This document shows positions 1 through 64,000 of a stretch of 64,000 nucleotides of DNA, piece after piece. Origin of the DNA: Kalaharituber pfeilii (taxonomy: Eukaryota > Ascomycota > Pezizomycetes > Pezizales > Pezizaceae); assembly GCA_015179045.1 (NCBI GenBank), contig WHUZ01000100.1, positions 62,001 through 126,000 on the forward strand, in the 5' to 3' direction. The first letter of the stretch is position 1; each line of letters opens with the position of its first letter. Below the pieces are notes generated by a model. It was not told the DNA's origin and searched no databases. It saw nothing but the letters and a program-made list of their open reading frames with translations. The position numbers were made by a program, and so were the translations under genes.

Positions 1-458
1 GAGCGCGGATTGGAATGGAGTTGGGCTTGGGGTGTCGATGCTTTGTCCGGTGGGATGTGTCACGCCTGCTCCTCCTCCATGCACAGGGACGGGAGGAAAT
101 CCTCCGTCGTCGTCTGGATCTGGGGCGGTGTCGACTACGACGTGGATTGGGAAGTGCATGGGTACTCTATCCGCGTGGGGGACTCCTCCTCCGCCTCCGC
201 TGCCTCCTCCGACTCCGACTCCGTACACTGGCACCCGAAGGAATCCGTCGTCATCCATATCAGGGAGAGTGATAATGGGCAGCGGGACCGGCGACGAGAC
301 ACGCAGGTGAGGAGGCAGAGTATGCCGTTGAAAATAAGGACTGTTACTTTGGGCCGCATATGTGTCGTGCACCTCTTGCTGCTCCTGCTTCCTCTGCACC
401 TCCTGCAGCGCCCGCAGCGCCGCCAACGCCTGCGGGGCCCCCTCTCCCGCGCGGACCA

Positions 459-1393
459 TCAACCCCCTGCGGCGACTGCACCCGGCCGCGCCCTCGAGGT
501 GCGCTCCGTCGCATGCATTGCCGTCCGTGAATGAATCCACGGGTGAGGTCGCAGGTGACGTGCTTGTATTCCCAGAACCGCTGCCGGGGGTGCGTCGGAT
601 GTCGCCGCCGAGCGCCGGGCTCTGCGAGCGGGGGTGCCGCGGCGTGTTTGGCGGGCGGCGGTGCCGCGGCTGGGGCTCGGCGTGTTGATGCACCTCTCGA
701 TATCGTGCTGGCATTTCGCGGCGCGCTTGTCTTTGCGGTCGAAGTAGATGCGGAGGCTGCGGAGACGGTGGTTGTTAGGTGCATAAGTGGATATTGAGAT
801 AGGTGTAAGAAACTCAAACAACCATACGTACCAAATCAGCACCAATACCAGCATCACAAACAATCCGAAGAACCCGCCGCCCATCCCGGCTTGCAGCTTA
901 AAGCTTGCGGAGTCGGCGTCTTGCTGTGAGGCTCCGAAGGCTCTTGGGTGAATGCGGGTGCTGGTGCTGTGTTCTCGGTGATATCGCACCGTGGTGACCT
1001 CGAGTCTGCTTGGAGCGCCCGGGCGGGGTGGTCTGTAGGTCTTTAAACCCCAGTTTCTTGGCGTGCGGTGGGGATGGAGCCGGAGCGGTGCGTGAGGAGG
1101 GGGCTTGGGATCAGTGTTTGTCTAGATATAGATTAGAATTAGAATTTGTTAGCAGGAATGTCTTGACTTGGGTACGTCAACGTTATATGAACAGCAGGTG
1201 CAAGACTCACCTCGCCTGACGCATTGTGCACAGTCTCAATATCCCTGGTCGAATGAACTTGCGCTCTACACGTCCCGCTAGCATCGGTGCTGGTCCCCTT
1301 CGCCGGCATTAGAAGACACTTTGCACTGAACTCTGGCGCCTTAGGCGGCATGGCAGACGGCTGCATGGACCTGGTCACGACCAGATTGTTCAT
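459..1393 (-). CDS. predicted single-pass membrane protein, three exons
   Basis: I do not recognise the family. A consistent model is exons 1393-1211, 1121-832 and 756-459, giving 256 residues. Introns are 89 bp (GTGAGT, acceptor TCTAG) and 75 bp (GTACGT, CTAAC branch, acceptor CGCAG), and the phases agree. Exon 2 holds the only hydrophobic segment (GGGFFGLFVMLVLVLI), preceded by a Pro/Arg-rich stretch (NWGLKTYRPPRPG) and followed in exon 3 by a basic segment (LRIYFDRKDKRAAKCQ), so a type I-like topology with a basic cytosolic tail is likely. The C-terminus is very GC-rich and Ala/Arg/Pro-rich. Two internal Met codons (nearest at 1351) could also start translation. The 75-bp intron is a multiple of three without stops, so its retention would add 25 residues after the membrane segment. 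Confidence 0.55.
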
Positions 1394-1949
1394 TTGTTGG
1401 TAGGGAGATCACAGTTGTGCGTCGTATCGATGTACAAGTGATGTTTGTTTATTTTTCTCGGTGGTTGAAAATGTTGGTGGCAGATGGGATGAAGGAAGAG
1501 ATTGAGAAGGAAAGGAAGGAAAGGTTAAGGAATGAAGGAGGGGAGTGAAGGAAGGAAAGGAGAGAGTCAGAGAGGATATATGGATATACAAATCATGAGG
1601 GATTTTTTGCTTCGACGCTATAGCAGCGGCATCGTGGGGACCATGTGTGCTGCGATCCGGAGGGGCGGGTATGTAGACGCCGCTTTTGGTATGTCTGTGG
1701 GGGGGGGATCCATTTTGTGCGGGTTGCGGAATAGCGGGCCGGGCGGGGTGGGGATTAGTCATGCGCCCCGCACAGGGCCGAGTGGGGGCAGAGCGTACGC
1801 TGAAGGAAGCAGAATAGTGTATACACGTCTCCACTTGCGCTACCGGCTCTACACTGCGGACAGCAGGTGCATCTGCGGCCCACATATGCAATGGCAGAGC
1901 GCGCGGGCCACGTCCGCTCACGTGGCTCACCCGTCGATAGAGTCCCATA

Positions 1950-2009
1950 ACATCGCCATAGCCCATAGGGCGGCACGCGATTAATGAAATAAAAAAAAAA
2001 AAAAAAAAA
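1950..2009 (+). mobile_element. family A micro-insertion (LINE 3' tail, 60 bp)
   Basis: A 41-bp body (ATCGCCATAGCCC, loop, GGGCGGCACGCGAT) plus an A19 tail lies between perfect 14-bp direct repeats GATAGAGTCCCATA at 1936-1949 and 2010-2023. Only the terminal hairpin of the Tad-like LINE tail is present. On the minus strand it lies just after a GTGAGT, so it may sit in an intron of an undefined minus-strand gene. Confidence 0.85.
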
Positions 2010-2077
2010 GATAGAGTCCCATACGAACTCACCGGGCGTCAAGGTCTTCCCGCACTCACGCACAAGGGTAGGCCATC

Positions 2078-2326
2078 TCATTGCAGCATTTGTCTCGCTG
2101 CCCGTATGCAGGGTATGACGAGGTTCGACTGCCGCGCGTGAAGGAAAATCTGCATGCGTACAGTCTCCCCCTCCCTCTCCTTTGACGCCTCCGCCAGCAC
2201 CTCGACGAGCACCTGCCATCTCGCATGGCCTCTCGTTGGTGCCAGCAGCAATCTCAGCTTCGCCCCCGCTATTCCATCTACGTAGGCGTTGGGCCATGGT
2301 TTCCAGGCCTTGTTCCCCTCGCGCAT
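2078..2326 (-). CDS. uncertain small ORF, possible exon
   Basis: An 82-codon open frame with protein-like composition (GNKAWKPWPNAYVDGIAG, then LRLLLAPTRGHARWQVLVEV) and a start ATG at 2326. The sequence just upstream on the same strand is open in another frame (NEDNAPAFERKDGDYKLAKG), so this may be one exon of a longer minus-strand gene that I cannot assemble. It ends 685 bp upstream of the start of the membrane-protein gene. No domain is recognised. Confidence 0.3.
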   Translation of the reverse strand: MREGNKAWKPWPNAYVDGIAGAKLRLLLAPTRGHARWQVLVEVLAEASKEREGETVRMQIFLHARQSNLVIPCIRAARQMLQ

Positions 2327-2444
2327 GGCCCTGCCGCCATGCCTTTCGCAAGCTTATAATCCCCATCCTTTCTCTCGAAGGCTGGTGCGTTGTCTTCGTT
2401 CTCCACGTAGCAGGTGATTACACAACAGAGAAGTAAACTCCACT

Positions 2445-2870
2445 ATGCCGTCTCCGGCTTCCCCCGCCACGCCCTCGGCCCACCGAGCCGGTAGCTGCCC
2501 GGCACTTCCCGCACTGGCCCCTGCGACCCCTCGTTTGAAGGGCGAGGAGAAGAGGGCCGCAGCGAGGTGGGTGCCCATCGCTACCCCGCCCAAGCACCAC
2601 ACCCCTCGGCCGCGCAGCATCCTACCAAAATCCCGTTCCTACCCCACGACCCCACGTATCTCTGCATCCTTGGCCGCCGCCTACCGCTCACCACGCAGAC
2701 ACACCACCCCCCTCTTCATACCGCCCTGCGATACCCACTCCGACCGGGTCCCGGAGCCACCTCCTTCGATCCACCCGCTAGCGAAACCGGTAGAGGGATC
2801 GGGGAATACGTTGTTTTGTGCTGCCGCCGCTGCAGCTGAATGTTGGGCCGATGCAGACGCCCAAGGGTAA
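2445..2870 (+). CDS. uncertain Pro/Ser/Ala-rich ORF
   Basis: A 141-codon ORF, ATG to TAA, in a GC-rich stretch. It is rich in Pro, Ala, Ser and His, with no recognised domain, signal peptide or membrane segment. It is followed directly by T-rich sequence that could be a 3' untranslated region. GC-rich DNA opens frames by chance, and the opposite strand is also open here, so this may be spurious. Confidence 0.3.
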   Translation: MPSPASPATPSAHRAGSCPALPALAPATPRLKGEEKRAAARWVPIATPPKHHTPRPRSILPKSRSYPTTPRISASLAAAYRSPRRHTTPLFIPPCDTHSDRVPEPPPSIHPLAKPVEGSGNTLFCAAAAAAECWADADAQG

Positions 2871-4893
2871 AGAGAGTAAGGGCAAGGGAAGGCAATGAGT
2901 AAAGATGGCTAGAGGAAGTGTACTTTTGAATGTGCAGGCTTTTTTTTTCGTTTTTGGTAAACGGGAAGGGTTTTAAAAGACACCAGTGAAAGTTTTTGAT
3001 GTCCCGGTTACCCTGAATCCCTACAAAGCTTATAACCTTTTTTTCTTTGTGCCACCAGAAGTTTTCTTTTTGTGTTTTTGTTTTTGTATTGCTGTTGTCG
3101 TTACTTATACATTCTATTTTTTTTTTTTGTTAGTTTGTTAGTTCTGTAAATGGTGACGCTCGCATGAAGATATTTTTTTTTTTTTTCTTCACCGTCTCTT
3201 GTGAAAGTGTCCCCCTTGTTGGCATTTAAAGGGGGAAAAAAATAAAAGTTTGGGGGAATGATAGAAGGTAAGTAATGGTTTTTTTGTTTTTTGTTTTTTT
3301 GGCTTGTGGGGGGTGTAATGTCGTTGATTTACCCTGAATACTTTAAGTTTTACACTGTTGTATAACGGGGGTGCTTCGTCACGGCCGATTATGTGAATAA
3401 AAAACTTAGAATATATTCTTATACAGAAATAACTTTAAGCGGGAGTGTTACAGCTTTCACTGATAATGGTTCTTCTGTCGGGGCGGGCCATCCAGCTCAA
3501 GTTAAATACTCTTACTGGATCCCATCCTAAGTGCCCTTTCTGACAGTGGCTTTCTACGGAGGCTGAGGCCTTGTTCCAATCTACTGGATACACGGTCCGG
3601 TCCGTTACCTATCAGGTTTCAGACTTATCAGCTCCTCCTAGCACTAAACCTAGCCTAGTTATCTCTTCTAGAGATAACGGAGTAGCATTTCTAATTAGGG
3701 CCCTGTGGCGGCTTACTCTGCCAAGCCGTAGGTGACTGACAGCGTCCTGTCCTGATCAACCCTAGGCTTCCTGCTTAGTGCTTACTATTATTTCCTAATG
3801 GTGTTACACTACTAACGGAGCGACCGTTCTAGTAATGACTACCTCATTAGGAGATCATAGACTCTCTATCGACTATGTTGCCTTTTTTTTTTTTATATAT
3901 ATATATATATTCTTGCGTTTCAACAGGTTAAAAAAAATCATTGCATACGAGAGTATAATATAATACCGTTTGTTTACGCTATTTTGATAAAATCCCCCCC
4001 CTCCCTCCCCCCTTCCCCTCCCGCCCACCGCCTTATCTCCTCTCTTCAACAATCCGTGGACGGAGCCGCGGAAGGGGGTACCTTGCACACTCTATGGAGG
4101 TTTAGCCCACCTTTTTTTCTTTTCACATTTGTGCTTTTATGCGATAACGAAAATAAAAACGATATTTCCTCATTTTAGGTTCTGTGTGCTCTTTTTTTAA
4201 AGAAAAAAAAAAAAAAGTTTCTATATATCGGGTATGAATGAGAAAGGGAAAAAAAATGTTTATAATTTTTTTTTTTTGTTTGTTTTTTGTTGAGTCAATT
4301 TATTCGGGTGGGGGGAGGGGAGGGAAGGGGTATACATGCTGGTATAAAACAGTGTGTTATGAGTTTGCAGAGAGACAAAAAATCGACTCGGGTGTTTTTT
4401 TTGGGGGGGGGAGTATAGAGGGGGGGGGGAGGGAAAAAAAAAGGATTATAGAAAATACAAAATTCAAAGCTTTGTCGGTGAGACAGACAATGGGAGTGCA
4501 AAAGATGGGATCAACCTTCCCCCCCCCCCGAGGTCTATAATCCGCGCAGCCCCGAGCTGGCAGATCCGCTTTGTACGTACCCGTCTCGAGTTCCAAACTT
4601 GCAGTACCCTTTACCTTTCAAAGTAGGAAAAAAAAAGCATAAAAAAAATAAACAAATAAACCTTCTATCCGCGGAAAGCGGAGATTACCAAACCAAAGAA
4701 AGGAACCTCGGATATGTCTGAGGTTAGGTATGAAGAATGAAAGCAGCAGGCGGTCATGGAGCTGACGGAAAAGTGTATGTTCGGGAAGGCGCAAAATGTT
4801 GTTGCGCAAGGGATTGTATTTCATTCTTTCATTGTTGCATTCCCATCTACGTTGACACCGCGAGCATCAGTGACGAATACATAGGAGAAAAGG

Positions 4894-4926
<33 letters not shown>

Positions 4927-5012
4927 GTAATCGGCGTGGGATAGAAGAAAGACGGAGAAGAGCACGACACCACTTCCAACCCCCCCCCCCCCCAAACTCT
5001 TCACTGCGGCTG
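2871..5012. other. low-complexity AT/poly-purine stretch, no gene seen
   Basis: Dominated by homopolymer and dinucleotide runs: T-runs at 3118-3128 and 3174-3186, (TA)n near 3893-3910, several G and A runs at 4405-4442, and an A-run of about 36 at 4886-4921. Short ORFs here are artefacts of composition. The 3430-3880 block inside is different in texture and listed separately. Confidence 0.6.
3430..3880. repeat. hairpin-rich block, possible solo LTR or MITE
   Basis: A 450-bp island of normal complexity inside simple sequence. It contains a perfect 8-bp hairpin (GTTATCTC, 5-nt loop, GAGATAAC at 3658-3678), a nested pair TCCTAATG/CATTAGGA (3793-3800 with 3845-3852), and an inner AACGG/CCGTT stem (3814-3818 with 3824-3828). 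No coding frame and no flanking duplication was found. A solo LTR is one explanation. Confidence 0.3.
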
Positions 5013-5540
5013 CTACTTAGATTGCCCCAACCACTCCGCCACCGTCTCCTGAAAAACGTTCATCATCTTCCCCCTCGCCTCCGGACTCATCGCCTGCGAC
5101 TTCTCCTCCAAGAAGCGCGCCAGCGCAGCCGGATACTTCCTCTCTTGCCTGACTATAGGCTCACAGTCAGTTTGCTCTGACCCAGACGGCGATGGGGCAC
5201 CAGAGCGACAGAAAGGTGCGGGTGACATAGTGCGCGAGCTTCCCGTCCCACTCTCCTCCTTCTCCTTGACCACCTTCCCCCCTTCCACCAGCTTCGCCGC
5301 AGGACCATTATCCCGACCCGTGATAGACTCATCCTCCATCCCATCTTCCTCCAACTCCTCCTCTTCAGACTCGGAATCGTTACCGTCACCTACCTGCACA
5401 CCCTTGCCTTGAGCCAACTTCCGACGCTTGCGGGCGGGTTGCCTGGTGCAGCTGTTGCCCCCACGGGCTGCGCTGGTATGCTGAGTCCACGGTGACTGAC
5501 ATGCGGGTGCAAGCCGCGCTCGCGGGCGCGACGACCGCAT
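5013..5540 (-). CDS. hypothetical acidic/basic protein, 175 residues
   Basis: An uninterrupted ORF from ATG at 5540 to a stop at 5013. The N-terminal third is basic and carries a nuclear-localisation-like cluster (RKRRKLAQGK). A strongly acidic tract (SESEEEELEEDGMEDES) and a Ser/Pro-rich middle follow. The C-terminal 45 residues look folded and helical (YPAALARFLEEKSQAMSPEA, then MMNVFQETVAEWLGQ). This layout fits a small nuclear or chromatin-associated protein, but that is inference from composition; I recognise no named family. The opposite strand is Pro/Ser-rich shadow coding. Confidence 0.45.
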   Translation of the reverse strand: MRSSRPRARLAPACQSPWTQHTSAARGGNSCTRQPARKRRKLAQGKGVQVGDGNDSESEEEELEEDGMEDESITGRDNGPAAKLVEGGKVVKEKEESGTGSSRTMSPAPFCRSGAPSPSGSEQTDCEPIVRQERKYPAALARFLEEKSQAMSPEARGKMMNVFQETVAEWLGQSK

Positions 5541-6013
5541 GGCGCTTTACCTAACTAACACCTAAGTCAGTATATATATATCTGGTACGGTTGATTTAAT
5601 TCCTGCTCTGCTGGCGTTGACGAGAATCCCGCTTCTTTTGCTTTCGGAAATTGTCAATTTTTGATGGTATGTCAGTAAAATCAGCTGTGCTTGCTTAGCA
5701 CTGTTGCACGATTATCTTTCTGTGACTTCTTCCCTTTTTCTCCTTCCCAGTCCTCTCTTCCATGTCCACTATTTATATACGTCTCCCGAAGGCCAATTGA
5801 ACCGGCCTGACACACCTCCGCTCTCCCTGGCCATATGCTCGAAACTGTGCATGGCCCCGTCCATGTTTGCCGCTTGGCCATATACAATAAAATATGCTTC
5901 TGGACGTCCATGATGTGAAACTTCTAATGTTTCAAATAATCCCATTGTTCGAATGCTGGAGCAAAGGAACCCTTCCTGCTGCTGCTGCTGGGCTAGAATG
6001 CATGCTGCGACAA

Positions 6014-6717
6014 TGGATGACTTTCACTAGCCCAGATTCCCAGATTCCTAGATTCCCAGACTCAGATTTTCGCCACATTTGCACGTCTACGATAATTCTG
6101 GGCAAAACCCCGTTTTCACTAGGAACTCCCCAAATTCCCAGATTCCCAGATTCCTAAAGCTAACGAGTGCTGCAGAACACCCTCTACTCTCCCAACACCT
6201 TCGCTCGCTGTCTACCCCGCTGAACACCGTCCACCCCGCTGAACACTATCTACCTACTGATCCAGTTGATAAAATTTTATCAAATGTATTTGGACTTATT
6301 CCCATAGTACAATGAACCCTTTAACATTGCGACTGTGATATAGCGAACTCCAAGCTGAGGATGTTGGCAGTGGTAAACACACGCGTGTTAGGTAGATGCG
6401 ATTTCGCCGTTCGCGCTGTAATTGCAGGCCATAGAGCGCTATTAAGCCGACTGCGATATAGATATCTTCATCATCATCATGACCATTTTGGAGTATGGGT
6501 TGCACTTTGCTGAATCGAGTTTAGTGGATAGGTCTGAGAATCTGGGAATCTGCGAAAACCGTCTGGCAGAGGGGGGGTGTGGTCTGCCAGAATCTGGGAA
6601 TCTGGGAATCTGGAAGGGGTTCTGAAAAATCTGCGACGTCCTTGGCAGTGGCTGGTGTAGGAATCTGGGAGTCTGGGATCTAGGAATCTGGGAATCTGGG
6701 CTAGTGAAAGTCATCCA
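6014..6717. mobile_element. foldback-like element with TIRs made of 8-bp repeats
   Basis: The ends are inverted copies of each other over about 50 bp: TGGATGACTTTCACTAGCCC at the left (6014) and its complement ending at 6717, with one base gap. Inside each arm is an array of an 8-bp unit (AGATTCCC on the left, GGGAATCT on the right), with further clusters at 6130-6157 and 6537-6612. TIRs containing internal tandem repeats are the hallmark of foldback (FB-type) elements. No transposase frame is visible. A target-site duplication is not evident. Confidence 0.55.
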
Positions 6718-6994
6718 ATCAGTAGTTACTCCTAAGGGGCATCGGAGCGTTAGTTGAGGATTTGACATGGACGGCGTGTGTCGTGCGAAGCATCGTGAAC
6801 AATGTGACGTTAATCCAAGAGCGGAGGACCTAGAGGAGAAAGGGTGGAAGCAAGAAGGTGTGGAGGGCGACCCGGTCGAGTACTGGTTTGCCTGCCTCGA
6901 TCTGGGGTAGCCGGGGACGGAGAGCACTGAGTGCTCAAGATGTGCATGTAGATTCCGTAGTTAGGTGTTCCAAACCTGGCCCGGGTATATGGGT

Positions 6995-7055
6995 CCCTGC
7001 CATAGGCTGATAGCCTGTATGCGGGGTTACGTGAATAAAAAAAAAAAAAAAAAAA
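6995..7055 (+). mobile_element. family B retroposon, B-II type
   Basis: It starts CCCTGCCATAGGCTG, contains the small stem AGGCT/AGCCT, ends GCGGGGTTACGTGAAT and carries an A19 tail (7037-7055). I see no clear target-site duplication. It lies 70 bp from the tRNA-Gln gene, which is on the opposite strand. Confidence 0.65.
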
Positions 7056-7116
7056 GCAAAGGAAGCCACGAGGCCTGCAAGAATCGCAAAAAAAGAGAAC
7101 CTTGACAGCAGAAGAG

Positions 7117-7121
7117 AAAAA
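7117..7121 (-). terminator. Pol III T-run terminator of the tRNA gene
   Basis: Five T residues on the minus strand begin 4 nt after the tRNA 3' end, as expected for RNA polymerase III termination. Confidence 0.7.
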
Positions 7122-7125
7122 GAAA

Positions 7126-7195
7126 GGTCGGACTGGGAGTCGAACCCAGGTTACGAGAATCAGAATCTCGTGTGCTACCGTTACACCATCCAACC
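7126..7195 (-). tRNA. tRNA-Gln (anticodon CUG)
   Basis: A 70-nt cloverleaf on the minus strand. The acceptor stem GGTTGGA/TCCGACC pairs with one G-U. The D-stem is GTGT/GCAC with loop AACGGTA. The anticodon stem is CGAGA/TCTCG with loop TTCTGAT, anticodon CTG reading CAG. The T-arm is CTGGG-TTCGACT-CCCAG. It has no intron, and the internal A and B boxes are intact. CCA is not encoded, as usual in eukaryotes. Confidence 0.95.
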
Positions 7196-7939
7196 AGTTA
7201 CGGTTAGTTTCAGAAGCTTACATCAAACAGATAATTCTGTCCCACAGAGGGCCAAACCGAGAATATCGCTCTTCAATTATCTCTTACCCAATTATTCATA
7301 CCATCACCCGGGCATCAAGATCTTCTGTAGCCCTGCGCATTGCTGGGGCGGTACTTGTAGATGCCCATCTCTTCTATGAAAAATTCTTGCTGTAGTTATG
7401 TGGCGAGAAACAAGATTCCAATAGCCTCAGGCAATCCAAAGTTTGGGGTTTCAGCAACGTGTCAGAGTCCCCACGACTAGCTGGGGACAAAAGGGAACAA
7501 GTAGCCATGAATTCATTGTCAAGCGTACATGCGATACTTTGTAAACCGCGAAAATGGGTACTACAAATGCTGGCAGCCCCTGTGGCGATGCGACTGAGCC
7601 CTAGACGCACTATCATCTTCGTTCGGGCAGCGGCGAAGAGCGAACTTCCTCCTTCCGAATATAGTGGTGCCGGAACGCAAGAGAGAAGCCCCCTCCCGCT
7701 AGTGCTTCTCTCCTCTTCGTCTTCGTTCCTCTCGTCTCCAGGTTCCCTTCAACGCCCTCCCCCCCTACTACGGCAGCTTTCAAACCATGACTACAATATA
7801 CTGTATATATCAATTCTTGTATACTGTTCTAGAAGCTATGACGAGATCAACTGCATAAGAATGATAGGAAAAAACACAAAAATTAAAATTAAAAACAAAA
7901 TCAAATTGAAATATCAGAATATCAGAACCAAAATATCAA

Positions 7940-8170
7940 AATAGCAACCCGCCACTTGCCCGTCATCTTTCGACCATCTCATCAATTCCACCAGCGGGTC
8001 CGGTCCCTCCTGGGCCCTGGCCATCTTTTCTTCCACACCTCACATCTCGACCAGGTGTATTCTGTTGTTTCCATTCCCGCTGGCATTCCGCACCTCCGCC
8101 TTTCAGCACCTAAACCTCCAGGCTCTCGGGCTTTCCCTGCGCAAAGTGCGCACTAAACTGCCTAGCCTCT
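7940..8170 (-). mobile_element. decayed Tad-like LINE C-terminus
   Basis: Read on the minus strand, one frame gives the C-terminal zinc-finger context of LINE ORF2 (RCGMPAGMETTEYTWSRCEV, then WKKRW), matching better copies in this window. The frame is broken and no hairpin tail follows. Small relic. Confidence 0.35.
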
Positions 8171-8399
8171 GGAGCAGTCATTGCACCTTAAAGACAAACA
8201 AAGTAGGATGACGAGACTATACTAGGACCTTTAATACTTCATTACAGCCATCTTATAGTTCCTTGTTTGTTTTTTTCCCTGATGTGAGCTTTCTACCCGA
8301 ACACTTCGCTCCTTGAAGCCTTCACGGTCCAGCTCACCTGCATCGGCACGAAACCCGCTACAACAGGATCTCTCAGGGGTCTAATTTCTGGATCACAGC

Positions 8400-9082
8400 A
8401 AAAACAAAGGAAAATCCATCTGCGGCAGCATATTGCAGCAGAACAGACCAATATGACGAATATCCAGACGCTAGCCATGGATTATCTTGCGCAAAACATT
8501 CCCTTCTTCGCTGTATTTCTCCTGGAGCAAGCATATGTCATGATAGTTCAAATGTGCCAGATGACCCAGGCCCATTGGTATTACCAGTGGCTCAGCAGAT
8601 GCGCTATTCGTATGCATGCTGAGCACAAGCCCCATGGATGGCAGGAATATGATTACACAGGGGGACGGACCTGGAAAAGCTACTCACCGACATAGTGAAC
8701 CTGCAGAAAGAGAAAGAGACGCTGAAGGGAGAGACAGAGAGGATAAGAATGGAGATGGCACAGGCAGACAAAGTACACCAAGAGTGGTGCCAAACTTTTG
8801 AGAGAAAAACGCTTGCAAAGATACGATCTTGACGTGGACAAGGAACAACGTATTTTGTGGCTAGATAACACTAGTCTCGTGACCAGAACACTGCAGTGCG
8901 TAGGCAAAGTCTTCGGGACTATGCAGTATAAGGAAAAACGTTTTACCAAGCCTTGGAGTCACGAGACATGCATCCGAGAGGACCCCCTTTGGGAAAACAC
9001 AACTCAACCAAAAGTACTCTGTTTTAGATTCTATGATGCCCATTCATGTGGTCTATTAATTTCTTGCAAATTTTCTAGCTAA
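8400..9082 (+). pseudogene. fragments of a coiled-coil gene, structure unresolved
   Basis: Three open stretches have coding-like composition but different frames. At about 8405-8660 there is a hydrophobic/aromatic segment (QNIPFFAVFLLEQAYVMIVQ). After a possible acceptor ACACAG at 8660 comes a clear coiled coil (DLEKLLTDIVNLQKEKETLK, ending at a TGA near 8833). At 8798-9082 there is a third frame (YDLDVDKEQRILWLDNTSL). These may be exons of one lineage-specific gene or remains of one. I could not find splice sites that join them in phase. Confidence 0.3.
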
Positions 9083-12000
9083 ATTTACTTTATTGATTTC
9101 TTAGTGATTTTTCAAACAGTAAGAAAAGAGGTGCAAGGGGTGTCAGCTCGCCATTCATGTCTTGCTATTCTTATCTACGCACTGTAACACCTCTTTACAC
9201 CGTTCGAAATATGTATACTAAATCTACGTACGCAATAGATCACCAAATGACAAGAATGTAAAACTTTTCTTAATTCCTCTACAGCTCCGGACACTATTGT
9301 AAAATGGCGGGATACGACAAGACCGAATTCTTTGATGCTGTATAAGGTTTTCTGAGGCATACATGCATAACACGAAGTTGCATAAAAGCCAATGAACCTA
9401 AGTGTTCGGTCTGCCAAGTATGGAGAGCACACGGCCCGCCTTGGATGCTCGGACTCCATCATTGTCCCCACCGACGTCCGACCGTGCAAGTCAACTCCGT
9501 GATCAACCCGTCATGTCCGGCCGGATATTGCTGCTGATCTCTTGCAGCGCCAGCATGCTCAGGCTGCCAAGCTCGGTCCGTATACCCTAGCTACTGTAAT
9601 TCACCACCAAGCGGGCCACACCGGCAATCGGGACACCTTCATCACCAAAAACTGCACAACTTTTGCACTGAATATCTCAACAACTGCACCAGCATTTTTT
9701 AATGTGTTTCATGTAGGTATTAACCAAAGGGCTATTCTTGCAATCTAGCACTTTTGCCTGCTCAAAAATTGTAGGTGCGAAGGAATTATGGCAGAAACGA
9801 ACACGTGCTGATCCTTTTTATTTTACGTGATTTTATTTTTATTATACCTTTATATTTCATCACTTGCTGAGGCTCACGGAACAGTGATTACTGTGTTCTA
9901 ATGGTGATACAAGTAGAGGTGCTCCCAGGCCATCGTCCACTTTGTCCATGCCCTCATACTACAGCTTTCCCTAGCCAAACTCTAACTGGCACAGCAACCA
10001 AAATATCCTGGGCGATTATTGAAGAAAAGAGAAGTATATCGTGGCTACCACAAAGTAGCTTCACCCTCACCTGATCCCCGTCGCAGTCATAGCAGCCTTG
10101 CCGCTTCATGGGCGGCTGTGTCGTTCATGGGCACCATATGCAGCCGACAGCCGCGCAGTCCATAAGCGTCCCTGCGCTTGAACGTACGCTCGCGGCAAAG
10201 AAATGAGCACAAGTGGCTTGCATCTCAAACTAGTCTGGTTATGTCAAACCGGGCAAAACAGATGACTGAAAGCGTAACCCCAGGCTCCTTGGCTGCAACT
10301 GTTCAGTAGATGCAAGAAAACGCTAGCTAGCTAGTCGCCCGAACCGAGCTAGATGCAGCTTAGTGTTGAGGAACAAAGCGAAGGTGATGAGACAATCAGA
10401 CTCATATCCTTTCGCTTTGGCTACATGTATACAGTCCTGTTTCCCGATTTATCTTTACGAGACAAGATTGGTGTAACTTCTCGGAGAAGGTAACTAGTCA
10501 GTAATCTCTGGTATTAGTACTCTATGCAATACTAATCTGGTTTTAATGCAATACACTCCCACAGAAAGCCAGCAAGAAATTAAAACGGCAGGCAGAAGGT
10601 AATTTCATTTCCAGCCTCATTTCCGGACTAACTTTAATTGTACAGAATGACAGTAGCTAGTAGTGCGCGTGATTCAGCAAATTGGCATTCAGCCGTCCAC
10701 AATCCAACTGCAGCAGGTCCAATGGAACCAACTATCACAGGGTGGAAAGAATGGGAAAGAATGGGAAATGTGGGCCCAAATAGGTGGGGCAAGGATGTGG
10801 ATGGAAACAAGGTCACTGGGCTTTCTTCAGCACCTTGAAGAGGAAAAGGAATCATGTAATTAGGTACAGCGGAGAAAATTTCTTCACACGCTAGGTCCCC
10901 AGGACCCATGGGACTTGTCGTGGCAGCCAACAGCTGTGAGCGACTAAGGATGTCAAAAAATAGATAAAATAAAGTAATAAATAATATTTTACGGAATTCT
11001 CGAAATTTTAAAAATAATAATATCGATAAACCACTTCAGAAACCTACATTGCAGGACTTCTGTCGTAAAGTAGACTATATCAAAAGATGCAGATTGTTGT
11101 TGAATAGGTGCAGTGGCAAAAATGATAACACTTACCTCTATGATTGGCCATGACACTCTAAACGAATAACAATGAACTGCTCCATCTGTGGAATGGCAAT
11201 GAATGTAGCCAACTGAACTTTTTTCTTTGATAGACTTGTGTTTCACTCAAATAATTGGTTAACGAATATTCGAACCTAGTTCTCTTACACATGCAGCTGT
11301 TATGTCTCATTGGGTCCTCTTGTACCGGGGCCACCATATTAAGCACTCCACATTTGACAGTTGACGGCAAGTGATGAACTTGCCCAACATGCAAATGCAT
11401 TTCGGTAAGGTCACCTGAAGCGGGATCGGAATACAACTAAGTAACATTGGCATTATAAAAGGACATTAGGGAAAAGGTACATGCAAGACATGGAATTCGC
11501 AATCTGCTATTTGTTTGCCGGGGGCTGAAAAGTGCATCTCCGTATGTGGTCCGAGCTCGTCTGCAAGTATTGTTTTTAGTTCTGTCCAACTTGTCCGAAA
11601 GTAATCCCGGTAGTTAAGGCGGGACTATAAACCTTGCCGATTCCGTAGTCTCGTGCTCAAATCCCCTGCTATTGTGGCTTGCCGATCCTACTATGTCGAT
11701 CCATTAAGAGTTATCACAATCAGATCGTTGTTGGATTCTGTTGATTGGGCAATTGTAACGGCCATGTGCGACCACAAAGGAATTCAAGCTGCGAATTGCT
11801 CTAGAGTATACTAACAGGTAAATTTATTCTCATACACTTTATCACAATGTACGCCCATGGGATGTACAATTAAACCGGGCGGTTGTCTCAGTGGTTATTA
11901 TTCAGAGAAGTGTGCAAGAATTTCATCTTAAGGTGCAACACTCTAAAGTATTCCTCATGGGTTCAATTGTCACAACGCAATTGTCTTCCCACTACCCATC

Positions 12001-12996
12001 GGCATTTTCCAATATTCTATAGGAGATTCAGTATTTCAATATAGGTTTTCGTGGGGGATGAGGCACTCTTAGTAAGCCATTGTGAAGGACGTCTTGTCAT
12101 CTATCTGGCGCCGTAAACCAGGGAAGCGTCCCCATTACTCATACTTGACATAGAACGCGATATAACGGCATTATCCTTTGCTCCTCATGTCTCAAACTCG
12201 CGGTGACTGCATGCCAACATCCCTCATGCTGAACACCCTAACCCATGAACAAATGTCTGCTCTCAAAAGGACTGTTCTGTTCCCACGCTCTCCACACCAC
12301 CTTTAGCACATACCCTTCCTATTTGAGCGTGCCATCACCCCTGCCGGTTTTTCAAGGCAACCTCCGTGTACTTGCGGATCCTCCGCAAACCGGGTTCATT
12401 TTAATACCGCAGCACTCAAGTTGCACAAGATCGCTTCTGCCCCTCGATATCCGTCTCCCATTGGAACAAAGCTTAAATTTGAGTCGTACAATCGCTAGGA
12501 TTCCCCTTGTAATATTGGACGTTGGCATGCATTGCAGAAAACCATCATTGTGAGCACAGAATTCATGAGGCACGGACTAAAGACGAGGATGATTGATCAC
12601 CAGATCATGCAACCTTCCAGCCTGAAATTCAGATATGCACCCCGGACCGTTTCCGATTTTTCCTGGTAAAGTAGAGACAGGGAGCATGTGACAATGTGAT
12701 TATGTAAAACAATGGCCTAAAACCATAACTTTCATCAAGATACCTCACATCTGGTCTCGTAACACGTTTCACATATTCCTCAGCATCTTCCTTAAGTTTC
12801 TCTTTCCCTCTGATAGCCGCGTCATCCCTGCCTTCCCTGCTGCCCTTCCAACTACTCTGCCCGTCCCTTCGCTCTGCATCTCACACTCTTGACCTCCTTC
12901 TCTTCTACCAATACATCCTCTTGGATGTCAGTCAGAGGAGATAATTTCACAGATGCCTCGGGAACCTCCGAGGGCCACCTGGTAAGACCCGGTTTG
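9083..12996. other. about 3.9 kb without a recognisable gene
   Basis: Only short ORFs without domain signals (for example 10634-10930, 12245-12553). No hairpin-tailed retroposon, tRNA or tandem array was found. It may be old, eroded transposon sequence. Confidence 0.5.
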
Positions 12997-13064
12997 CCTG
13001 CCATAGGCTTCTATAGCTTGTATACGGGGTTATATGCACCCCCCCCACCCACAAAAAAAAAAAA
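12997..13064 (+). mobile_element. family B retroposon, diverged B-II type
   Basis: It begins CCTGCCATAGGCTTC, continues TATACGGGGTTATATG, then a C-rich stretch (CACCC) and an A12 tail. The direct repeat is not clear. The extra C-rich segment before the poly(A) is unlike other copies. Confidence 0.5.
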
Positions 13065-13527
13065 GAACCAGTTGCAGCTGCCGCTTTAAAGTCCCGGGTC
13101 CAGCGGTTTTTAGGAGGAGAACTCGGGACTCACGCGCATCCCATGGATGAGCGGGCCGCTATTACGGATAGTAACCAACCAACCTAGTATCCGTTACACA
13201 AAAATGTAATGCAGCGCAGTTGCATGCTGCCGCCAATAGCCATAGGTATCGTAGTAGAAGACGTTCGTTCAGCCGGTTGGTAGTACCAGGCTTTGGACTG
13301 CGTTTTCAGCTGACTACCACCTTGACATGGTATAGCGGGGCACAGTATTTACTTTTTTTTTTTTTTTTTCTGCTTTCTTTTTGGTCGCGTAACCTGGCAT
13401 ACAGGGTCAGCACTTGTAATGGCGCACTCAACTAGGAACTGCGCTAAGAAAATTCAGGCTCTCTCACATTTTGTACGTTTTTTATATCACCGTTGAGGAC
13501 ATAGAGCTTGAGCAAGCCATAGGCTAA

Positions 13528-13588
13528 TCCCTGCCAGAGGCTTGTAGCTAGTATGCGGGGCTATGTGAACCAAAAAGAAAGAAAAATG
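13528..13588 (+). mobile_element. family B retroposon with 14-bp TSD
   Basis: Body TCCCTGCCAGAGGCTTG to TATGCGGGGCTATGTGAA with an A-rich tail. It is flanked by the perfect 14-bp direct repeat AAGCCATAGGCTAA (13514-13527 and 13589-13602). Confidence 0.8.
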
Positions 13589-13602
13589 AAGCCATAGGCT
13601 AA

Positions 13603-14561
13603 GTCGTCATCATGCGTCAGCTATTTGTCACGGGCAGCATCCTTGTCGTGGAAGCTGACTGTATCGCAACACCTTGGCTTGGCTATACCTAGCAAGCTTA
13701 TACTGGAGTTGATGGGGGGTGGTAGGGGGGGATTTCCCAAAATTGTGCGTGACCCTCAGAAATCGGAGTCGCGCAAGGTAACGCTCAGGGTAAACTTGCG
13801 AATAGCATATTGCCATACCCTCCCCGCTCAGCATGAGATTTGATTACAATCCCTCCGCCGTCCCACTTAGTCTCGCTTTCTTATTTGTATTATCCTCTTT
13901 TACACTAGTGAGGATCGCGGGTCATGCTTGGTCTTGGGTCATGTTCCTTGGCTTCCCGAGCTATGTAATTTCCCCTTTGGTCCTATACACTTCATTAAAA
14001 TTCTTTCGAGATCTGATGGTGAAGTCGAGAAGATGTATGTACACGCCTACAAGACAAACACAATTGCGAAGAACTAGAGTTAAATGAATATGTGGATATC
14101 AAACTCATACGCACAAAAAGACGGCTAGTTAAAATTTTTGATTTTGCCAATAGATTGATTCCTGTATTAAACTGATTTATCTATGAATTCATCGGTCCAC
14201 TCGGCAACACTGCCTCAGCACAAGTACCCATCATGTACGAATATGTTAAGCAAAGACTAGCGTACTGCTACTGGTCATATGGTTTACAAGCCTGTTACTG
14301 CTCGCTAGCACAGCCTCCTTGCCACTCTCAAGTCGCTGCGCAAGTTGATAAGCGCTAAATATTAGCAACTTTCACTACTAATAGTATTTCCCTTTTAGAT
14401 TTTCATTAAAGTAATGGTAAATATATTTTTTATAGACAGAAACTTCTTAGGAAAATTACTAGTACAAGAATGTGCTCCAGGTATTCCCCTTGCATTAAGT
14501 AAAATTTTAGAGTGTTATATTTACAGGCAGATATATCCCAGAATCCTCCGCTGCTCTGGCC
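13603..14561. other. no gene recognised
   Basis: Short ORFs only. No domain, structured RNA or repeat array seen. Confidence 0.45.
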
Positions 14562-14660
14562 TTTTTTTTTTATATATTAATCGCATTCCGCCCTAAGGGC
14601 TATGGCGATTTAGGTACAAAAGAAATAAATGGAAAGAGAAATAAAGAATTGTATCATAGG
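14562..14660 (-). mobile_element. family A LINE 3' tail copy
   Basis: Minus strand: an A/T-rich segment, then ATCGCCATAGCCC, loop TTA, GGGCGGAATGCGAT, TAATATATA and an A9 tail. The 5' boundary is uncertain and no TSD was located. The closing pair A-T of the outer stem matches at both sides. Confidence 0.6.
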
Positions 14661-14882
14661 TACCCAAGAGCCCCGCTAGTAGGGTGGGTGGAAACGAAGG
14701 AATACCCCAAAAACAAAGTATCGTATCATGTGCTGCCCCTGGGCTATCTCTGTGTTACGGGCAAAAGGAGAAATAAAAGCGGAAGCCTGTCTGCTCATTC
14801 CGTCTTCTGTCCCGTTCGAAGGAGGCAGGGATTGTGTGTGTTGATGCCAAGCATTGGTGGGATTACGCTATAAGGTAGCGAA

Positions 14883-14913
<31 letters not shown>

Positions 14914-14947
14914 ATAACCCCGCTTGTAGCACTAAGCCATGGCAGGG
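14883..14947 (-). mobile_element. family B retroposon with 14-bp TSD
   Basis: Minus strand: CCCTGCCATGGC to AAGCGGGGTTATGTGATTT with a tail of more than 20 A. It is flanked by TATAAGGTAGCGAA at 14869-14882 and 14948-14961, a perfect 14-bp duplication that includes the abutting base of the element start. Confidence 0.88.
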
Positions 14948-14962
14948 TATAAGGTAGCGAAT

Positions 14963-15479
14963 GGACCTCCGCAAAGCGGCAATCACGTACTTGAAAAGGG
15001 TCTGTTGCATTGCAGCTTCTATGAATGTCTAGTAGTGCAACCAGAATATTACCACTGGCTGCTTTCTTTTCCCATAACCAGTTACTGTCAGGACTCGGTA
15101 TCAAGTCCAGTTACGAGACTACTGTCTCTCTCTAATTGTTACATCTACGCATGTTATCTGAGGTCTGAATTTCAACCACCCCTTCTTTTCCCTCCCTGCT
15201 TAAGAAAAAATAAAATAAACAAAAGATCAACTCTCTAATACGAAGTGACCGAGAAACAAGGTTCTTCCTACACATCCATGTAGCAGGTGAATAGAGGTAC
15301 ATTATTTTTGGTTAGGTACATTTATTTTTGGTATGAGGGGAATGCAGCGGGGATGTTGCATTAGCTATAAATTAAGTAGCTCACTGTTGCATGACATTAT
15401 GAGTGATTATATATTTTGCATATAGTTACAAACAGATATATTTGGTGGAAGCAAGATTGTTGAGGTTTGAGGAGGAACC
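14963..15479. other. no gene recognised
   Basis: Short AT-rich stretch between a family B copy and a LINE fragment. No ORF with domain features. Confidence 0.4.
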
Positions 15480-16500
15480 GATGAAGGACCCGCAACCGGA
15501 GACTATATATCTAAGAGGTTCGCTCGAGCACCGTGACCCCTACCAATTTATGTACATCAGTTTCATCCCAAAGACCTTAGTGGAGAGGAGTGGGAAGACA
15601 TCATCGGCAGAGAGGAAGAGGAGGGGTGGGTGAGTATATACACAGACGGGAGCAGGAGAGAAGACAAGACAGGAGCCGGAGTACACCAGGGGAGCAACGA
15701 TACTTCTGTCTACCTGGGGAGGCAATGCACAGTGAACGACGCGGAATTGATAGCGGTGGGGGAAGCCTTGGAGGGAGAGGGGGAGTTGTTGGTCATCACG
15801 GATTCCAGAGTCACCATAGCGAAATTACGGAGGATAGCGAGAGGAGACTTGACACCAGAGGGGCCTGCTGACTTCGTGAGGAGGCGGTGGGAGGAGAGGA
15901 TTGCTCGGGGGAACATGACCTAGCGGTGATGTGGGTGAAATCGCATAGAGGAGTCAGAGGTAACACTAGGGCAGACATGGCGGCGAAAGATGCTACTGCA
16001 ATGCAATATCAGGATGAGACGGTGACGGAGGCAGGGATTCGACAACAGGTCAAAGAGTGGAGAGCCGAGGAGAGGAAGAGATTAAAGTTGTCGTATAGAC
16101 CACTGGAGTATTTGGGGAGCAGGAGAAGGGTATCCACGCTGGCGGGAATTCTGGGAAACAAGGGACTACGGCAGTGGAGATACCACATAGGGAAGGAGAC
16201 CTCTCCCGAATGCAGGTGGTGCGGAAGAGACTATGAAAATTTTGAGCACATCATGAGAGGGTGCGAAGCGTGGAGGAAGAGACTGCCGAGAGGAGAGGAG
16301 GGATTAAGGGAGCTGTCAAGAGACGAGGAGGGGGAGAGATAACGTTGGCGGAGGTGATGGACTGGGCGGCGCAGTAGACGGAGGATTTAGTACACGTTCA
16401 TTTTCATTATATGGTTTTATCTGCGAGTTATTATTCAGTTACTGTCTTGCATGTATCTAAACCCCCGCCATAGCCTACAAGGCGGCACGCGAGTACTGAA

Positions 16501-16535
<35 letters not shown>
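15480..16535 (+). mobile_element. 5'-truncated Tad-like LINE: RNase H, zinc finger, tail
   Basis: This is the C-terminal part of a LINE ORF2. The RNase H domain shows its acidic residues in YTDGSR, NDAELIAV and VITDSRVTI, then the last motif VKSHRGVRGNTRADMAAKDA. One frameshift at about 15890-15925 separates these two parts. A C-C-H-C zinc motif follows (CRWCG ... FEHIMRGC), ending at a stop near 16340. The 3' untranslated region runs to the hairpin at 16463-16492 (GCCT/AGGC inner stem, CGC/GCG outer), then ACTGAAAT and A33. It ties the family A tail to a Tad/I-type LINE. The TSD was not found. Confidence 0.8.
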
Positions 16536-16537
<2 letters not shown>

Positions 16538-17132
16538 TGTTCTTCACTAGACTGAGTGTTGTGGCCAGACGGTGATCCTGAGGAACACAGTCTATTTGCG
16601 AGTAGACCCATCGGTTCGCGAACCAGCAAATGTTTCCCGGCAGACCGCAACATGGAAAGCAGTCTCGATAGGATCACTTGAAGCAAGGGGAACGGCCTAG
16701 AACGTCGCAATTCTTACCTATTTCGATTTTTCGTGACCTCTTCGAGTGGTAGTGCTTTCCGCGCCGATTGATATCATGTGGCACCATATCAACTGTGATC
16801 TTGTCGAATCCTAGGAGAATGAGTAATGAACTTGGATTCTCAACGAATTTGGCTCCGAACACTTACCTGGGGCCTTCGCAGCAAGTGTTGATTCCATCAA
16901 AAAGAGCTGTTTGGAGAAATAATATTGCCATCGTCTTGGCTTGGGTTCAGTTACGCTCGTCTGACATACCAACACATACATATTCAAAGCAAAGATCTAT
17001 GACAGATTAAAGGCAAGGGTTGGTTTGAATTGTTATGAACAGGAAGGGAAATAAACGAGTTATTGTCGTTTATATCTATAGCCATTTCGCTTGTTGCATT
17101 GAAACATTACACAAACAGATACTGGAACACAT
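16536..17132. other. no gene recognised
   Basis: Short ORFs without features lie between a LINE tail and a family A insertion. Confidence 0.4.
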
Positions 17133-17145
17133 GAAATCGGAGTAA

Positions 17146-17204
17146 TTTTTTTTATTTTTTTATATCATTACTCGCGTGCCGCCCTATTGGCTAGTATGGC
17201 GAGG
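17146..17204 (-). mobile_element. family A micro-insertion (59 bp) with 13-bp TSD
   Basis: Minus strand: CTCGCCATACTAGCC, AATAGGGCGGCACGCGAG, TAATGATAT and an A/T tail. Direct repeats GAAATCGGAGTAA (17133-17145) and GAAATCGGACTAA (17205-17217) differ at one base. Only the terminal hairpin of the LINE is present. Confidence 0.75.
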
Positions 17205-17217
17205 GAAATCGGACTAA

Positions 17218-17734
17218 GCAAAAGTACAGCAAAAAAAAAAAAAAGAAGCCAAAGAAATCCGAAGGAAAGAAAGACGTCATGTATAGGATCCGATTGGCCA
17301 AGGGAACGGGGTGCATGTTTATAGTAGTGTGGATGGAGGACTTGTGTAGGAAGACGGAGAGAAGATGACCTGGCCAGCTTACTAAGTATAGCAGCAGCCC
17401 CAAAATGACACAACAGACTGATCATGATCAATCCGCTCCCTTCTTTCCCTTCAGCCGTCATCTTTCTACCCATCTCATGAGTTCCCTCAGTGCGTACGGC
17501 TCGTCCTCCTTTGCCTAGCATGGCTGTGATTGCGTCCCGCCGCCGAAGCCACCTTCTCCTCCATATCTCGCAGCTGGAACAAATGTGGTCTGTTGTTTCC
17601 TCCTCTATTCCACACCGCCGGCATTCAGGTCCGGCCGCCTTGCCGATTCTAAGCCTCCAGGTTCGACTCAAGCCTTTCTCTCCCAGCATGCCTCCCCAAC
17701 GTGTGTACATTGTTGCTGCAGTATTGCATTGCAT
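17218..17734 (-). mobile_element. Tad-like LINE C-terminal relic
   Basis: The minus frame encodes the LINE C-terminal zinc motif (ECRRCGIEEETTDHICSSC, then EIWRRRW) with basic flanks. No tail of its own is seen; the family A micro-insertion abuts it with a separate TSD. Confidence 0.55.
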
Positions 17735-18513
17735 TGTCTGGTATAACGATGTACGTGCTTAGTCAGCGCTGTCTTGGCAGAGAGGTTGTCTGTGAGGGTC
17801 TCCCCACTCCCCTCTCAATACATTACCTTCTCTCTCGAATACACTATACCGCATCCGCGAGCTTCTACGTCTGTCACTCGAGCCGCAAGACTATTTACAT
17901 GCGTGTTACTGGAGCCAGATATGGGGGCAGCTTAATACAGCGATTTCCTTTTCGAGTCCAACTCTCGAATTCAGAGTAGATTCCAACGAAGAAGCGAATC
18001 TTCTCCTTGGGCTGCCCCATACGCCGACATACTACCTGACAGTCTAGTCACCAGCCACTGTCAGTCAATTATGAGGGTAGAGAGCTCGCTAGTGAAAGCA
18101 CCGGGTAAGCTACTGTATGTTAGTTTGGGGGAAAGAAGGACCCTGAGTACTTATTTGGCTAACCCATGACAAACAGACAGTGACTGTGTCCCAGGCGGTC
18201 ATCCTAGAAAGAGGTTCTGCAAGAGAACGCAAAGAGATATCCGACTTTTTTTGACCGGTTTGAAGGACGGAGCTTATTGGGAAGGAAGCCCCCTCCTTAT
18301 TTATTGGGGTGGACCCAGTTTCAAGACGCCTACGTATCCTTCTGTGTTCCCTACACAAAGACCACAGCAGCTATCATTTTGGGAGAATGTCCCCAGTCGG
18401 CATTTGGTAGTTGGTTGGTCCAGTGACGCCCTCTATGACTGGCTCTCTGGTTTAAAGCCACCGCGTCTTGATGCTACGTCTGAGACGACGCAAAGCTTTC
18501 TTAAGGCCACAGT
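17735..18513. other. no gene recognised
   Basis: Only short ORFs. No repeat or RNA structure noted. Confidence 0.4.
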
Positions 18514-18525
18514 GAATGGAGGAGT

Positions 18526-18587
18526 TTCCCTGCCATAGGCTCGTAGTATGTATCCAGGGTTACGTGATTGGGGGGAAAAAAAAAAAG
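18526..18587 (+). mobile_element. family B retroposon (B-II) with 12-bp TSD
   Basis: Body TTCCCTGCCATAGGCTCG to CAGGGTTACGTGATTG, then GGGGG and an A-rich tail. It is flanked by GAATGGAGGAGT at 18514-18525 and 18588-18599. Confidence 0.8.
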
Positions 18588-18722
18588 GAATGGAGGAGTC
18601 TTTCTCGATGTCACAGAATAGTGGGTCCGAGAGGGTTTTAATCTGCCCACACTTGTAGGGGTAGGAACTTGCTGTCGACAACCTTAAGGTTGCAGATAAG
18701 TTTGGTTATAACCTTGTTCCCG

Positions 18723-18781
18723 CCCTGCCATGGCGAACAGCTGCACGCGGGGTCACGTGATATTAAAAAAAAAAAAAAAAA
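18723..18781 (+). mobile_element. family B retroposon (B-I) with 13-bp TSD
   Basis: A near-consensus copy: CCCTGCCATGGCGAACAGC, TGCACGCGGGGTCACGTGAT, ATT, poly(A). It is flanked by AACCTTGTTCCCG at 18710-18722 and 18782-18794. The body starts exactly at the first base after the duplication. Confidence 0.92.
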
Positions 18782-19236
18782 AACCTTGTTCCCGGCCTTG
18801 ATTGTTGTTAATGGTTCCATTTGGAGGATTGGCGTGGTAATCATACCACTGATGGAAAATATTTTCTGCCGCACAACTTTCAAAGTACTGAAAATTGTGG
18901 TTGGACAATCTAGGATATGCCGATGTGGTGGAAAGAGGATTGTCCATGCTCAGTGCCGTAATCCGCGCAAAACAATAATCTAACAGCTGAACCTGTGACC
19001 AGAAAGCGACTACGGTCGTCACTAACGAATCAACCGAGCGACAGTACAAGGGGGAAATGGGCACGCCGAACCACTGACGAATATGAAATTTCTCTTCCCC
19101 AGAGCTTTAGTATCCGAGAACAGGCGACATACGCGGCACAGCAAACAATGGACGATCTCGAAAGTATGCCTCCCTGTTCACTTGGTATTGGATATTTTGC
19201 CTTCTTGGATGAAACTCGCCGGTCCCGGTCTTATAC

Positions 19237-19490
19237 TTTTTTTTATTTTTTTTATATCATTTATCGCATGCCGCCCTAAGGGCTATGGCGATGTTATGCT
19301 AAATAAATAAAAGAAGGTTAAAAAACCACAACAGAAACATTCCCGCCTAAAAACACCAATCCTAACCCCACTATCCGTTCTGACTTAACTACATGTGATA
19401 CCCGCGGACTCTTCACTATCGCGGGTGGCGCCCGGTACAATCCCCTACTCCCGTCCCCTCTCCGGCTCATACCGGACCGACTTCAGCCAT
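19237..19490 (-). mobile_element. 5'-truncated family A LINE copy (254 bp) with 12-bp TSD
   Basis: Minus strand: about 200 bp of LINE 3' region, then ATCGCCATAGCCC, loop TTA, GGGCGGCATGCGAT, AAATGATAT and an A/T tail. Direct repeats CCGGTCTTATAC lie at 19225-19236 and 19491-19502. It shows that family A also makes longer, ordinary 5'-truncated insertions. Confidence 0.8.
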
Positions 19491-19929
19491 CCGGTCTTAT
19501 ACAATATAACTGATTTGACTGTATTGCAGCCGCAATAGTCAGTCGGCTTCTCTATGGCGTTCACTACACCAATTATCGTCATATGGGGAGGTGACCTACC
19601 TACTGTTGTTGAAGGACTTGGACTGCCCGTTGTACATATCAACCACAAGCTGGAGCAGAATGCACTGACCCCTCTTCCCCTTCCTCCTTTTCCACCACAC
19701 ACCACTTCAACCCCCTCAGGCTAGGGGATTGCCTGAAAAGAGGGGAACCAAGGAATTCTGAGACAGGACTCTGGAGCTAATTTACGGGGCACAAACCACC
19801 ACCTTCGGCAGAAATGGAGAACAACCCGCTACAAGAACTTGCCTACTCCTGCTGTTGACAATGTGCTGGTGCCGATGCAGTATGGCAGCAATACTTCCCT
19901 CCTGGGAGCCCATGGACGCGACTCAGTTG

Positions 19930-20906
19930 GACTGGTCTCTCTTCGGTCGGCGCTGCCATAAGCTACGGTCGATTTTCCTGACCGCAAAGTTGACCCAATA
20001 AGACACATTATCAGATAGGACAGGATCTAATATCAGAGGTTCGACTGTAATGTCCTTGTTTTTGAAAGTGTGCAACCAACATTCGGGCTTACTGGGCATG
20101 CGTATACAGACACCGGAACGCATTTTACTGGAACGGACTTTTTTTCTTTTTAATATCACGTAACCCCGTTTGCAGCTGTTCGCCATGGCAGGGCGGAACG
20201 GACATCAAAGATCGCTTCGACGTGTATGGTTTAAAACATTTCAAAGCTCCACTGTCACATCCATCATCGGTGGGATTGGCGGAACGTTATGTTCTGTTGT
20301 TGGCAGGAGCAATTTCACTGCGATGCATACAAATGGGGACTGAGAAATTGGGGCACCATGGTGGATCCATCAGCTACAGACATCACTACCAGGCATGTAA
20401 AAATTCACGGATACGCTCCGGCAGAAAGCATACTGGAATTTAACTCAAGCAGGAATTGGAAAGAGGATGGAGACATCAGAACTTCTACAGAATTCTGGAA
20501 AAGTTTGGCTTGCAACCGTGAATGACAACACCAGAAGAAGCTGAAGCACTCATAAACTCAAGAAAAGAGAAGGCGTAACAAGCAACTTGAATACAGAAGA
20601 GATAGAAGAGCAGGAAAAACAGGAGGAAGAGTAAGCGGCAATTTGGGGAAACTAAGGGTAGAAGAACTGGTCGTGGTGAGGAGATTTGAAGTGGACAAAA
20701 AGAAGGGAATGAAGTTGGAAGTGAATCGGTCAAGACCAATGAAAGTCGCGAAATATTGGAAGTCAGGAGTAAGCGCATGGGTACAACCATTACATGAAGA
20801 AACTCCACCGAAAAGATATCATGTAAACCACATGAAGGCATATAAGCGTAGGGGGAGAGGAACTGAGAGACGCAGGAGAGGGTATAAAATCGCGGAAGAA
20901 TTGTAG
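19930..20906 (+). mobile_element. Ty3-type retrotransposon integrase relic, split by a family B copy
   Basis: After removing the insertion at 20139-20194 and one TSD copy, the frame reads through the integrase core: the second catalytic Asp context YTDTGTHFTGTD and the Glu context SHPSSVGLAERYV. Further 3', 20643-20906 encodes an integrase C-terminal-like segment (VVVRRFEVDKKKG, then KSGVSAWVQPLHEE, then RYHVNHMKAYKRR). Other parts are frameshifted. No LTRs were recognised. Confidence 0.6.
20139..20194 (-). mobile_element. family B retroposon inside an integrase frame
   Basis: Minus strand: GCCCTGCCATGGCGAACAGC to AAACGGGGTTACGTGATATT, then the A-rich tail. It is flanked by GGAACGGAC at 20130-20138 and 20195-20203. 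Removing it restores the integrase frame, which proves it is an insertion with target-site duplication. Confidence 0.92.
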
Positions 20907-21755
20907 ACAAGGGAGTGAGAGGATAATACAATGCTATTGGCAGGAAGCAATAAGGAAATAATCTGGAGGCTAGCGAGTCGTATGGAGACAGGGGAATGAT
21001 AGGAGAAGCAGGAAATAAACAAAAAAGAAAAAAAAGGGCAGGCAAGGGAGAGATTGATTGAGATATTAATGGCAAATTTGAAGGACAAGAAAATGGAAAA
21101 TGAGGGTAACTGGCTGGTGAGGGCACGAGGCGGAAGGGTTTAAGATTGAGGAAGAGAGGGGATAGGCATTAGGCGGTAAGAAGGCGGGGCGCGAGTATAA
21201 AAGGAGCATCAAGGCGGCTGAGAAGGGGGATCAGATTAAGAGAGATGGGACGGCAGGAAGATGCGGGATGTAAGTATGGAAGGCCATCAAGGTTCGGAAG
21301 AGGGAATTTTTTTAAAATCGTGTGCCGCCCTGGGGGCGATGGTCGGAGAGATAATCGGTGTGGGATAAGAAGGCGCATAAAAAGTTCATCGAGGCGGACA
21401 GGAGAGGAATCGGTGAGGCATGATCAGAGTGTGCGGAGCTCTTACGAGAGGCTCCGGAAGAGCAAGGACAGTTGCACCGGGAAGCACAATGAGGGTACAA
21501 AGGAAGGTCATATAGCTAGTCCTTGCTGAGAGATGACATCGCACTCTCTATATCTATACACCGTTCTACGTAAAACGGAATGCGTGGCTAGAGAGGACAG
21601 TCAACTCTTGATATGAGAATGATGTAGTTGATACAAATACTTGTACTCTGGTATTCAAATAGCTTAGCGGATCCCGCACTAAAGATATGTACATATCAAG
21701 GTCCAATAAGCAAAAGAAGGTTGGTATATAGAAAAAACAGAACCACGGAGGCTAG
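20907..21755. other. no gene recognised; degenerate family A tail near 21306-21340
   Basis: Purine-rich sequence with short ORFs. At 21306-21340 a minus-strand copy of the family A hairpin (CGCCCCCAGGGCGGCACACGAT, interrupted) follows a short T-run. A flanking repeat is only suggestive. Confidence 0.4.
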
Positions 21756-21765
21756 TGAGCTCGAG

Positions 21766-21830
21766 TTTTTTTTTTCTTTCTTTTTTATATTTCACGTAAC
21801 CCCTCTTGCAGCTGTTCGCCATGGCAGGGC
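21766..21830 (-). mobile_element. family B retroposon with 10-bp TSD
   Basis: Minus strand: GCCCTGCCATGGCGAACAGC, TGCAAGAGGGGTTACGTGAA, ATAT and an A/G tail. It is flanked by TGAGCTCGAG at 21756-21765 and 21831-21840. Confidence 0.9.
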
Positions 21831-22297
21831 TGAGCTCGAGATCAAGATAAGCCTATATCTTAATCAACTGTACTGACCTTGAGTGAGGAGAACGGTATCG
21901 AGTAATGTTGCTGCTACGTTCCCATAGTATATTCATACCTCGAGATGTTTGGCTGAGATGAGGGTAATAAGATCCCCATTTGGGTCGCGGAATTGGATTG
22001 AATCATACAATGTTTTTCCTCCCAACGCTTTTGAAGCACACTGGGTTATGTGTCCAAGGGAGATAAATTTAGCACTAATATGATGCATATAACATTAATA
22101 AAAAAAAACCAAAAAAACCTACAGCACCAAGGATTCCCACGTGGTCACCCACCGTAGTACTAGCTTGGCGATCTGAAGCTTAGATATGGCAGAGCGGACG
22201 GGATGCCTCGTTTTCTTCAGTCTATGGCCGTAGATGTTATGTATGCAAAAGTTGCAGGTGATATATCGCCAAACACATGCATTGCATCATTACAAAT

Positions 22298-22355
22298 TTT
22301 CTTTTTTTTTTTTTTTTGTCACGTAACCCCGCTTGCAGCTGTTCGTCATGGCAGG
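22298..22355 (-). mobile_element. family B retroposon with 14-bp TSD
   Basis: Minus strand: CCTGCCATGACGAACAGC, TGCAAGCGGGGTTACGTGAC and a tail of about 15 A. It is flanked by GCATCATTACAAAT at 22284-22297 and 22356-22369. One G is shared by element and duplication. Confidence 0.9.
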
Positions 22356-22551
22356 GCATCATTACAAATGTGCCATGGAGCTTGCTGATGAAGGAGTGAT
22401 CAATATCGATACCACTATTATTTGGGGTACCGCTGTTCTATTCCAAGCCAAGCTGTGCATACGCCCATGTGTACGGACTGTAGGCATTGCGGCAAACGAC
22501 GCTAGGTCTGGTTTTGCAACTACAATAGTTCATTGTATTTTTTATTTATTT

Positions 22552-22760
22552 ATTTATTTTTTTCTTTTTTTGACCTTACTAATATGCTACTAATATGCGG
22601 TCCTGCTGGCTATGCCGATTGCTATATAGAGCGGCCACCTAGAAAAGATATGGAAACGAGAAAGGGAAAATAAATGCGAGTCACCCCTCCTCCGCTCCTC
22701 TCAACGTATGCCTCCGGCACGGCCAATACAAACTCTCTGAGTCTGTCCACCTCTCCCTCC
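22552..22760 (-). mobile_element. diverged Tad-like LINE 3' end
   Basis: Minus strand: a C-terminal ORF2 fragment (RLREFVLAVPEAYVERSGGG), then a diverged hairpin (GGCATAGCCAGCAGGACCGC) and a T/A-rich tail. Degenerate copy; no TSD seen. Confidence 0.4.
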
Positions 22761-22899
22761 TTCGGTGCAGGCATACAAGTTAATTAGTCTCGTCCCAAAT
22801 CCCTAGCTGTACAGTACAAGACCGTAGCTATAGCGACTGAGGCGGGCAATCAAGGCACATCACACTGAGTTAGAAAATGAGGCTTTAACGGAGGGCTAC

Positions 22900-23400
22900 C
22901 AGCTAGACCGGGCCAGAAGGGAGACAGCCGTCATCGTGATCAAGGGCCCAGACTAACGGCTAGTGGGCTACAAGTAGATTGGGAACTCAAGTTCGATACA
23001 CACTCCCGGAATAGATTGAACCTAGGAAAAGCAGCGTGGGCCATAGCGGTGAGACTAGGGAGGTTGGGCCCAGCGAAGAGAAGGCACCTATACACCAGCA
23101 TAGCGAGAACAATAGCAACCTGGGGAAGCTGCGCATGAACAGACTATGGGCAGAATGCTCACCTAGAGACGAATTAAGGGAGCTAGAGAAGTGGCAGTAC
23201 ACTGCAGGGAGGACGATAACCGGAGCTTCCTGGGGCACGCAAAGAGATGTAGTGGAGGGACTAGTGAACTTAGAGTCAATACAAATATTCGTGGAAGGCG
23301 AGAGCACTCGAGTCGAGGCCAGGACTATCTCAAAACAACATATATGCTAACAAACCCCTCCAGGTATAGGATGAAGGACTTGTATGCCCCAATCTTGAGC
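22900..23400 (+). mobile_element. LINE ORF2 relic, reverse transcriptase to RNase H linker
   Basis: Broken plus-strand frames resemble the conserved region after the reverse transcriptase of Tad-type LINEs (AWAIAVRLGRLGPAKRRHLY, TIATWGS, LEKWQYTAGRTITGA, TQRDVVEG). It contains stops and frameshifts. A separate minus-strand family A tail follows at 23573. Confidence 0.45.
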
Positions 23401-23572
23401 TAAAGAGAGCGAGGAGTGACAGACAGCTCGCCAAGAAAAACTTCCGCCTCCACAACTCAGCCCTGATTACAATCTCCTTGAGTGGACCACTCACAAGGGT
23501 TGCCTCTCCATCTCTAAAAATGTGATTATCGAGGCCAGCGAGGAGGAGAAGTTTGAGTGGGCAGTTTGAGGG

Positions 23573-23700
23573 TTTTTTTTTTTTTAATATATCATTACTC
23601 GCATGCCGCCCTATGGGCTATGGCGAGGTTAGTTACATATGAAAATAAGGAAAACGGGAAAGGTAGAATGAAATTCCGCATCCTATTAATCCACGATCTC
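23573..23700 (-). mobile_element. family A LINE 3' tail copy
   Basis: Minus strand: LINE 3' region, then CTCGCCATAGCCC, loop ATA, GGGCGGCATGCGAG, TAATGATATATT and A13. A consensus-quality hairpin. The 5' end is not defined and may extend to about 23870. Confidence 0.65.
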
Positions 23701-24009
23701 CAAAAGTAATGAACGGAGAAAAACAAAACCGGCATAGAACCCACAACCTCTGACAGTAACGTAGGGAGAAAGAGATAACATCAATGCACAACAGAACGTT
23801 GTCCCGCGATCCTCACTAGTCATGTGGAACCATCCGAGAACTCGAGTATGCAAAATTCACTTCACCAGTTGAGGTGTCCTATCCCCTCATACTGGTGGTA
23901 CTTCAGCCATTTCCCTCTTAATCTCACTCTCGCTGGTTTTGAATCTGCCTGAGCTCCGGGTGAACTTTGCTCCTCTAGGTATATCACAACCGTTTGAGCT
24001 TATTGATGG

Positions 24010-24046
24010 CCCTGCCTTGGCGAACAGCTGCATGCGGGGTCACGTG

Positions 24047-24080
<34 letters not shown>
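24010..24080 (+). mobile_element. family B retroposon with 14-bp TSD and long poly(A)
   Basis: CCCTGCCTTGGCGAACAGC, TGCATGCGGGGTCACGTG, then about 33 A. It is flanked by GAGCTTATTGATGG at 23996-24009 and 24081-24094. The long uninterrupted tail suggests a recent insertion. Confidence 0.93.
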
Positions 24081-24081
<1 letters not shown>

Positions 24082-24242
24082 AGCTTATTGATGGTTAAAA
24101 CTCGGGCTTTATCCATGGTCTCACATGTGTAACTTCCATTTACTTCTACCAGATATGGTACCACAGTGGGGCAGCAGGTGCATGTCCTTTTGTCTTGAAT
24201 GCTTATTGACAAACTTCAACGACGGTTTAGGTTTCTATATAT

Positions 24243-24480
24243 TCTTTTTTAATATCATTGCTCGTTTACCTCTCTAGGGCTCTATACGAGGTTAAGTACG
24301 AAGGGGATACGGGAGAATAATAAAAAGTAAGAAAGTAAATGAATATGGAACAATAAAATAGCAGAACTGGCTGCCCCGGGCCCAATACATTTGTTGAATA
24401 CTTCCCCACGCGTCATCTCTACCCACCGCATCAGCTCCACGTGATGGGAGAAGAAAAAGATGGGCACACCGGACTTGTGA
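24243..24480 (-). mobile_element. diverged family A LINE 3' end
   Basis: Minus strand: LINE-like 3' region, then a decayed hairpin (CTCGTATAGAGCCC, AGAGAGGTAAACGAG), CAATGATATT and an A/T tail. The outer CTCG/CGAG pairing remains. No TSD assigned. Confidence 0.45.
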
Positions 24481-25002
24481 CTGTGGTAAACTACAGATTA
24501 CGAGCTAAAATGCGGTGGGATACAATTAAATAATTCAGACAGAATAACCCCAAATCAAGCGTCCCAAAACGGCCCTATTTATGCAACAAAATATAGGAAG
24601 CACCTTCGTACCCAACTAAACAATTAAGTATTGGTGCAGAATGAGGTTGCGCATAGCAGCGGATTCAGACGGTAAAGAGGATATAATTGGCATAGGAAAT
24701 AGAAGTCCACAGAATCGTGAAACGTCAGCCAGCATCATGGCCACAGCTCAGGTTACATATGTTCAGCACACCTGCATGATGTTTCACTTCAGCGCTGCAT
24801 ATTCTCCAACAGTGGCAGCGTGACTAAGTCTTGGCGCCAGCACTTGGCATCCTAAGGGTTGACATTCAACTGTCACTTCTCAACACAACATCGCAGGAAT
24901 CATATAAACCCTAACAGGGAGGATCGAGTCAGTAAGTGTCGTGCTCCTCCTGATCTTCTGGATTGGCAATATTGACGTTTGTGTAAAGACCTCGATCCGG
25001 CA

Positions 25003-26086
25003 ATGACGTCACCAGAACCACAAAATGTCTCTGCAACTTCCCCCACGTCCTCTCTATCGTCTGTATCGGCAAACCCGGCCACTTATATCCCACTCTGTGA
25101 AGCTCACAAAGCTATGGATCGTGCCTTGGCTGGACTTGACTGTTCATCCGAGGTGTTGCAGGCATGCAGGTTGCTGAGAGCCTTTCTGACATACAGCACG
25201 GGAAGCAGCCTCGCTGCGATTGCGCAGGCAATCTCAGAGGCTAGCTCCACTCATCTTCTGCTTGCACTAGCGCAGCACATTAAAACCTCTATTATTATCC
25301 CACGTAAGTTAGGAGTTTGTACTTAATGAACATATAGACTGACTTTGCATTGCAGTGAAGGCAGCAGGTGGCAAAACCCCCGCAAGTTCTTTACCCAGCC
25401 CCTGTCCTTTGGGGCCCGACGACGTCGATTACTACATGAACATCCTCGAAGCACAACCATGCGACCAGGGAACTTTGAGACGCTTATGCCTTCTACGGGA
25501 CGGGGGTAGATGCGTTTTTACCGGAATTGAAGATGCCAACCTCCACGAGAACGGATTGGCTTATACACAGGTAGCACATATTGTACCCTATGCCCTTGGC
25601 TATTTCGACGAACGTAATTCAGTACAGCTCGAGGCACGAGCTACTGTTTGGGACGCAATTGTGCGCATGTTCCCCGATGTCACATCGCGGTTGAACTTCA
25701 ATGGCAATCAGATCAATAATTTGTGCAATGTCATTACACTTTGCACAGATCTCCACGTGGCCTTTGGGGCTTTTCGGTGCTGTCTCACGCCGATTGACGA
25801 TGCGGACAACGCCCACACGTACAAACTGGAGACTTTTCCACATTTTCCTCGTATATATCTCGACAGAATTCCGGGGGATAGAATAATCCGATTGTCTACT
25901 CACGACCAGAGGCTCGAATTACCCAGCCGACATCTACTGACTCTTCATTCTGTAATTGCACGGGTGCTGAATGCGACTGGCATGGGGCAACTCATAGACA
26001 AAGTTTTCGAGGAGCGGTCCAATTTGCGTTGTCTTGCGGAGGATGGAAGTACTGACATTGCAAGGTTGCTTTTGCTGGCTTCTTGA
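25003..26086 (+). CDS. HNH-nuclease-domain protein, two exons
   Basis: Exons 25003-25303 and 25356-26086 give 343 residues; the 52-bp intron has GTAAGT and TTGCAG, and the frame closes exactly. The second exon matches the fungal HNH_2-type domain (family recognised by motif): CVFTG, AHIVPYAL (first His), then NVITLCTDLHVAFGAFRCCL supplying the N-x-H part. These residues would bind one metal and cut DNA, but activity is not shown. The N-terminal 110 residues are Ser/Pro-rich then helical. A start at 24979 would need TTG, so ATG 25003 is chosen. Such proteins are widespread in fungal accessory regions; a role in defence is inference. It is isolated, with long non-coding stretches on both sides. 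Confidence 0.85.
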
Positions 26087-27456
26087 ATTTCTGTCTGATT
26101 GGTAGATATCAATGTGATACGGGGGTGCACGTTTGATGCTTGGTTACTTGCTTCGCTGTTTCTGCCTTGCACTTTTGTTCTCTTTTTCTATTTTCCGCGT
26201 AATCCAATCCTGCGGGACAGTTCAGAATTTTCCACTTATCCTGTAACTTTGCAGAAGCTCACACCCCCGCGATTAACAGCTGAAATGACGTCCTCGCATT
26301 TGTAAGCGTGTGGTATTTCTTAATATTTTGATGAGGTGAAATGTTTTTTTAATAATCAGGCAGTGTGAGTATGCTATTTCTACGCAGCTTTGAAAATATA
26401 CTTGTTACATAGTTGTCTGGGTGTGCAGGTATCTTTTCTGGTACTGTCGAGGATCTGGTCCTTTCCGGAGCGGAGTGACTACTCCTTCCTAATTTTTATG
26501 TTTTCCTGATTTTTCTAGTAGTATCTGAGCGAATCCGATTCAGCAAACTGCCGCGATCTAAGACGGCAATAAGGGGTAGTCAATCGCAATTATTCCAGCT
26601 ACCGTATGCACGATGATAGAGGAGGAGAAGAACTATTCAGTGAGAATTTAACATTATAAAAAATATTAATATACACCCCCTTATCTATCAACGCATGGCC
26701 ATAAAAGCTCTGATAAAAGGGCATTCTCAATGAGTATATTACAATGCAGTACTTCCTTGAATTTAAGTTTGACTAACTGCGTAGTTGATGTTTAGAAATT
26801 CAGTCTTGGGTGTTTTGTACGTATACTTTTTTGTATGAGAATATGAATATTGTGAATAGCTTCACAAACATATCAGGTAGCACTCTATGGATCTTCTTGT
26901 ACTTTGTTATGGAGTGAAGTTATGGTATTGAAGTGTCCTAGTCGTTTTATTAAGTTTTATCGGTGTGTATGTAAAATCTATACCGGTGATAATTGGTGGA
27001 AAACTTAAAAGAATACATTGAGCCATATTTCCTTGAAAATGACAAACAACTATGAGGAAGCAGAATTATGCGTTAGTACTGGTTTAGCCCCCTTGCAAGG
27101 CGCATATAAAATCTTGTTCTGGTAGGTGAGATATATACTCTCCTCGGTCGTCAGTTTCGTTGTAGAGCGTGCATCGGGTAGTGGTGTTACGTCGTATCGA
27201 GGTGAAATGCAGTACAGGGGTTGTGAACACACTAGGGTTGTGGCATACATGGGGGGTTCTCGGAGGAGGTGAGCTTCTGCTCCAGCTAAGGCGTACCATG
27301 GTTTCGTTATTTGTTTTTGCGTATGTTTTAGACATCTCGGCGGCAAAGTAAGAGAAGGTAAAGAGGAATACGGTGTTGGGTGGTCGGCAGGAGGAAAATG
27401 TCCGGATTCGAAGTGAACATCTCCGTTGCCGGTTTATTGTACTCGGGGTTGCCAGT
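26087..27456. other. no gene recognised
   Basis: AT-rich sequence after the HNH gene with short ORFs only. The first few hundred bases may be its 3' untranslated region. Confidence 0.45.
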
Positions 27457-28313
27457 AAAGTCTGTGGAATTATGCATCACTTGAATTCACGTGGTACTTC
27501 TGCAGCTGTGATAGGTCAAGACTGACCAGTCAGCAAACCAGTAGTGGCATGTTGAGCGCGCGCGGTTGCAACAGAAAATAAACAGTAGATCATGAGAGCC
27601 CGGTATCGGTAGCTTTCTGTTCTCGTCTATAGCCTTCGACCAGCTCTCGACCAGCTTTACAGCTCTTTAGCTCTATAGGTAGGTTTGATAGCTCTTCTGC
27701 TAACTTAATAGCTAACTTAATGATTTCTCTTCTAGGTGTATTAACAGTTCTCTGCTAGCTAGTACTCCGCCTTAATATGAAGACACGAGGAACACGAAAA
27801 GCGCACTTTGGTGCAAATTTTGCAAATAGAAGAACTTACAAGAGATGAGCAGATGCAAATTATCTTAGAGAAACTGGTACGAAGTGGCAGGAAATCGCAG
27901 CAGAAGTAGATACAACTACCAGACATGCAATGCCATATACAAGAGATATAAGATGAGCAAAATCAACTCTCCTAGCAATCAAAGATGAAGTGGAAGGCCA
28001 ACTATTTTTGACGATGCAGAAAAAGAGAGATTGTGACAAGTTTCGAGTTTTCAGGTTTTTTGGGGTGGGTTTCATGGTCGCAATATTTCTTTTTGGGGGG
28101 TCGTTTTATGAAATTTATGCATTTTCTCATATATTAGTGTTATCATGTACAGTATATAGCATTTTTATCATACTAAAAGTCTGTGGGAAAAATTTTGCGG
28201 GTTTTCCCATACAAAAATTTCCACCTTGGCCCCATAGGCCCCATAGCAACAGAAGTACCGGTACCACGTGAATCTACTTGATTATCTTGGCTCTGCATAA
28301 TTCCACAGACTTT
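27457..28313. mobile_element. TIR DNA transposon relic (Tc1/mariner-like?), copy 1
   Basis: Perfect 20-bp terminal inverted repeats: AAAGTCTGTGGAATTATGCA at 27457-27476 and its complement at 28294-28313. A further inner match TTCACGTGGTAC on both sides suggests gapped TIRs of about 40-55 bp. The interior has short traces of an N-terminal helix-turn-helix-like coding region (TRDEQMQIILEKL, WQEIAAEVDTTTRH) in broken frames. A second related copy lies at 47.1-47.8 kb. The superfamily is a guess from the helix-turn-helix trace. Confidence 0.65.
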
Positions 28314-29429
28314 GCGGCATCCCCGAGTACATGTAAAATACAGAATAGCCGACCATGCGTAGACAGCAACGGTATGACCACTAAAGAGAATCATAACACG
28401 TATTTAAAAGTAGACTTCCTTAGAAATCGCGTTATCGCTCAAATGGGAAATTTAAATAAGTTAAGGTGCTTTAACTCTAAAACCCCGGGTTAAAGTTGGG
28501 GTCCATAATCGCGATATCCTGCGATAAAAGTCTAGTTTGAATGCGCTATTGAAGAATAGTATCATAAAGCAACGAAACGAAGAGTTGATAGTGAAAATTA
28601 TGTGCACAGATCACTCCTGCATATCATACTCAAGCTGTTTTCCCTTGCAACTGCGCCGATGGAAGTGTCGCTTCCCCTCGTCTCAACCAACGCATGTTGT
28701 TAAGTCTCGGTATAGCTTTCATGAAATGGAAAGTGTCAGGTTGCAGTCCCGAGCCTCAGTTTTGTCCGGAGACAAAATAATCCGGCTAGTAGTAGTCGGG
28801 GCTCTTGGAAGAGCATACGCCCGCTACCAACAACCCCACAGTAGCTCTAGCTTTTGTTGTTGGCATTTTGGGGGTCTACATATTTGACTTACAGACTGAT
28901 CGTGGCCAATTTTTCCATTGCTAAACAAGGTATCATAACGACTTACTCAACCCGCCACAAGGCTCCGCTTTAGTATGCGGAAAGTCTGGCAACATCCCCG
29001 GACAGTTTTCTCCGACAACCCTGCCAGCTGTCCCCGAGGGCCTGGCAGCAGCTGCTCCGCTCCGCCCCGCTGGTCCACCAACCCGCACCACTGCCTCGTC
29101 CCACCTCCTCCCACCAATCCCTCCAATCGCTTCTTCAGCAGCAGCTCCAGCAACCACTCTGACGGCGCTGCCAGCAGCTTCTCCTCCTCCATCCATCAGC
29201 TTTCCTCTCCCTCGCTTCCCCCCCTCCACAGAGCCGTCAGCAACAACCACTTCGACAGGACGAGCGTTTGAAAGCGACACCGCAACCACAACGTTTCCCC
29301 CAGCGATACCCACACAGATCGAAAGCTCTCAGCGCACTGAGTCTTTTGATCTAATTTTTGCTCCAAAATACCCGACTCCTCAAGTCTCCTCCTCGGGGTG
29401 AAGTTTCGAGGAGATTTCCAGCTCCCCGC
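28314..29429. other. no host gene; possible LINE 5' region from about 28950
   Basis: 28950-29300 is Ser/Pro-rich in all plus frames and leads into the LINE ORF1 below, so it is probably the element's 5' region. The rest holds nothing I recognise. Confidence 0.35.
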
Positions 29430-30660
29430 TTCGTTGCTAACACATCAACCCAGCGTTAAGAAAGAGGCCCCGAGCATCCAATAGAAATGCCGGGAAAAAA
29501 GAGACACGTCCTCCCCGTCCCCAACGGGAGCCCTCACCACGGAGGGATGAAGACATAAATGACGAACTGGAGGCACTGAGATGCAGGGACCTGGAGGCGC
29601 AGATAGCCAGGAGAAGGGACCCCCGCCAGTTCCCTCCCGAAGTCGCGGTTTGTCCTCGGGGACCTACCCCCCATCCCAAAGTTCGTCCCCAAAAAGGCGC
29701 CCACACTGGGGTTCAGCCCCATCACCACCATACACACGACACCAGTGGAACCCACTCCCGAAGCCCTAGGCTTCAGCACAATAGTCACGGTGCATTCGGA
29801 GGAGCCATCCCAGAACAAAGCACAGAGACCACACCAACCCCCGGAGTCACGCCGACACCCATCCCGGGGCCCGCAACCAAGAAGCGAAAAGGCAAGATGG
29901 CGTCAGCTCAAGACCCGTACGCCTTCAAGCGACGGCTCAGCGACAAGGAGGCAAAGAAATTGCCACTGCACCCACGGGCCCCCACCAGAAAAACAAACCC
30001 AGGTGCGACCCCAGTCACCCAACACGCTGACAGCACCCCCGTTGGCACCACCCCCCACCAAACGCACCCCCCACCAAACGCACCCCCCACCAAACGCACC
30101 CCCCACCAAACGCACCCCCCACCAAACGCGCCCCCTCGCCCCCGCGCTCGGGGCAAAGGAAGCGACGAGGAGAAAAGCGCCCCTCCAACCAAGCCCACCG
30201 CTGCCACCACCACTACAAAGTCCGGCATCGTGGTACACGGCATAGCCCTGAGAAAGAACTTGGAAAATGTCCGAAAATGGCTGGAATCAGCCAACAAAGG
30301 CTTGGGACAAGTTGTTGGGATCCGATGGCTGAAGAAAAAAAAAGAGATTCTCGTCGAGGAGAGGAAGCTCACCAGCTCGGTTGTAATATACTTGGAGGAG
30401 CGAATCGAGCCTACACCAGGTAGGGTGAGACTGGGAGGAAAATGGCCAAAGTCATGCGAGTATGAATGGGACAGAAGACGGACTTGACCGGCTTAAGCCT
30501 TTTCCTTTTTCCTTAGCCTGTAATACAGAGACAGCCATGGGCAGCACAGGAGACGGAATTTTTCGGGGTTGTTTCCTTGTATTTCTAATGTACCTTAAAT
30601 CGCCGTAGCTCTTAGGGCGGCATACGATTAATGATATTAATAAAAAAAAAATAAAAAAAA
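29430..30660 (+). mobile_element. LINE derivative with ORF1 and 3' tail but no ORF2
   Basis: One frame is open from about 29430 to the stop at 30487 (first ATG in the later part at 29897). It encodes a coiled-coil-like start (DELEALRCRDLEAQIARRRD), a low-complexity middle and a C-terminal segment (KSGIVVHGIALRKNLENVRK, then SSVVIYLEERIEPTPGRVRL) typical of RNA-binding ORF1 of Tad-type LINEs. Only about 110 bp later comes the family A hairpin (ATCGCCGTAGCTC ... GGGCGGCATACGAT) and an A/T tail. The reverse transcriptase region is missing, so this is an internally deleted, non-autonomous copy. No TSD was found. Confidence 0.6.
30048..30128 (+). repeat. 16-bp minisatellite inside LINE ORF1
   Basis: About five copies of a 16-bp unit (ACCAAACGCACCCCCC). 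Because 16 is not a multiple of three, the unit is read in all three frames and gives a 16-residue protein period (PPNAPPTKRTPHQTH-like). Confidence 0.85.
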
Positions 30661-31170
30661 AGTATCGATTTCTGCAGTTATTCTATCAGTAAGGTAGCAT
30701 TTTACCTGTCATCAGTAGCTCTTATAGACACCCCTCTTCCCAGTCCACGCTCCCTCTCACATTTACAGTACCTCTTAATTGCCGACAAAACCGAAGAATT
30801 TCTTCGGTCATTGAAATCTGCGATCATAATTTTAGACAACCTCATATCTATTTGTCAACCTCTGATTCACCCCAAAGTCACCCAAAATAGCGTACTCAGA
30901 ATTGGGACTTCCGATGTGGAAATACGTATTATGTACAGCAAAATCTGAGCGTACATCTTGCAACACTGAAGATCGACATTCTAGACTTCCTGGTGACTAA
31001 CCCTCCGTTAGGGTTTTAGTAGTAGCGATTTTGACTAAAACATTCACTACTTGAAAATCGGTCTCTAGAATTTATATTTTTCGAGAAATTTTGTCGGGTA
31101 TAAGCCCAGAGCGGGGGCCGTGAATGACGGACCTACATATCCCACTTGAACCTGAGAGTTTGTACCACAG

Positions 31171-31492
31171 TTTTTTTTTTTTTTTTTTTAATATCATCAC
31201 TCGCTTGCCGCCCCTGTGGGCTATGGCGAGGGTATGTACATACAAAAAAGTTGGAAGAGTAAATAGATTAGGAAAATGAACTTCTCCTGACTGCGTTCCC
31301 CAGTAAAAGGAATAAAGGAAAAATTACGTCCATGCCCACGTTAACATGTCCACAAGTGGGTCCTTGCCTTCCTTCTGTCTCGTTGTTCTTGTCACTGCCT
31401 TCCCCCCGGCCAGTTTCGTCTCCAAACCCTGCACCTCTCCCAGATATGAGTCGCTGCCTCCTCTTCTTCGCCGCACCATCGGCACTCCGGGC
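31171..31492 (-). mobile_element. 5'-truncated family A LINE copy (322 bp) with 11-bp TSD
   Basis: Minus strand: it starts within the ORF2 zinc motif (PECRWCGEEEEAATHIWERC), then 3' region, CTCGCCATAGCCC, loop ACA, GGGGCGGCAAGCGAG, TGATGATATT and poly(A). Direct repeats TTGTACCACAG lie at 31160-31170 and 31493-31503. It links the zinc finger, hairpin and tail in one insertion. Confidence 0.85.
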
Positions 31493-31668
31493 TTGTACCA
31501 CAGTGAAATTGGACTTTGCGACCTACAATTGTGCCTTTTTGGGGAACAAAGCTGTGTTATGCTTTGGACGACTATGTAAACAGAGTAATATATAGCAACA
31601 ACTGGAAGCTGTATTCCCCATTGGGTTATAACGATCTTATCTGCGTAATAACTACTAAATTTGCTTTC

Positions 31669-31760
31669 TTTTTTTTTTTTAATTCATAACTTATACGCAG
31701 TCCTGCTAGAACATGACGAGAGTTATAGGTACTTAAGCAACGTACAGAGGGATGAAAAGA
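31669..31760 (-). mobile_element. degenerate family A tail
   Basis: T-run followed by a diverged minus-strand hairpin region (CTCGTCATGTTCTAGCAGGA). Assignment rests on position and partial similarity. Confidence 0.3.
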
Positions 31761-32015
31761 AACTGCTAAACTAATGACGAACAACCCTCGCTAGTGTTGA
31801 AGACGGAAAAGAAAACACAACTATGCAAATCAGAAAACAAGAAAGCACAAAATTTATGACCCACGATACTAAATTTTACATACTGACTTCGATGCCTCAA
31901 AAAATTCATCCTTCGCTCTTACATCATCTTTCTCCCGCAGCTAGCATAGCCCACATTTATCTAATTTGCCATTGGTAATAGCCCCGACCCATCGCAGTCG
32001 CGTCCCAAGTGATTA

Positions 32016-35000
32016 TCATTTCCGAGCACCATGCTGACGCAGTAATGTCACCACATCCCTATGCTTTTCTGCAGCTGCCCATGATAGTGGCGTTCGACCA
32101 TCCTTGTCCTTTGAGTTTATATCCACTTTACCTTGCTCAAGCAGTAACTTCACTACATTCAGCTTGCCGTTCCTTGTTGCCCATGACAGTGGCGTTCGAC
32201 CATCCTTGTCCTTTGAGTCTATATCCACTTTGTCTTGCTCAAGCAGTAACTTCACTACCTCCGGCTTGCTATCAGCCCATTGATACGCTGCTGCTGCCCA
32301 TGATAGTGGCGTTCGACCATCCTTGTCCTTTGAGTTTATATCTACTTTGTCTTGCTCAAGCAGTAACTTCACTACTTCCGGCTTGCCATACCATGTTGCT
32401 CCTGCCCATGACAATGGCGTTCGACCATTATTGTCCTTTGAGTCTATATCCACTTTGTCTTGCTCAAGCAGTAACTTTACTACCTCCAGCTTACCGTTCT
32501 CTGCTGCCCGTGACAGTGGCGTTCGACCATAATTGTCCTTTGAGTCTATATCCACTTTGTCTTGCTCAAGCAGTAACTTCACTACCTCCAGCTTGCCATT
32601 CGCTGCTGCCGTCAACAGTGGCGTTCCTCCATAATCGTTCTTTGAGTCTATATCCACTTTGTCTTGCCCAAGCAGTAACTTCACTACCTCCAGCCAGCCG
32701 TTCCCTGCTGCCCGTGACAGTGGCGTTTCACCATCATTGTCCTTTGAGTTTATATCCACTTTGTCTTGCTCAAGCAGTAACTTCACTACCTCCAGCTTGC
32801 CATTCGCTGCTGCCGTCAACAGTGGCGTTCCTCCATAATCGTTCTTTGAGTCTATATCCACTTTGTCTTGCCCAAGCAGTAACTTCACTACCTCCAGCCA
32901 GCCGTTCCCTGCTGCCCGTGACAGTGGCGTTTCACCATCATTGTCCTTTGAGTTTATATCCACTTTGTCTTGCTCAAGCAGTAACTTCACTACCTCCAGC
33001 TTGCCATTCCATGCTGCCCATGACAGTGGCGTTCGACTATCCCTGTCCTTTGAGTCTATATCCACTTTGTCTTGCTCAAGCAGTAACTTCACTACCTCCA
33101 GCTTGCCGTTCCCTGCTGCCCATGACAGTAGCGTTCGACCATCATTGTCCTTTGAGTTTATACCCACTTTGTCTTGCTTAAGCAGTAACTTCACTACCTC
33201 CAGCCAGCCGTTCCCTGCTGCGCTTGACACTATATCTCGACTATAAGGGTCCTTTGAGTTTATATCCACTTTGTCTTGCTCAAGCAGTAACTGCACGATA
33301 GTCTCACGGCCACCATACACTCCCCATGATAGAGGCGTCATGGGTCTCGGCCAGGGATCCTGTGGATTTTCGGACCGGTGATTGAGTGTAGCTTTATATC
33401 CTCGCTTATAATTACGGGAAAGGTTGAGGTAGTTCCGTTTCGGCGCCCTCCAACTGAGGATTAGTGATACGACTGCCTCATGACCATTTTGTATCGCAGT
33501 TATCAATGGCGTGCGGCCCCAGCGGTCCTTAGAGTTCACATCGATATCAGGTTGCTGCAGGAGCAGGCTAACAACATCTTTGTACCCATACTCGCATGCG
33601 ACTCCTAGTGGTGATTGCAAATCAGGATGACCTTTATCATTTACATCTTGGCCACTTTGAAGAAGCGAGGTCATGAGGGCCATTACCCCAAACTGTGCAG
33701 CCACATGAAGGCGAGAAAACGGAATTGGGAACTTTGTCAAGACTATCTTAGATATGGAGTAGGATTGGTACTTCTTGGCTTGGTACTTCGCTAGATATTG
33801 AACTGCACAGGACGAGGTGTGTAGGCGGGACAATTCAAGGGCAAGAACTTCAACAGCGGCATTGGTCCCATGCTCTGCTTCACGGGCATGGTGGCCCCAT
33901 TGCAAGGCCGCATATGGTAGGAATTTGAACTTGGCCTCAAAATGATCCATTTCATCGGCTGACTTGAGATGAGCGCGCAGTGGATCCAGGCTTAGGTATC
34001 TTAAGCAAGTCAGGGCGAGACAATTCTGGCTATCCGGAAAGTGCGTACTGTGGTTTTCCATCAGATATTCCTGCAAGGAGAAATGGACAAAACGCAATAC
34101 AGTTGTCTTAGTTTCAACAACAACAAGGCCATAGCAGGACTCGATGATTGTCGTTGCAGAGGGGGCATTCTTTTCAAGAGTCTCAAGCGTTGTACTTTTC
34201 CCATTTACCGCCAGCGCATGCCCTAAAACGTCCACTGGGATTGGTGTCCGAGCAAAAAAGGTCCACATTAACACCTTCATTCCAAGCTCAGCTAGAGCAC
34301 GATTCGAGGAGTGCCGTATCCTAGCGATGATAGCGTTATATACTTCGAAGAGATTTCTAGGTAATGTGTCAAGGGCTTCATGTCTTTTCCATACTGTCAT
34401 TTGTTGCATGACCGTGTCGATGTGAAAGGATGCTAAAAGGAACCTGTTTTCATTAGTATTTGCCATTATCAAAGTGAAAGATTGAAAGAGACATACATTC
34501 CAGCTGACTTTCGAGGTATTGTGTCTATAATCTTCTGCCTCAGCTGGCTGTCCATTGCTTGAGGTCGGGGGTCGCTTTCAAGTTGATGAGTAACATATGC
34601 GCGAATGTCATTCTCATTTGCTGTAATATCTAGTACAATAGGTGAGGCTTTGAGTGTTTGAGTAATTTGCTCCTTGACATTTGGTCGTGCAGTAAGGAAT
34701 AAGCGAAGCTGAGAACCCGAATGGTCAGGTGAATGGAATATTTCTTTGATGGTATGGAGAAGTGACATGCGGGTTCGTTCCTCCAGTTCATCTAGGGCAT
34801 CAATACAAAGAAAACATGGTTCGAGCACTTTCAGCAAAAGCTTCATCATATCTTTGGCATGCTGCAAGTCCAGGTGAACTTCATCCTTGGTAGCTTCCTT
34901 TAAGCTATCAAATATAGCCTTGGATGCTTTGTCGGAAGCCAGACCCCTAAGAAGTTGCTTGATGAAACTTCCGATAATATTGAGGATTACTTGATCCTTT

Positions 35001-36135
35001 TCCTCTCTATAGTCGCAGTATAAAAAGGCGATGCCTTTGCTGGGGTATTGGACAGTCTGAGCCAAAAGATAGTCAACCATAGTAGACCTGGCAAAAAACC
35101 CACTAGCATTAGTATAATATTCATTATATAAATTGTAAACTAGTTCTTGAGTTCAATGTAAATTTGAACTTACATAATGACACTTTTGCCAGCGCCTGGT
35201 ATCCCAAAGCAGCAAAGTATTCTTGAGTTTGGATCATTGCTTTGACTGGTGTACCAAGTCCGAAATGCATCAGTCTCGAATATCCAGAGCCCGGTGTTGT
35301 CCAGCCGAATGGATTTCATGTCGCTATGCCTTTGAGAGGGCTGTAGTGGTGACAAATTTTTGAGATATTTGTCGCGATTGATAGCTTTGCTCTAGTTAGT
35401 GATGCAATAAAAGAGCCAGTTATATATACATGCACACACCATATTCACGTTGCCATGGCAAGGTTGCCTGAGAAAGTTGTCCATCGGGATTTTTTAATCC
35501 ACCTTCAAGACTAACTGCTAATTCGTCCTTGGTAGAAATAGCAGCCAGCAATTGGTTCACCACTCCATGTAGTTCGGAAAGGTCCGCACGTATGTGCTTC
35601 ACATCGCTACCCGTGGCTATATCATTCTTGAGTTGGGTCAAGTCATTGTATGTTTTGGATACGAGTTCCCTACACCAAGTTAGATTGAAATACACAGATT
35701 CAACTGGAATGAAATGTATTACCAGTTGCTGACATTCAGCGAACACTCTATTGTCAGCATGTAGCGGTGAAGAGATTCCGCAATTTCCGTACATTCTCCC
35801 TTCTTAAATGGCCATTTCAAATGCTCGCGAAATCCTGCCGATGGCGATCTCAACTTTGACAAGGAAGAATGAACTCTCTTGACCATGTCCTGGCATTGGC
35901 TGATGACTACTGAGAGTGCGGAGTCTCTTTGAATTTTTCCATCAAGTTCCTTCTTTCGCAAAAATTCCTCCAGTTGCTTCAGCACATCTCCTAACACGGT
36001 TATCTCTCTGAGAAGGCTGTGAGCCTCCTCGGAGGCTCCCTTAACAGCGCTAGTGTACTCTTTCAACAGTTTAGTAACTTCGATCGTCAAAGATACAAAA
36101 CCAGTAACCGCAGCGGTTATGGAAAGCGGGTCCAT
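32016..36135 (-). CDS. NACHT-ankyrin STAND (NLR-like) protein, five exons, complete
   Basis: Exons 36135-35723, 35669-35440, 35384-35174, 35087-34497 and 34443-32016 give 1290 residues with all phases consistent. The N-terminal 140 residues (MDPLSITAAVTGFVSLTIEV) match the helical fungal STAND N-terminal (HeLo-like/NACHT_N) type. A linker with the usual pre-NACHT LSPLQPSQRH follows. NACHT has Walker A GIPGAGKSV near residue 280 and Walker B FLCIDALDEL near 380, with LTARP as the sensor. After GMFLLASFHID comes a winged-helix-like part, then about 16 ankyrin repeats, mostly 34 residues long and nearly identical (EVVKLLLEQDKVDINSKD). Such proteins sense non-self or damage and oligomerise on activation (family knowledge). 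Intron 2 uses an AAG acceptor because the first AG lies directly at the CTAAC branch. Nothing is broken. Confidence 0.92.
32592..32999 (-). repeat. perfect 204-bp tandem duplication in the ankyrin array
   Basis: The 204-bp block at 32592-32795 repeats directly at 32796-32999. It equals two 34-residue ankyrin repeats (GETPLSRAAGNG and GGTPLLTAAANG types). The near-perfect identity implies a very recent expansion or gene conversion. Confidence 0.85.
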
Positions 36136-37157
36136 TTTGATGCAAGCAGGAGTTGGTATAATACGGTAATGAATATTGAATTATATGGGGATGTTTGATG
36201 ACAGATAATTTTCCTACAGTTGTTCAGCTGCACGCGATCAGAAATACAAGATGGAACAGAAAGCGGGGCTAGCTTTGCGGCTGTTCTCGTTCACAGCCTC
36301 ACGATCATTGCAATGTCATGCATGGGTACAGTACTCTACTTGTTCTTAGTAACCATCTGCACTTGCCAATGTACAGTATGTACACCATGTGCCAGATCAT
36401 CCCACTAGGGAGCTGACACCGCCCAAACACACACAAAAGGAGTATCCAGAATATTTCTTTTTGTTATGCGTGTACGCAGTTTTATTTAATGCTACGCATA
36501 CCGAATTCAATCGCATGTCATAACCGAATGTTGTGACAAGTATGTTAAGTATTCTGGTAGTGTCGTACTTAACCAGGTACAGTATTCTACAATAGGTTGT
36601 GTTCTAGCTGATGCCAAGGCCCTCTTCAGAGAAGCGAAATGTTGCTTAGGCAGATACGAGATGCACATCTTCACCCTACCTTAGTTCGCGTAACCCCATC
36701 TCTGCGGTTATCTTGTCAAACAATGTACGCTTAGCATTGTCCCCCTCTGCGAATGCTTTTTCTGTGTATGCAACTTCCAGAAACTTTTTTCACGTATTCG
36801 TTATTTCGTTATTCGGATATACAATATATGAATCTCCCTCCCCCAAAAAACTATTCTGACCATGAATTCATAAAGTACCCCTAGGTACAGTCTCGCCCCA
36901 GAGTTAGTAAGGCTAACTTGGATAGATCAATAGCCCAAAAAAAAAGGAAAACACAAAGTAAAAAAAATATCACCTACGAAAAAGCCGAAACTAGTAACTG
37001 CTGTATGTAATCACCAATAGTGAATTAAATCTATCCATATTTTTACGGTAAAGATCCAAATCGTTTCTCATGCCAGGGATAACAATATATACAGCAACCC
37101 ACCATATCAATAGAAAGATAAAACCCTCGCTTCCATTTCCACCAATTATTCCCTCCA
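36136..37157. other. upstream region of the NLR gene, no gene seen
   Basis: AT-rich with short ORFs. The first few hundred bases should contain the NLR promoter, but no clear element is visible. Confidence 0.4.
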
Positions 37158-38009
37158 TCACTTCTTGCCCTCGTCCTCTGAATCCACCAAGTCAATCACC
37201 ACGATCGCCCCTTTTGCACCCGTGCCCCCCCCACTTATATCACTCCTCGCCCTCTTCTCGACCCTCCCCTCTTCGGCTCCCTCCAACCTTCTTTTTCCCT
37301 CCCCCCCACCCGTCACTGCACCCCCGCCCTCGCACCTCCACCATTCTCCCGCCCCTTTTTCCACCTCCCCATCCCACCCCACCTTGACCCCTCTCTTCAC
37401 CACCTCCGTCCACACGTCGTCTCCTTCCCCAAACTTCAACACCCCTCCCACCACCTCGTCCGTCCACTTCCTCCTCTTTTCCCACCTATTCCCCGCCTCC
37501 TCCCGGCCCATCCCCACCTTCTTCACAATCAAATATCCCACTCGCCTTGGCCCCCGGTTTGTGCGTGACGTCTGAAAATACGGCCTCCACTTACTCGGAT
37601 ACTTACAATGAATCTCAGTTTCCACATGTCGACATTGTTGAGCCGTCGCAGCAAACACCCATTCGTCCCGGTGTGGTGAGATTAAGAACTGTGTCAGCTC
37701 ATTGCAGTCGGGACAAGAGGCCCGACTACTGCACGCATGCGGGGGCAACGCGAGATTCGTGACTTTTGGAGCCGGCGGGATGCCCAGTAACGGCAAGACG
37801 AACTTCAGTACGACCGCCTTGAAGAAGTAGGGTATCGACCTGTGCGCCGTGGGCAATATATTGTGCGCCTCCAATAACCGCTTCACACCCGCAATCACCG
37901 CTGCAAACATCGCCGCGATGGAAGCTTTATTTGTCAATGCAAACGGCACCTGCGCGTTGACGATCCGCTCAAGTATCGTCCCCATAGCCTCGATATGCGG
38001 TACCTGCAT
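37158..38009 (-). CDS. hypothetical protein with Cys/His-containing C-terminal module
   Basis: An open frame from Met at 38009 (a TTG at 38033 is upstream) to a stop at 37158, 283 residues. The middle has a C-x2-C then H/C spaced module (SCPDCNELTQFLISPHRDEW, then QCRHVETEIHC and GPRRVGYLIVKKVG). A similar Cys/His tail is found in fungal proteins annotated as 2OG-Fe(II) oxygenases, from memory of the family; the oxygenase domain itself is not in this frame. The C-terminal third is Gly/Glu/Arg-rich. A good acceptor (ATGCAG at about 38004) overlaps the Met, so 38009-37158 may be the last exon of a longer gene whose upstream exons (possibly near 38180-38430) I could not join. Confidence 0.5.
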   Translation of the reverse strand: MQVPHIEAMGTILERIVNAQVPFALTNKASIAAMFAAVIAGVKRLLEAHNILPTAHRSIPYFFKAVVLKFVLPLLGIPPAPKVTNLALPPHACSSRASCPDCNELTQFLISPHRDEWVFAATAQQCRHVETEIHCKYPSKWRPYFQTSRTNRGPRRVGYLIVKKVGMGREEAGNRWEKRRKWTDEVVGGVLKFGEGDDVWTEVVKRGVKVGWDGEVEKGAGEWWRCEGGGAVTGGGEGKRRLEGAEEGRVEKRARSDISGGGTGAKGAIVVIDLVDSEDEGKK

Positions 38010-38033
38010 TGTGCGGGTGGCGGGGGAGATCAA

Positions 38034-40177
38034 GCGGAGTTATAGAAATGGTGATGAATACAGTATCACCAGGGAAATGATTGACGCTGTCAATGCTCTT
38101 TACTCACATTGGACTTGCTTTCTGTACACTATTAGTACTTGCTTGCTATATTTCAACGTCGGTTGAGCGGCGCCAATGACCGGTTGCTGCCTCGAGCAAA
38201 ATTTCAAGGGTTACTTGGGGAAGGGTCATAGGCATACTTTCTGTTGAATCAATCGAACTGTTCTGGCGTACAAGTATATTTGCACTGATACGCAGGTTTC
38301 TCGTTACCAATTTGCGAGGATTGCAGGGGGTTGAAATGGCATTCTGCGGGAGGATGAATGGAATGTAAGGAGTAAGATATTCTTTTTGGCTGCTAACCCT
38401 ACGGACGTGGTGACCCTGTGACACCGCCAAACTTGCTATACTTCCTCAGCATAGGTAATATAGTATATATCAAGATGAATAAGATCTCAGGTAGGATCAC
38501 TGACACCTAGCAGCTCAGAGTGTGTCCAGCGTAGCATTTGATATATAAGTTACCAACTAGGTCACTACTCTTGTACTAAAAATTGGCCTAATGAATATGC
38601 GGAATATATTTCACTTTATTCTGCCATGCTCTAGCTTTAATTTGAGCCCACTTGAGGGTTATTTGCACTCACAGAATTTTTTGTTGTGGCATCCGGCAAA
38701 TGTGCAATATCCCGGTTGTGTGCAATATCCTGGTAGACTATATGACATGAACTAACGACGGCGAAGAAGGATAAAGGGAGCATGTTTCACGCAACAATTA
38801 CCTAAGAAGGGGTCCTGGCTATACAAGCGGCTATTCTCAGTCTATGCTGACTTCACTATTCCATTCGTTTGGGCATACTTGGTATGCTTAGCCAGCATGA
38901 TATCCTCCTCCTCCTGAAACCATAGGTTCATATATCGTAAATGCTCGATATTGTCCCATGCCATGAAAAGCCCTACGCTAAAGTTAGGACAGTATGGATA
39001 ATGTTGCCTGTCGCTATGGATATCAAGCTTTGGCCAGGAACATTCAGAATTTGGGCACGACAACATCAGAATTTCAGATATCTCTGTATGCAAAAATGAT
39101 ATCACAATGAAATTTCGCTTGGGGGGTGGGGATTCCTAAGGTATTTTGGGCAATTTTCCCGGAACTTTTCCATAAAACGAGATGTATCATAATGAGCCCT
39201 CGTAATCTATCCTTGCAAGGGCTGCAGCGATTGTGCTGAGGTTGGCTCGCTACCTACATAATTTGGGGCGAAGGTTACTATTTTATCCCATTCCCCACTA
39301 CTAAGGTGCTGTGGCGGTGTACGCTGTTACTGAAGGGGGGAGTCGCGATGTGCACGGGGTGGAGGGGGGTTATGTGTTGTATCCTGTATATATGTAAGGA
39401 GGGCAGGACGGAGGTTCTCTTCCTCTCTCCCAAAGAATCTTCCCAAAGTGCCGGGTCCCGCATTAACTATGCATATAACTTCTCGACGTCGAACAAACTG
39501 AAGAGGAACTCGCGAGTTTTTCCGGTACTGCGGCAAAAAAGTTAACAATGAAATAGTAGTAAGCTTAAGCGTACATACCGTATCTGAATTTTTGGACAGC
39601 GAAGTAGCACTCGTTGAGGAGCAGAACGACAGAATGATTTATTGTCCGTGCGACATTCTACAATGGTGCTTGGTTGTAGCTGCACTATAGTTTGCGTGGC
39701 GAGTCAATTCCAGCGCGGTGTATTCTGGTTTCGGAGTTAGCTTTGTTACGAAAAGTGGGTGACGGGAGATCTGGAGTTATTAGAACACCTGGTGGCATGA
39801 GTCTTGACCCGAACCCGCTGTATTTGTCCATCACACCCTGTTATGCGGTAATACAATATTTAGCTCACCTTTTGCGCTCAAAACTCTGGTCATTCATACC
39901 AAGCCTATGAGACTACGTCATATGCATAAGCGAACCTGCTCTCGTGCCGAAAGCGAACCGTAGCGGCGTAAGTAGGAAGAAAAAGAGTGTAGATCTGTTT
40001 ATGAACGGAACAATAATAACGGGCTATTTAGAAGTGTATTACCAAGCCAATATCAAAATAAAACCACCAGAAGTTCACATAAACCGCGCACAAGTATATG
40101 ATTCTTTGACAGGAATGGAAACAATACAATCAGTACCGAAAACCCCCCCCCTTGGTAACCATGATAACCTAGTTTAA
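38034..40177. other. no firm gene; a few coding-like scraps
   Basis: Small open frames with protein-like composition occur at 38842-39105 (-) (CPNSECSWPKLDIHSDRQHY) and 39944-40177 (+), plus a short plus-strand stretch near 39590-39690. None has a recognised domain or clear splice sites. They may be remains of old genes. Confidence 0.35.
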
Positions 40178-41218
40178 ATGCGGTTGGAAAGTTTATGTCA
40201 CAAGGAGTGGAGTGGCGTCTCCTTTGATGGTGGAGCGACGATGGAACTGCAGACTGATGGTAGGGAGGATGAATCGGGGAAAGAGGGGAAAGATAAGCGA
40301 TGCCGCAGGTCAGAGTCGCACTCGAAATCGCACAAGCGTCATGATTAGGAAATGGTTGAGTTGAGGAAGCAAGGAGTGACAATTGCAATGGCCCCGCCTC
40401 CATCACCTCGACTTTCGGAAATCCCCAAAGCTACAACTCCCCCGCTACCTGCGCATGCACAGCTATCACATCCAACCATCGCAAAAGCAAACTTCGGATT
40501 TTGGGAGGGCTTGTCCACCCCGGCTGCGGACACCAAAGCCAGCTCCGCAGCCGGAATCAACAACAATGTTAAAATCCTCGCGTGCCCCGATGACAACGTG
40601 TGGACGCTCGTGGAAGACGGTTACAAAGGAAAGGAAGAGACGATCGTCCCTGTGATGAGGGGCGCATTGAGCCCCCAAGACGTTGGCAATACTAGGAGGA
40701 AGTCGAGGAAGAGCGGGATGTCGGAAATGGTTCAAATCCCACCGTTGGCACCCTTGGGCACTTCTGTATGGAGTAGAATTATGTCGGCACAGGCTCGAGT
40801 TCCCCAAGGTTCTGTTGGGAATGTTTCACAAGTACCGGTAGCGGGTGAGACGGATATTTCGAAGTCGGTACCCATCCAGAGCGCATCTACCTCCGCGCGT
40901 CCACTACCACCTCCACGCAAACGCGCACCTAAACTATCTCACGAAAAACTGAGACAAAGACCTCGGAACTCAAAGGGGTATGTTCCGCCGCCGCCATTTT
41001 CAATTCCGCGTAGCGGCCCCACGGCGCCACAAACAAGTACACAACAACAACAACGCAACGCAGCTGGGAAAACAGAGACGGACGGAGACCAGGTCAAAAT
41101 GCGTAACACTAATGCCGAGAGAGGAGAAGGCTCAGTTAAGGTTGGAGGAGGGCAGATAGAGAAGGAAATGGGAGAGATTTGGCCGCCGTTGAGGAGGTTG
41201 GGGGGATTGAGATATTAG
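40178..41218 (+). CDS. hypothetical protein; frame carries one in-frame TAG at codon 57
   Basis: From ATG 40178 the frame is open for 56 codons, meets TAG at 40346-40348, then stays open from ATG 40352 (context GAAATGG) to 41218, 288 codons. The part after the stop is Pro/Ser/Thr-rich with some ordered-looking segments (NFGFWEGLSTP, ILACPDDNVWTLVEDGYKG) and a basic Pro-rich stretch (RPLPPPRKRAPKLSHEKLRQ). No family is recognised. Either translation starts at 40352, with the upstream part an upstream ORF, or the gene has acquired a nonsense mutation. The upstream part is Lys/Ser-rich and matches in style, which favours one broken frame, but this is weak. Confidence 0.4.
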
Positions 41219-42669
41219 TCGTTGAAGGATTCTGTGAGGGGGCTTACACTTGGATGTAGAGCGGGGATCTTGGCGATCCAGTTATTCTTAGTTATAACAG
41301 GGAAGGGGCCTGGGATATGGTACGTCGACAGGGTGACGTCGAGTCGCTTGTTCGCGGTCTGAGCACCACTAAGTTACCGCATTGCTTCTTGCTCCATCTA
41401 GTACAGTAGTACATATTAAGGGACATTACATTGCACGCCTACATACATACGTAGAACCTTTCCTTCAATTTAATTTTGTTTGCGTACTTGGGGGCAAGGG
41501 TAAGTCTTCAGAAGCGCAAAAAGTTGCATACAATGTGACGGGGATAGTTGCTAGGATAGAGTTGACCTGTTGGTTATGTAATGCTTGTTATTCTACACGC
41601 ATTTTCTGTAATTTCTTACACGCTTCACAGAGTAACACGGCTTAATTCTTTGCTTTCCAACCAACTTACAGAACTCCATCTCCCAGTCACAGCTTCGAAT
41701 CACCTGCTGAAGCCTGCATACAATAGCGAAATGAAGATTTCAGTCATGAAATTCACAATCAAGAAACTACTCAAGTTCAGCGCATCAGAATTATTATTGT
41801 ACATGATGAATGCGCAAACATGGTGGAAACCCTCAGGAAGAGTGGGCAAAAGAACAGCTCCTGTCATTGGCTAGAAGTGTGCCAGCTCAGCTTTGCTGTT
41901 ACGGCTGTTGGGTGGTAAGTATGCAACAATGTATTGACTTGTATGCAGTTGAAATTACGTGTGTCGTATTTTTGTGTGTAAAACCCATTGTTCTGAAGCC
42001 TTTTGTCAACTTGCCTCAACTTTTGCCCCCGGTCGGGTACATTATGCTTGCATAGCGCTTCTGAATATTTTCCTACCGCCGAGTACTGTACTTATTTATT
42101 CGTTTGTATCTTTTCGGTTGTCGAATTCGGCTGTTCAAGGTGTCATCACGGGTAATCTTGACAGCGACAGCGCCCATGACAAATAGCCGCTATTAAACAG
42201 CAACAATAACCCGAAAAATTAAATACAATTTAGGGAAAAGAAAAAAGAAAAACTCAACGCAATTTTTGAGAATTGAATAGACGAACCGGGGCGTCTCCAT
42301 TCATTGCATCCCAAAAGGTGCTGGAAGTACAATACCGCCTCTTTCCCGGTCTAGAATAAGGAAATCGGGTAAGGTACGTTGATTTTGCTTACCGTTCATT
42401 AACATGCATATGCGCGATAAGGTACCATAAAATACGGAGGTGAGAGAGCATATATTAAGGAGTGTTGATAAAGATATATATACATAAAAAGTGGACATGG
42501 GTCATCTCACGTACATAGATACAAATATAATTTTCTTGGAATAGTCAACTGAGGATCCCGGTAGAGCCAACTTACGACACACCGCTTCGAATCGAGTACC
42601 GAATTAATTTGGGGATACTACCGAACCGCCGTTCGCGACCGCTCTAGTTCCGTAACCGTTGAAGCTATC
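41219..42669. other. no gene recognised
   Basis: Short ORFs with hydrophobic stretches (for example 41581-41874) but no domain, splice or repeat signal. Confidence 0.4.
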
Positions 42670-45600
42670 TTATTCGTTGGCATTGGCGGAACTTCCGTGA
42701 GATGTTCGCTCCCTCAATTTCTGTGCCTGATCAGAGTGCCCGATTTTGCCGAGTAAAGTGGCCATGTAATTGATTGTAGCAAGGGTATCTGGGTGGTCTA
42801 AACCCAGTACCTTGTGTCTTCCAACCAATGCCCGCTGAGAGTACTCTAGTGCTTTGTCGTACTGTCCCATAGCCTCGTATAAAGCAGCAATGTTGTTGAC
42901 TATAGTAAGTGTGTCTAGGTGTTCTGTGCCAGTGCCTTTTCTGCTCCGACCAATGCTTGCTGACAGTACTCTAGTGCTTGTCATGCTGTCCATATCTTGA
43001 ATACACTGCCAATGTTGTGGACTGTAGTAAGAGTGCCTGGGTGTTGTGTGCCCAGTGCTTTTCACGTCCAACCAATGCTCGCTGAAAGTACTCAAGTGCT
43101 TTGTCATGCTGTCCCATATCTTGAAATAAAGCGGTAATGTTGTTGACTGTAGTAAGAGTGGTTGGGGGTTCTGTGCCAGTGCCTTTCGCGTCCAACCAAT
43201 GCTTGCTGACAGTACTCTAGTGCTTGTCATGCTGTCCCATATCTTTGAATACACTGCCAATGTTGTGACTGTAGTAAGAGTGTCTGGGTGTTCTGTGCCT
43301 AGTGCCTTTTCGCATCCAACCAATGCTCGCTGAAAGTACTCAAGTGCTTTGTTATGCTGTCCCATATCTTGAAATAAAGCGGCAATGTTGTTGACTGTAG
43401 TAAGGGTGTCTGGGTGTTCTGTGCCCAGTGCCTTTTCACGTCCAACCAATGCTCGCTGATAGTACTCTAGTGCTTTGTCATACTGTCCATACTGAATAAA
43501 CGCAATTTATTGACTGTAGTAAGAGTGTTGGGTGTTCTGTGCCAGTGCCTTTTCGCGTCCAACCAATGCTCGCTGAAAGTACTCAGTGCTTTGTCATGCT
43601 GTCCCATATCTTGAAATAAAGCGGCAATGTTGTTGACTGTAGTAAGGGTGTTTGGGTGTTCTGTGCCTAGTGCCTTTTCCTTCCAACCAATGCTCGCTGA
43701 GAGTACTCCAGTGCTTTGTCATACTGTCCCATATCTTGGAATAAACAGCAATGTTGTTGACTATAGTAAGGTGTTGGGTGTTCTGTGCCTAGTGCCTTTT
43801 CGCATCCAACCAATGCTCGCTGAAAGTACTCAGTGCTTTGTCATACTGTCCATATCTTGGAATAAAATGGCAATGTTGTTGACTACAGTAAGAGTGTCTG
43901 GGTGTTCTGTACCTAGTCCCTTTTCGCATCCAACCAATGCTCGCTGAAAGTACTCTAGTGCTTTGTCATGCTGTCCATATTTTGGAATAAATTGGCAATG
44001 TTATTGACTACAGTAAGAGTGTCTGGGTGTTCTGTGCCCAATGCCTTTTCCCTCGCAACTAATGCTCGCTGGTAGTACTCGAGTGCTTTGTCATACTGTC
44101 CCATAGCATCGAATAAAAGAGCAAGATTGTTGACTGTAGCCAGGGTGTCTGAGTGTTCTGTACCCAGTGTCTTTTCTTCTCTAGCTAGTACAAGCTTATA
44201 CATTTCTTCGGCCTTCCCATAATAACCATGCCTTTCATAAACTGCACCCAGATTGTCCACTGCCATTAGTACTCCTGGTTTCCAATTGGCAGAGTGTTTG
44301 CATGCTTTTCTAGAGCGATAATATGTGGCAAAATCCGCCGCTCAAAAATCCAGTCTGCCACTTCACGCTTGTTGTCAGGAACAGCAATTGCAGATGTAAC
44401 AACAAGCAATGCCTCAGTGGCTTTGTTATTACATCTTTCGGGTTCGGCGTTTAGTTTCCATTGAGCCCACTTATGAACTATGGGGTGGATACTGAAGCTA
44501 TCATCTCTATCTTTCCGCTTCACCATTGAGTATGAAAATAGTACCCGAATTGAGTCTTTTCAAGCTTGCAGTCTGTAGTAAGGTGAGAACACGTATCATT
44601 AGCTTATAGTGCTTTACTAGAAGATAGTTGTACATACCATTCATTGGCAATTTCATTCCTCGCTGCAGCAACTCCTCACAAATGTCATTATTGTCAAGAA
44701 ACCCACATAATAACAACAACTCTGCAGCATTCGCATTTTGTTCCTGGATTGCATTGAATGACAAATCCCAGGCAGCAAAGACAGCTCTGTCATGGGTTCC
44801 AAGTTTCCATTCCGTGCTCAAGAGGTAAGTAACCTTATTCTCATACTCACTGAGATAGCGACTAAAAGAAGAGTCCAAAGCATAGATACATGCTCCAGCC
44901 TGGTCTATCGCAAGTGGCAAGTATCCAAGTTTTTCGACAATTGTTGCAGCAGCCTCTTTCTCATGCTCACAATCTATGTACTTCATGTTAATATGGAATT
45001 GGAATCACGCTGTAGTGAGGTTCACTTACCGCCCTCAGTCACTTTCTCAAAATCCCGCTTTGCGCTCTTCAAGAGTAATTCTTCTGCCTCAAGCTTCGTC
45101 ATTTGGTCCACCTCTATCCATCCTCGCCCATGAACACTCTCACGTCTTCTGCTTGTAATAATCACAGTCCCATACGATGATGATGGAATATAGTTGTTAA
45201 TATCAAAAGATCTTAGATCGTCAAGGTTGTCGAATACAAGGAGCCATTTGGTGTTGTCTTTTGCAGCGAACCATTCCTTTACAGCATCAACAACATATTG
45301 CTCTTCACTTGGGTCCTGTACGGTAAACAATCCCACTGAATTGAGTTTGCCGGCCATGCCCAGTAGTCGGCCAATATGCATGTAGTCAGGCTCGCCACAG
45401 AGTTTGGCATGGTGCTTGATAAGTTGCTGCATGATGGAAGTGAAACCAAGTTTCATAGTCTGTTCACTAGCTGCATTGATCCAGAATACCGCTGAGTAAT
45501 CTCCATGATGGCGGTAAGCATATTCCAATGCAAGCTGGGTCTTCCCCACACCACCCATTCCATAAAGTACTACCAGGATGACCTTCTTTGTGGTCGCACC

Positions 45601-46437
45601 CTCTATTTTTTGCTTTAGCTGTTCGAGAAGATGTTCCCTTCCAACGAAATCAGAATTCCGTTGAAAATTAGGAAGGCTGAAGGGAATGTCGAAGGATAAG
45701 TGTAATAATTTCCTCTCGGACAACCTAGGAATGGTGGCATTAGGAGGCAATACGTTGAAGAGACCATCGATATATTTTGTTAGCTGGCCCACTAACTCAT
45801 GACACCTTGCTTTGTCTGAGCTGGCCCAGCGCAGCTTGCGGTATGCAGATACAGATTGCTGCACATTTTGTACAGCCCTTCCGAGGCAAGCAATTTCTTC
45901 CTCAAGCGCTGGAAGGAGTTGTGTATTGGAGAAGATCTTTGGATCTTCCAACAGGCGAAGATCACTAGAACTGATACTAGGAATTGAAAGCTGTGGGCTA
46001 GGACTTGTAGCTCGACCAGGTTTGGTCTTCCCTGGGCTTGGAGATTTAGACCGGAACTTTGACAATAGACGCCCAACTCCAAGACTGTCGCGTTTTGCAC
46101 TCTTGTCATCCTTCTGTGGTTCGCTTTGGTATCTTGCTTGCAATGCAGCAAGCTTTGCAAACACAGCAATTATCCTCGCTAGACCAGCTACTGCATATCT
46201 ATACCGTTCATCGTCAGGCTCAATGCGTTGGTGTTGCTGGCTGGTGCCATCGAGCCCCCAGGCATGCTCCCAATGCTTCAGCCGAAGTCCTTGCTCCCGG
46301 AGATCGTGCAACACCGAGTCTTGTGCATAGCCGATTTCCTTCATGTCGGAAAATATGTTTGTGCACTCTCGACTGAGTTGAACCAATTGTCCAGCCAGTC
46401 CGACGATTCCGATGGCAAAGCCTGCTGCTTCCGTCAT
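42670..46437 (-). pseudogene. HeLo-like/NB-ARC/TPR STAND protein with frameshifted TPR array
   Basis: Exons 46437-45030, 44973-44638 and 44555 onward are in phase (56-bp and 82-bp introns). The N-terminus (TEAAGFAIGIVGLAGQLVQL) is HeLo-like, the fungal domain that can permeabilise membranes when its NLR is triggered (family knowledge). NB-ARC follows: GREHLLEQL, Walker A GMGGVGKTQ near residue 293, Walker B LLVFDNLDD near 399, TVIITSRRRE, and the winged-helix part HPIVHKWAQW. The start is the second Met of the open frame, because it matches the usual HeLo start. A one-base loss near 44268 shifts the frame at the first TPR, and most of the 12 following TPR units have lost 1-9 bases. The last unit and C-terminus (LREREQ-like end at 42670) are in frame again. 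Either a decayed gene or uncorrected sequencing error. Confidence 0.8.
42825..44190 (-). repeat. TPR-coding tandem array, about 12 units of about 126 bp
   Basis: Unit starts (CCAATG or its equivalent) lie at 42825, 42950, 43072, 43196, 43320, 43446, 43563, 43687, 43810, 43934, 44059 and 44185. Spacings are 125, 122, 124, 124, 126, 117, 124, 123, 124, 125 and 126. A full unit is 126 bp (42 residues; DTLTTVNNIAALFQDMGQ, KALEYFQRALVG). Several losses fall in short homopolymers, for example CCC to CC in the CTGTCCCATA segment. Confidence 0.85.
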
Positions 46438-47108
46438 GATTGTGATGGAGACAAAGGAGTCTAATTCTGAATTAGTTATTGTGATCAGTCTCATCTAGTA
46501 CATGAGTGAAAAAAATATCAACCGACGAATATTGAGCTTTTACTACTTACTGTCGCGTGTCAAATTTAATTTTGGACAACACTATTTCAGTCTCAACGAG
46601 CTTAAGAACTGTTCGGAAGCGAGATATACTGTATCTGAAGATTGGAAAATAGGTTTTGTACGGTATAAATTCCGTTTTAAAGGTACCAGAAAAGAAGAGG
46701 GTATTTCAGAGACAGCGATACGATACTTCTGACTCATCATTTTTCGACTGCGGCTGAATTGTATGCATTCTAACAAGTTAGACTTAGCTACGTGCATATG
46801 TGTATTGCAGGATGTTCTACTTCCGATTTAACTGTACGGTGTGAGGCACAGCCTGTTAGTGCAAATGCAATAAGTTGGGGAACCCAAAGCGACATATGTG
46901 TGTAACGGTAGCGTTACTACGAGTAGGTACTGTAATTCAGGTGTGGATGTAACCATACCCCGAAAATTATTCAGCTTTCAAGAGCATAGTGAAACGCGGG
47001 CCAAAGCACGAAAGGTTAATATGAAGCGTTTAGGGTGATACTTGGGTCGACTCAGACGTTAGGCGGAATCGCCTATAATACATTGGTCTTTGTATGATAC
47101 TCTACTCG
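46438..47108. other. upstream region of the NB-ARC-TPR gene, no gene seen
   Basis: Nothing beyond short ORFs. It should contain the NLR promoter. Confidence 0.4.
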
Positions 47109-47779
47109 AAAGTGTATGGAAACATACTTCGGCTGCAGGTATAGACAGGACTGGCAAGTTAAGGAGCGGCAACATAAATAAACGTTAGATCATGAGATTC
47201 CGGCGCTCTACTATTTGGCAACTCCCCATCTGCTAGCCTAACAGCTCTTTGTCGGAGATATAACGAAGACACACGAGAAACCCGAAACGAGAACTTTGTG
47301 CAAAATTTCACAAAAATTAAGAAACCACGAGAGATGAGCGGATGTGAATTATTGCGCTTGAAAACCGGGACGAAGGCGATAGCGGCAGAAGTAGGTATGA
47401 ATCACCAGACTTGTCAGAAACTATAATATCGATATAAACTGAGCGAAATCAACTCTCCTAGTAATCGCAAACCGGAGTGGAAGAACAGTTATTTTTTGAC
47501 GATTCAGAAAAGAAAGATAACGGGCTTTCGCCGAATGTCTTGGCAGGACTTTTTACGGGTTTTGACATAGGTTTCTTTTTTTTTTTTGCGTGTGTGTGGA
47601 TCTCGTCGTTTTCATATATATTTTACACACCATTGATTGTTGGTTTCCCCATGTATTAAATCTGTGAAAAAATTATGTGGGTTTCCCATACAAAAAACAC
47701 TACTTGGGGTCCGTGGCAACCGAGCTACTTGCCACGTGAGGACATGGGAGACTGTGGAGCTGCATAAGTTATTCACTTT
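47109..47779. mobile_element. TIR DNA transposon relic, copy 2
   Basis: Related to the element at 27457-28313 over much of its length: shared blocks include TAAACGTTAGATCATGAGA, GAGATGAGCGGATG, AAATCAACTCTCCTAGTAAT and CCCATACAAAAA near the right end. The ends are decayed (left AAAGTGTATGGAAACATAC, right GTGGAGCTGCATAAG), so the limits are approximate. No intact transposase. Confidence 0.5.
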
Positions 47780-49810
47780 TTCGCACTTCAGAGCAGTTTG
47801 CCACTATCATCGGCTAAACTAGTTGTCTACTGTTCTTCTACTCTTTCTCTTTACTCGACATATTGTGATTTCTATCTACATATGAATTCCTCTGGGGCGG
47901 CAGTAAAATCCTTGCTACCACTCATATATACCAGTCGTCTTCGTCACCATGTCCACCCGCTTTTCTGTTTCCCTTCTCTTACCTCCGATTCTAACTCTAT
48001 GTACAATAGGTCAACTATTGCTCAACAATGAAACAACGATGAAAGCTTCAGGACATTGATAAAAGGAAAGGGGAAAAAAGAAAGAAAGGAAAAGTATAGC
48101 GTAAGCAGAAAGCTCACTCTCCGCTCCAAACCCCCGTGTACCCACAAGTTGCTTGTTGTTGTTTTTGGCAGCACCTCTTGCTTTGGAATTCACATCCCAA
48201 CTGAGCCAGGCTTCCTTCGGCAGCTATATTGTAGAAATGGTCCGTTGGAGTCCCACCTTGACATCCGGAACGAACGTGCAATTAGTATAAGACACAAGGA
48301 ATCGAAAAATCAATGAATCATTGGATAGAATGAAAACAATGGACAACTCGAAGAAAAAGAAAATATATGCGGATAGTCAAACGTACCAAGGAGTAATTTG
48401 CATTATAAATCCAGTGCGGGATGCGGCTGTAGGTACGGGAGGGGGGTGGGGGGGCGGCTGCTGGCGAGGTCAGCTGCTGAAACAGGGGTTAGGAGACGCT
48501 GGTGACGCGGGGGGAGATGGTGCAAGAGGAGGTGGAGTTATCTATCTATTTATCGAACTTACCTATGCCTTGTTCGAAGTGATACGTCTGTTGTCTCTAG
48601 TGACGGAGGTAACAACAACGAGAAGTCACCGAGAGGTATAAACTTGAGGGCCCCAGTTCAATTTCGGGCAAAGTAAGAACTGGTTATCCAGCATCTTTTC
48701 TTACAATAAATGGACTGTAATGCTCCGGTTACAGTTGTCAAATTCTATCAGGGCAACCTGATTTTAGTTTTTGCGTTCTATTTTTTTCTTTTGCTTTTAA
48801 TAGTAAAAGTATTCATACTTACTCCCTGATAGGATCTGTTACAGCTTGGCGTCATCAACTTTGGTGCGCACGGCCTTCTGACGTACTTGTAATTACTGTG
48901 GACAAGCTTGCAACCGCCCTTTGGTAAGGCCTTCTCATTGCATAGAGATGTCGTTCGGACCGAAACACCAGTGGATACGAGTGGTCACTGACTCGAACAA
49001 TTTTACAAATGCATTGGGACAGATGCGTAAGGTTAACAGCGATGACGCGACTTGGGTAAGCGCCAGCTGCAACAGGGCAAGGCGGTACAGATGCGTACTG
49101 TGAAGGTCAACAGTCCAGGGTGCATGGTAGCAGAAGCGGGGTAATACTCTGCGCACATAGAACTAGAGGATACACAAAGAAGCTCGCTGGTGGTCGTCAT
49201 AGGACGAGTGGTGCTGATAGTTACCAAGCATTAACTGCACTGCTTATCGTAGGAATCCGCAACAGATAGTTACTAGGGCGTGGGATATTTCTACCCAACA
49301 GGTAGGCGAAGATAATTTACCCCTGTCACCATACTCCGTTAGAGGAGGTCCCAAGTTGTGTTGGAGCCAGATCTATGCCCGGGTTATTGCAATAAGAAAT
49401 ATAAGCACCTCCAGCGGCTCGGCTCGTCATAACAGGACAAACATGCAATCACGCTCACCCAGGTTCCAAATGATGGACGAAGTACGTGAGATTTTTTCTA
49501 TCCTAAAATCGCAAATTGAAGTGGACATAGTGTAGCCATAGTTTAACAACATAGTACTCCCTCAACAGAATGGTCCCCAATTCCGCCATACACTACGTAC
49601 TTCCTCTCTGCGCTAACAGTAACTTCCCATTTCATACACACAACGGTAGAGAACATTTTCCGTTCAAGATCTCCTGTGTCTCCTAAATCCCAGATTCAAT
49701 CCACTCAACTTGGGTGCCCTCCTTCTGTTAACCAGAGTGAACGAGAAATCCTGTTGTTAAAGGTAACAAATAGAAGTTAGAAAGACAATAGTGCAACAAT
49801 AACAACTTTT
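47780..49810. other. no gene recognised
   Basis: Short ORFs, some Gly-rich from a G-run stretch at 48437-48470. No domain, tRNA or hairpin-tailed insertion noted. Confidence 0.4.
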
Positions 49811-50284
49811 TCACTCATTACACTCTTTGAAGAAAAGTCGCGCGTATACGCCACTACCCTCCTTGAACATGAACCGCCCGCCGGGCGCGTTTCGCTCGCC
49901 CATTTCAATGATTATCGCGCCATTGGCCAGTTTCACAAACTCGCACCAAACTGTGTAGCCCCTTGATAGTGTGTGATAGGTATCACTGAAACTCACTAAT
50001 TTAAAAGGACCAGTGTAGTTCAGTTTCTTTTGTTTTGACTCGAGTTGTAAGGACGTCCCCGGTTTGTCGCCACTAGCAGTCATCTTTCTTCCGGAATTGT
50101 TTACGATAGTGACCTTTTCTAGCCAATCGATTTGATGTTTAGTGCATTCGTCGTCAGGCTTTTTGCCAGGCATTTGGACAGATGTTTTGGTAAATGCGCG
50201 CTTTTGGAATGCTAGTAGAAGACGAGATGTAAGTCCACCAAACAATATCAAGATTGATGTTAGTAAGATAAGGTAAGGCGACAT
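49811..50284 (-). CDS. small membrane-anchored or secreted protein, 157 residues
   Basis: An intact ORF from ATG 50284. It opens with a hydrophobic segment (MSPYLILLTSILILFGGLTS) that could be a signal peptide or signal anchor. The rest is polar and looks beta-rich (LNYTGPFKLVSFSDTYHTLS, then GYTVWCEFVKLANGAIIIEM). I know of no matching family. No intron is needed. The gene stands alone between transposon-rich stretches, which fits a lineage-specific small secreted protein, but that is inference. Confidence 0.55.
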   Translation of the reverse strand: MSPYLILLTSILILFGGLTSRLLLAFQKRAFTKTSVQMPGKKPDDECTKHQIDWLEKVTIVNNSGRKMTASGDKPGTSLQLESKQKKLNYTGPFKLVSFSDTYHTLSRGYTVWCEFVKLANGAIIIEMGERNAPGGRFMFKEGSGVYARLFFKECNE

Positions 50285-50999
50285 GGTGCATTATATACCT
50301 GTAGAAATGTATGAAAGCTACCAATTCCAAGTCCAAACCTGATGTTCGCAATGACGATTTTGCCGGGTGAAAGGCAAGATTTGGAAGCTTTTCATACTTG
50401 CGACCGAGTAAACATCAGCAGGAAATAATGAGACGACCATGATGCGTCATGATCAGAATGGAGCAAGTTGACCATTGAAGGTCAGGTTTTGGCTCGCATC
50501 TTGATGATGCATTGCACTCGCTGAGATATCAGCAGAATCCTGACTCGATCATGATCTGCTTGTGAGGCAATCGGCTTGGCATAGTTTAGGTATGATACAG
50601 AATTACAGCAGTCATTCTGGCAGCGCTAAAGAAACAAGTGCGATTTTAAATTTTCTAACCGTCAACTTCAAAAAACTTGTGATGACACTGCATTTAAGTT
50701 AAATCATATAGGTAAAATTTAATGCATTTACTAGATAACTGCATTATTACAAGAATAGTGTTGAACCGACGGCGTAATCCTAGCACCGACACGGAGAAAT
50801 TATAGGCCGACGGTTTGACTGATGGTTGACTGTGGCGTTTTGCCAAGTTTTTCTGTGGCAACCGCTGCGAGGGACATATAAGTCACAGGTCCTGTACATA
50901 CTAGAGATTACTTTCGCGATTAATCAATTCTTTCCGCGCGAAAGCGTGACTTACTTGAGGTTATGAGCCTGGCGCTCCACTAGCCAAACACATTACCAT
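50285..50999. other. no gene recognised
   Basis: AT-rich; no ORF of note. It may contain the promoter of the small protein gene and degraded transposon sequence. Confidence 0.4.
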
Positions 51000-51117
51000 G
51001 CTCATTACTCGTCGCTCATTGGAGCTCATCAATCGTCGCTCATCGGAGCTCATCAATCGCCGCTCATTGGAGCTCATCACTCGTCGCTCATCGGAGCTCA
51101 TCACTTGCTGCTCACCA
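51000..51117. repeat. 24-bp tandem repeat, almost five copies
   Basis: Unit GCTCATCAATCGTCGCTCAT plus CGGA, with a few C/T changes between copies. It lies directly before the copia-like gag start at 51145, so it may be part of that element's leader. Confidence 0.8.
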
Positions 51118-51144
51118 CAAACTTACCGGTAACCCGCTACCACC

Positions 51145-52231
51145 ATGTCGTCAGAAGGCGCCTCCTCCTCTTCTTTCTCCATAGTGAAATCCACATCAAT
51201 TCTCGATATTTCCGAAATACTGAAAATCACCGCCTGCATCTCCAAAAAGTTATTAAATGAAGATGACTATCCTGCGTGGGCCATTGAGGCCACACGCCCG
51301 CTTCGGAGACAGAAGCTGCTTCAAATAGGAACTGGAAACAAAATCGAACAACTCTCAAACTCAATAAAACTCACTTTAAAAGTGATAAAGCACTAGACTA
51401 CATCATAGAAAGTTGCGAAGAAGAGCCACAACTAATGATAAGAGGAGCAACAACAGCAGCGGAAGCTTGGAGGATCCTTAAAGAAACTTACGAAGGAAGA
51501 ACTAAAACCCATCTTGCTGCTCTGTTTTTTAATGTAGTACAATTACGGTTTGATGATTGAAAAATGACGATTGCTCACTATATTATGGCCCTCGAATCCC
51601 ATTGGCTTAAGTCAGCAACCAGTATCGCCAGTGCCACCGCCGGTACCACATCGCTAGCAGCTGGAATCAAGAACTTCACAATTACCGATTCCTGGAAGGC
51701 GACCGCATTACTTGATACTCTTCTAGCCTCGTCCCCAGTACTCTTCCTAAAATTCAACCTTATAACAATTTCATCAACAATATCATAAAGAAAGACGTAC
51801 CAACATATTCCAATGTAGTTCTCAGACTCAAGGAAATTTTGCAACCCACTAGTAAAAAGCACAACTTTAAGGATGAACCTGAACCAGCAGCTGCTTTCGT
51901 CACCACTAGGATACCATGTGGATTTTGTAAGGCTCGAGGCTTCCCGGGCACGTCGCATACCGAATCAGAGTGTCGAACCAAGAAGAGGGAGCAAAACCAG
52001 ATTTCCAAGCAAGCGAACACAACTGAATCAACTAGTACCGAAACGAACACCACAGAATGGCTAAACTTTGCTTTTAATACCGAAGCCAGTACCACCGTAA
52101 CTACTACCTCCGAAGCTGCATGGGCTCTCGATTCAGCATGTTCTCAACATATAACACCCTACCTGGAAGACCTTATTGATGCGCGACCTCATATAGAGCC
52201 AATCAAAAGGTTAGCAGGAACTATGATGTGA
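51145..52231 (+). mobile_element. Ty1/copia-like gag and protease fragment, frameshifted
   Basis: Starts MSSEGASSSSFSIVKST and carries a copia gag (LLNEDDYPAWAIEATRPLRR, AAEAWRILKETYEGRTKTHL). A zinc knuckle-like CGFCKARGFPGTSHTESEC follows, then the beginning of the aspartic protease (WALDSACSQHITPY, with D-S-A-C-S-x-H). At least two frame breaks occur (near 51390 and 51558). The frame ends abruptly at 52231 at an unrelated, LTR-like sequence, so integrase and reverse transcriptase are absent. Confidence 0.7.
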
Positions 52232-54040
52232 TGAACCGATTCCCGACGCTCCAATTCCCGACGCTCTGACCCGGCGGACCCCTTACCCGAGACCTCCCAG
52301 CTCCGGTCCCGTACTGTACTGGCAACCGACGTACTACATGCCAGTGCTCGTACATGTGCAGCTAACGCTGACCCCTCCGCAACTCGCCATACTTCTTTCT
52401 AGCACTCCGGTATATATTCCTGTACCTGTGAGATCGATCACTTAAGCAACATGGCCGCCAGCATCCCGGTCATCGCTTAAGAGGCATTGAGAACCCAGAA
52501 CCCCAGAACCTGCCAGAAAGCCCTAGAACCTGCTAGAAGACCCCAGAATCTACCAGCGACAACAAGCATACGCGACGGTTGGTATCGCTGAGCTCGTTCC
52601 TAAAAATCCTTGACAATTCCACTTGGTTCTAGTTAAATCCTTGGTCTTCTATGTGTTTCTCTTGTTTGTTTGTTTGTTTGCTTGCCTGGTGAAAGAGTTA
52701 GCAGAAATGTAAATGTTAGAAGAATTGTGTATGCAGAATTGTGAGTACCAGAAGGATTGTGTAAGTAGAGTTGTGAGTGTCAAAATAAGCAGAATTGTGT
52801 AAGTGAGATTGTAAATATTAGAGTGGACGAGATTATGGATGTTAGAATATGTAGGATTATATCACTGTGAACAGGATTGTGGAGTGAAAGTGATGTGCAG
52901 AGTAGAAGTAATGGGGCAATAAGACTGATGAATTAGAGGAGTGGAGAAGTATAGGTAGATAGAGTGGAGAAGTGGAAGGCGTGGAGAAATGTGGGAGTTA
53001 AGTTTGAAAGGCTTGGCAATCCGAATTAAGTATCAGTAGTATGATATAGTAAGTACTTGAGACTTTATAGCGAGACTGAGTTTACAGTATACAATTGTTT
53101 TCACCATATGTGTAATGAAAACGGTTAAAATATATTATAATCATTTAACCTAAAAGCGGTGCTATCACAATTTTTTCAAGATTAACGGTTTAAAAAGTAT
53201 TAACTACTCTGGCACCCTTGGCGTTACTAGAATTACAACGGGAATTCTATACCAAACCCTGTCAAGTTCGACCTAGCACTATTTATTATTATTTATCGTG
53301 TGAACACGGCAGCATTCTCGTGACCCAAAATGGGGATTATTCCGTACAGTATACAAAATCAAGACTCACTGTAGCAAGAGCGGTAATAGGATCAGGTGAC
53401 AGGAGGTGGTAGAAGCTGTCTCCTAAGGTTAATATTGCGTCAACAACACAAAAGGCGGGTGTGGTAAGTGCCAAATTCGAACTCATTCGCCGTGATGAGC
53501 TAGCTGGAAGCGCTAGATTCTGATGGGTATGATATGTAGACAGGCAAGTGGGTATGCATGTGTCCTGTACCCGGGGTTCTGTTCTGGAATATCATTGGCC
53601 CGTTATACTCACGTGTATGCCACACCTTGGCGGGTAACTAAGCTATACGCCGGTGACATAGAAGCATGATAATTGTATTCACATTGCATATGAAGTATAG
53701 CAAGCGTGGTAGCAAGTATATTCGAATGCATGTCATGAAGTATAGCAAGCGTGGTGGCAGCAAAGTAGCATGATAAGTAGCCTTGAGAAGGTTGAGCCAG
53801 GGAGGGAGCGGGAAGGCGGGGGGTAGCAGTGAGGAGGGAGCGGTGAAGAGTGGGGTGGAGCTAGGAGGGATGGGAGTAGAAGCGTGGTGGTATGAAGGAC
53901 CTCTCGGTCAGGACGCTGGTCAATGCTTGTTTTTATGTACAATTTGTTATACGGAATGTGTGCTAATACTAACTTGAATTGGGTAGCTTTAGAAATAACA
54001 AAAATATCAAAAGAGAGAAAAAAAAGAACTGGCGCCAATC
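52232..54040. other. LTR-like or leader-like repeats, no gene
   Basis: 52235-52700 has promoter-like features (GTATATATTCCTG) and short internal repeats (CCAGAACCTGCCAGAA type), and could be an LTR joined to the truncated copia fragment. 52690-52990 contains diverged short repeats around AGAATTGTGTAAGT. 53400-54040 holds nothing I recognise. Confidence 0.35.
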
Positions 54041-54992
54041 TTACAACGGAAGGTTGGTTGACTCCTCCTCCTCCTCCTCCTCCCAAGTCAAGCTCGGAAC
54101 TGGCCATTCATTCTGGAGTTTCAAGAAGCAAACTATCGCTGCCCGTTCATTAACGGTCAGGTCATGGGTCCTGATTATCATGCGCCAGTGGCTGTCGTTT
54201 CCGTGGGCAATTTTTGATACCCCATGGTATAGGTGTGGAACCTGGGCCTTGATCTCCTTTTGGATCAGGTTACGTTCCTCAGCCACCCTCTGCAGGATTT
54301 TTGTAAAGTCCTCGGTATTGGACAAAGCCATTAGCCTGTCATTGGTTCCTCCTTTTGTTTTGATTTTGTCCAGACATAGGGCTGCGTGGCCGATATACTC
54401 TGTCCATGTACATTAGTTAGCCAGTATACCATTTCTCACGAGGACAGAGACATTTTCAATACCCAAGGCCCCACGCAGATTGAAATTCCCCTTTAGCCGC
54501 AAGTTCTCTTCCAGCATCCTGCTAGAGGATGCCTTCATGAGGAAACAGTCAGTTCATGTAGATATTGTGAAGCCTGAGGCCATATACCTTCAAGTAAGCG
54601 ATAGTAGTTATATATCCCTCAGCTTTTATTGCCCCCGTTTCCCACATTTTGAATACCCGATCTTTCTCCATTTCCAACATTTTGAGTAACCAATCTTTCT
54701 CCGTTTCAGAGATTTTGAGTAACCGATCTTTCTCCGTTTCAGAGATTTTGAGTAACCGATCTATTTCTTCTTGTGCATCTTGTTTGCACTCAGTCTGAAT
54801 TTGTATTCTCTGCGTTTCAAACCTTTTGAGTAACCGATCTATTTCTTCTTTCGCATTTTGTTTCAAAACCGCAATTTGCCATGCTGCGTTGTCTGGCTGG
54901 AGGTTTACATGGCGAGTTCCGAAAATATTTGCGCAAGCAGGTAAATTAGTCTTTACCGTACGTAGAGGGCGCCTGGCGATAGTTGAGAGCAT
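54041..54992 (-). CDS. three-exon coiled-coil protein, mitochondrial-type N-terminus
   Basis: Exons 54992-54588, 54532-54463 and 54399-54041 give 277 residues; the total is a multiple of three. Introns are 55 bp (GTATAT, acceptor ATGAAG) and 63 bp (GTATTG, GGCTAACTAAT branch, acceptor GGACAG). The N-terminus (MLSTIARRPLRTVKTNLPAC) is basic and without acidic residues, like a mitochondrial presequence. A hendecad coiled coil follows, with 11-residue units such as DRLLKISETEK repeated about four times. Then comes a conserved-looking block (MLEENLRLKGNFNLRGAL, then EYIGHAALCLDKIKTKGG) and a helical C-terminus ending in an acidic run before the stop. An in-frame upstream ATG at 55049 would add 19 residues. 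Function unknown; probably a lineage-specific family. Confidence 0.7.
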
Positions 54993-55252
54993 GTTTGTAT
55001 TTGAAAGATCATACAGAGAGGGAAAGAGGAGACTATTCTTTTGAAGCATGGGAGAATAGTAGGTACGGTGCGAAAAATAGGTTCGGAGTCAAATGGAAAA
55101 TGGGTGGATCTGTTCTCGTACCCAGCCTACAGAGACCGGTTGCCAAGCCGAATATTTCTTGCAACCTGTCTCTTGGTCTGGAACTAAAGTAGCCCGCATG
55201 CCAGAAAACTAGTCACCCGACGTCGGGTTGCCACCCCGACCCGCGGGTAGAC

Positions 55253-55680
55253 TTTTTGTATTTATTTCATTACTCGCATGCCGCCTGACAGGCTATGGCG
55301 AGAGATTAAGTACATAATGAGCAGAAGGGAGAATATGGGAGAATAGTAAAAGACAAAATGAAATGTAACCCGATGTTAAAGGAAAACTACTCCACTCCTT
55401 CGCATCCCGGCAAGCAAACTTCCCCGACGGCAAATTTTTACCCGACCCGGGTCGGTAAATCGCACGGCGCACTAAAACCTGATCCCGGAGAAGAACCTTT
55501 CCAACTCATCCCACTCCTCCCCATTCTCTGCTGTCCTTTTCCAGTTCTTCTCCATATCCCCCCATTCTCTAAAGCCTTCTGGGCGAAACCTCTGCTGACT
55601 GCACTGGAGGGCTAGGTGCTCCCCCGTCTGGGCCTCCCCGCAGCTGCACTTCTCCGATTCCGCCGCCAAGGGCATCTAAG
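55253..55680 (-). mobile_element. family A LINE 3' end with zinc motif
   Basis: Minus strand: a C-terminal zinc motif (CSCGEAQTGEHLALQC), 3' region, CTCGCCATAGCCT, loop GTC, AGGCGGCATGCGAG, TAATGAAAT and an A/T tail. The inner stem is GCCT/AGGC rather than GCCC/GGGC. No TSD assigned. Confidence 0.65.
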
Positions 55681-55743
55681 CCACCACATTCCAATCTTTT
55701 AATCAATTCTCTTATCACTAGTTCACTTGGGCTCTTAGTCACA

Positions 55744-57452
55744 ATGACCGAAAATGCTGGTACAGCTCCAGAAGAGCTCTATCAGAAGTCTACTTTCGCC
55801 TGCAATCTTCATGCTCTTGCAACTATCAAATCTATTCAGGAGCTTAACCACCACAACCTGAGACCTCTCAACACATACTTTGGGCGGGAGACTGTCCCTG
55901 AAGATGTTGAAAAGCATCTCACTCTTCTGGATGCTATCTCACTGCTACTCGTTGCCCGCCGAAGATCTGATGTTGCTGCAGTTGGCCTTTTCGTTGGTAA
56001 CAAGGGATTCCCTGCTTGATATTATGCAAAGAATGCTCCATGCATGCACCGATACAGAGAAAGCGCATGTTAACTCAATAGTATCTTTTATTAAAAACGT
56101 GGCTGATAAAAAGATACGAAGGCAAAAGTGGCAGAAGAATTGGTCCAACTTGTTTTGCCTTTCTGCAAAGAAAAAGTGTGGCAGAGGTTGAAAAAGCTGC
56201 AGCAACAGTTAAGGGGCAACGGGTGGGATGGACTAGATTCCAATGAATTCCGTGCGAAAGTTTGTGAAACGTTTGACTATTCACCTGCAGCAACGAAGTT
56301 TCTCGATGATTTGTTGAGCACAATAAAAGGACTGAAGTCATTTCCTGATAACGTTCGGAAATTTCTTCAAAAAATATTAGTATTCGATTCCTTTACAATG
56401 GAGAACGACACTGGGAAATTGTTCATTCTTTCCTACGTTGCATCAAGCATTGTAAGTGCCAATCATCATCACGCATGGTATACCTAACACTCAGATTAGT
56501 ACCCCGCCATAGCCCATAGGGCGGCATGCGAGTAATGATATAAAAAAAAAAATCAGATTAGTGCAATACTTTAGCAGAGTAAGGTGGCTATTTTCTGATA
56601 GGTTTTCTAAGGGCGATGCACTTTGCCATGGGCCAGGAGGGCAATGTATGGACCAGACCCTACAGCGGCGAATCAACAAGTTCGGAGATTACTTTACAAG
56701 TGTCGCTCTGATTTCATTGTGGGGAACCGACAAAACACCACATGTGCAATACCAGCGTCAGGTCTTCACAATGGAAGAGGTAGCTTTCTCCCCAAGCATT
56801 TAACCTCAATAACGTGCTAACGCCGAATCCACAGGTGCCAGATATTCCTCAGCCAATTCCTGCGAGAGTGCCAACGGATTATCTCACGATTGTGAACCTA
56901 TACACGCAGAGAAACTCGCAGAAGCCATGCGACGGGGTTCCAATCACCCGCTCAGCCCTCCGGGCTCAATTCCCCACATTCAATGGATTGCCCGAAGTAG
57001 AGCCTCCTTATACCTCCATATCTACACTCGAGGAGTCAGTCCACTGTGAATGCAGTGTAGCTATGCATATCCGATCTCTACTCGTGGACAAGAACTTTAC
57101 TAATACACCTCATATCAAAATTGGGGTCTCTAAACAAAGCTGTCTCCTCTGCCATGAATTCCTTTTAGCGCTAAATTCCAATGACTCTGAACACTATACT
57201 CGTCCCGTTTACCTAACATCTGGGTGTGATAGGAAGGTGCCATCAACCTGGCGGGCACCATCTGGTGCCCCCCAGGCTTGTATACGGCGAGTGGAGGAAC
57301 GCGTTCAGGTTGGTTTAGACTCCATTATACATTTGGCAAGGAATCGCCGCAGGAGCGATTCAGCTGAATTGAGGACGCCAAAATATATTGCGACGAAGGA
57401 ATGCCTGACTGACGAGTCGGGAGACAATGCAGTCTTTGATGACACTGATTGA
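55744..57452 (+). CDS. OTT_1508-type deaminase-domain protein, multi-exon
   Basis: Start ATG 55744. The last exon, 56835-57452, is secure: the preceding 55-bp intron (56780-56834) has a GCTAAC branch and CACAG acceptor. It encodes the OTT_1508-like deaminase core: the zinc-binding HCE in ESVHCECSVAMHIRSLL and C-x2-C in KIGVSKQSCLLCHEFLLAL. These residues would hold zinc for deamination of a base or nucleoside; the substrate is unknown for this fungal family. Upstream exons are helical (ELVQLVLPFCKEKVWQRLKK). An intron begins at 56452 (GTAAGT); its acceptor is ambiguous (56577 or 56611), and it contains a 52-bp retroposon. Joins between about 55990 and 56130 are also unresolved, so the N-terminal half is approximate or could be broken. 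Confidence 0.7.
56501..56552 (+). mobile_element. family A micro-insertion (52 bp) inside a gene intron
   Basis: CCCGCCATAGCCC, loop ATA, GGGCGGCATGCGAG, TAATGATAT and poly(A). It is flanked by TCAGATTAGT at 56491-56500 and 56553-56562. It lies about 10 bp after the intron's CCTAAC branch candidate and before the acceptor. Confidence 0.9.
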
Positions 57453-58077
57453 TTAGCTTATGTTTTTATTTTTATTATTTTTATTTTTTAATTTTTTTAT
57501 TTTTATTGTGCCGTTGGTCAACTTCTTGTTGCTCATTATACTTTGTCCATGAATTAATGGTGTCGGTCATTGCTTCTTCCTGTGTCTGCTGTGCTTCTTG
57601 TAATTGTATTTTTAAAGTTGGCCTCGTGCATGAATTTCCTTTTATTTTTTATTTTATTTTTGAAGGTAAGTGCTGTGAAAAGAGATAAGCAATGGACCTT
57701 CAGGTGCGATTCGATCTTCACATTCATCAACCATCTTTTGATTGGATCAATCCAGCTCCCGCCGAAACTCTTGAGGTCTTCTCTTATCGGGAAGCCCTTC
57801 CCTTTCTTTCCACCCGAGTGCGTCCTCTTCCTTATTCATAAAGCCACTTCAATAATGGGCCTTCCCCATCCTGGGCCCTGCATGCTCTGCTCACCCCCTT
57901 GATAACACCTCACCAGGCTCAACTGTCTGCGCAACGACACGAACCGCTCCCTTTCTTCTCCAGACACAGTTGCATCTCTCACATTCGTTCCTTATGCCGA
58001 TCTTTTCTTCTCTGGTATATCCACTCCTCCCATAGAATTTCGGCATTCTCTATTATCTTCTTCAACCTCTTTCAATT
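57453..58077. other. 3' flank of the deaminase gene, no gene seen
   Basis: T-rich sequence likely to include the 3' untranslated region, then pyrimidine-rich DNA with short ORFs only. Confidence 0.4.
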
Positions 58078-58090
58078 GACCTCTCACCCT

Positions 58091-58133
58091 ACAGGGCGGC
58101 ATGCGAGTAAAGATATATATATAAAAAAAAAGA
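58091..58133 (+). mobile_element. shortest family A micro-insertion (43 bp) with 13-bp TSD
   Basis: Only the 3' half of the LINE hairpin is present (ACAGGGCGGCATGCGAG, TAAAGATAT, AT/A tail), between perfect direct repeats GACCTCTCACCCT at 58078-58090 and 58134-58146. About 20 bp of LINE-specific sequence is left. Confidence 0.85.
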
Positions 58134-58665
58134 GACCTCTCACCCTGTTCGACTCTTCCTCTCCTAATCCCCTTCTCAATCGTTTCGTCCCTTCCATTCT
58201 CTTCTTCTTTCATTCCTTCTCCTAATCTTGATGAGAAGATGTGCACAAATCGACTGCTATACACGTGGAAGGATCTATTTGCTACAAGTCAGAACGAGAT
58301 GCCCAAAACAGGCCTGGTAGTTTGTTTGATATCTACGTATCGAGGGGCAAAACCACGTCGAACAAAGAACCAGATTTGGACAGAAGAGGTGATATGGCAG
58401 CGAGAGGACTCTATATCAGTTCACATATAAAGTGCGGAAGATGGCAATACTTAAAACTTTCCCATCTTATATTCATGCTTACGAGATTGTATATGCATCA
58501 TTCACACCTTCATTATATCTCCATGCTGTCACTTACCTAAGTACCCATGAGTAGCCCTATAACTCTACTGTATATCTTTGAATATCCCATATATAGAACC
58601 TGATGTGTATTCTATTCTGCCACTAGTATTATTAAACAAATATAGCTATTATGTAGTGGATGTAG

Positions 58666-58667
<2 letters not shown>

Positions 58668-58700
<33 letters not shown>

Positions 58701-58738
58701 TTCACGTAACCCTGCTTGCAGCTGTTTGCCATGGTAGG
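58668..58738 (-). mobile_element. family B retroposon (B-I)
   Basis: Minus strand: CCTACCATGGCAAACAGC, TGCAAGCAGGGTTACGTGAA, ATATT and about 28 A. No clear TSD. Long tail. Confidence 0.75.
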
Positions 58739-60058
58739 GCAGACATTTCAGGTAAAAAAGATGTCATTGATGTATGTGCGTACCGTCCAGACAGCGTATT
58801 TCAAGGTTCCCTCAGAGCCTTGGCCTTGTGTGCCGACACGTAACTCACGGAGTTCTGACCTGGTGCTGACGCCTTCACAAGGTATCTCCGACTGCACTTG
58901 TTCCACCTCAAACCTACCGGGCTACAGCCTGTTAAGAGGCGGGGTCTAGGTAGCATGCAGGGAGCCAGACCGGCTGAGGAGAGCACCAATCGCCACGCAT
59001 GTAGGGCACTGAGGGCACAGGGGGCATTGAGGGAAATGACAGCGGACGGAGCGGTGGAGATTGAGGTACGTCTGCTTGCCACACCAAAACGAGGAGTACA
59101 TACTGGATGAGGACATAAAACAGTGAATACCTGGCTGCAAATCTGTGAGTAAACGTAAACATAGGAGAGTCAAACACAATGAAGCAAAGCCATGCCACTC
59201 CGTGCGTAATATTTCCGTGGGCAAACCATCCATTCCAGTAGGAAAAACAATCAAGTGAACTACTGTAGCTAGTATATCAGGCCACATTGTAACTATCAGC
59301 TCTGAGATTCGGTATGTCATGGGTTTATATATATATATCAGTACTCGCTTGCCGCTATGGCGAGGTCTAGATATATAATGGTTGGATATAAGAAATGAAA
59401 GAGAAAATATGTGAAATAGAGAAAAGTGTAATGTCATGGGTAGATTTCCTCGGAAGCAGGTTACTTACATGATATCACGTCACAGCAGGTGGAAAAGATG
59501 ACGACAAATTTTATGAGCGGCAAGAGGAGACAAACAGTTTCAACAGCTGCTCGACACAATGGGTACTATTCTAGGAAGTGGAGAGGACAATCAAGTGGAA
59601 CAAACGAGTTAGTGAACGACAAGGAGGGTTCAGTTCTTTGTGGCTTTCTATGGAAAATAGAAAATACAAAACAGTTGGAAGCAATAAATCGATGTGGAAT
59701 GATCAACAAAACAGCAACGAAAGAGAATAACAGGAGAAACAGTGAACAACGAGATAAGCTGGTGAAAGTGATGAAAAACGTCCATGTGGGTTACCTCCAT
59801 CGCTTGCTAAACAACCAAAATTTACCAATGCTAGTGACGTATAGAAAAAAAAAAGCTTTCTGAAAACGATTGCTGCATACAACGAACATAGATCCAATGC
59901 TGAAAATCAAATCCTACTTCGAAGCACATACCCGGCAGAAAACCCGCTCTCTCACAACTTCCTTGCCAACAGAAATGAAACGAAGTACGAAACATAAGGA
60001 TTGAGGTCAACGTGAAGAGCAGAGGGATAGAGAGCCAAGGGATGGGGACTAGCATAGG
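58739..60058. other. no firm gene; coding-like scraps
   Basis: Open stretches at 58741-58949 (+), 58946-59300 (-) and 59489-59863 (+) have partly protein-like composition but no domain, splice pattern or start that I trust. Confidence 0.35.
59325..59430 (-). mobile_element. 5'-truncated family A copy (106 bp) with 11-bp TSD
   Basis: Minus strand: about 70 bp of LINE 3' region, then CTCGCCATAGCGGCAAGCGAG (inner stem deleted), TACTGATAT and a TA-rich tail. Direct repeats ATGTCATGGGT lie at 59314-59324 and 59431-59441. Confidence 0.75.
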
Positions 60059-63000
60059 CTATGCCTCGTTGTCGTTTTCAAGCTTTGAACGTAACATTGT
60101 GACAATTTCATGGTGCCCACGCATGGTGGCAAAATCTATGGCAGTCTCAGATGCGGCATTGGCCTGGGTAGAGTCGATTTTGTCATGTGCAAGAAGTTGC
60201 TTTGCTATGCGGGTGAGCCCATGGTAAGCTGTTATATGCAGCGGGGTGTCACCATCTTCATCACCACAGTTAACATTAATCCTACTGTCTGCAAGCAGCA
60301 GCTCAACAGCCTTCTCATGGCCTTCATGAGCTGCGTGATGCAGTGGTGTCCAGCCATCTTCGTTAGCCATATTGACATCGACCTTGGTATTCGCCAGCAG
60401 CAGCTCGACCACCTTTTCGTGCCCTTCATAAGCTGCACTATTGAGTGGTGTCCAGCCATCTTCGTTAGCCATATTGACATCGACCTTGGTATTCGCCAGC
60501 AGCAGCTCGACCACCTTTTCGTGCCCTTCATAAGCTGCACTATTGAGTGGTGTCCAGCCATCTTCCTTAGCCATATTGACATCGACCTTGGTATGTGCCA
60601 GCAGCAGCTCGACCACCTTGCCATGCCCATTCTTAGCTGCTCCGTTCAGTGGTGTTGAGCCTTTTTTGGTACCCATATTCACATCGACCTTGGTATTCGC
60701 CAGCAGCAGCTCGACCACCTTGTCATGCCCATGGAAAGCTGCACTATTCAGTGGTGTAAAGCCGTTTTCGTCAGCAATATTGACGTCGACCTTGGTATTC
60801 GTCAGCAGCAGCTCGACCACCTTGCCATGCCCATTCTTAGCTGCTCTGTTCAGTGGTGTTGAGCCTTTTTTGGTACCCATATTGACGTCGACCTTGGTAT
60901 TCGCCAGCAGCAACTCGGCCACCTTGTCATGCCCATGGAAAGCTGCACTATTCAGTGGTGTAAAGCCGTTTTCGTCAGCAATATTGACGTCGACCTTGGT
61001 ATTCGTCAGCAGCAGCTCGACCACCTTGCCATGCCCATTCTTAGCTGCTCTGTTCAGTGGTGTTGAGCCTTTTTTGGTACCCATATTCACGTCGACCTTG
61101 GTATTCGCCAGCAGCAGCTCGACCACCTTGTCATGCCCATGGAAAGCTGCACTATTCAGTGGTGTAAAGCCGTTTTCGTCAGCCATATTGACGTCGACCT
61201 TGGTATTCGCCAGCAGCAACTCGACCACCTTGCCATGCCCATTGTAAGCTGCTCCGTTCAGTGGTGTTGAGCCTTTTTTGGTACCCATATTCACATCGAC
61301 CTTGGTATTCGCCAGCAGCAGCTCGACCACCTTGTCATGCCCCTTATTAGCTGCACTATTGAGCGGTGTCCAGTCCTTTTCGTTAGCTATATTGACATCG
61401 ACCTTGGTATCCGCCAGCAGCAGCTCGACCACCTTGCTATGCCCGTTGTTAGCTGCAAAACCCAGTGGTGTCCAGCCGTTTTTGCTAGCCATATTGACAT
61501 CGACCTTGGTATGCGCCAGCAGCAGCTCTACCACGTTGCCATGCCCATGGAAAGCTGCGCTATTGAGTGGTGTCCAGCCATTTACGTTAGCCATATTGAC
61601 ATCGACCTTGGTATGCGCCAGCAGCAGCTCGACCACCTTGCTATGCCCGTTGTTAGCTGCAAAACCCAGTGGTGTCCAGCCGTTTTTGCTAGCCATATTG
61701 ACATCGACCTTGGTATGCGCCAGCAGCAGCTCTACCACGTTGCCATGCCCATGGAAAGCTGCGCTATTGAGTGGTGTCCAGCCATTTACGTTAGCTATAT
61801 TGACATCGACCTTGGTATGCGCCAGCAGCAGCTCGACCACCTTGCTATGCCCGTTGTTAGCTGCAAAACCCAGTGGTGTCCAGCCGTTTTTGGTAGCCAT
61901 ATTGACATCGACCTTGGTATTCGCCAGCAGCAGCTCAACCACCTTGCTATGTCCATTCCGAGCAGCTACATATAGCGGTGTCGCGCCACTTGTAGTAGCT
62001 ATATTAACGTCGATCTTGTCATTCGAATTCACTAGCAGCAGCTCAACTACCTTGCTATGCCCATTATATGCTGCTGCCCACAAAGGAGTGATGGCTCGTA
62101 TACATGGGCTAATTGCACCATTAGTGGAGTTTATATTAATATCTGCGGCCCTAATCCAAAGTCGTCTGAAGAGGTCTATATTTCCGCTCCATGCTGCCGC
62201 TGTCAAACAGATTCCAAGGAAGGGTTTTGGTAGAGTTGGAATGAAGTTTGGATTCTGCAGAACGTATCCCTCAACTAACACCCTCAAATCAAATACCACT
62301 GATGCCACAAAGATCGATCTACACCTCGACGCTGCATGAATATGCCGACCTGAGACCCAATTCCACATCGATGGAGACCTGTAAAACTCCCAGAACGTAT
62401 CAAATGCCTGGTAGTGGTGGCGGCCATTCGGGGACCCTGCATCCTGCTCATAATCGAAGTACTGGAATAGTTTACTTTGGATTCGATCCTTCGAAGCTTT
62501 AGAGGCATGGATTCCCCAATGGCAAAAGGAGTACTGTAAGAAAGGGAAATCACAGCTCAAGTTCTTGCCATTCAACTCAGCATTCTGATATGCATCACCT
62601 CGGTCTGTTGTTAGGTACTCTAGACACACATGTGTAATGATGGAGTGTGCTTCAGCAGTTAAGATGGTAAGTGAACTTGAGTTATCTGTGCTTGGAAATA
62701 ACAGAGTTAGATTCTTCTCAAAGAACTCTTTCGCACTTTGATGAATGAAACGGATAATAATTTTATTTCTAATAAGAGTAGAGTTCGGTCAATGTCGGTT
62801 CCTATTTCTATTATCTAAGACAATGAACATTACTCACCCCTTACTCTGCGCGTTATCTTTCAACTCTTCCTCAACCAGCAAACCCCCACAGTTAGAAAGC
62901 AAGTATGCTGTATCCACTCTATCATCCCGGTCAAAGCCAGTGTCCTCATGCGTAGCAATTGCATCCAAAAGTGCATCAGGCTCTAACCAGTCCAAGGTAA

Positions 63001-64000
63001 ACGTGACTAGCATGAGAGCTTTCTGAATTATTTCCCAGGAATCCACATTGTGCGCTTGAATTCGCTGAATTGCTTTATGATAGGTACTGTCCAAGCCTTT
63101 AGGAAGATGGTCTAAAGCCCGCTTCAGCTTTTTGTGGTTCGGAGTGTTGGCAATGGAGGCTATATGAAGCTGGGCAATCAAGAACCTCCACAAGTGCGTG
63201 CAAATGTTAGTTAGAGAAAAGAATTAGTTTCAACAGAAAAATACTTACATTCCATTTGCCTGTTGTGAAATCCTATCAATTACCCCGTTCCGAAGTTCAG
63301 CATTAGCACCGATGAGGCGGTAAAGATTTTCACCCGTTTTTGCAAACTGTTCTATTCTTGCCTCAAGATATATCCTGATATCATTGTCTTTGGCTGTTAT
63401 TTCCAAGCTTGAGTACCCCTTTTCCATAAAGAAATTAACAGTACTAGGATCAGGTCGAGATGTTGCGAAAAGCTGCACATTGCCAGCACACTGGATAAGA
63501 TTGAACAAGTGGATGCGTAATAGGTCACGTTGAGAAAGGCATTCATCTAAAGCATCAACTACAAGAAAGATTCTCTCCAGAGCTGAAGCACATTTCTTGA
63601 CCCGTTCCATAACCTCGTTGACAGGCAAATAGCGTTCCTCTTTCTCCCAATATTCAGTGTAGAGCTCATTGAGATCAGGTGTAATAACGCATTGCTTTTC
63701 CAGTTGGCGCAGAATGCTTCCAAGGAGGTTCTGCAGAGTCTGCACTTGTTGGTCGCCATAGTTACAATACAAGAACACAATTCCAACCTGCTTCTTGCCC
63801 ATTGCTTCATTGATGCCATAGGTACCGCTCAGATGCTGAATAACAAGAGACCTAAAAGAAGGTTTTGCTTAGTAGGTGGTATAGCAAAAAAAAAGCCTTT
63901 TTGAAGGAGAGATACGTGAGTGTAGTCTTTCCTGCACCAGCTATAGTTTTGAATGTTAGCTGTTTTCTCTGTTTTGGCAGCTCGAACAAAAGGAGACTAA
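60059..64000 (-). CDS. NACHT-ankyrin STAND (NLR-like) protein, 5' end outside window
   Basis: Visible exons are 64000-63916 (partial), 63851-63249, 63185-62838 and 62768-60059, all in phase, giving 1247 residues. Walker A is IAGAGKTTL across the first visible intron's edge. Walker B is FLVVDALDECL, then LFATSRPD. GMFLIAQLHIASI and the AKEFFEKNLTLL segment mark the usual post-NACHT region. About 20 ankyrin repeats follow (GHGKVVELLLANTKVDVNMA), almost all 34 residues and close to identical, down to a normal diverged last repeat. Ankyrins are expected to be the ligand-sensing part (family knowledge). The N-terminal effector domain lies beyond 64000, so its type is unknown. It is a paralogue of the gene at 32-36 kb in architecture, but its repeats are of a distinct sequence type. 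Confidence 0.92.
60340..62080 (-). repeat. ankyrin-coding array with 204-bp higher-order repeat
   Basis: Units of 102 bp alternate in type, so matches are best at 204 bp: for example the GTAAAGCCGTTTTCGTCAGC segment at 60756 recurs at 60960. Two alternating pairs are seen: TKKGSTPLNRAAKN with DENGFTPLNSAAFH, and SKNGWTPLGFAANN with NVNGWTPLNSAAFH. Confidence 0.85.

What the first reader, a model, noticed from the sequence alone, without database searches (positions are those of the whole stretch)
6995..58738. Family B: an ultra-short poly(A) retroposon with a body of about 45 bp
Eleven copies (6995, 12997, 13528, 14883, 18526, 18723, 20139, 21766, 22298, 24010, 58668) begin at or within two bases of CCCTGCC and end GCGGGGTTACGTGA plus poly(A). 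Eight have clear TSDs of 9-14 bp. A constant 5' end means these are full-length units, not random truncations. That is far shorter than the usual SINE (100 bp or more), and no Pol III A/B boxes are visible. Two subtypes occur (GGCGAACAGC and ATAGGCT cores). I do not know a described family like this.
Basis: partly seen in the sequence, partly recalled or inferred. Interest (0 to 1): 0.88.

Follow-up and report, generated by a model that had tools for sequence, protein, structure and literature searches.

The report
Forty-base LINE-tail hairpin retroposons
In a desert-truffle genome, hundreds of tiny inserts appear to carry only the last 40 or so bases of larger jumping genes, and those checked nearly all begin at the very same base, at the foot of a predicted hairpin, which likely means that shortened RNA fragments are being copied back into the genome.

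Summary
The units are real, but they are not a stand-alone SINE family. They are the last ~40 bases plus poly(A) of several LINE families of Kalaharituber pfeilii (desert truffle). Of the 11 listed copies, 8 have target-site duplications (TSDs) of 9-15 bp. Copy 6995 is the end of a longer LINE fragment: RNase H coding sequence lies just upstream. The sharp 5' end still holds: 42 of 43 TSD-bounded short copies start one base before CCCTGCC, at the foot of a predicted stem, and that base follows the family (G, A or T). Two more sites fit the rule: AAGCC (78-bp copies of one family) and TCGCC (the unrelated LINE tail X). In a family-blind scan, 30-59 bp is the commonest insert length. Pol III boxes are at chance level. 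Best explanation: the LINE machinery copies 3' RNA fragments whose 5' end is set at a hairpin foot (inferred). Main rival: the reverse transcriptase stops there. The commonest short haplotype was absent from the 66 long copies examined, so a short-only source is not excluded.

The parts
6994..7034 (+). T-type LINE 3' tail; NOT ultra-short, it ends a longer LINE fragment
   Evidence: RNase H C-terminal coding at 6824-6907, 28/28 residues identical to another copy; long-form upstream sequence; no TSD found
6824..6907 (+). End of the LINE RNase H coding region upstream of the 6994 tail
   Evidence: tblastn, 100% over 28 aa
12996..13037 (+). Diverged T-type tail, short or degraded; no TSD found
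13528..13568 (+). Short T-type tail copy, 14-bp TSD AAGCCATAGGCTAA
   Evidence: TSD read by eye; dropped by the script's tail filter
14910..14948 (-). Short C-type tail copy (first base A shared with the TSD), 15-bp TSD
18527..18567 (+). Short T-type tail copy, 12-bp TSD
18722..18760 (+). Short GAACAGC tail copy (CACGC/TCACGTGA haplotype), 13-bp TSD
20156..20194 (-). Short GAACAGC tail copy, 9-bp TSD
21792..21830 (-). Short GAACAGC tail copy, 10-bp TSD
22319..22357 (-). Short GAACAGC tail copy, 14-bp TSD
24009..24047 (+). Short GAACAGC tail copy, 14-bp TSD
58702..58740 (-). GAACAGC-like tail copy, no TSD found
1950..1990 (+). Short family X tail copy (starts 3 nt before TCGCC), 14-bp TSD
56501..56541 (+). 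Short family X tail copy, 10-bp TSD
58091..58122 (+). Family X tail copy that starts inside the predicted hairpin, 13-bp TSD

Best explanation
The ~40-bp units are copies of just the 3'-terminal tail, a predicted hairpin, and the poly(A) of several LINE retrotransposon families of Kalaharituber pfeilii, and they likely arise when the LINE machinery reverse-transcribes 3' RNA fragments whose 5' end has been set at the foot of that hairpin. Shown: 3' ends shared with longer LINE copies, the same TSD length and A-tail in short and long copies, and sharp 5' ends at three sites, to the single nucleotide at the main one. Predicted: the hairpins. Inferred: that a discrete RNA fragment exists, left where 5'-to-3' decay, a cleavage, or protection by the bound LINE protein stops at the stem, and that it is the template for target-primed reverse transcription. 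No RNA was examined.
For: Identity: long copies with the same tail carry RNase H coding sequence (T 13 of 16, C 6 of 15, G 7 of 25) or ORF1-like sequence (A 24 of 26) within 420 nt upstream (Pfam RNase_H for one T and one C protein). Precision: 42 of 43 short copies start at the base before CCCTGCC; that base is A in 6 of 6 C-type, G in 34 of 35 GAACAGC-type and T in the one T-type copy of that set, so it is templated by the family. Up to 3 untemplated bases (19 once) may precede it, and TSD/element overlap is at chance (10 of 42). Same rule at other sites: 7 of 8 TSD-bounded G-family copies fetched start at AAGCC or its variant ATGCT, and 8 of 29 family X copies start 0-3 nt before TCGCC where 0.13 are expected. 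In predicted folds the first base of the short body is paired in 60 of 64 A, C and G parents and in 22 of 27 X parents; upstream of X there is no notable structure (mean MFE -4.5, z 0.07), so an upstream hairpin cannot be what stops an enzyme there. TSD median 13 bp in both short and long copies, A-runs alike (18 and 21).
Against: No RNA evidence. Hairpins are predicted only: the stem is nearly invariant and shows no covariation, and body folding z-scores against mononucleotide shuffles are modest (-1.3 to -2.8). In the T family the first base is unpaired in 15 of 16. Four of 29 X copies start inside the hairpin. The short share does not follow predicted stability: T, the most stable, has 6 of 21 not in long form, GAACAGC 34 of 54, C 4 of 18. 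In A, C and G parents there is predicted pairing 5-8 nt upstream of the end, which leaves room for a reverse-transcriptase stop. Simple hairpins do not usually block Xrn1-type exonucleases (recall).
Confidence: 0.45

Rival explanations
1. Strong stop: the LINE reverse transcriptase starts on full-length LINE RNA but stops or falls off just after copying the terminal hairpin, so abortive inserts share one 5' end.
For: A fungal LINE has a precedent: template switching of Magnaporthe MGL occurs at exactly repeated positions, with hairpins predicted immediately upstream (PMC2104539, passages). In A, C and G parents pairing is predicted 5-8 nt upstream of the end. Long copies join without much microhomology too, so junctions do not separate the models.
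Against: The MGL motif GCC*A/U is not what lies at these ends (sequence). Family X has no structure upstream. No hairpin with its 3' edge just before AAGCC was evident in the folds (read by eye).
Confidence: 0.33
2. Own source: some short copies come from short RNAs made by short-only source loci, or from a start site inside the LINE 3' end, that is, an ultra-short SINE-like element that began as a LINE tail.
For: The commonest short haplotype (CACGC with TCACGTGA) was in 7 short and 2 unclear copies and in 0 of 66 long copies. Of CAY-type tails genome-wide only 61 of 437 have AGGGR in front, against 274 of 800 for the overlapping ATGG CAN set.
Against: A- and B-box matches are at chance level. 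Other short haplotypes are shared with long copies. C-type shorts carry the A of their LINE parents, so short copies arose more than once. The long-copy sample is small and partly chosen, and the genome-wide count for this haplotype could not be obtained (and later, unanswered).
Confidence: 0.15
3. Ordinary random 5' truncation of LINEs.
For: Long copies do have scattered 5' ends, from 64 to 890 nt upstream of the anchor.
Against: 21 of 45 TSD-bounded B copies lie at 24-33 nt where 0.5 are expected; 8 of 29 X copies at 15-18 nt where 0.13 are expected; single-base precision.
Confidence: 0.02

Closest known systems
Stringent-type LINE 3' tails with a stem-loop bound by the LINE protein (ZfL2-1, ZfL2-2, UnaL2; PMC4176376, passages)
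   Same: A short predicted stem-loop at the 3' end of the LINE, shared by several elements
   Different: Here the tail alone, without any upstream sequence, is found as inserts with a fixed 5' end; recognition by the LINE protein is not tested
Fungal SINEs that mimic a LINE 3' end (Mg-SINE with MGL in Magnaporthe; PMC2104539, passages)
   Same: Non-autonomous poly(A)/LINE-tail retroposon likely moved by a LINE with the same 3' end
   Different: Far shorter, no SINE head, no Pol III promoter; the sequence is the LINE's own tail
Site-specific template switching by MGL (MINE chimeras; PMC2104539, passages)
   Same: Reverse transcription by a fungal LINE ends at exactly repeated template positions
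   Different: There a second RNA is joined on; here the tail is inserted alone (one copy, L022:2890, has 19 extra bases), at the foot of the terminal hairpin, and the motif differs
HAL1-type half-LINEs (recalled from mammals)
   Same: The A family is an element with ORF1-like sequence next to the LINE tail (24 of 26 long copies)
   Different: The short copies carry no ORF; whether A copies lack ORF2 throughout was not established

Membership tests
SINE | Short non-autonomous unit with TSDs and an A-rich or LINE-like tail | tested here: met
   TSDs and tails
SINE | Internal Pol III promoter (A and B boxes) | tested here: not met
   Best matches no better than shuffles in 8 of 8 subtypes (smallest P 0.126)
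SINE | Head derived from tRNA, 7SL or 5S RNA | tested here: not met
   Rfam at gathering scores finds only the 5S gene and one tRNA in the window, at none of the copies
5'-truncated LINE copy | 3' end identical to that of a LINE | tested here: met
   Same tails on copies with RNase H or ORF1-like sequence upstream
5'-truncated LINE copy | Variable 5' end | tested here: not met
   42 of 43 short copies start at one base; it is met by the long copies
Stringent-type LINE tail | Stem-loop at the 3' end | tested here: inconclusive
   Predicted fold but no covariation
Stringent-type LINE tail | LINE protein needs this stem-loop to retrotranspose | not testable with these tools
   Needs a retrotransposition or binding assay
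Tad1-clade LINE | Reverse transcriptase followed by RNase H, fungal host | tested here: inconclusive
   RNase_H Pfam hits on T and C proteins; RVT_1 seen only on the related LINE in L014; C RNase H matches the L014-type LINE in the window at about 35%
Tad1-clade LINE | Placement in an RT phylogeny | not tested
   No reference set used; the clade name is recalled

The most novel reading that the evidence does not exclude
A promoter-less retroposon defined by RNA folding instead of by a promoter: any transcript that carries the hairpin and its A-tract is cut back to the stem foot, so the same 40-nt (one-hairpin) or 78-nt (three-hairpin) unit is regenerated from LINEs and from its own copies alike, which would make it about the smallest mobile unit with a self-restoring 5' end.
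Probability: 0.2. Interest if true: 0.88.

Novelty: new variant of a known kind. Interest (0 to 1): 0.64.

Why it matters
It would show that the minimal template of a LINE machine can be about 40 nt, and that RNA decay or folding can set a mobile element's 5' end. It offers a natural record, at single-base resolution, of which RNA ends a LINE machine copies. Inserts this small are easily missed by repeat finders, so other genomes may hold many unseen; in the 264 kb scanned here, 30-59 bp is the commonest length class of TSD-flanked poly(A) inserts (19 of 42).

Tried and rejected
Random truncation: rejected for the short peak. Pol III SINE: no A/B boxes beyond chance. Ends set by microhomology: overlap is at chance; long copies also show little microhomology, so this does not separate the fragment and strong-stop models. 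A cap-derived G as first base: rejected, since C-type copies carry A in 6 of 6. Covariation of the stem: none to be seen. Predicted stability as the cause of the short share: not supported. HDV-like ribozyme at the 5' end: considered from recall only (the body seems too small), not tested. Repeat-induced point mutation as a cause of the long/short imbalance: the two indices of long copies (0.77 and 1.34 for B, 0.80 and 1.29 for X) are close to the window's (0.85 and 1.23); not pursued.

Limits of the counts: the copy finder allows 3 substitutions in a 12-13 base anchor and requires A6 within 40 nt downstream, so copies with interrupted tails, such as 13528, were dropped. L001-L008 and L029-L048 were taken around exact 14-mer hits, L009-L028 were placed mostly around such hits, L049-L068 were taken for the G family and L069-L108 for exact GAACAGC tails; only the window is unchosen. 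In one search, two of 44 rows were not among the 42: L025:6770 (a family X copy, left out) and L016:9094 (starts two or three bases inside; counted as the one miss in 43). In one search a TSD was found for 57 of 121 copies and for 8 of 121 mismatched pairs, so some TSDs of long copies are chance. The family-blind scan looks at most 600 bases upstream. (556 long-form C tails, 769 exact C tails) use patterns of different reach and were not turned into a ratio.
Full report
Where this is. The window is positions 62001-126000 of contig C3 in a 78-Mb, 360-contig assembly. A LINE protein from the assembly gave four database hits, all named Kalaharituber pfeilii, two of them on contigs of 1,541,133 and 210,946 bases, which are the lengths of C2 and C3 here. 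The organism is thus taken to be the desert truffle K. pfeilii, Pezizales.

The observation. The 11 listed places are real. Eight have TSDs of 9-15 bp. Copy 6995 gives the answer away: directly upstream (6824-6907) lies the end of an RNase H coding region, 28 of 28 residues identical to that of another LINE copy. The 14-mer GCGGGGTTACGTGA occurs 1211 times genome-wide and 0 times reversed.

What the units are. With the 3' end as anchor, and TSDs found without using the body, copies in 49 loci fall into two groups (TSD found for 57 of 121, against 8 of 121 mismatched pairs). One group has its 5' ends 24-33 nt upstream of the anchor, the other has scattered ends up to 890 nt. The long copies belong to at least four families with the same kind of terminal ~40 bases: T and C with RNase H coding sequence, G with C-like RNase H, and A with ORF1-like sequence next to the tail (within 420 nt: T 13 of 16, C 6 of 15, G 7 of 25, A 24 of 26). 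Pfam finds RNase_H in one T and one C protein; the reverse-transcriptase domain was seen only in a related LINE in L014. So the short units are LINE tails, not a separate family.

The sharp end. Among copies with a TSD score of at least 10, 21 of 45 lie in a 10-nt interval where 0.5 are expected. At base level, 42 of 43 short copies start one base before CCCTGCC. That base is A in 6 of 6 C-type copies, G in 34 of 35 GAACAGC-type copies and T in the one T-type copy of that set, as in the respective long families, so it is templated. Zero to three untemplated bases (19 once) may precede it. In 10 of 42 the TSD overlaps the element by one or two bases, the chance value.

Two more sites with the same rule. 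In family G a second class of about 78 bp starts at AAGCC or its variant ATGCT: 7 of 8 TSD-bounded copies among the 20 fetched for that family. Family X, an unrelated LINE tail (TCGCCATAGCCCATAGGGCGGCATGCGA...), has 8 of 29 TSD-bounded copies starting 0-3 nt before TCGCC, where 0.13 are expected. At all three sites the start is at, or within three bases of, the 5' foot of a predicted hairpin. Against strictness, four X copies start inside the hairpin.

How common. A scan blind to family, for A-runs with flanking repeats of at least 11 bp in 264 kb, gave 42 inserts (reversed control 4). Nineteen have bodies of 30-59 bases, 6 of them in the window; 18 of the 19 are B or X tails and one (L009) is a low-complexity match. 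The 200 kb outside the window were placed mostly around B hits, so the B share is inflated there. Genome-wide, 526 of 800 exact GAACAGC tails lack the AGGGR that precedes the tail in long copies; diverged long copies may be among them.

Mechanism. Short and long copies share TSD length and A-tail, so the same LINE machinery likely inserts both. Two models explain the fixed end. In the first, favoured here, RNA is cut or trimmed back to the stem foot and the fragment is copied to its end. In the second, the enzyme stops there on long RNA. For the first: the end falls at a stem foot at three sites, and X has no notable structure upstream that could stall an enzyme. For the second: in A, C and G parents pairing is predicted 5-8 nt upstream of the end, and a fungal LINE, MGL of Magnaporthe, switches template at exactly repeated positions with hairpins predicted just upstream (PMC2104539, passages). 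Untemplated bases fit either; the R2 reverse transcriptase needs such additions for template jumping (PMC8857657, abstract). The hairpins are predicted only: the stem is nearly invariant, so there is no covariation to count, and the short share does not follow predicted stability.

A loose end that may be the most interesting part. The commonest short haplotype (CACGC with TCACGTGA) was in 7 short and 2 unclear copies but in none of the 66 long ones examined, and 61 of 437 CAY-type tails have AGGGR in front. Either its LINE parent makes mostly short copies, or short copies give rise to short copies. The second would be possible without a promoter if the hairpin itself sets the end of whatever transcript contains it.

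Known relatives. LINE 3' tails with a stem-loop recognised by the LINE protein are known (PMC4176376, passages), and so are fungal SINEs that mimic a LINE tail (Mg-SINE; PMC2104539, passages). Fungal SINEs of tRNA and 5S type are known from Aspergillus fumigatus (PMC5063351, search listing and start of abstract only). Ten paper searches were run: nine on mobile-element terms (one search found nothing) and one on the genus (17 papers, listing only). None of the listings shown described tail-only inserts of this size, but most subscription papers are not held and the lists were capped.

Noticed in passing
window 1950-1990 +, 56501-56541 +, 58091-58122 +; other X tails with anchors at 14593, 16480, 17184, 19276, 21330, 23611, 30615, 31213: Family X: an unrelated LINE tail (TCGCCATAGCCCATAGGGCGGCATGCGAGTAATGATATT plus poly(A)) with the same habit of tail-only copies; some copies start inside the hairpin.
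   Followed up: partly
window 29441-30487 +: ORF1-like LINE protein without a Pfam match, followed by an X-type tail at 30615.
   Followed up: partly
L012, L016, L026, L028 and others (A family): Elements with ORF1-like sequence running up to about 220 nt from the LINE tail (24 of 26 long A copies): possibly half-LINEs.
   Followed up: partly
L022:2890 +: A short copy with 19 extra bases of unknown origin between TSD and element, which still starts at the same base.
   Followed up: no
L010:8196-8245 - and a near-identical arrangement in L006: Two tail copies back to back, one without CCCTGCC, probably a nested insertion that was duplicated.
   Followed up: no
window 22116-22235 - and 7125-7195 -: A 5S rRNA gene and a tRNA-Gln gene, each within about 100 bp of one of the tail copies (22319 and 6994).
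   Followed up: no
window 32016-34577 -, 42670-46494 -, 60059-62788 -: Long ankyrin-repeat, tetratricopeptide-like and NB-ARC-like ORFs (domain names from reading the sequence, not searched).
   Followed up: no
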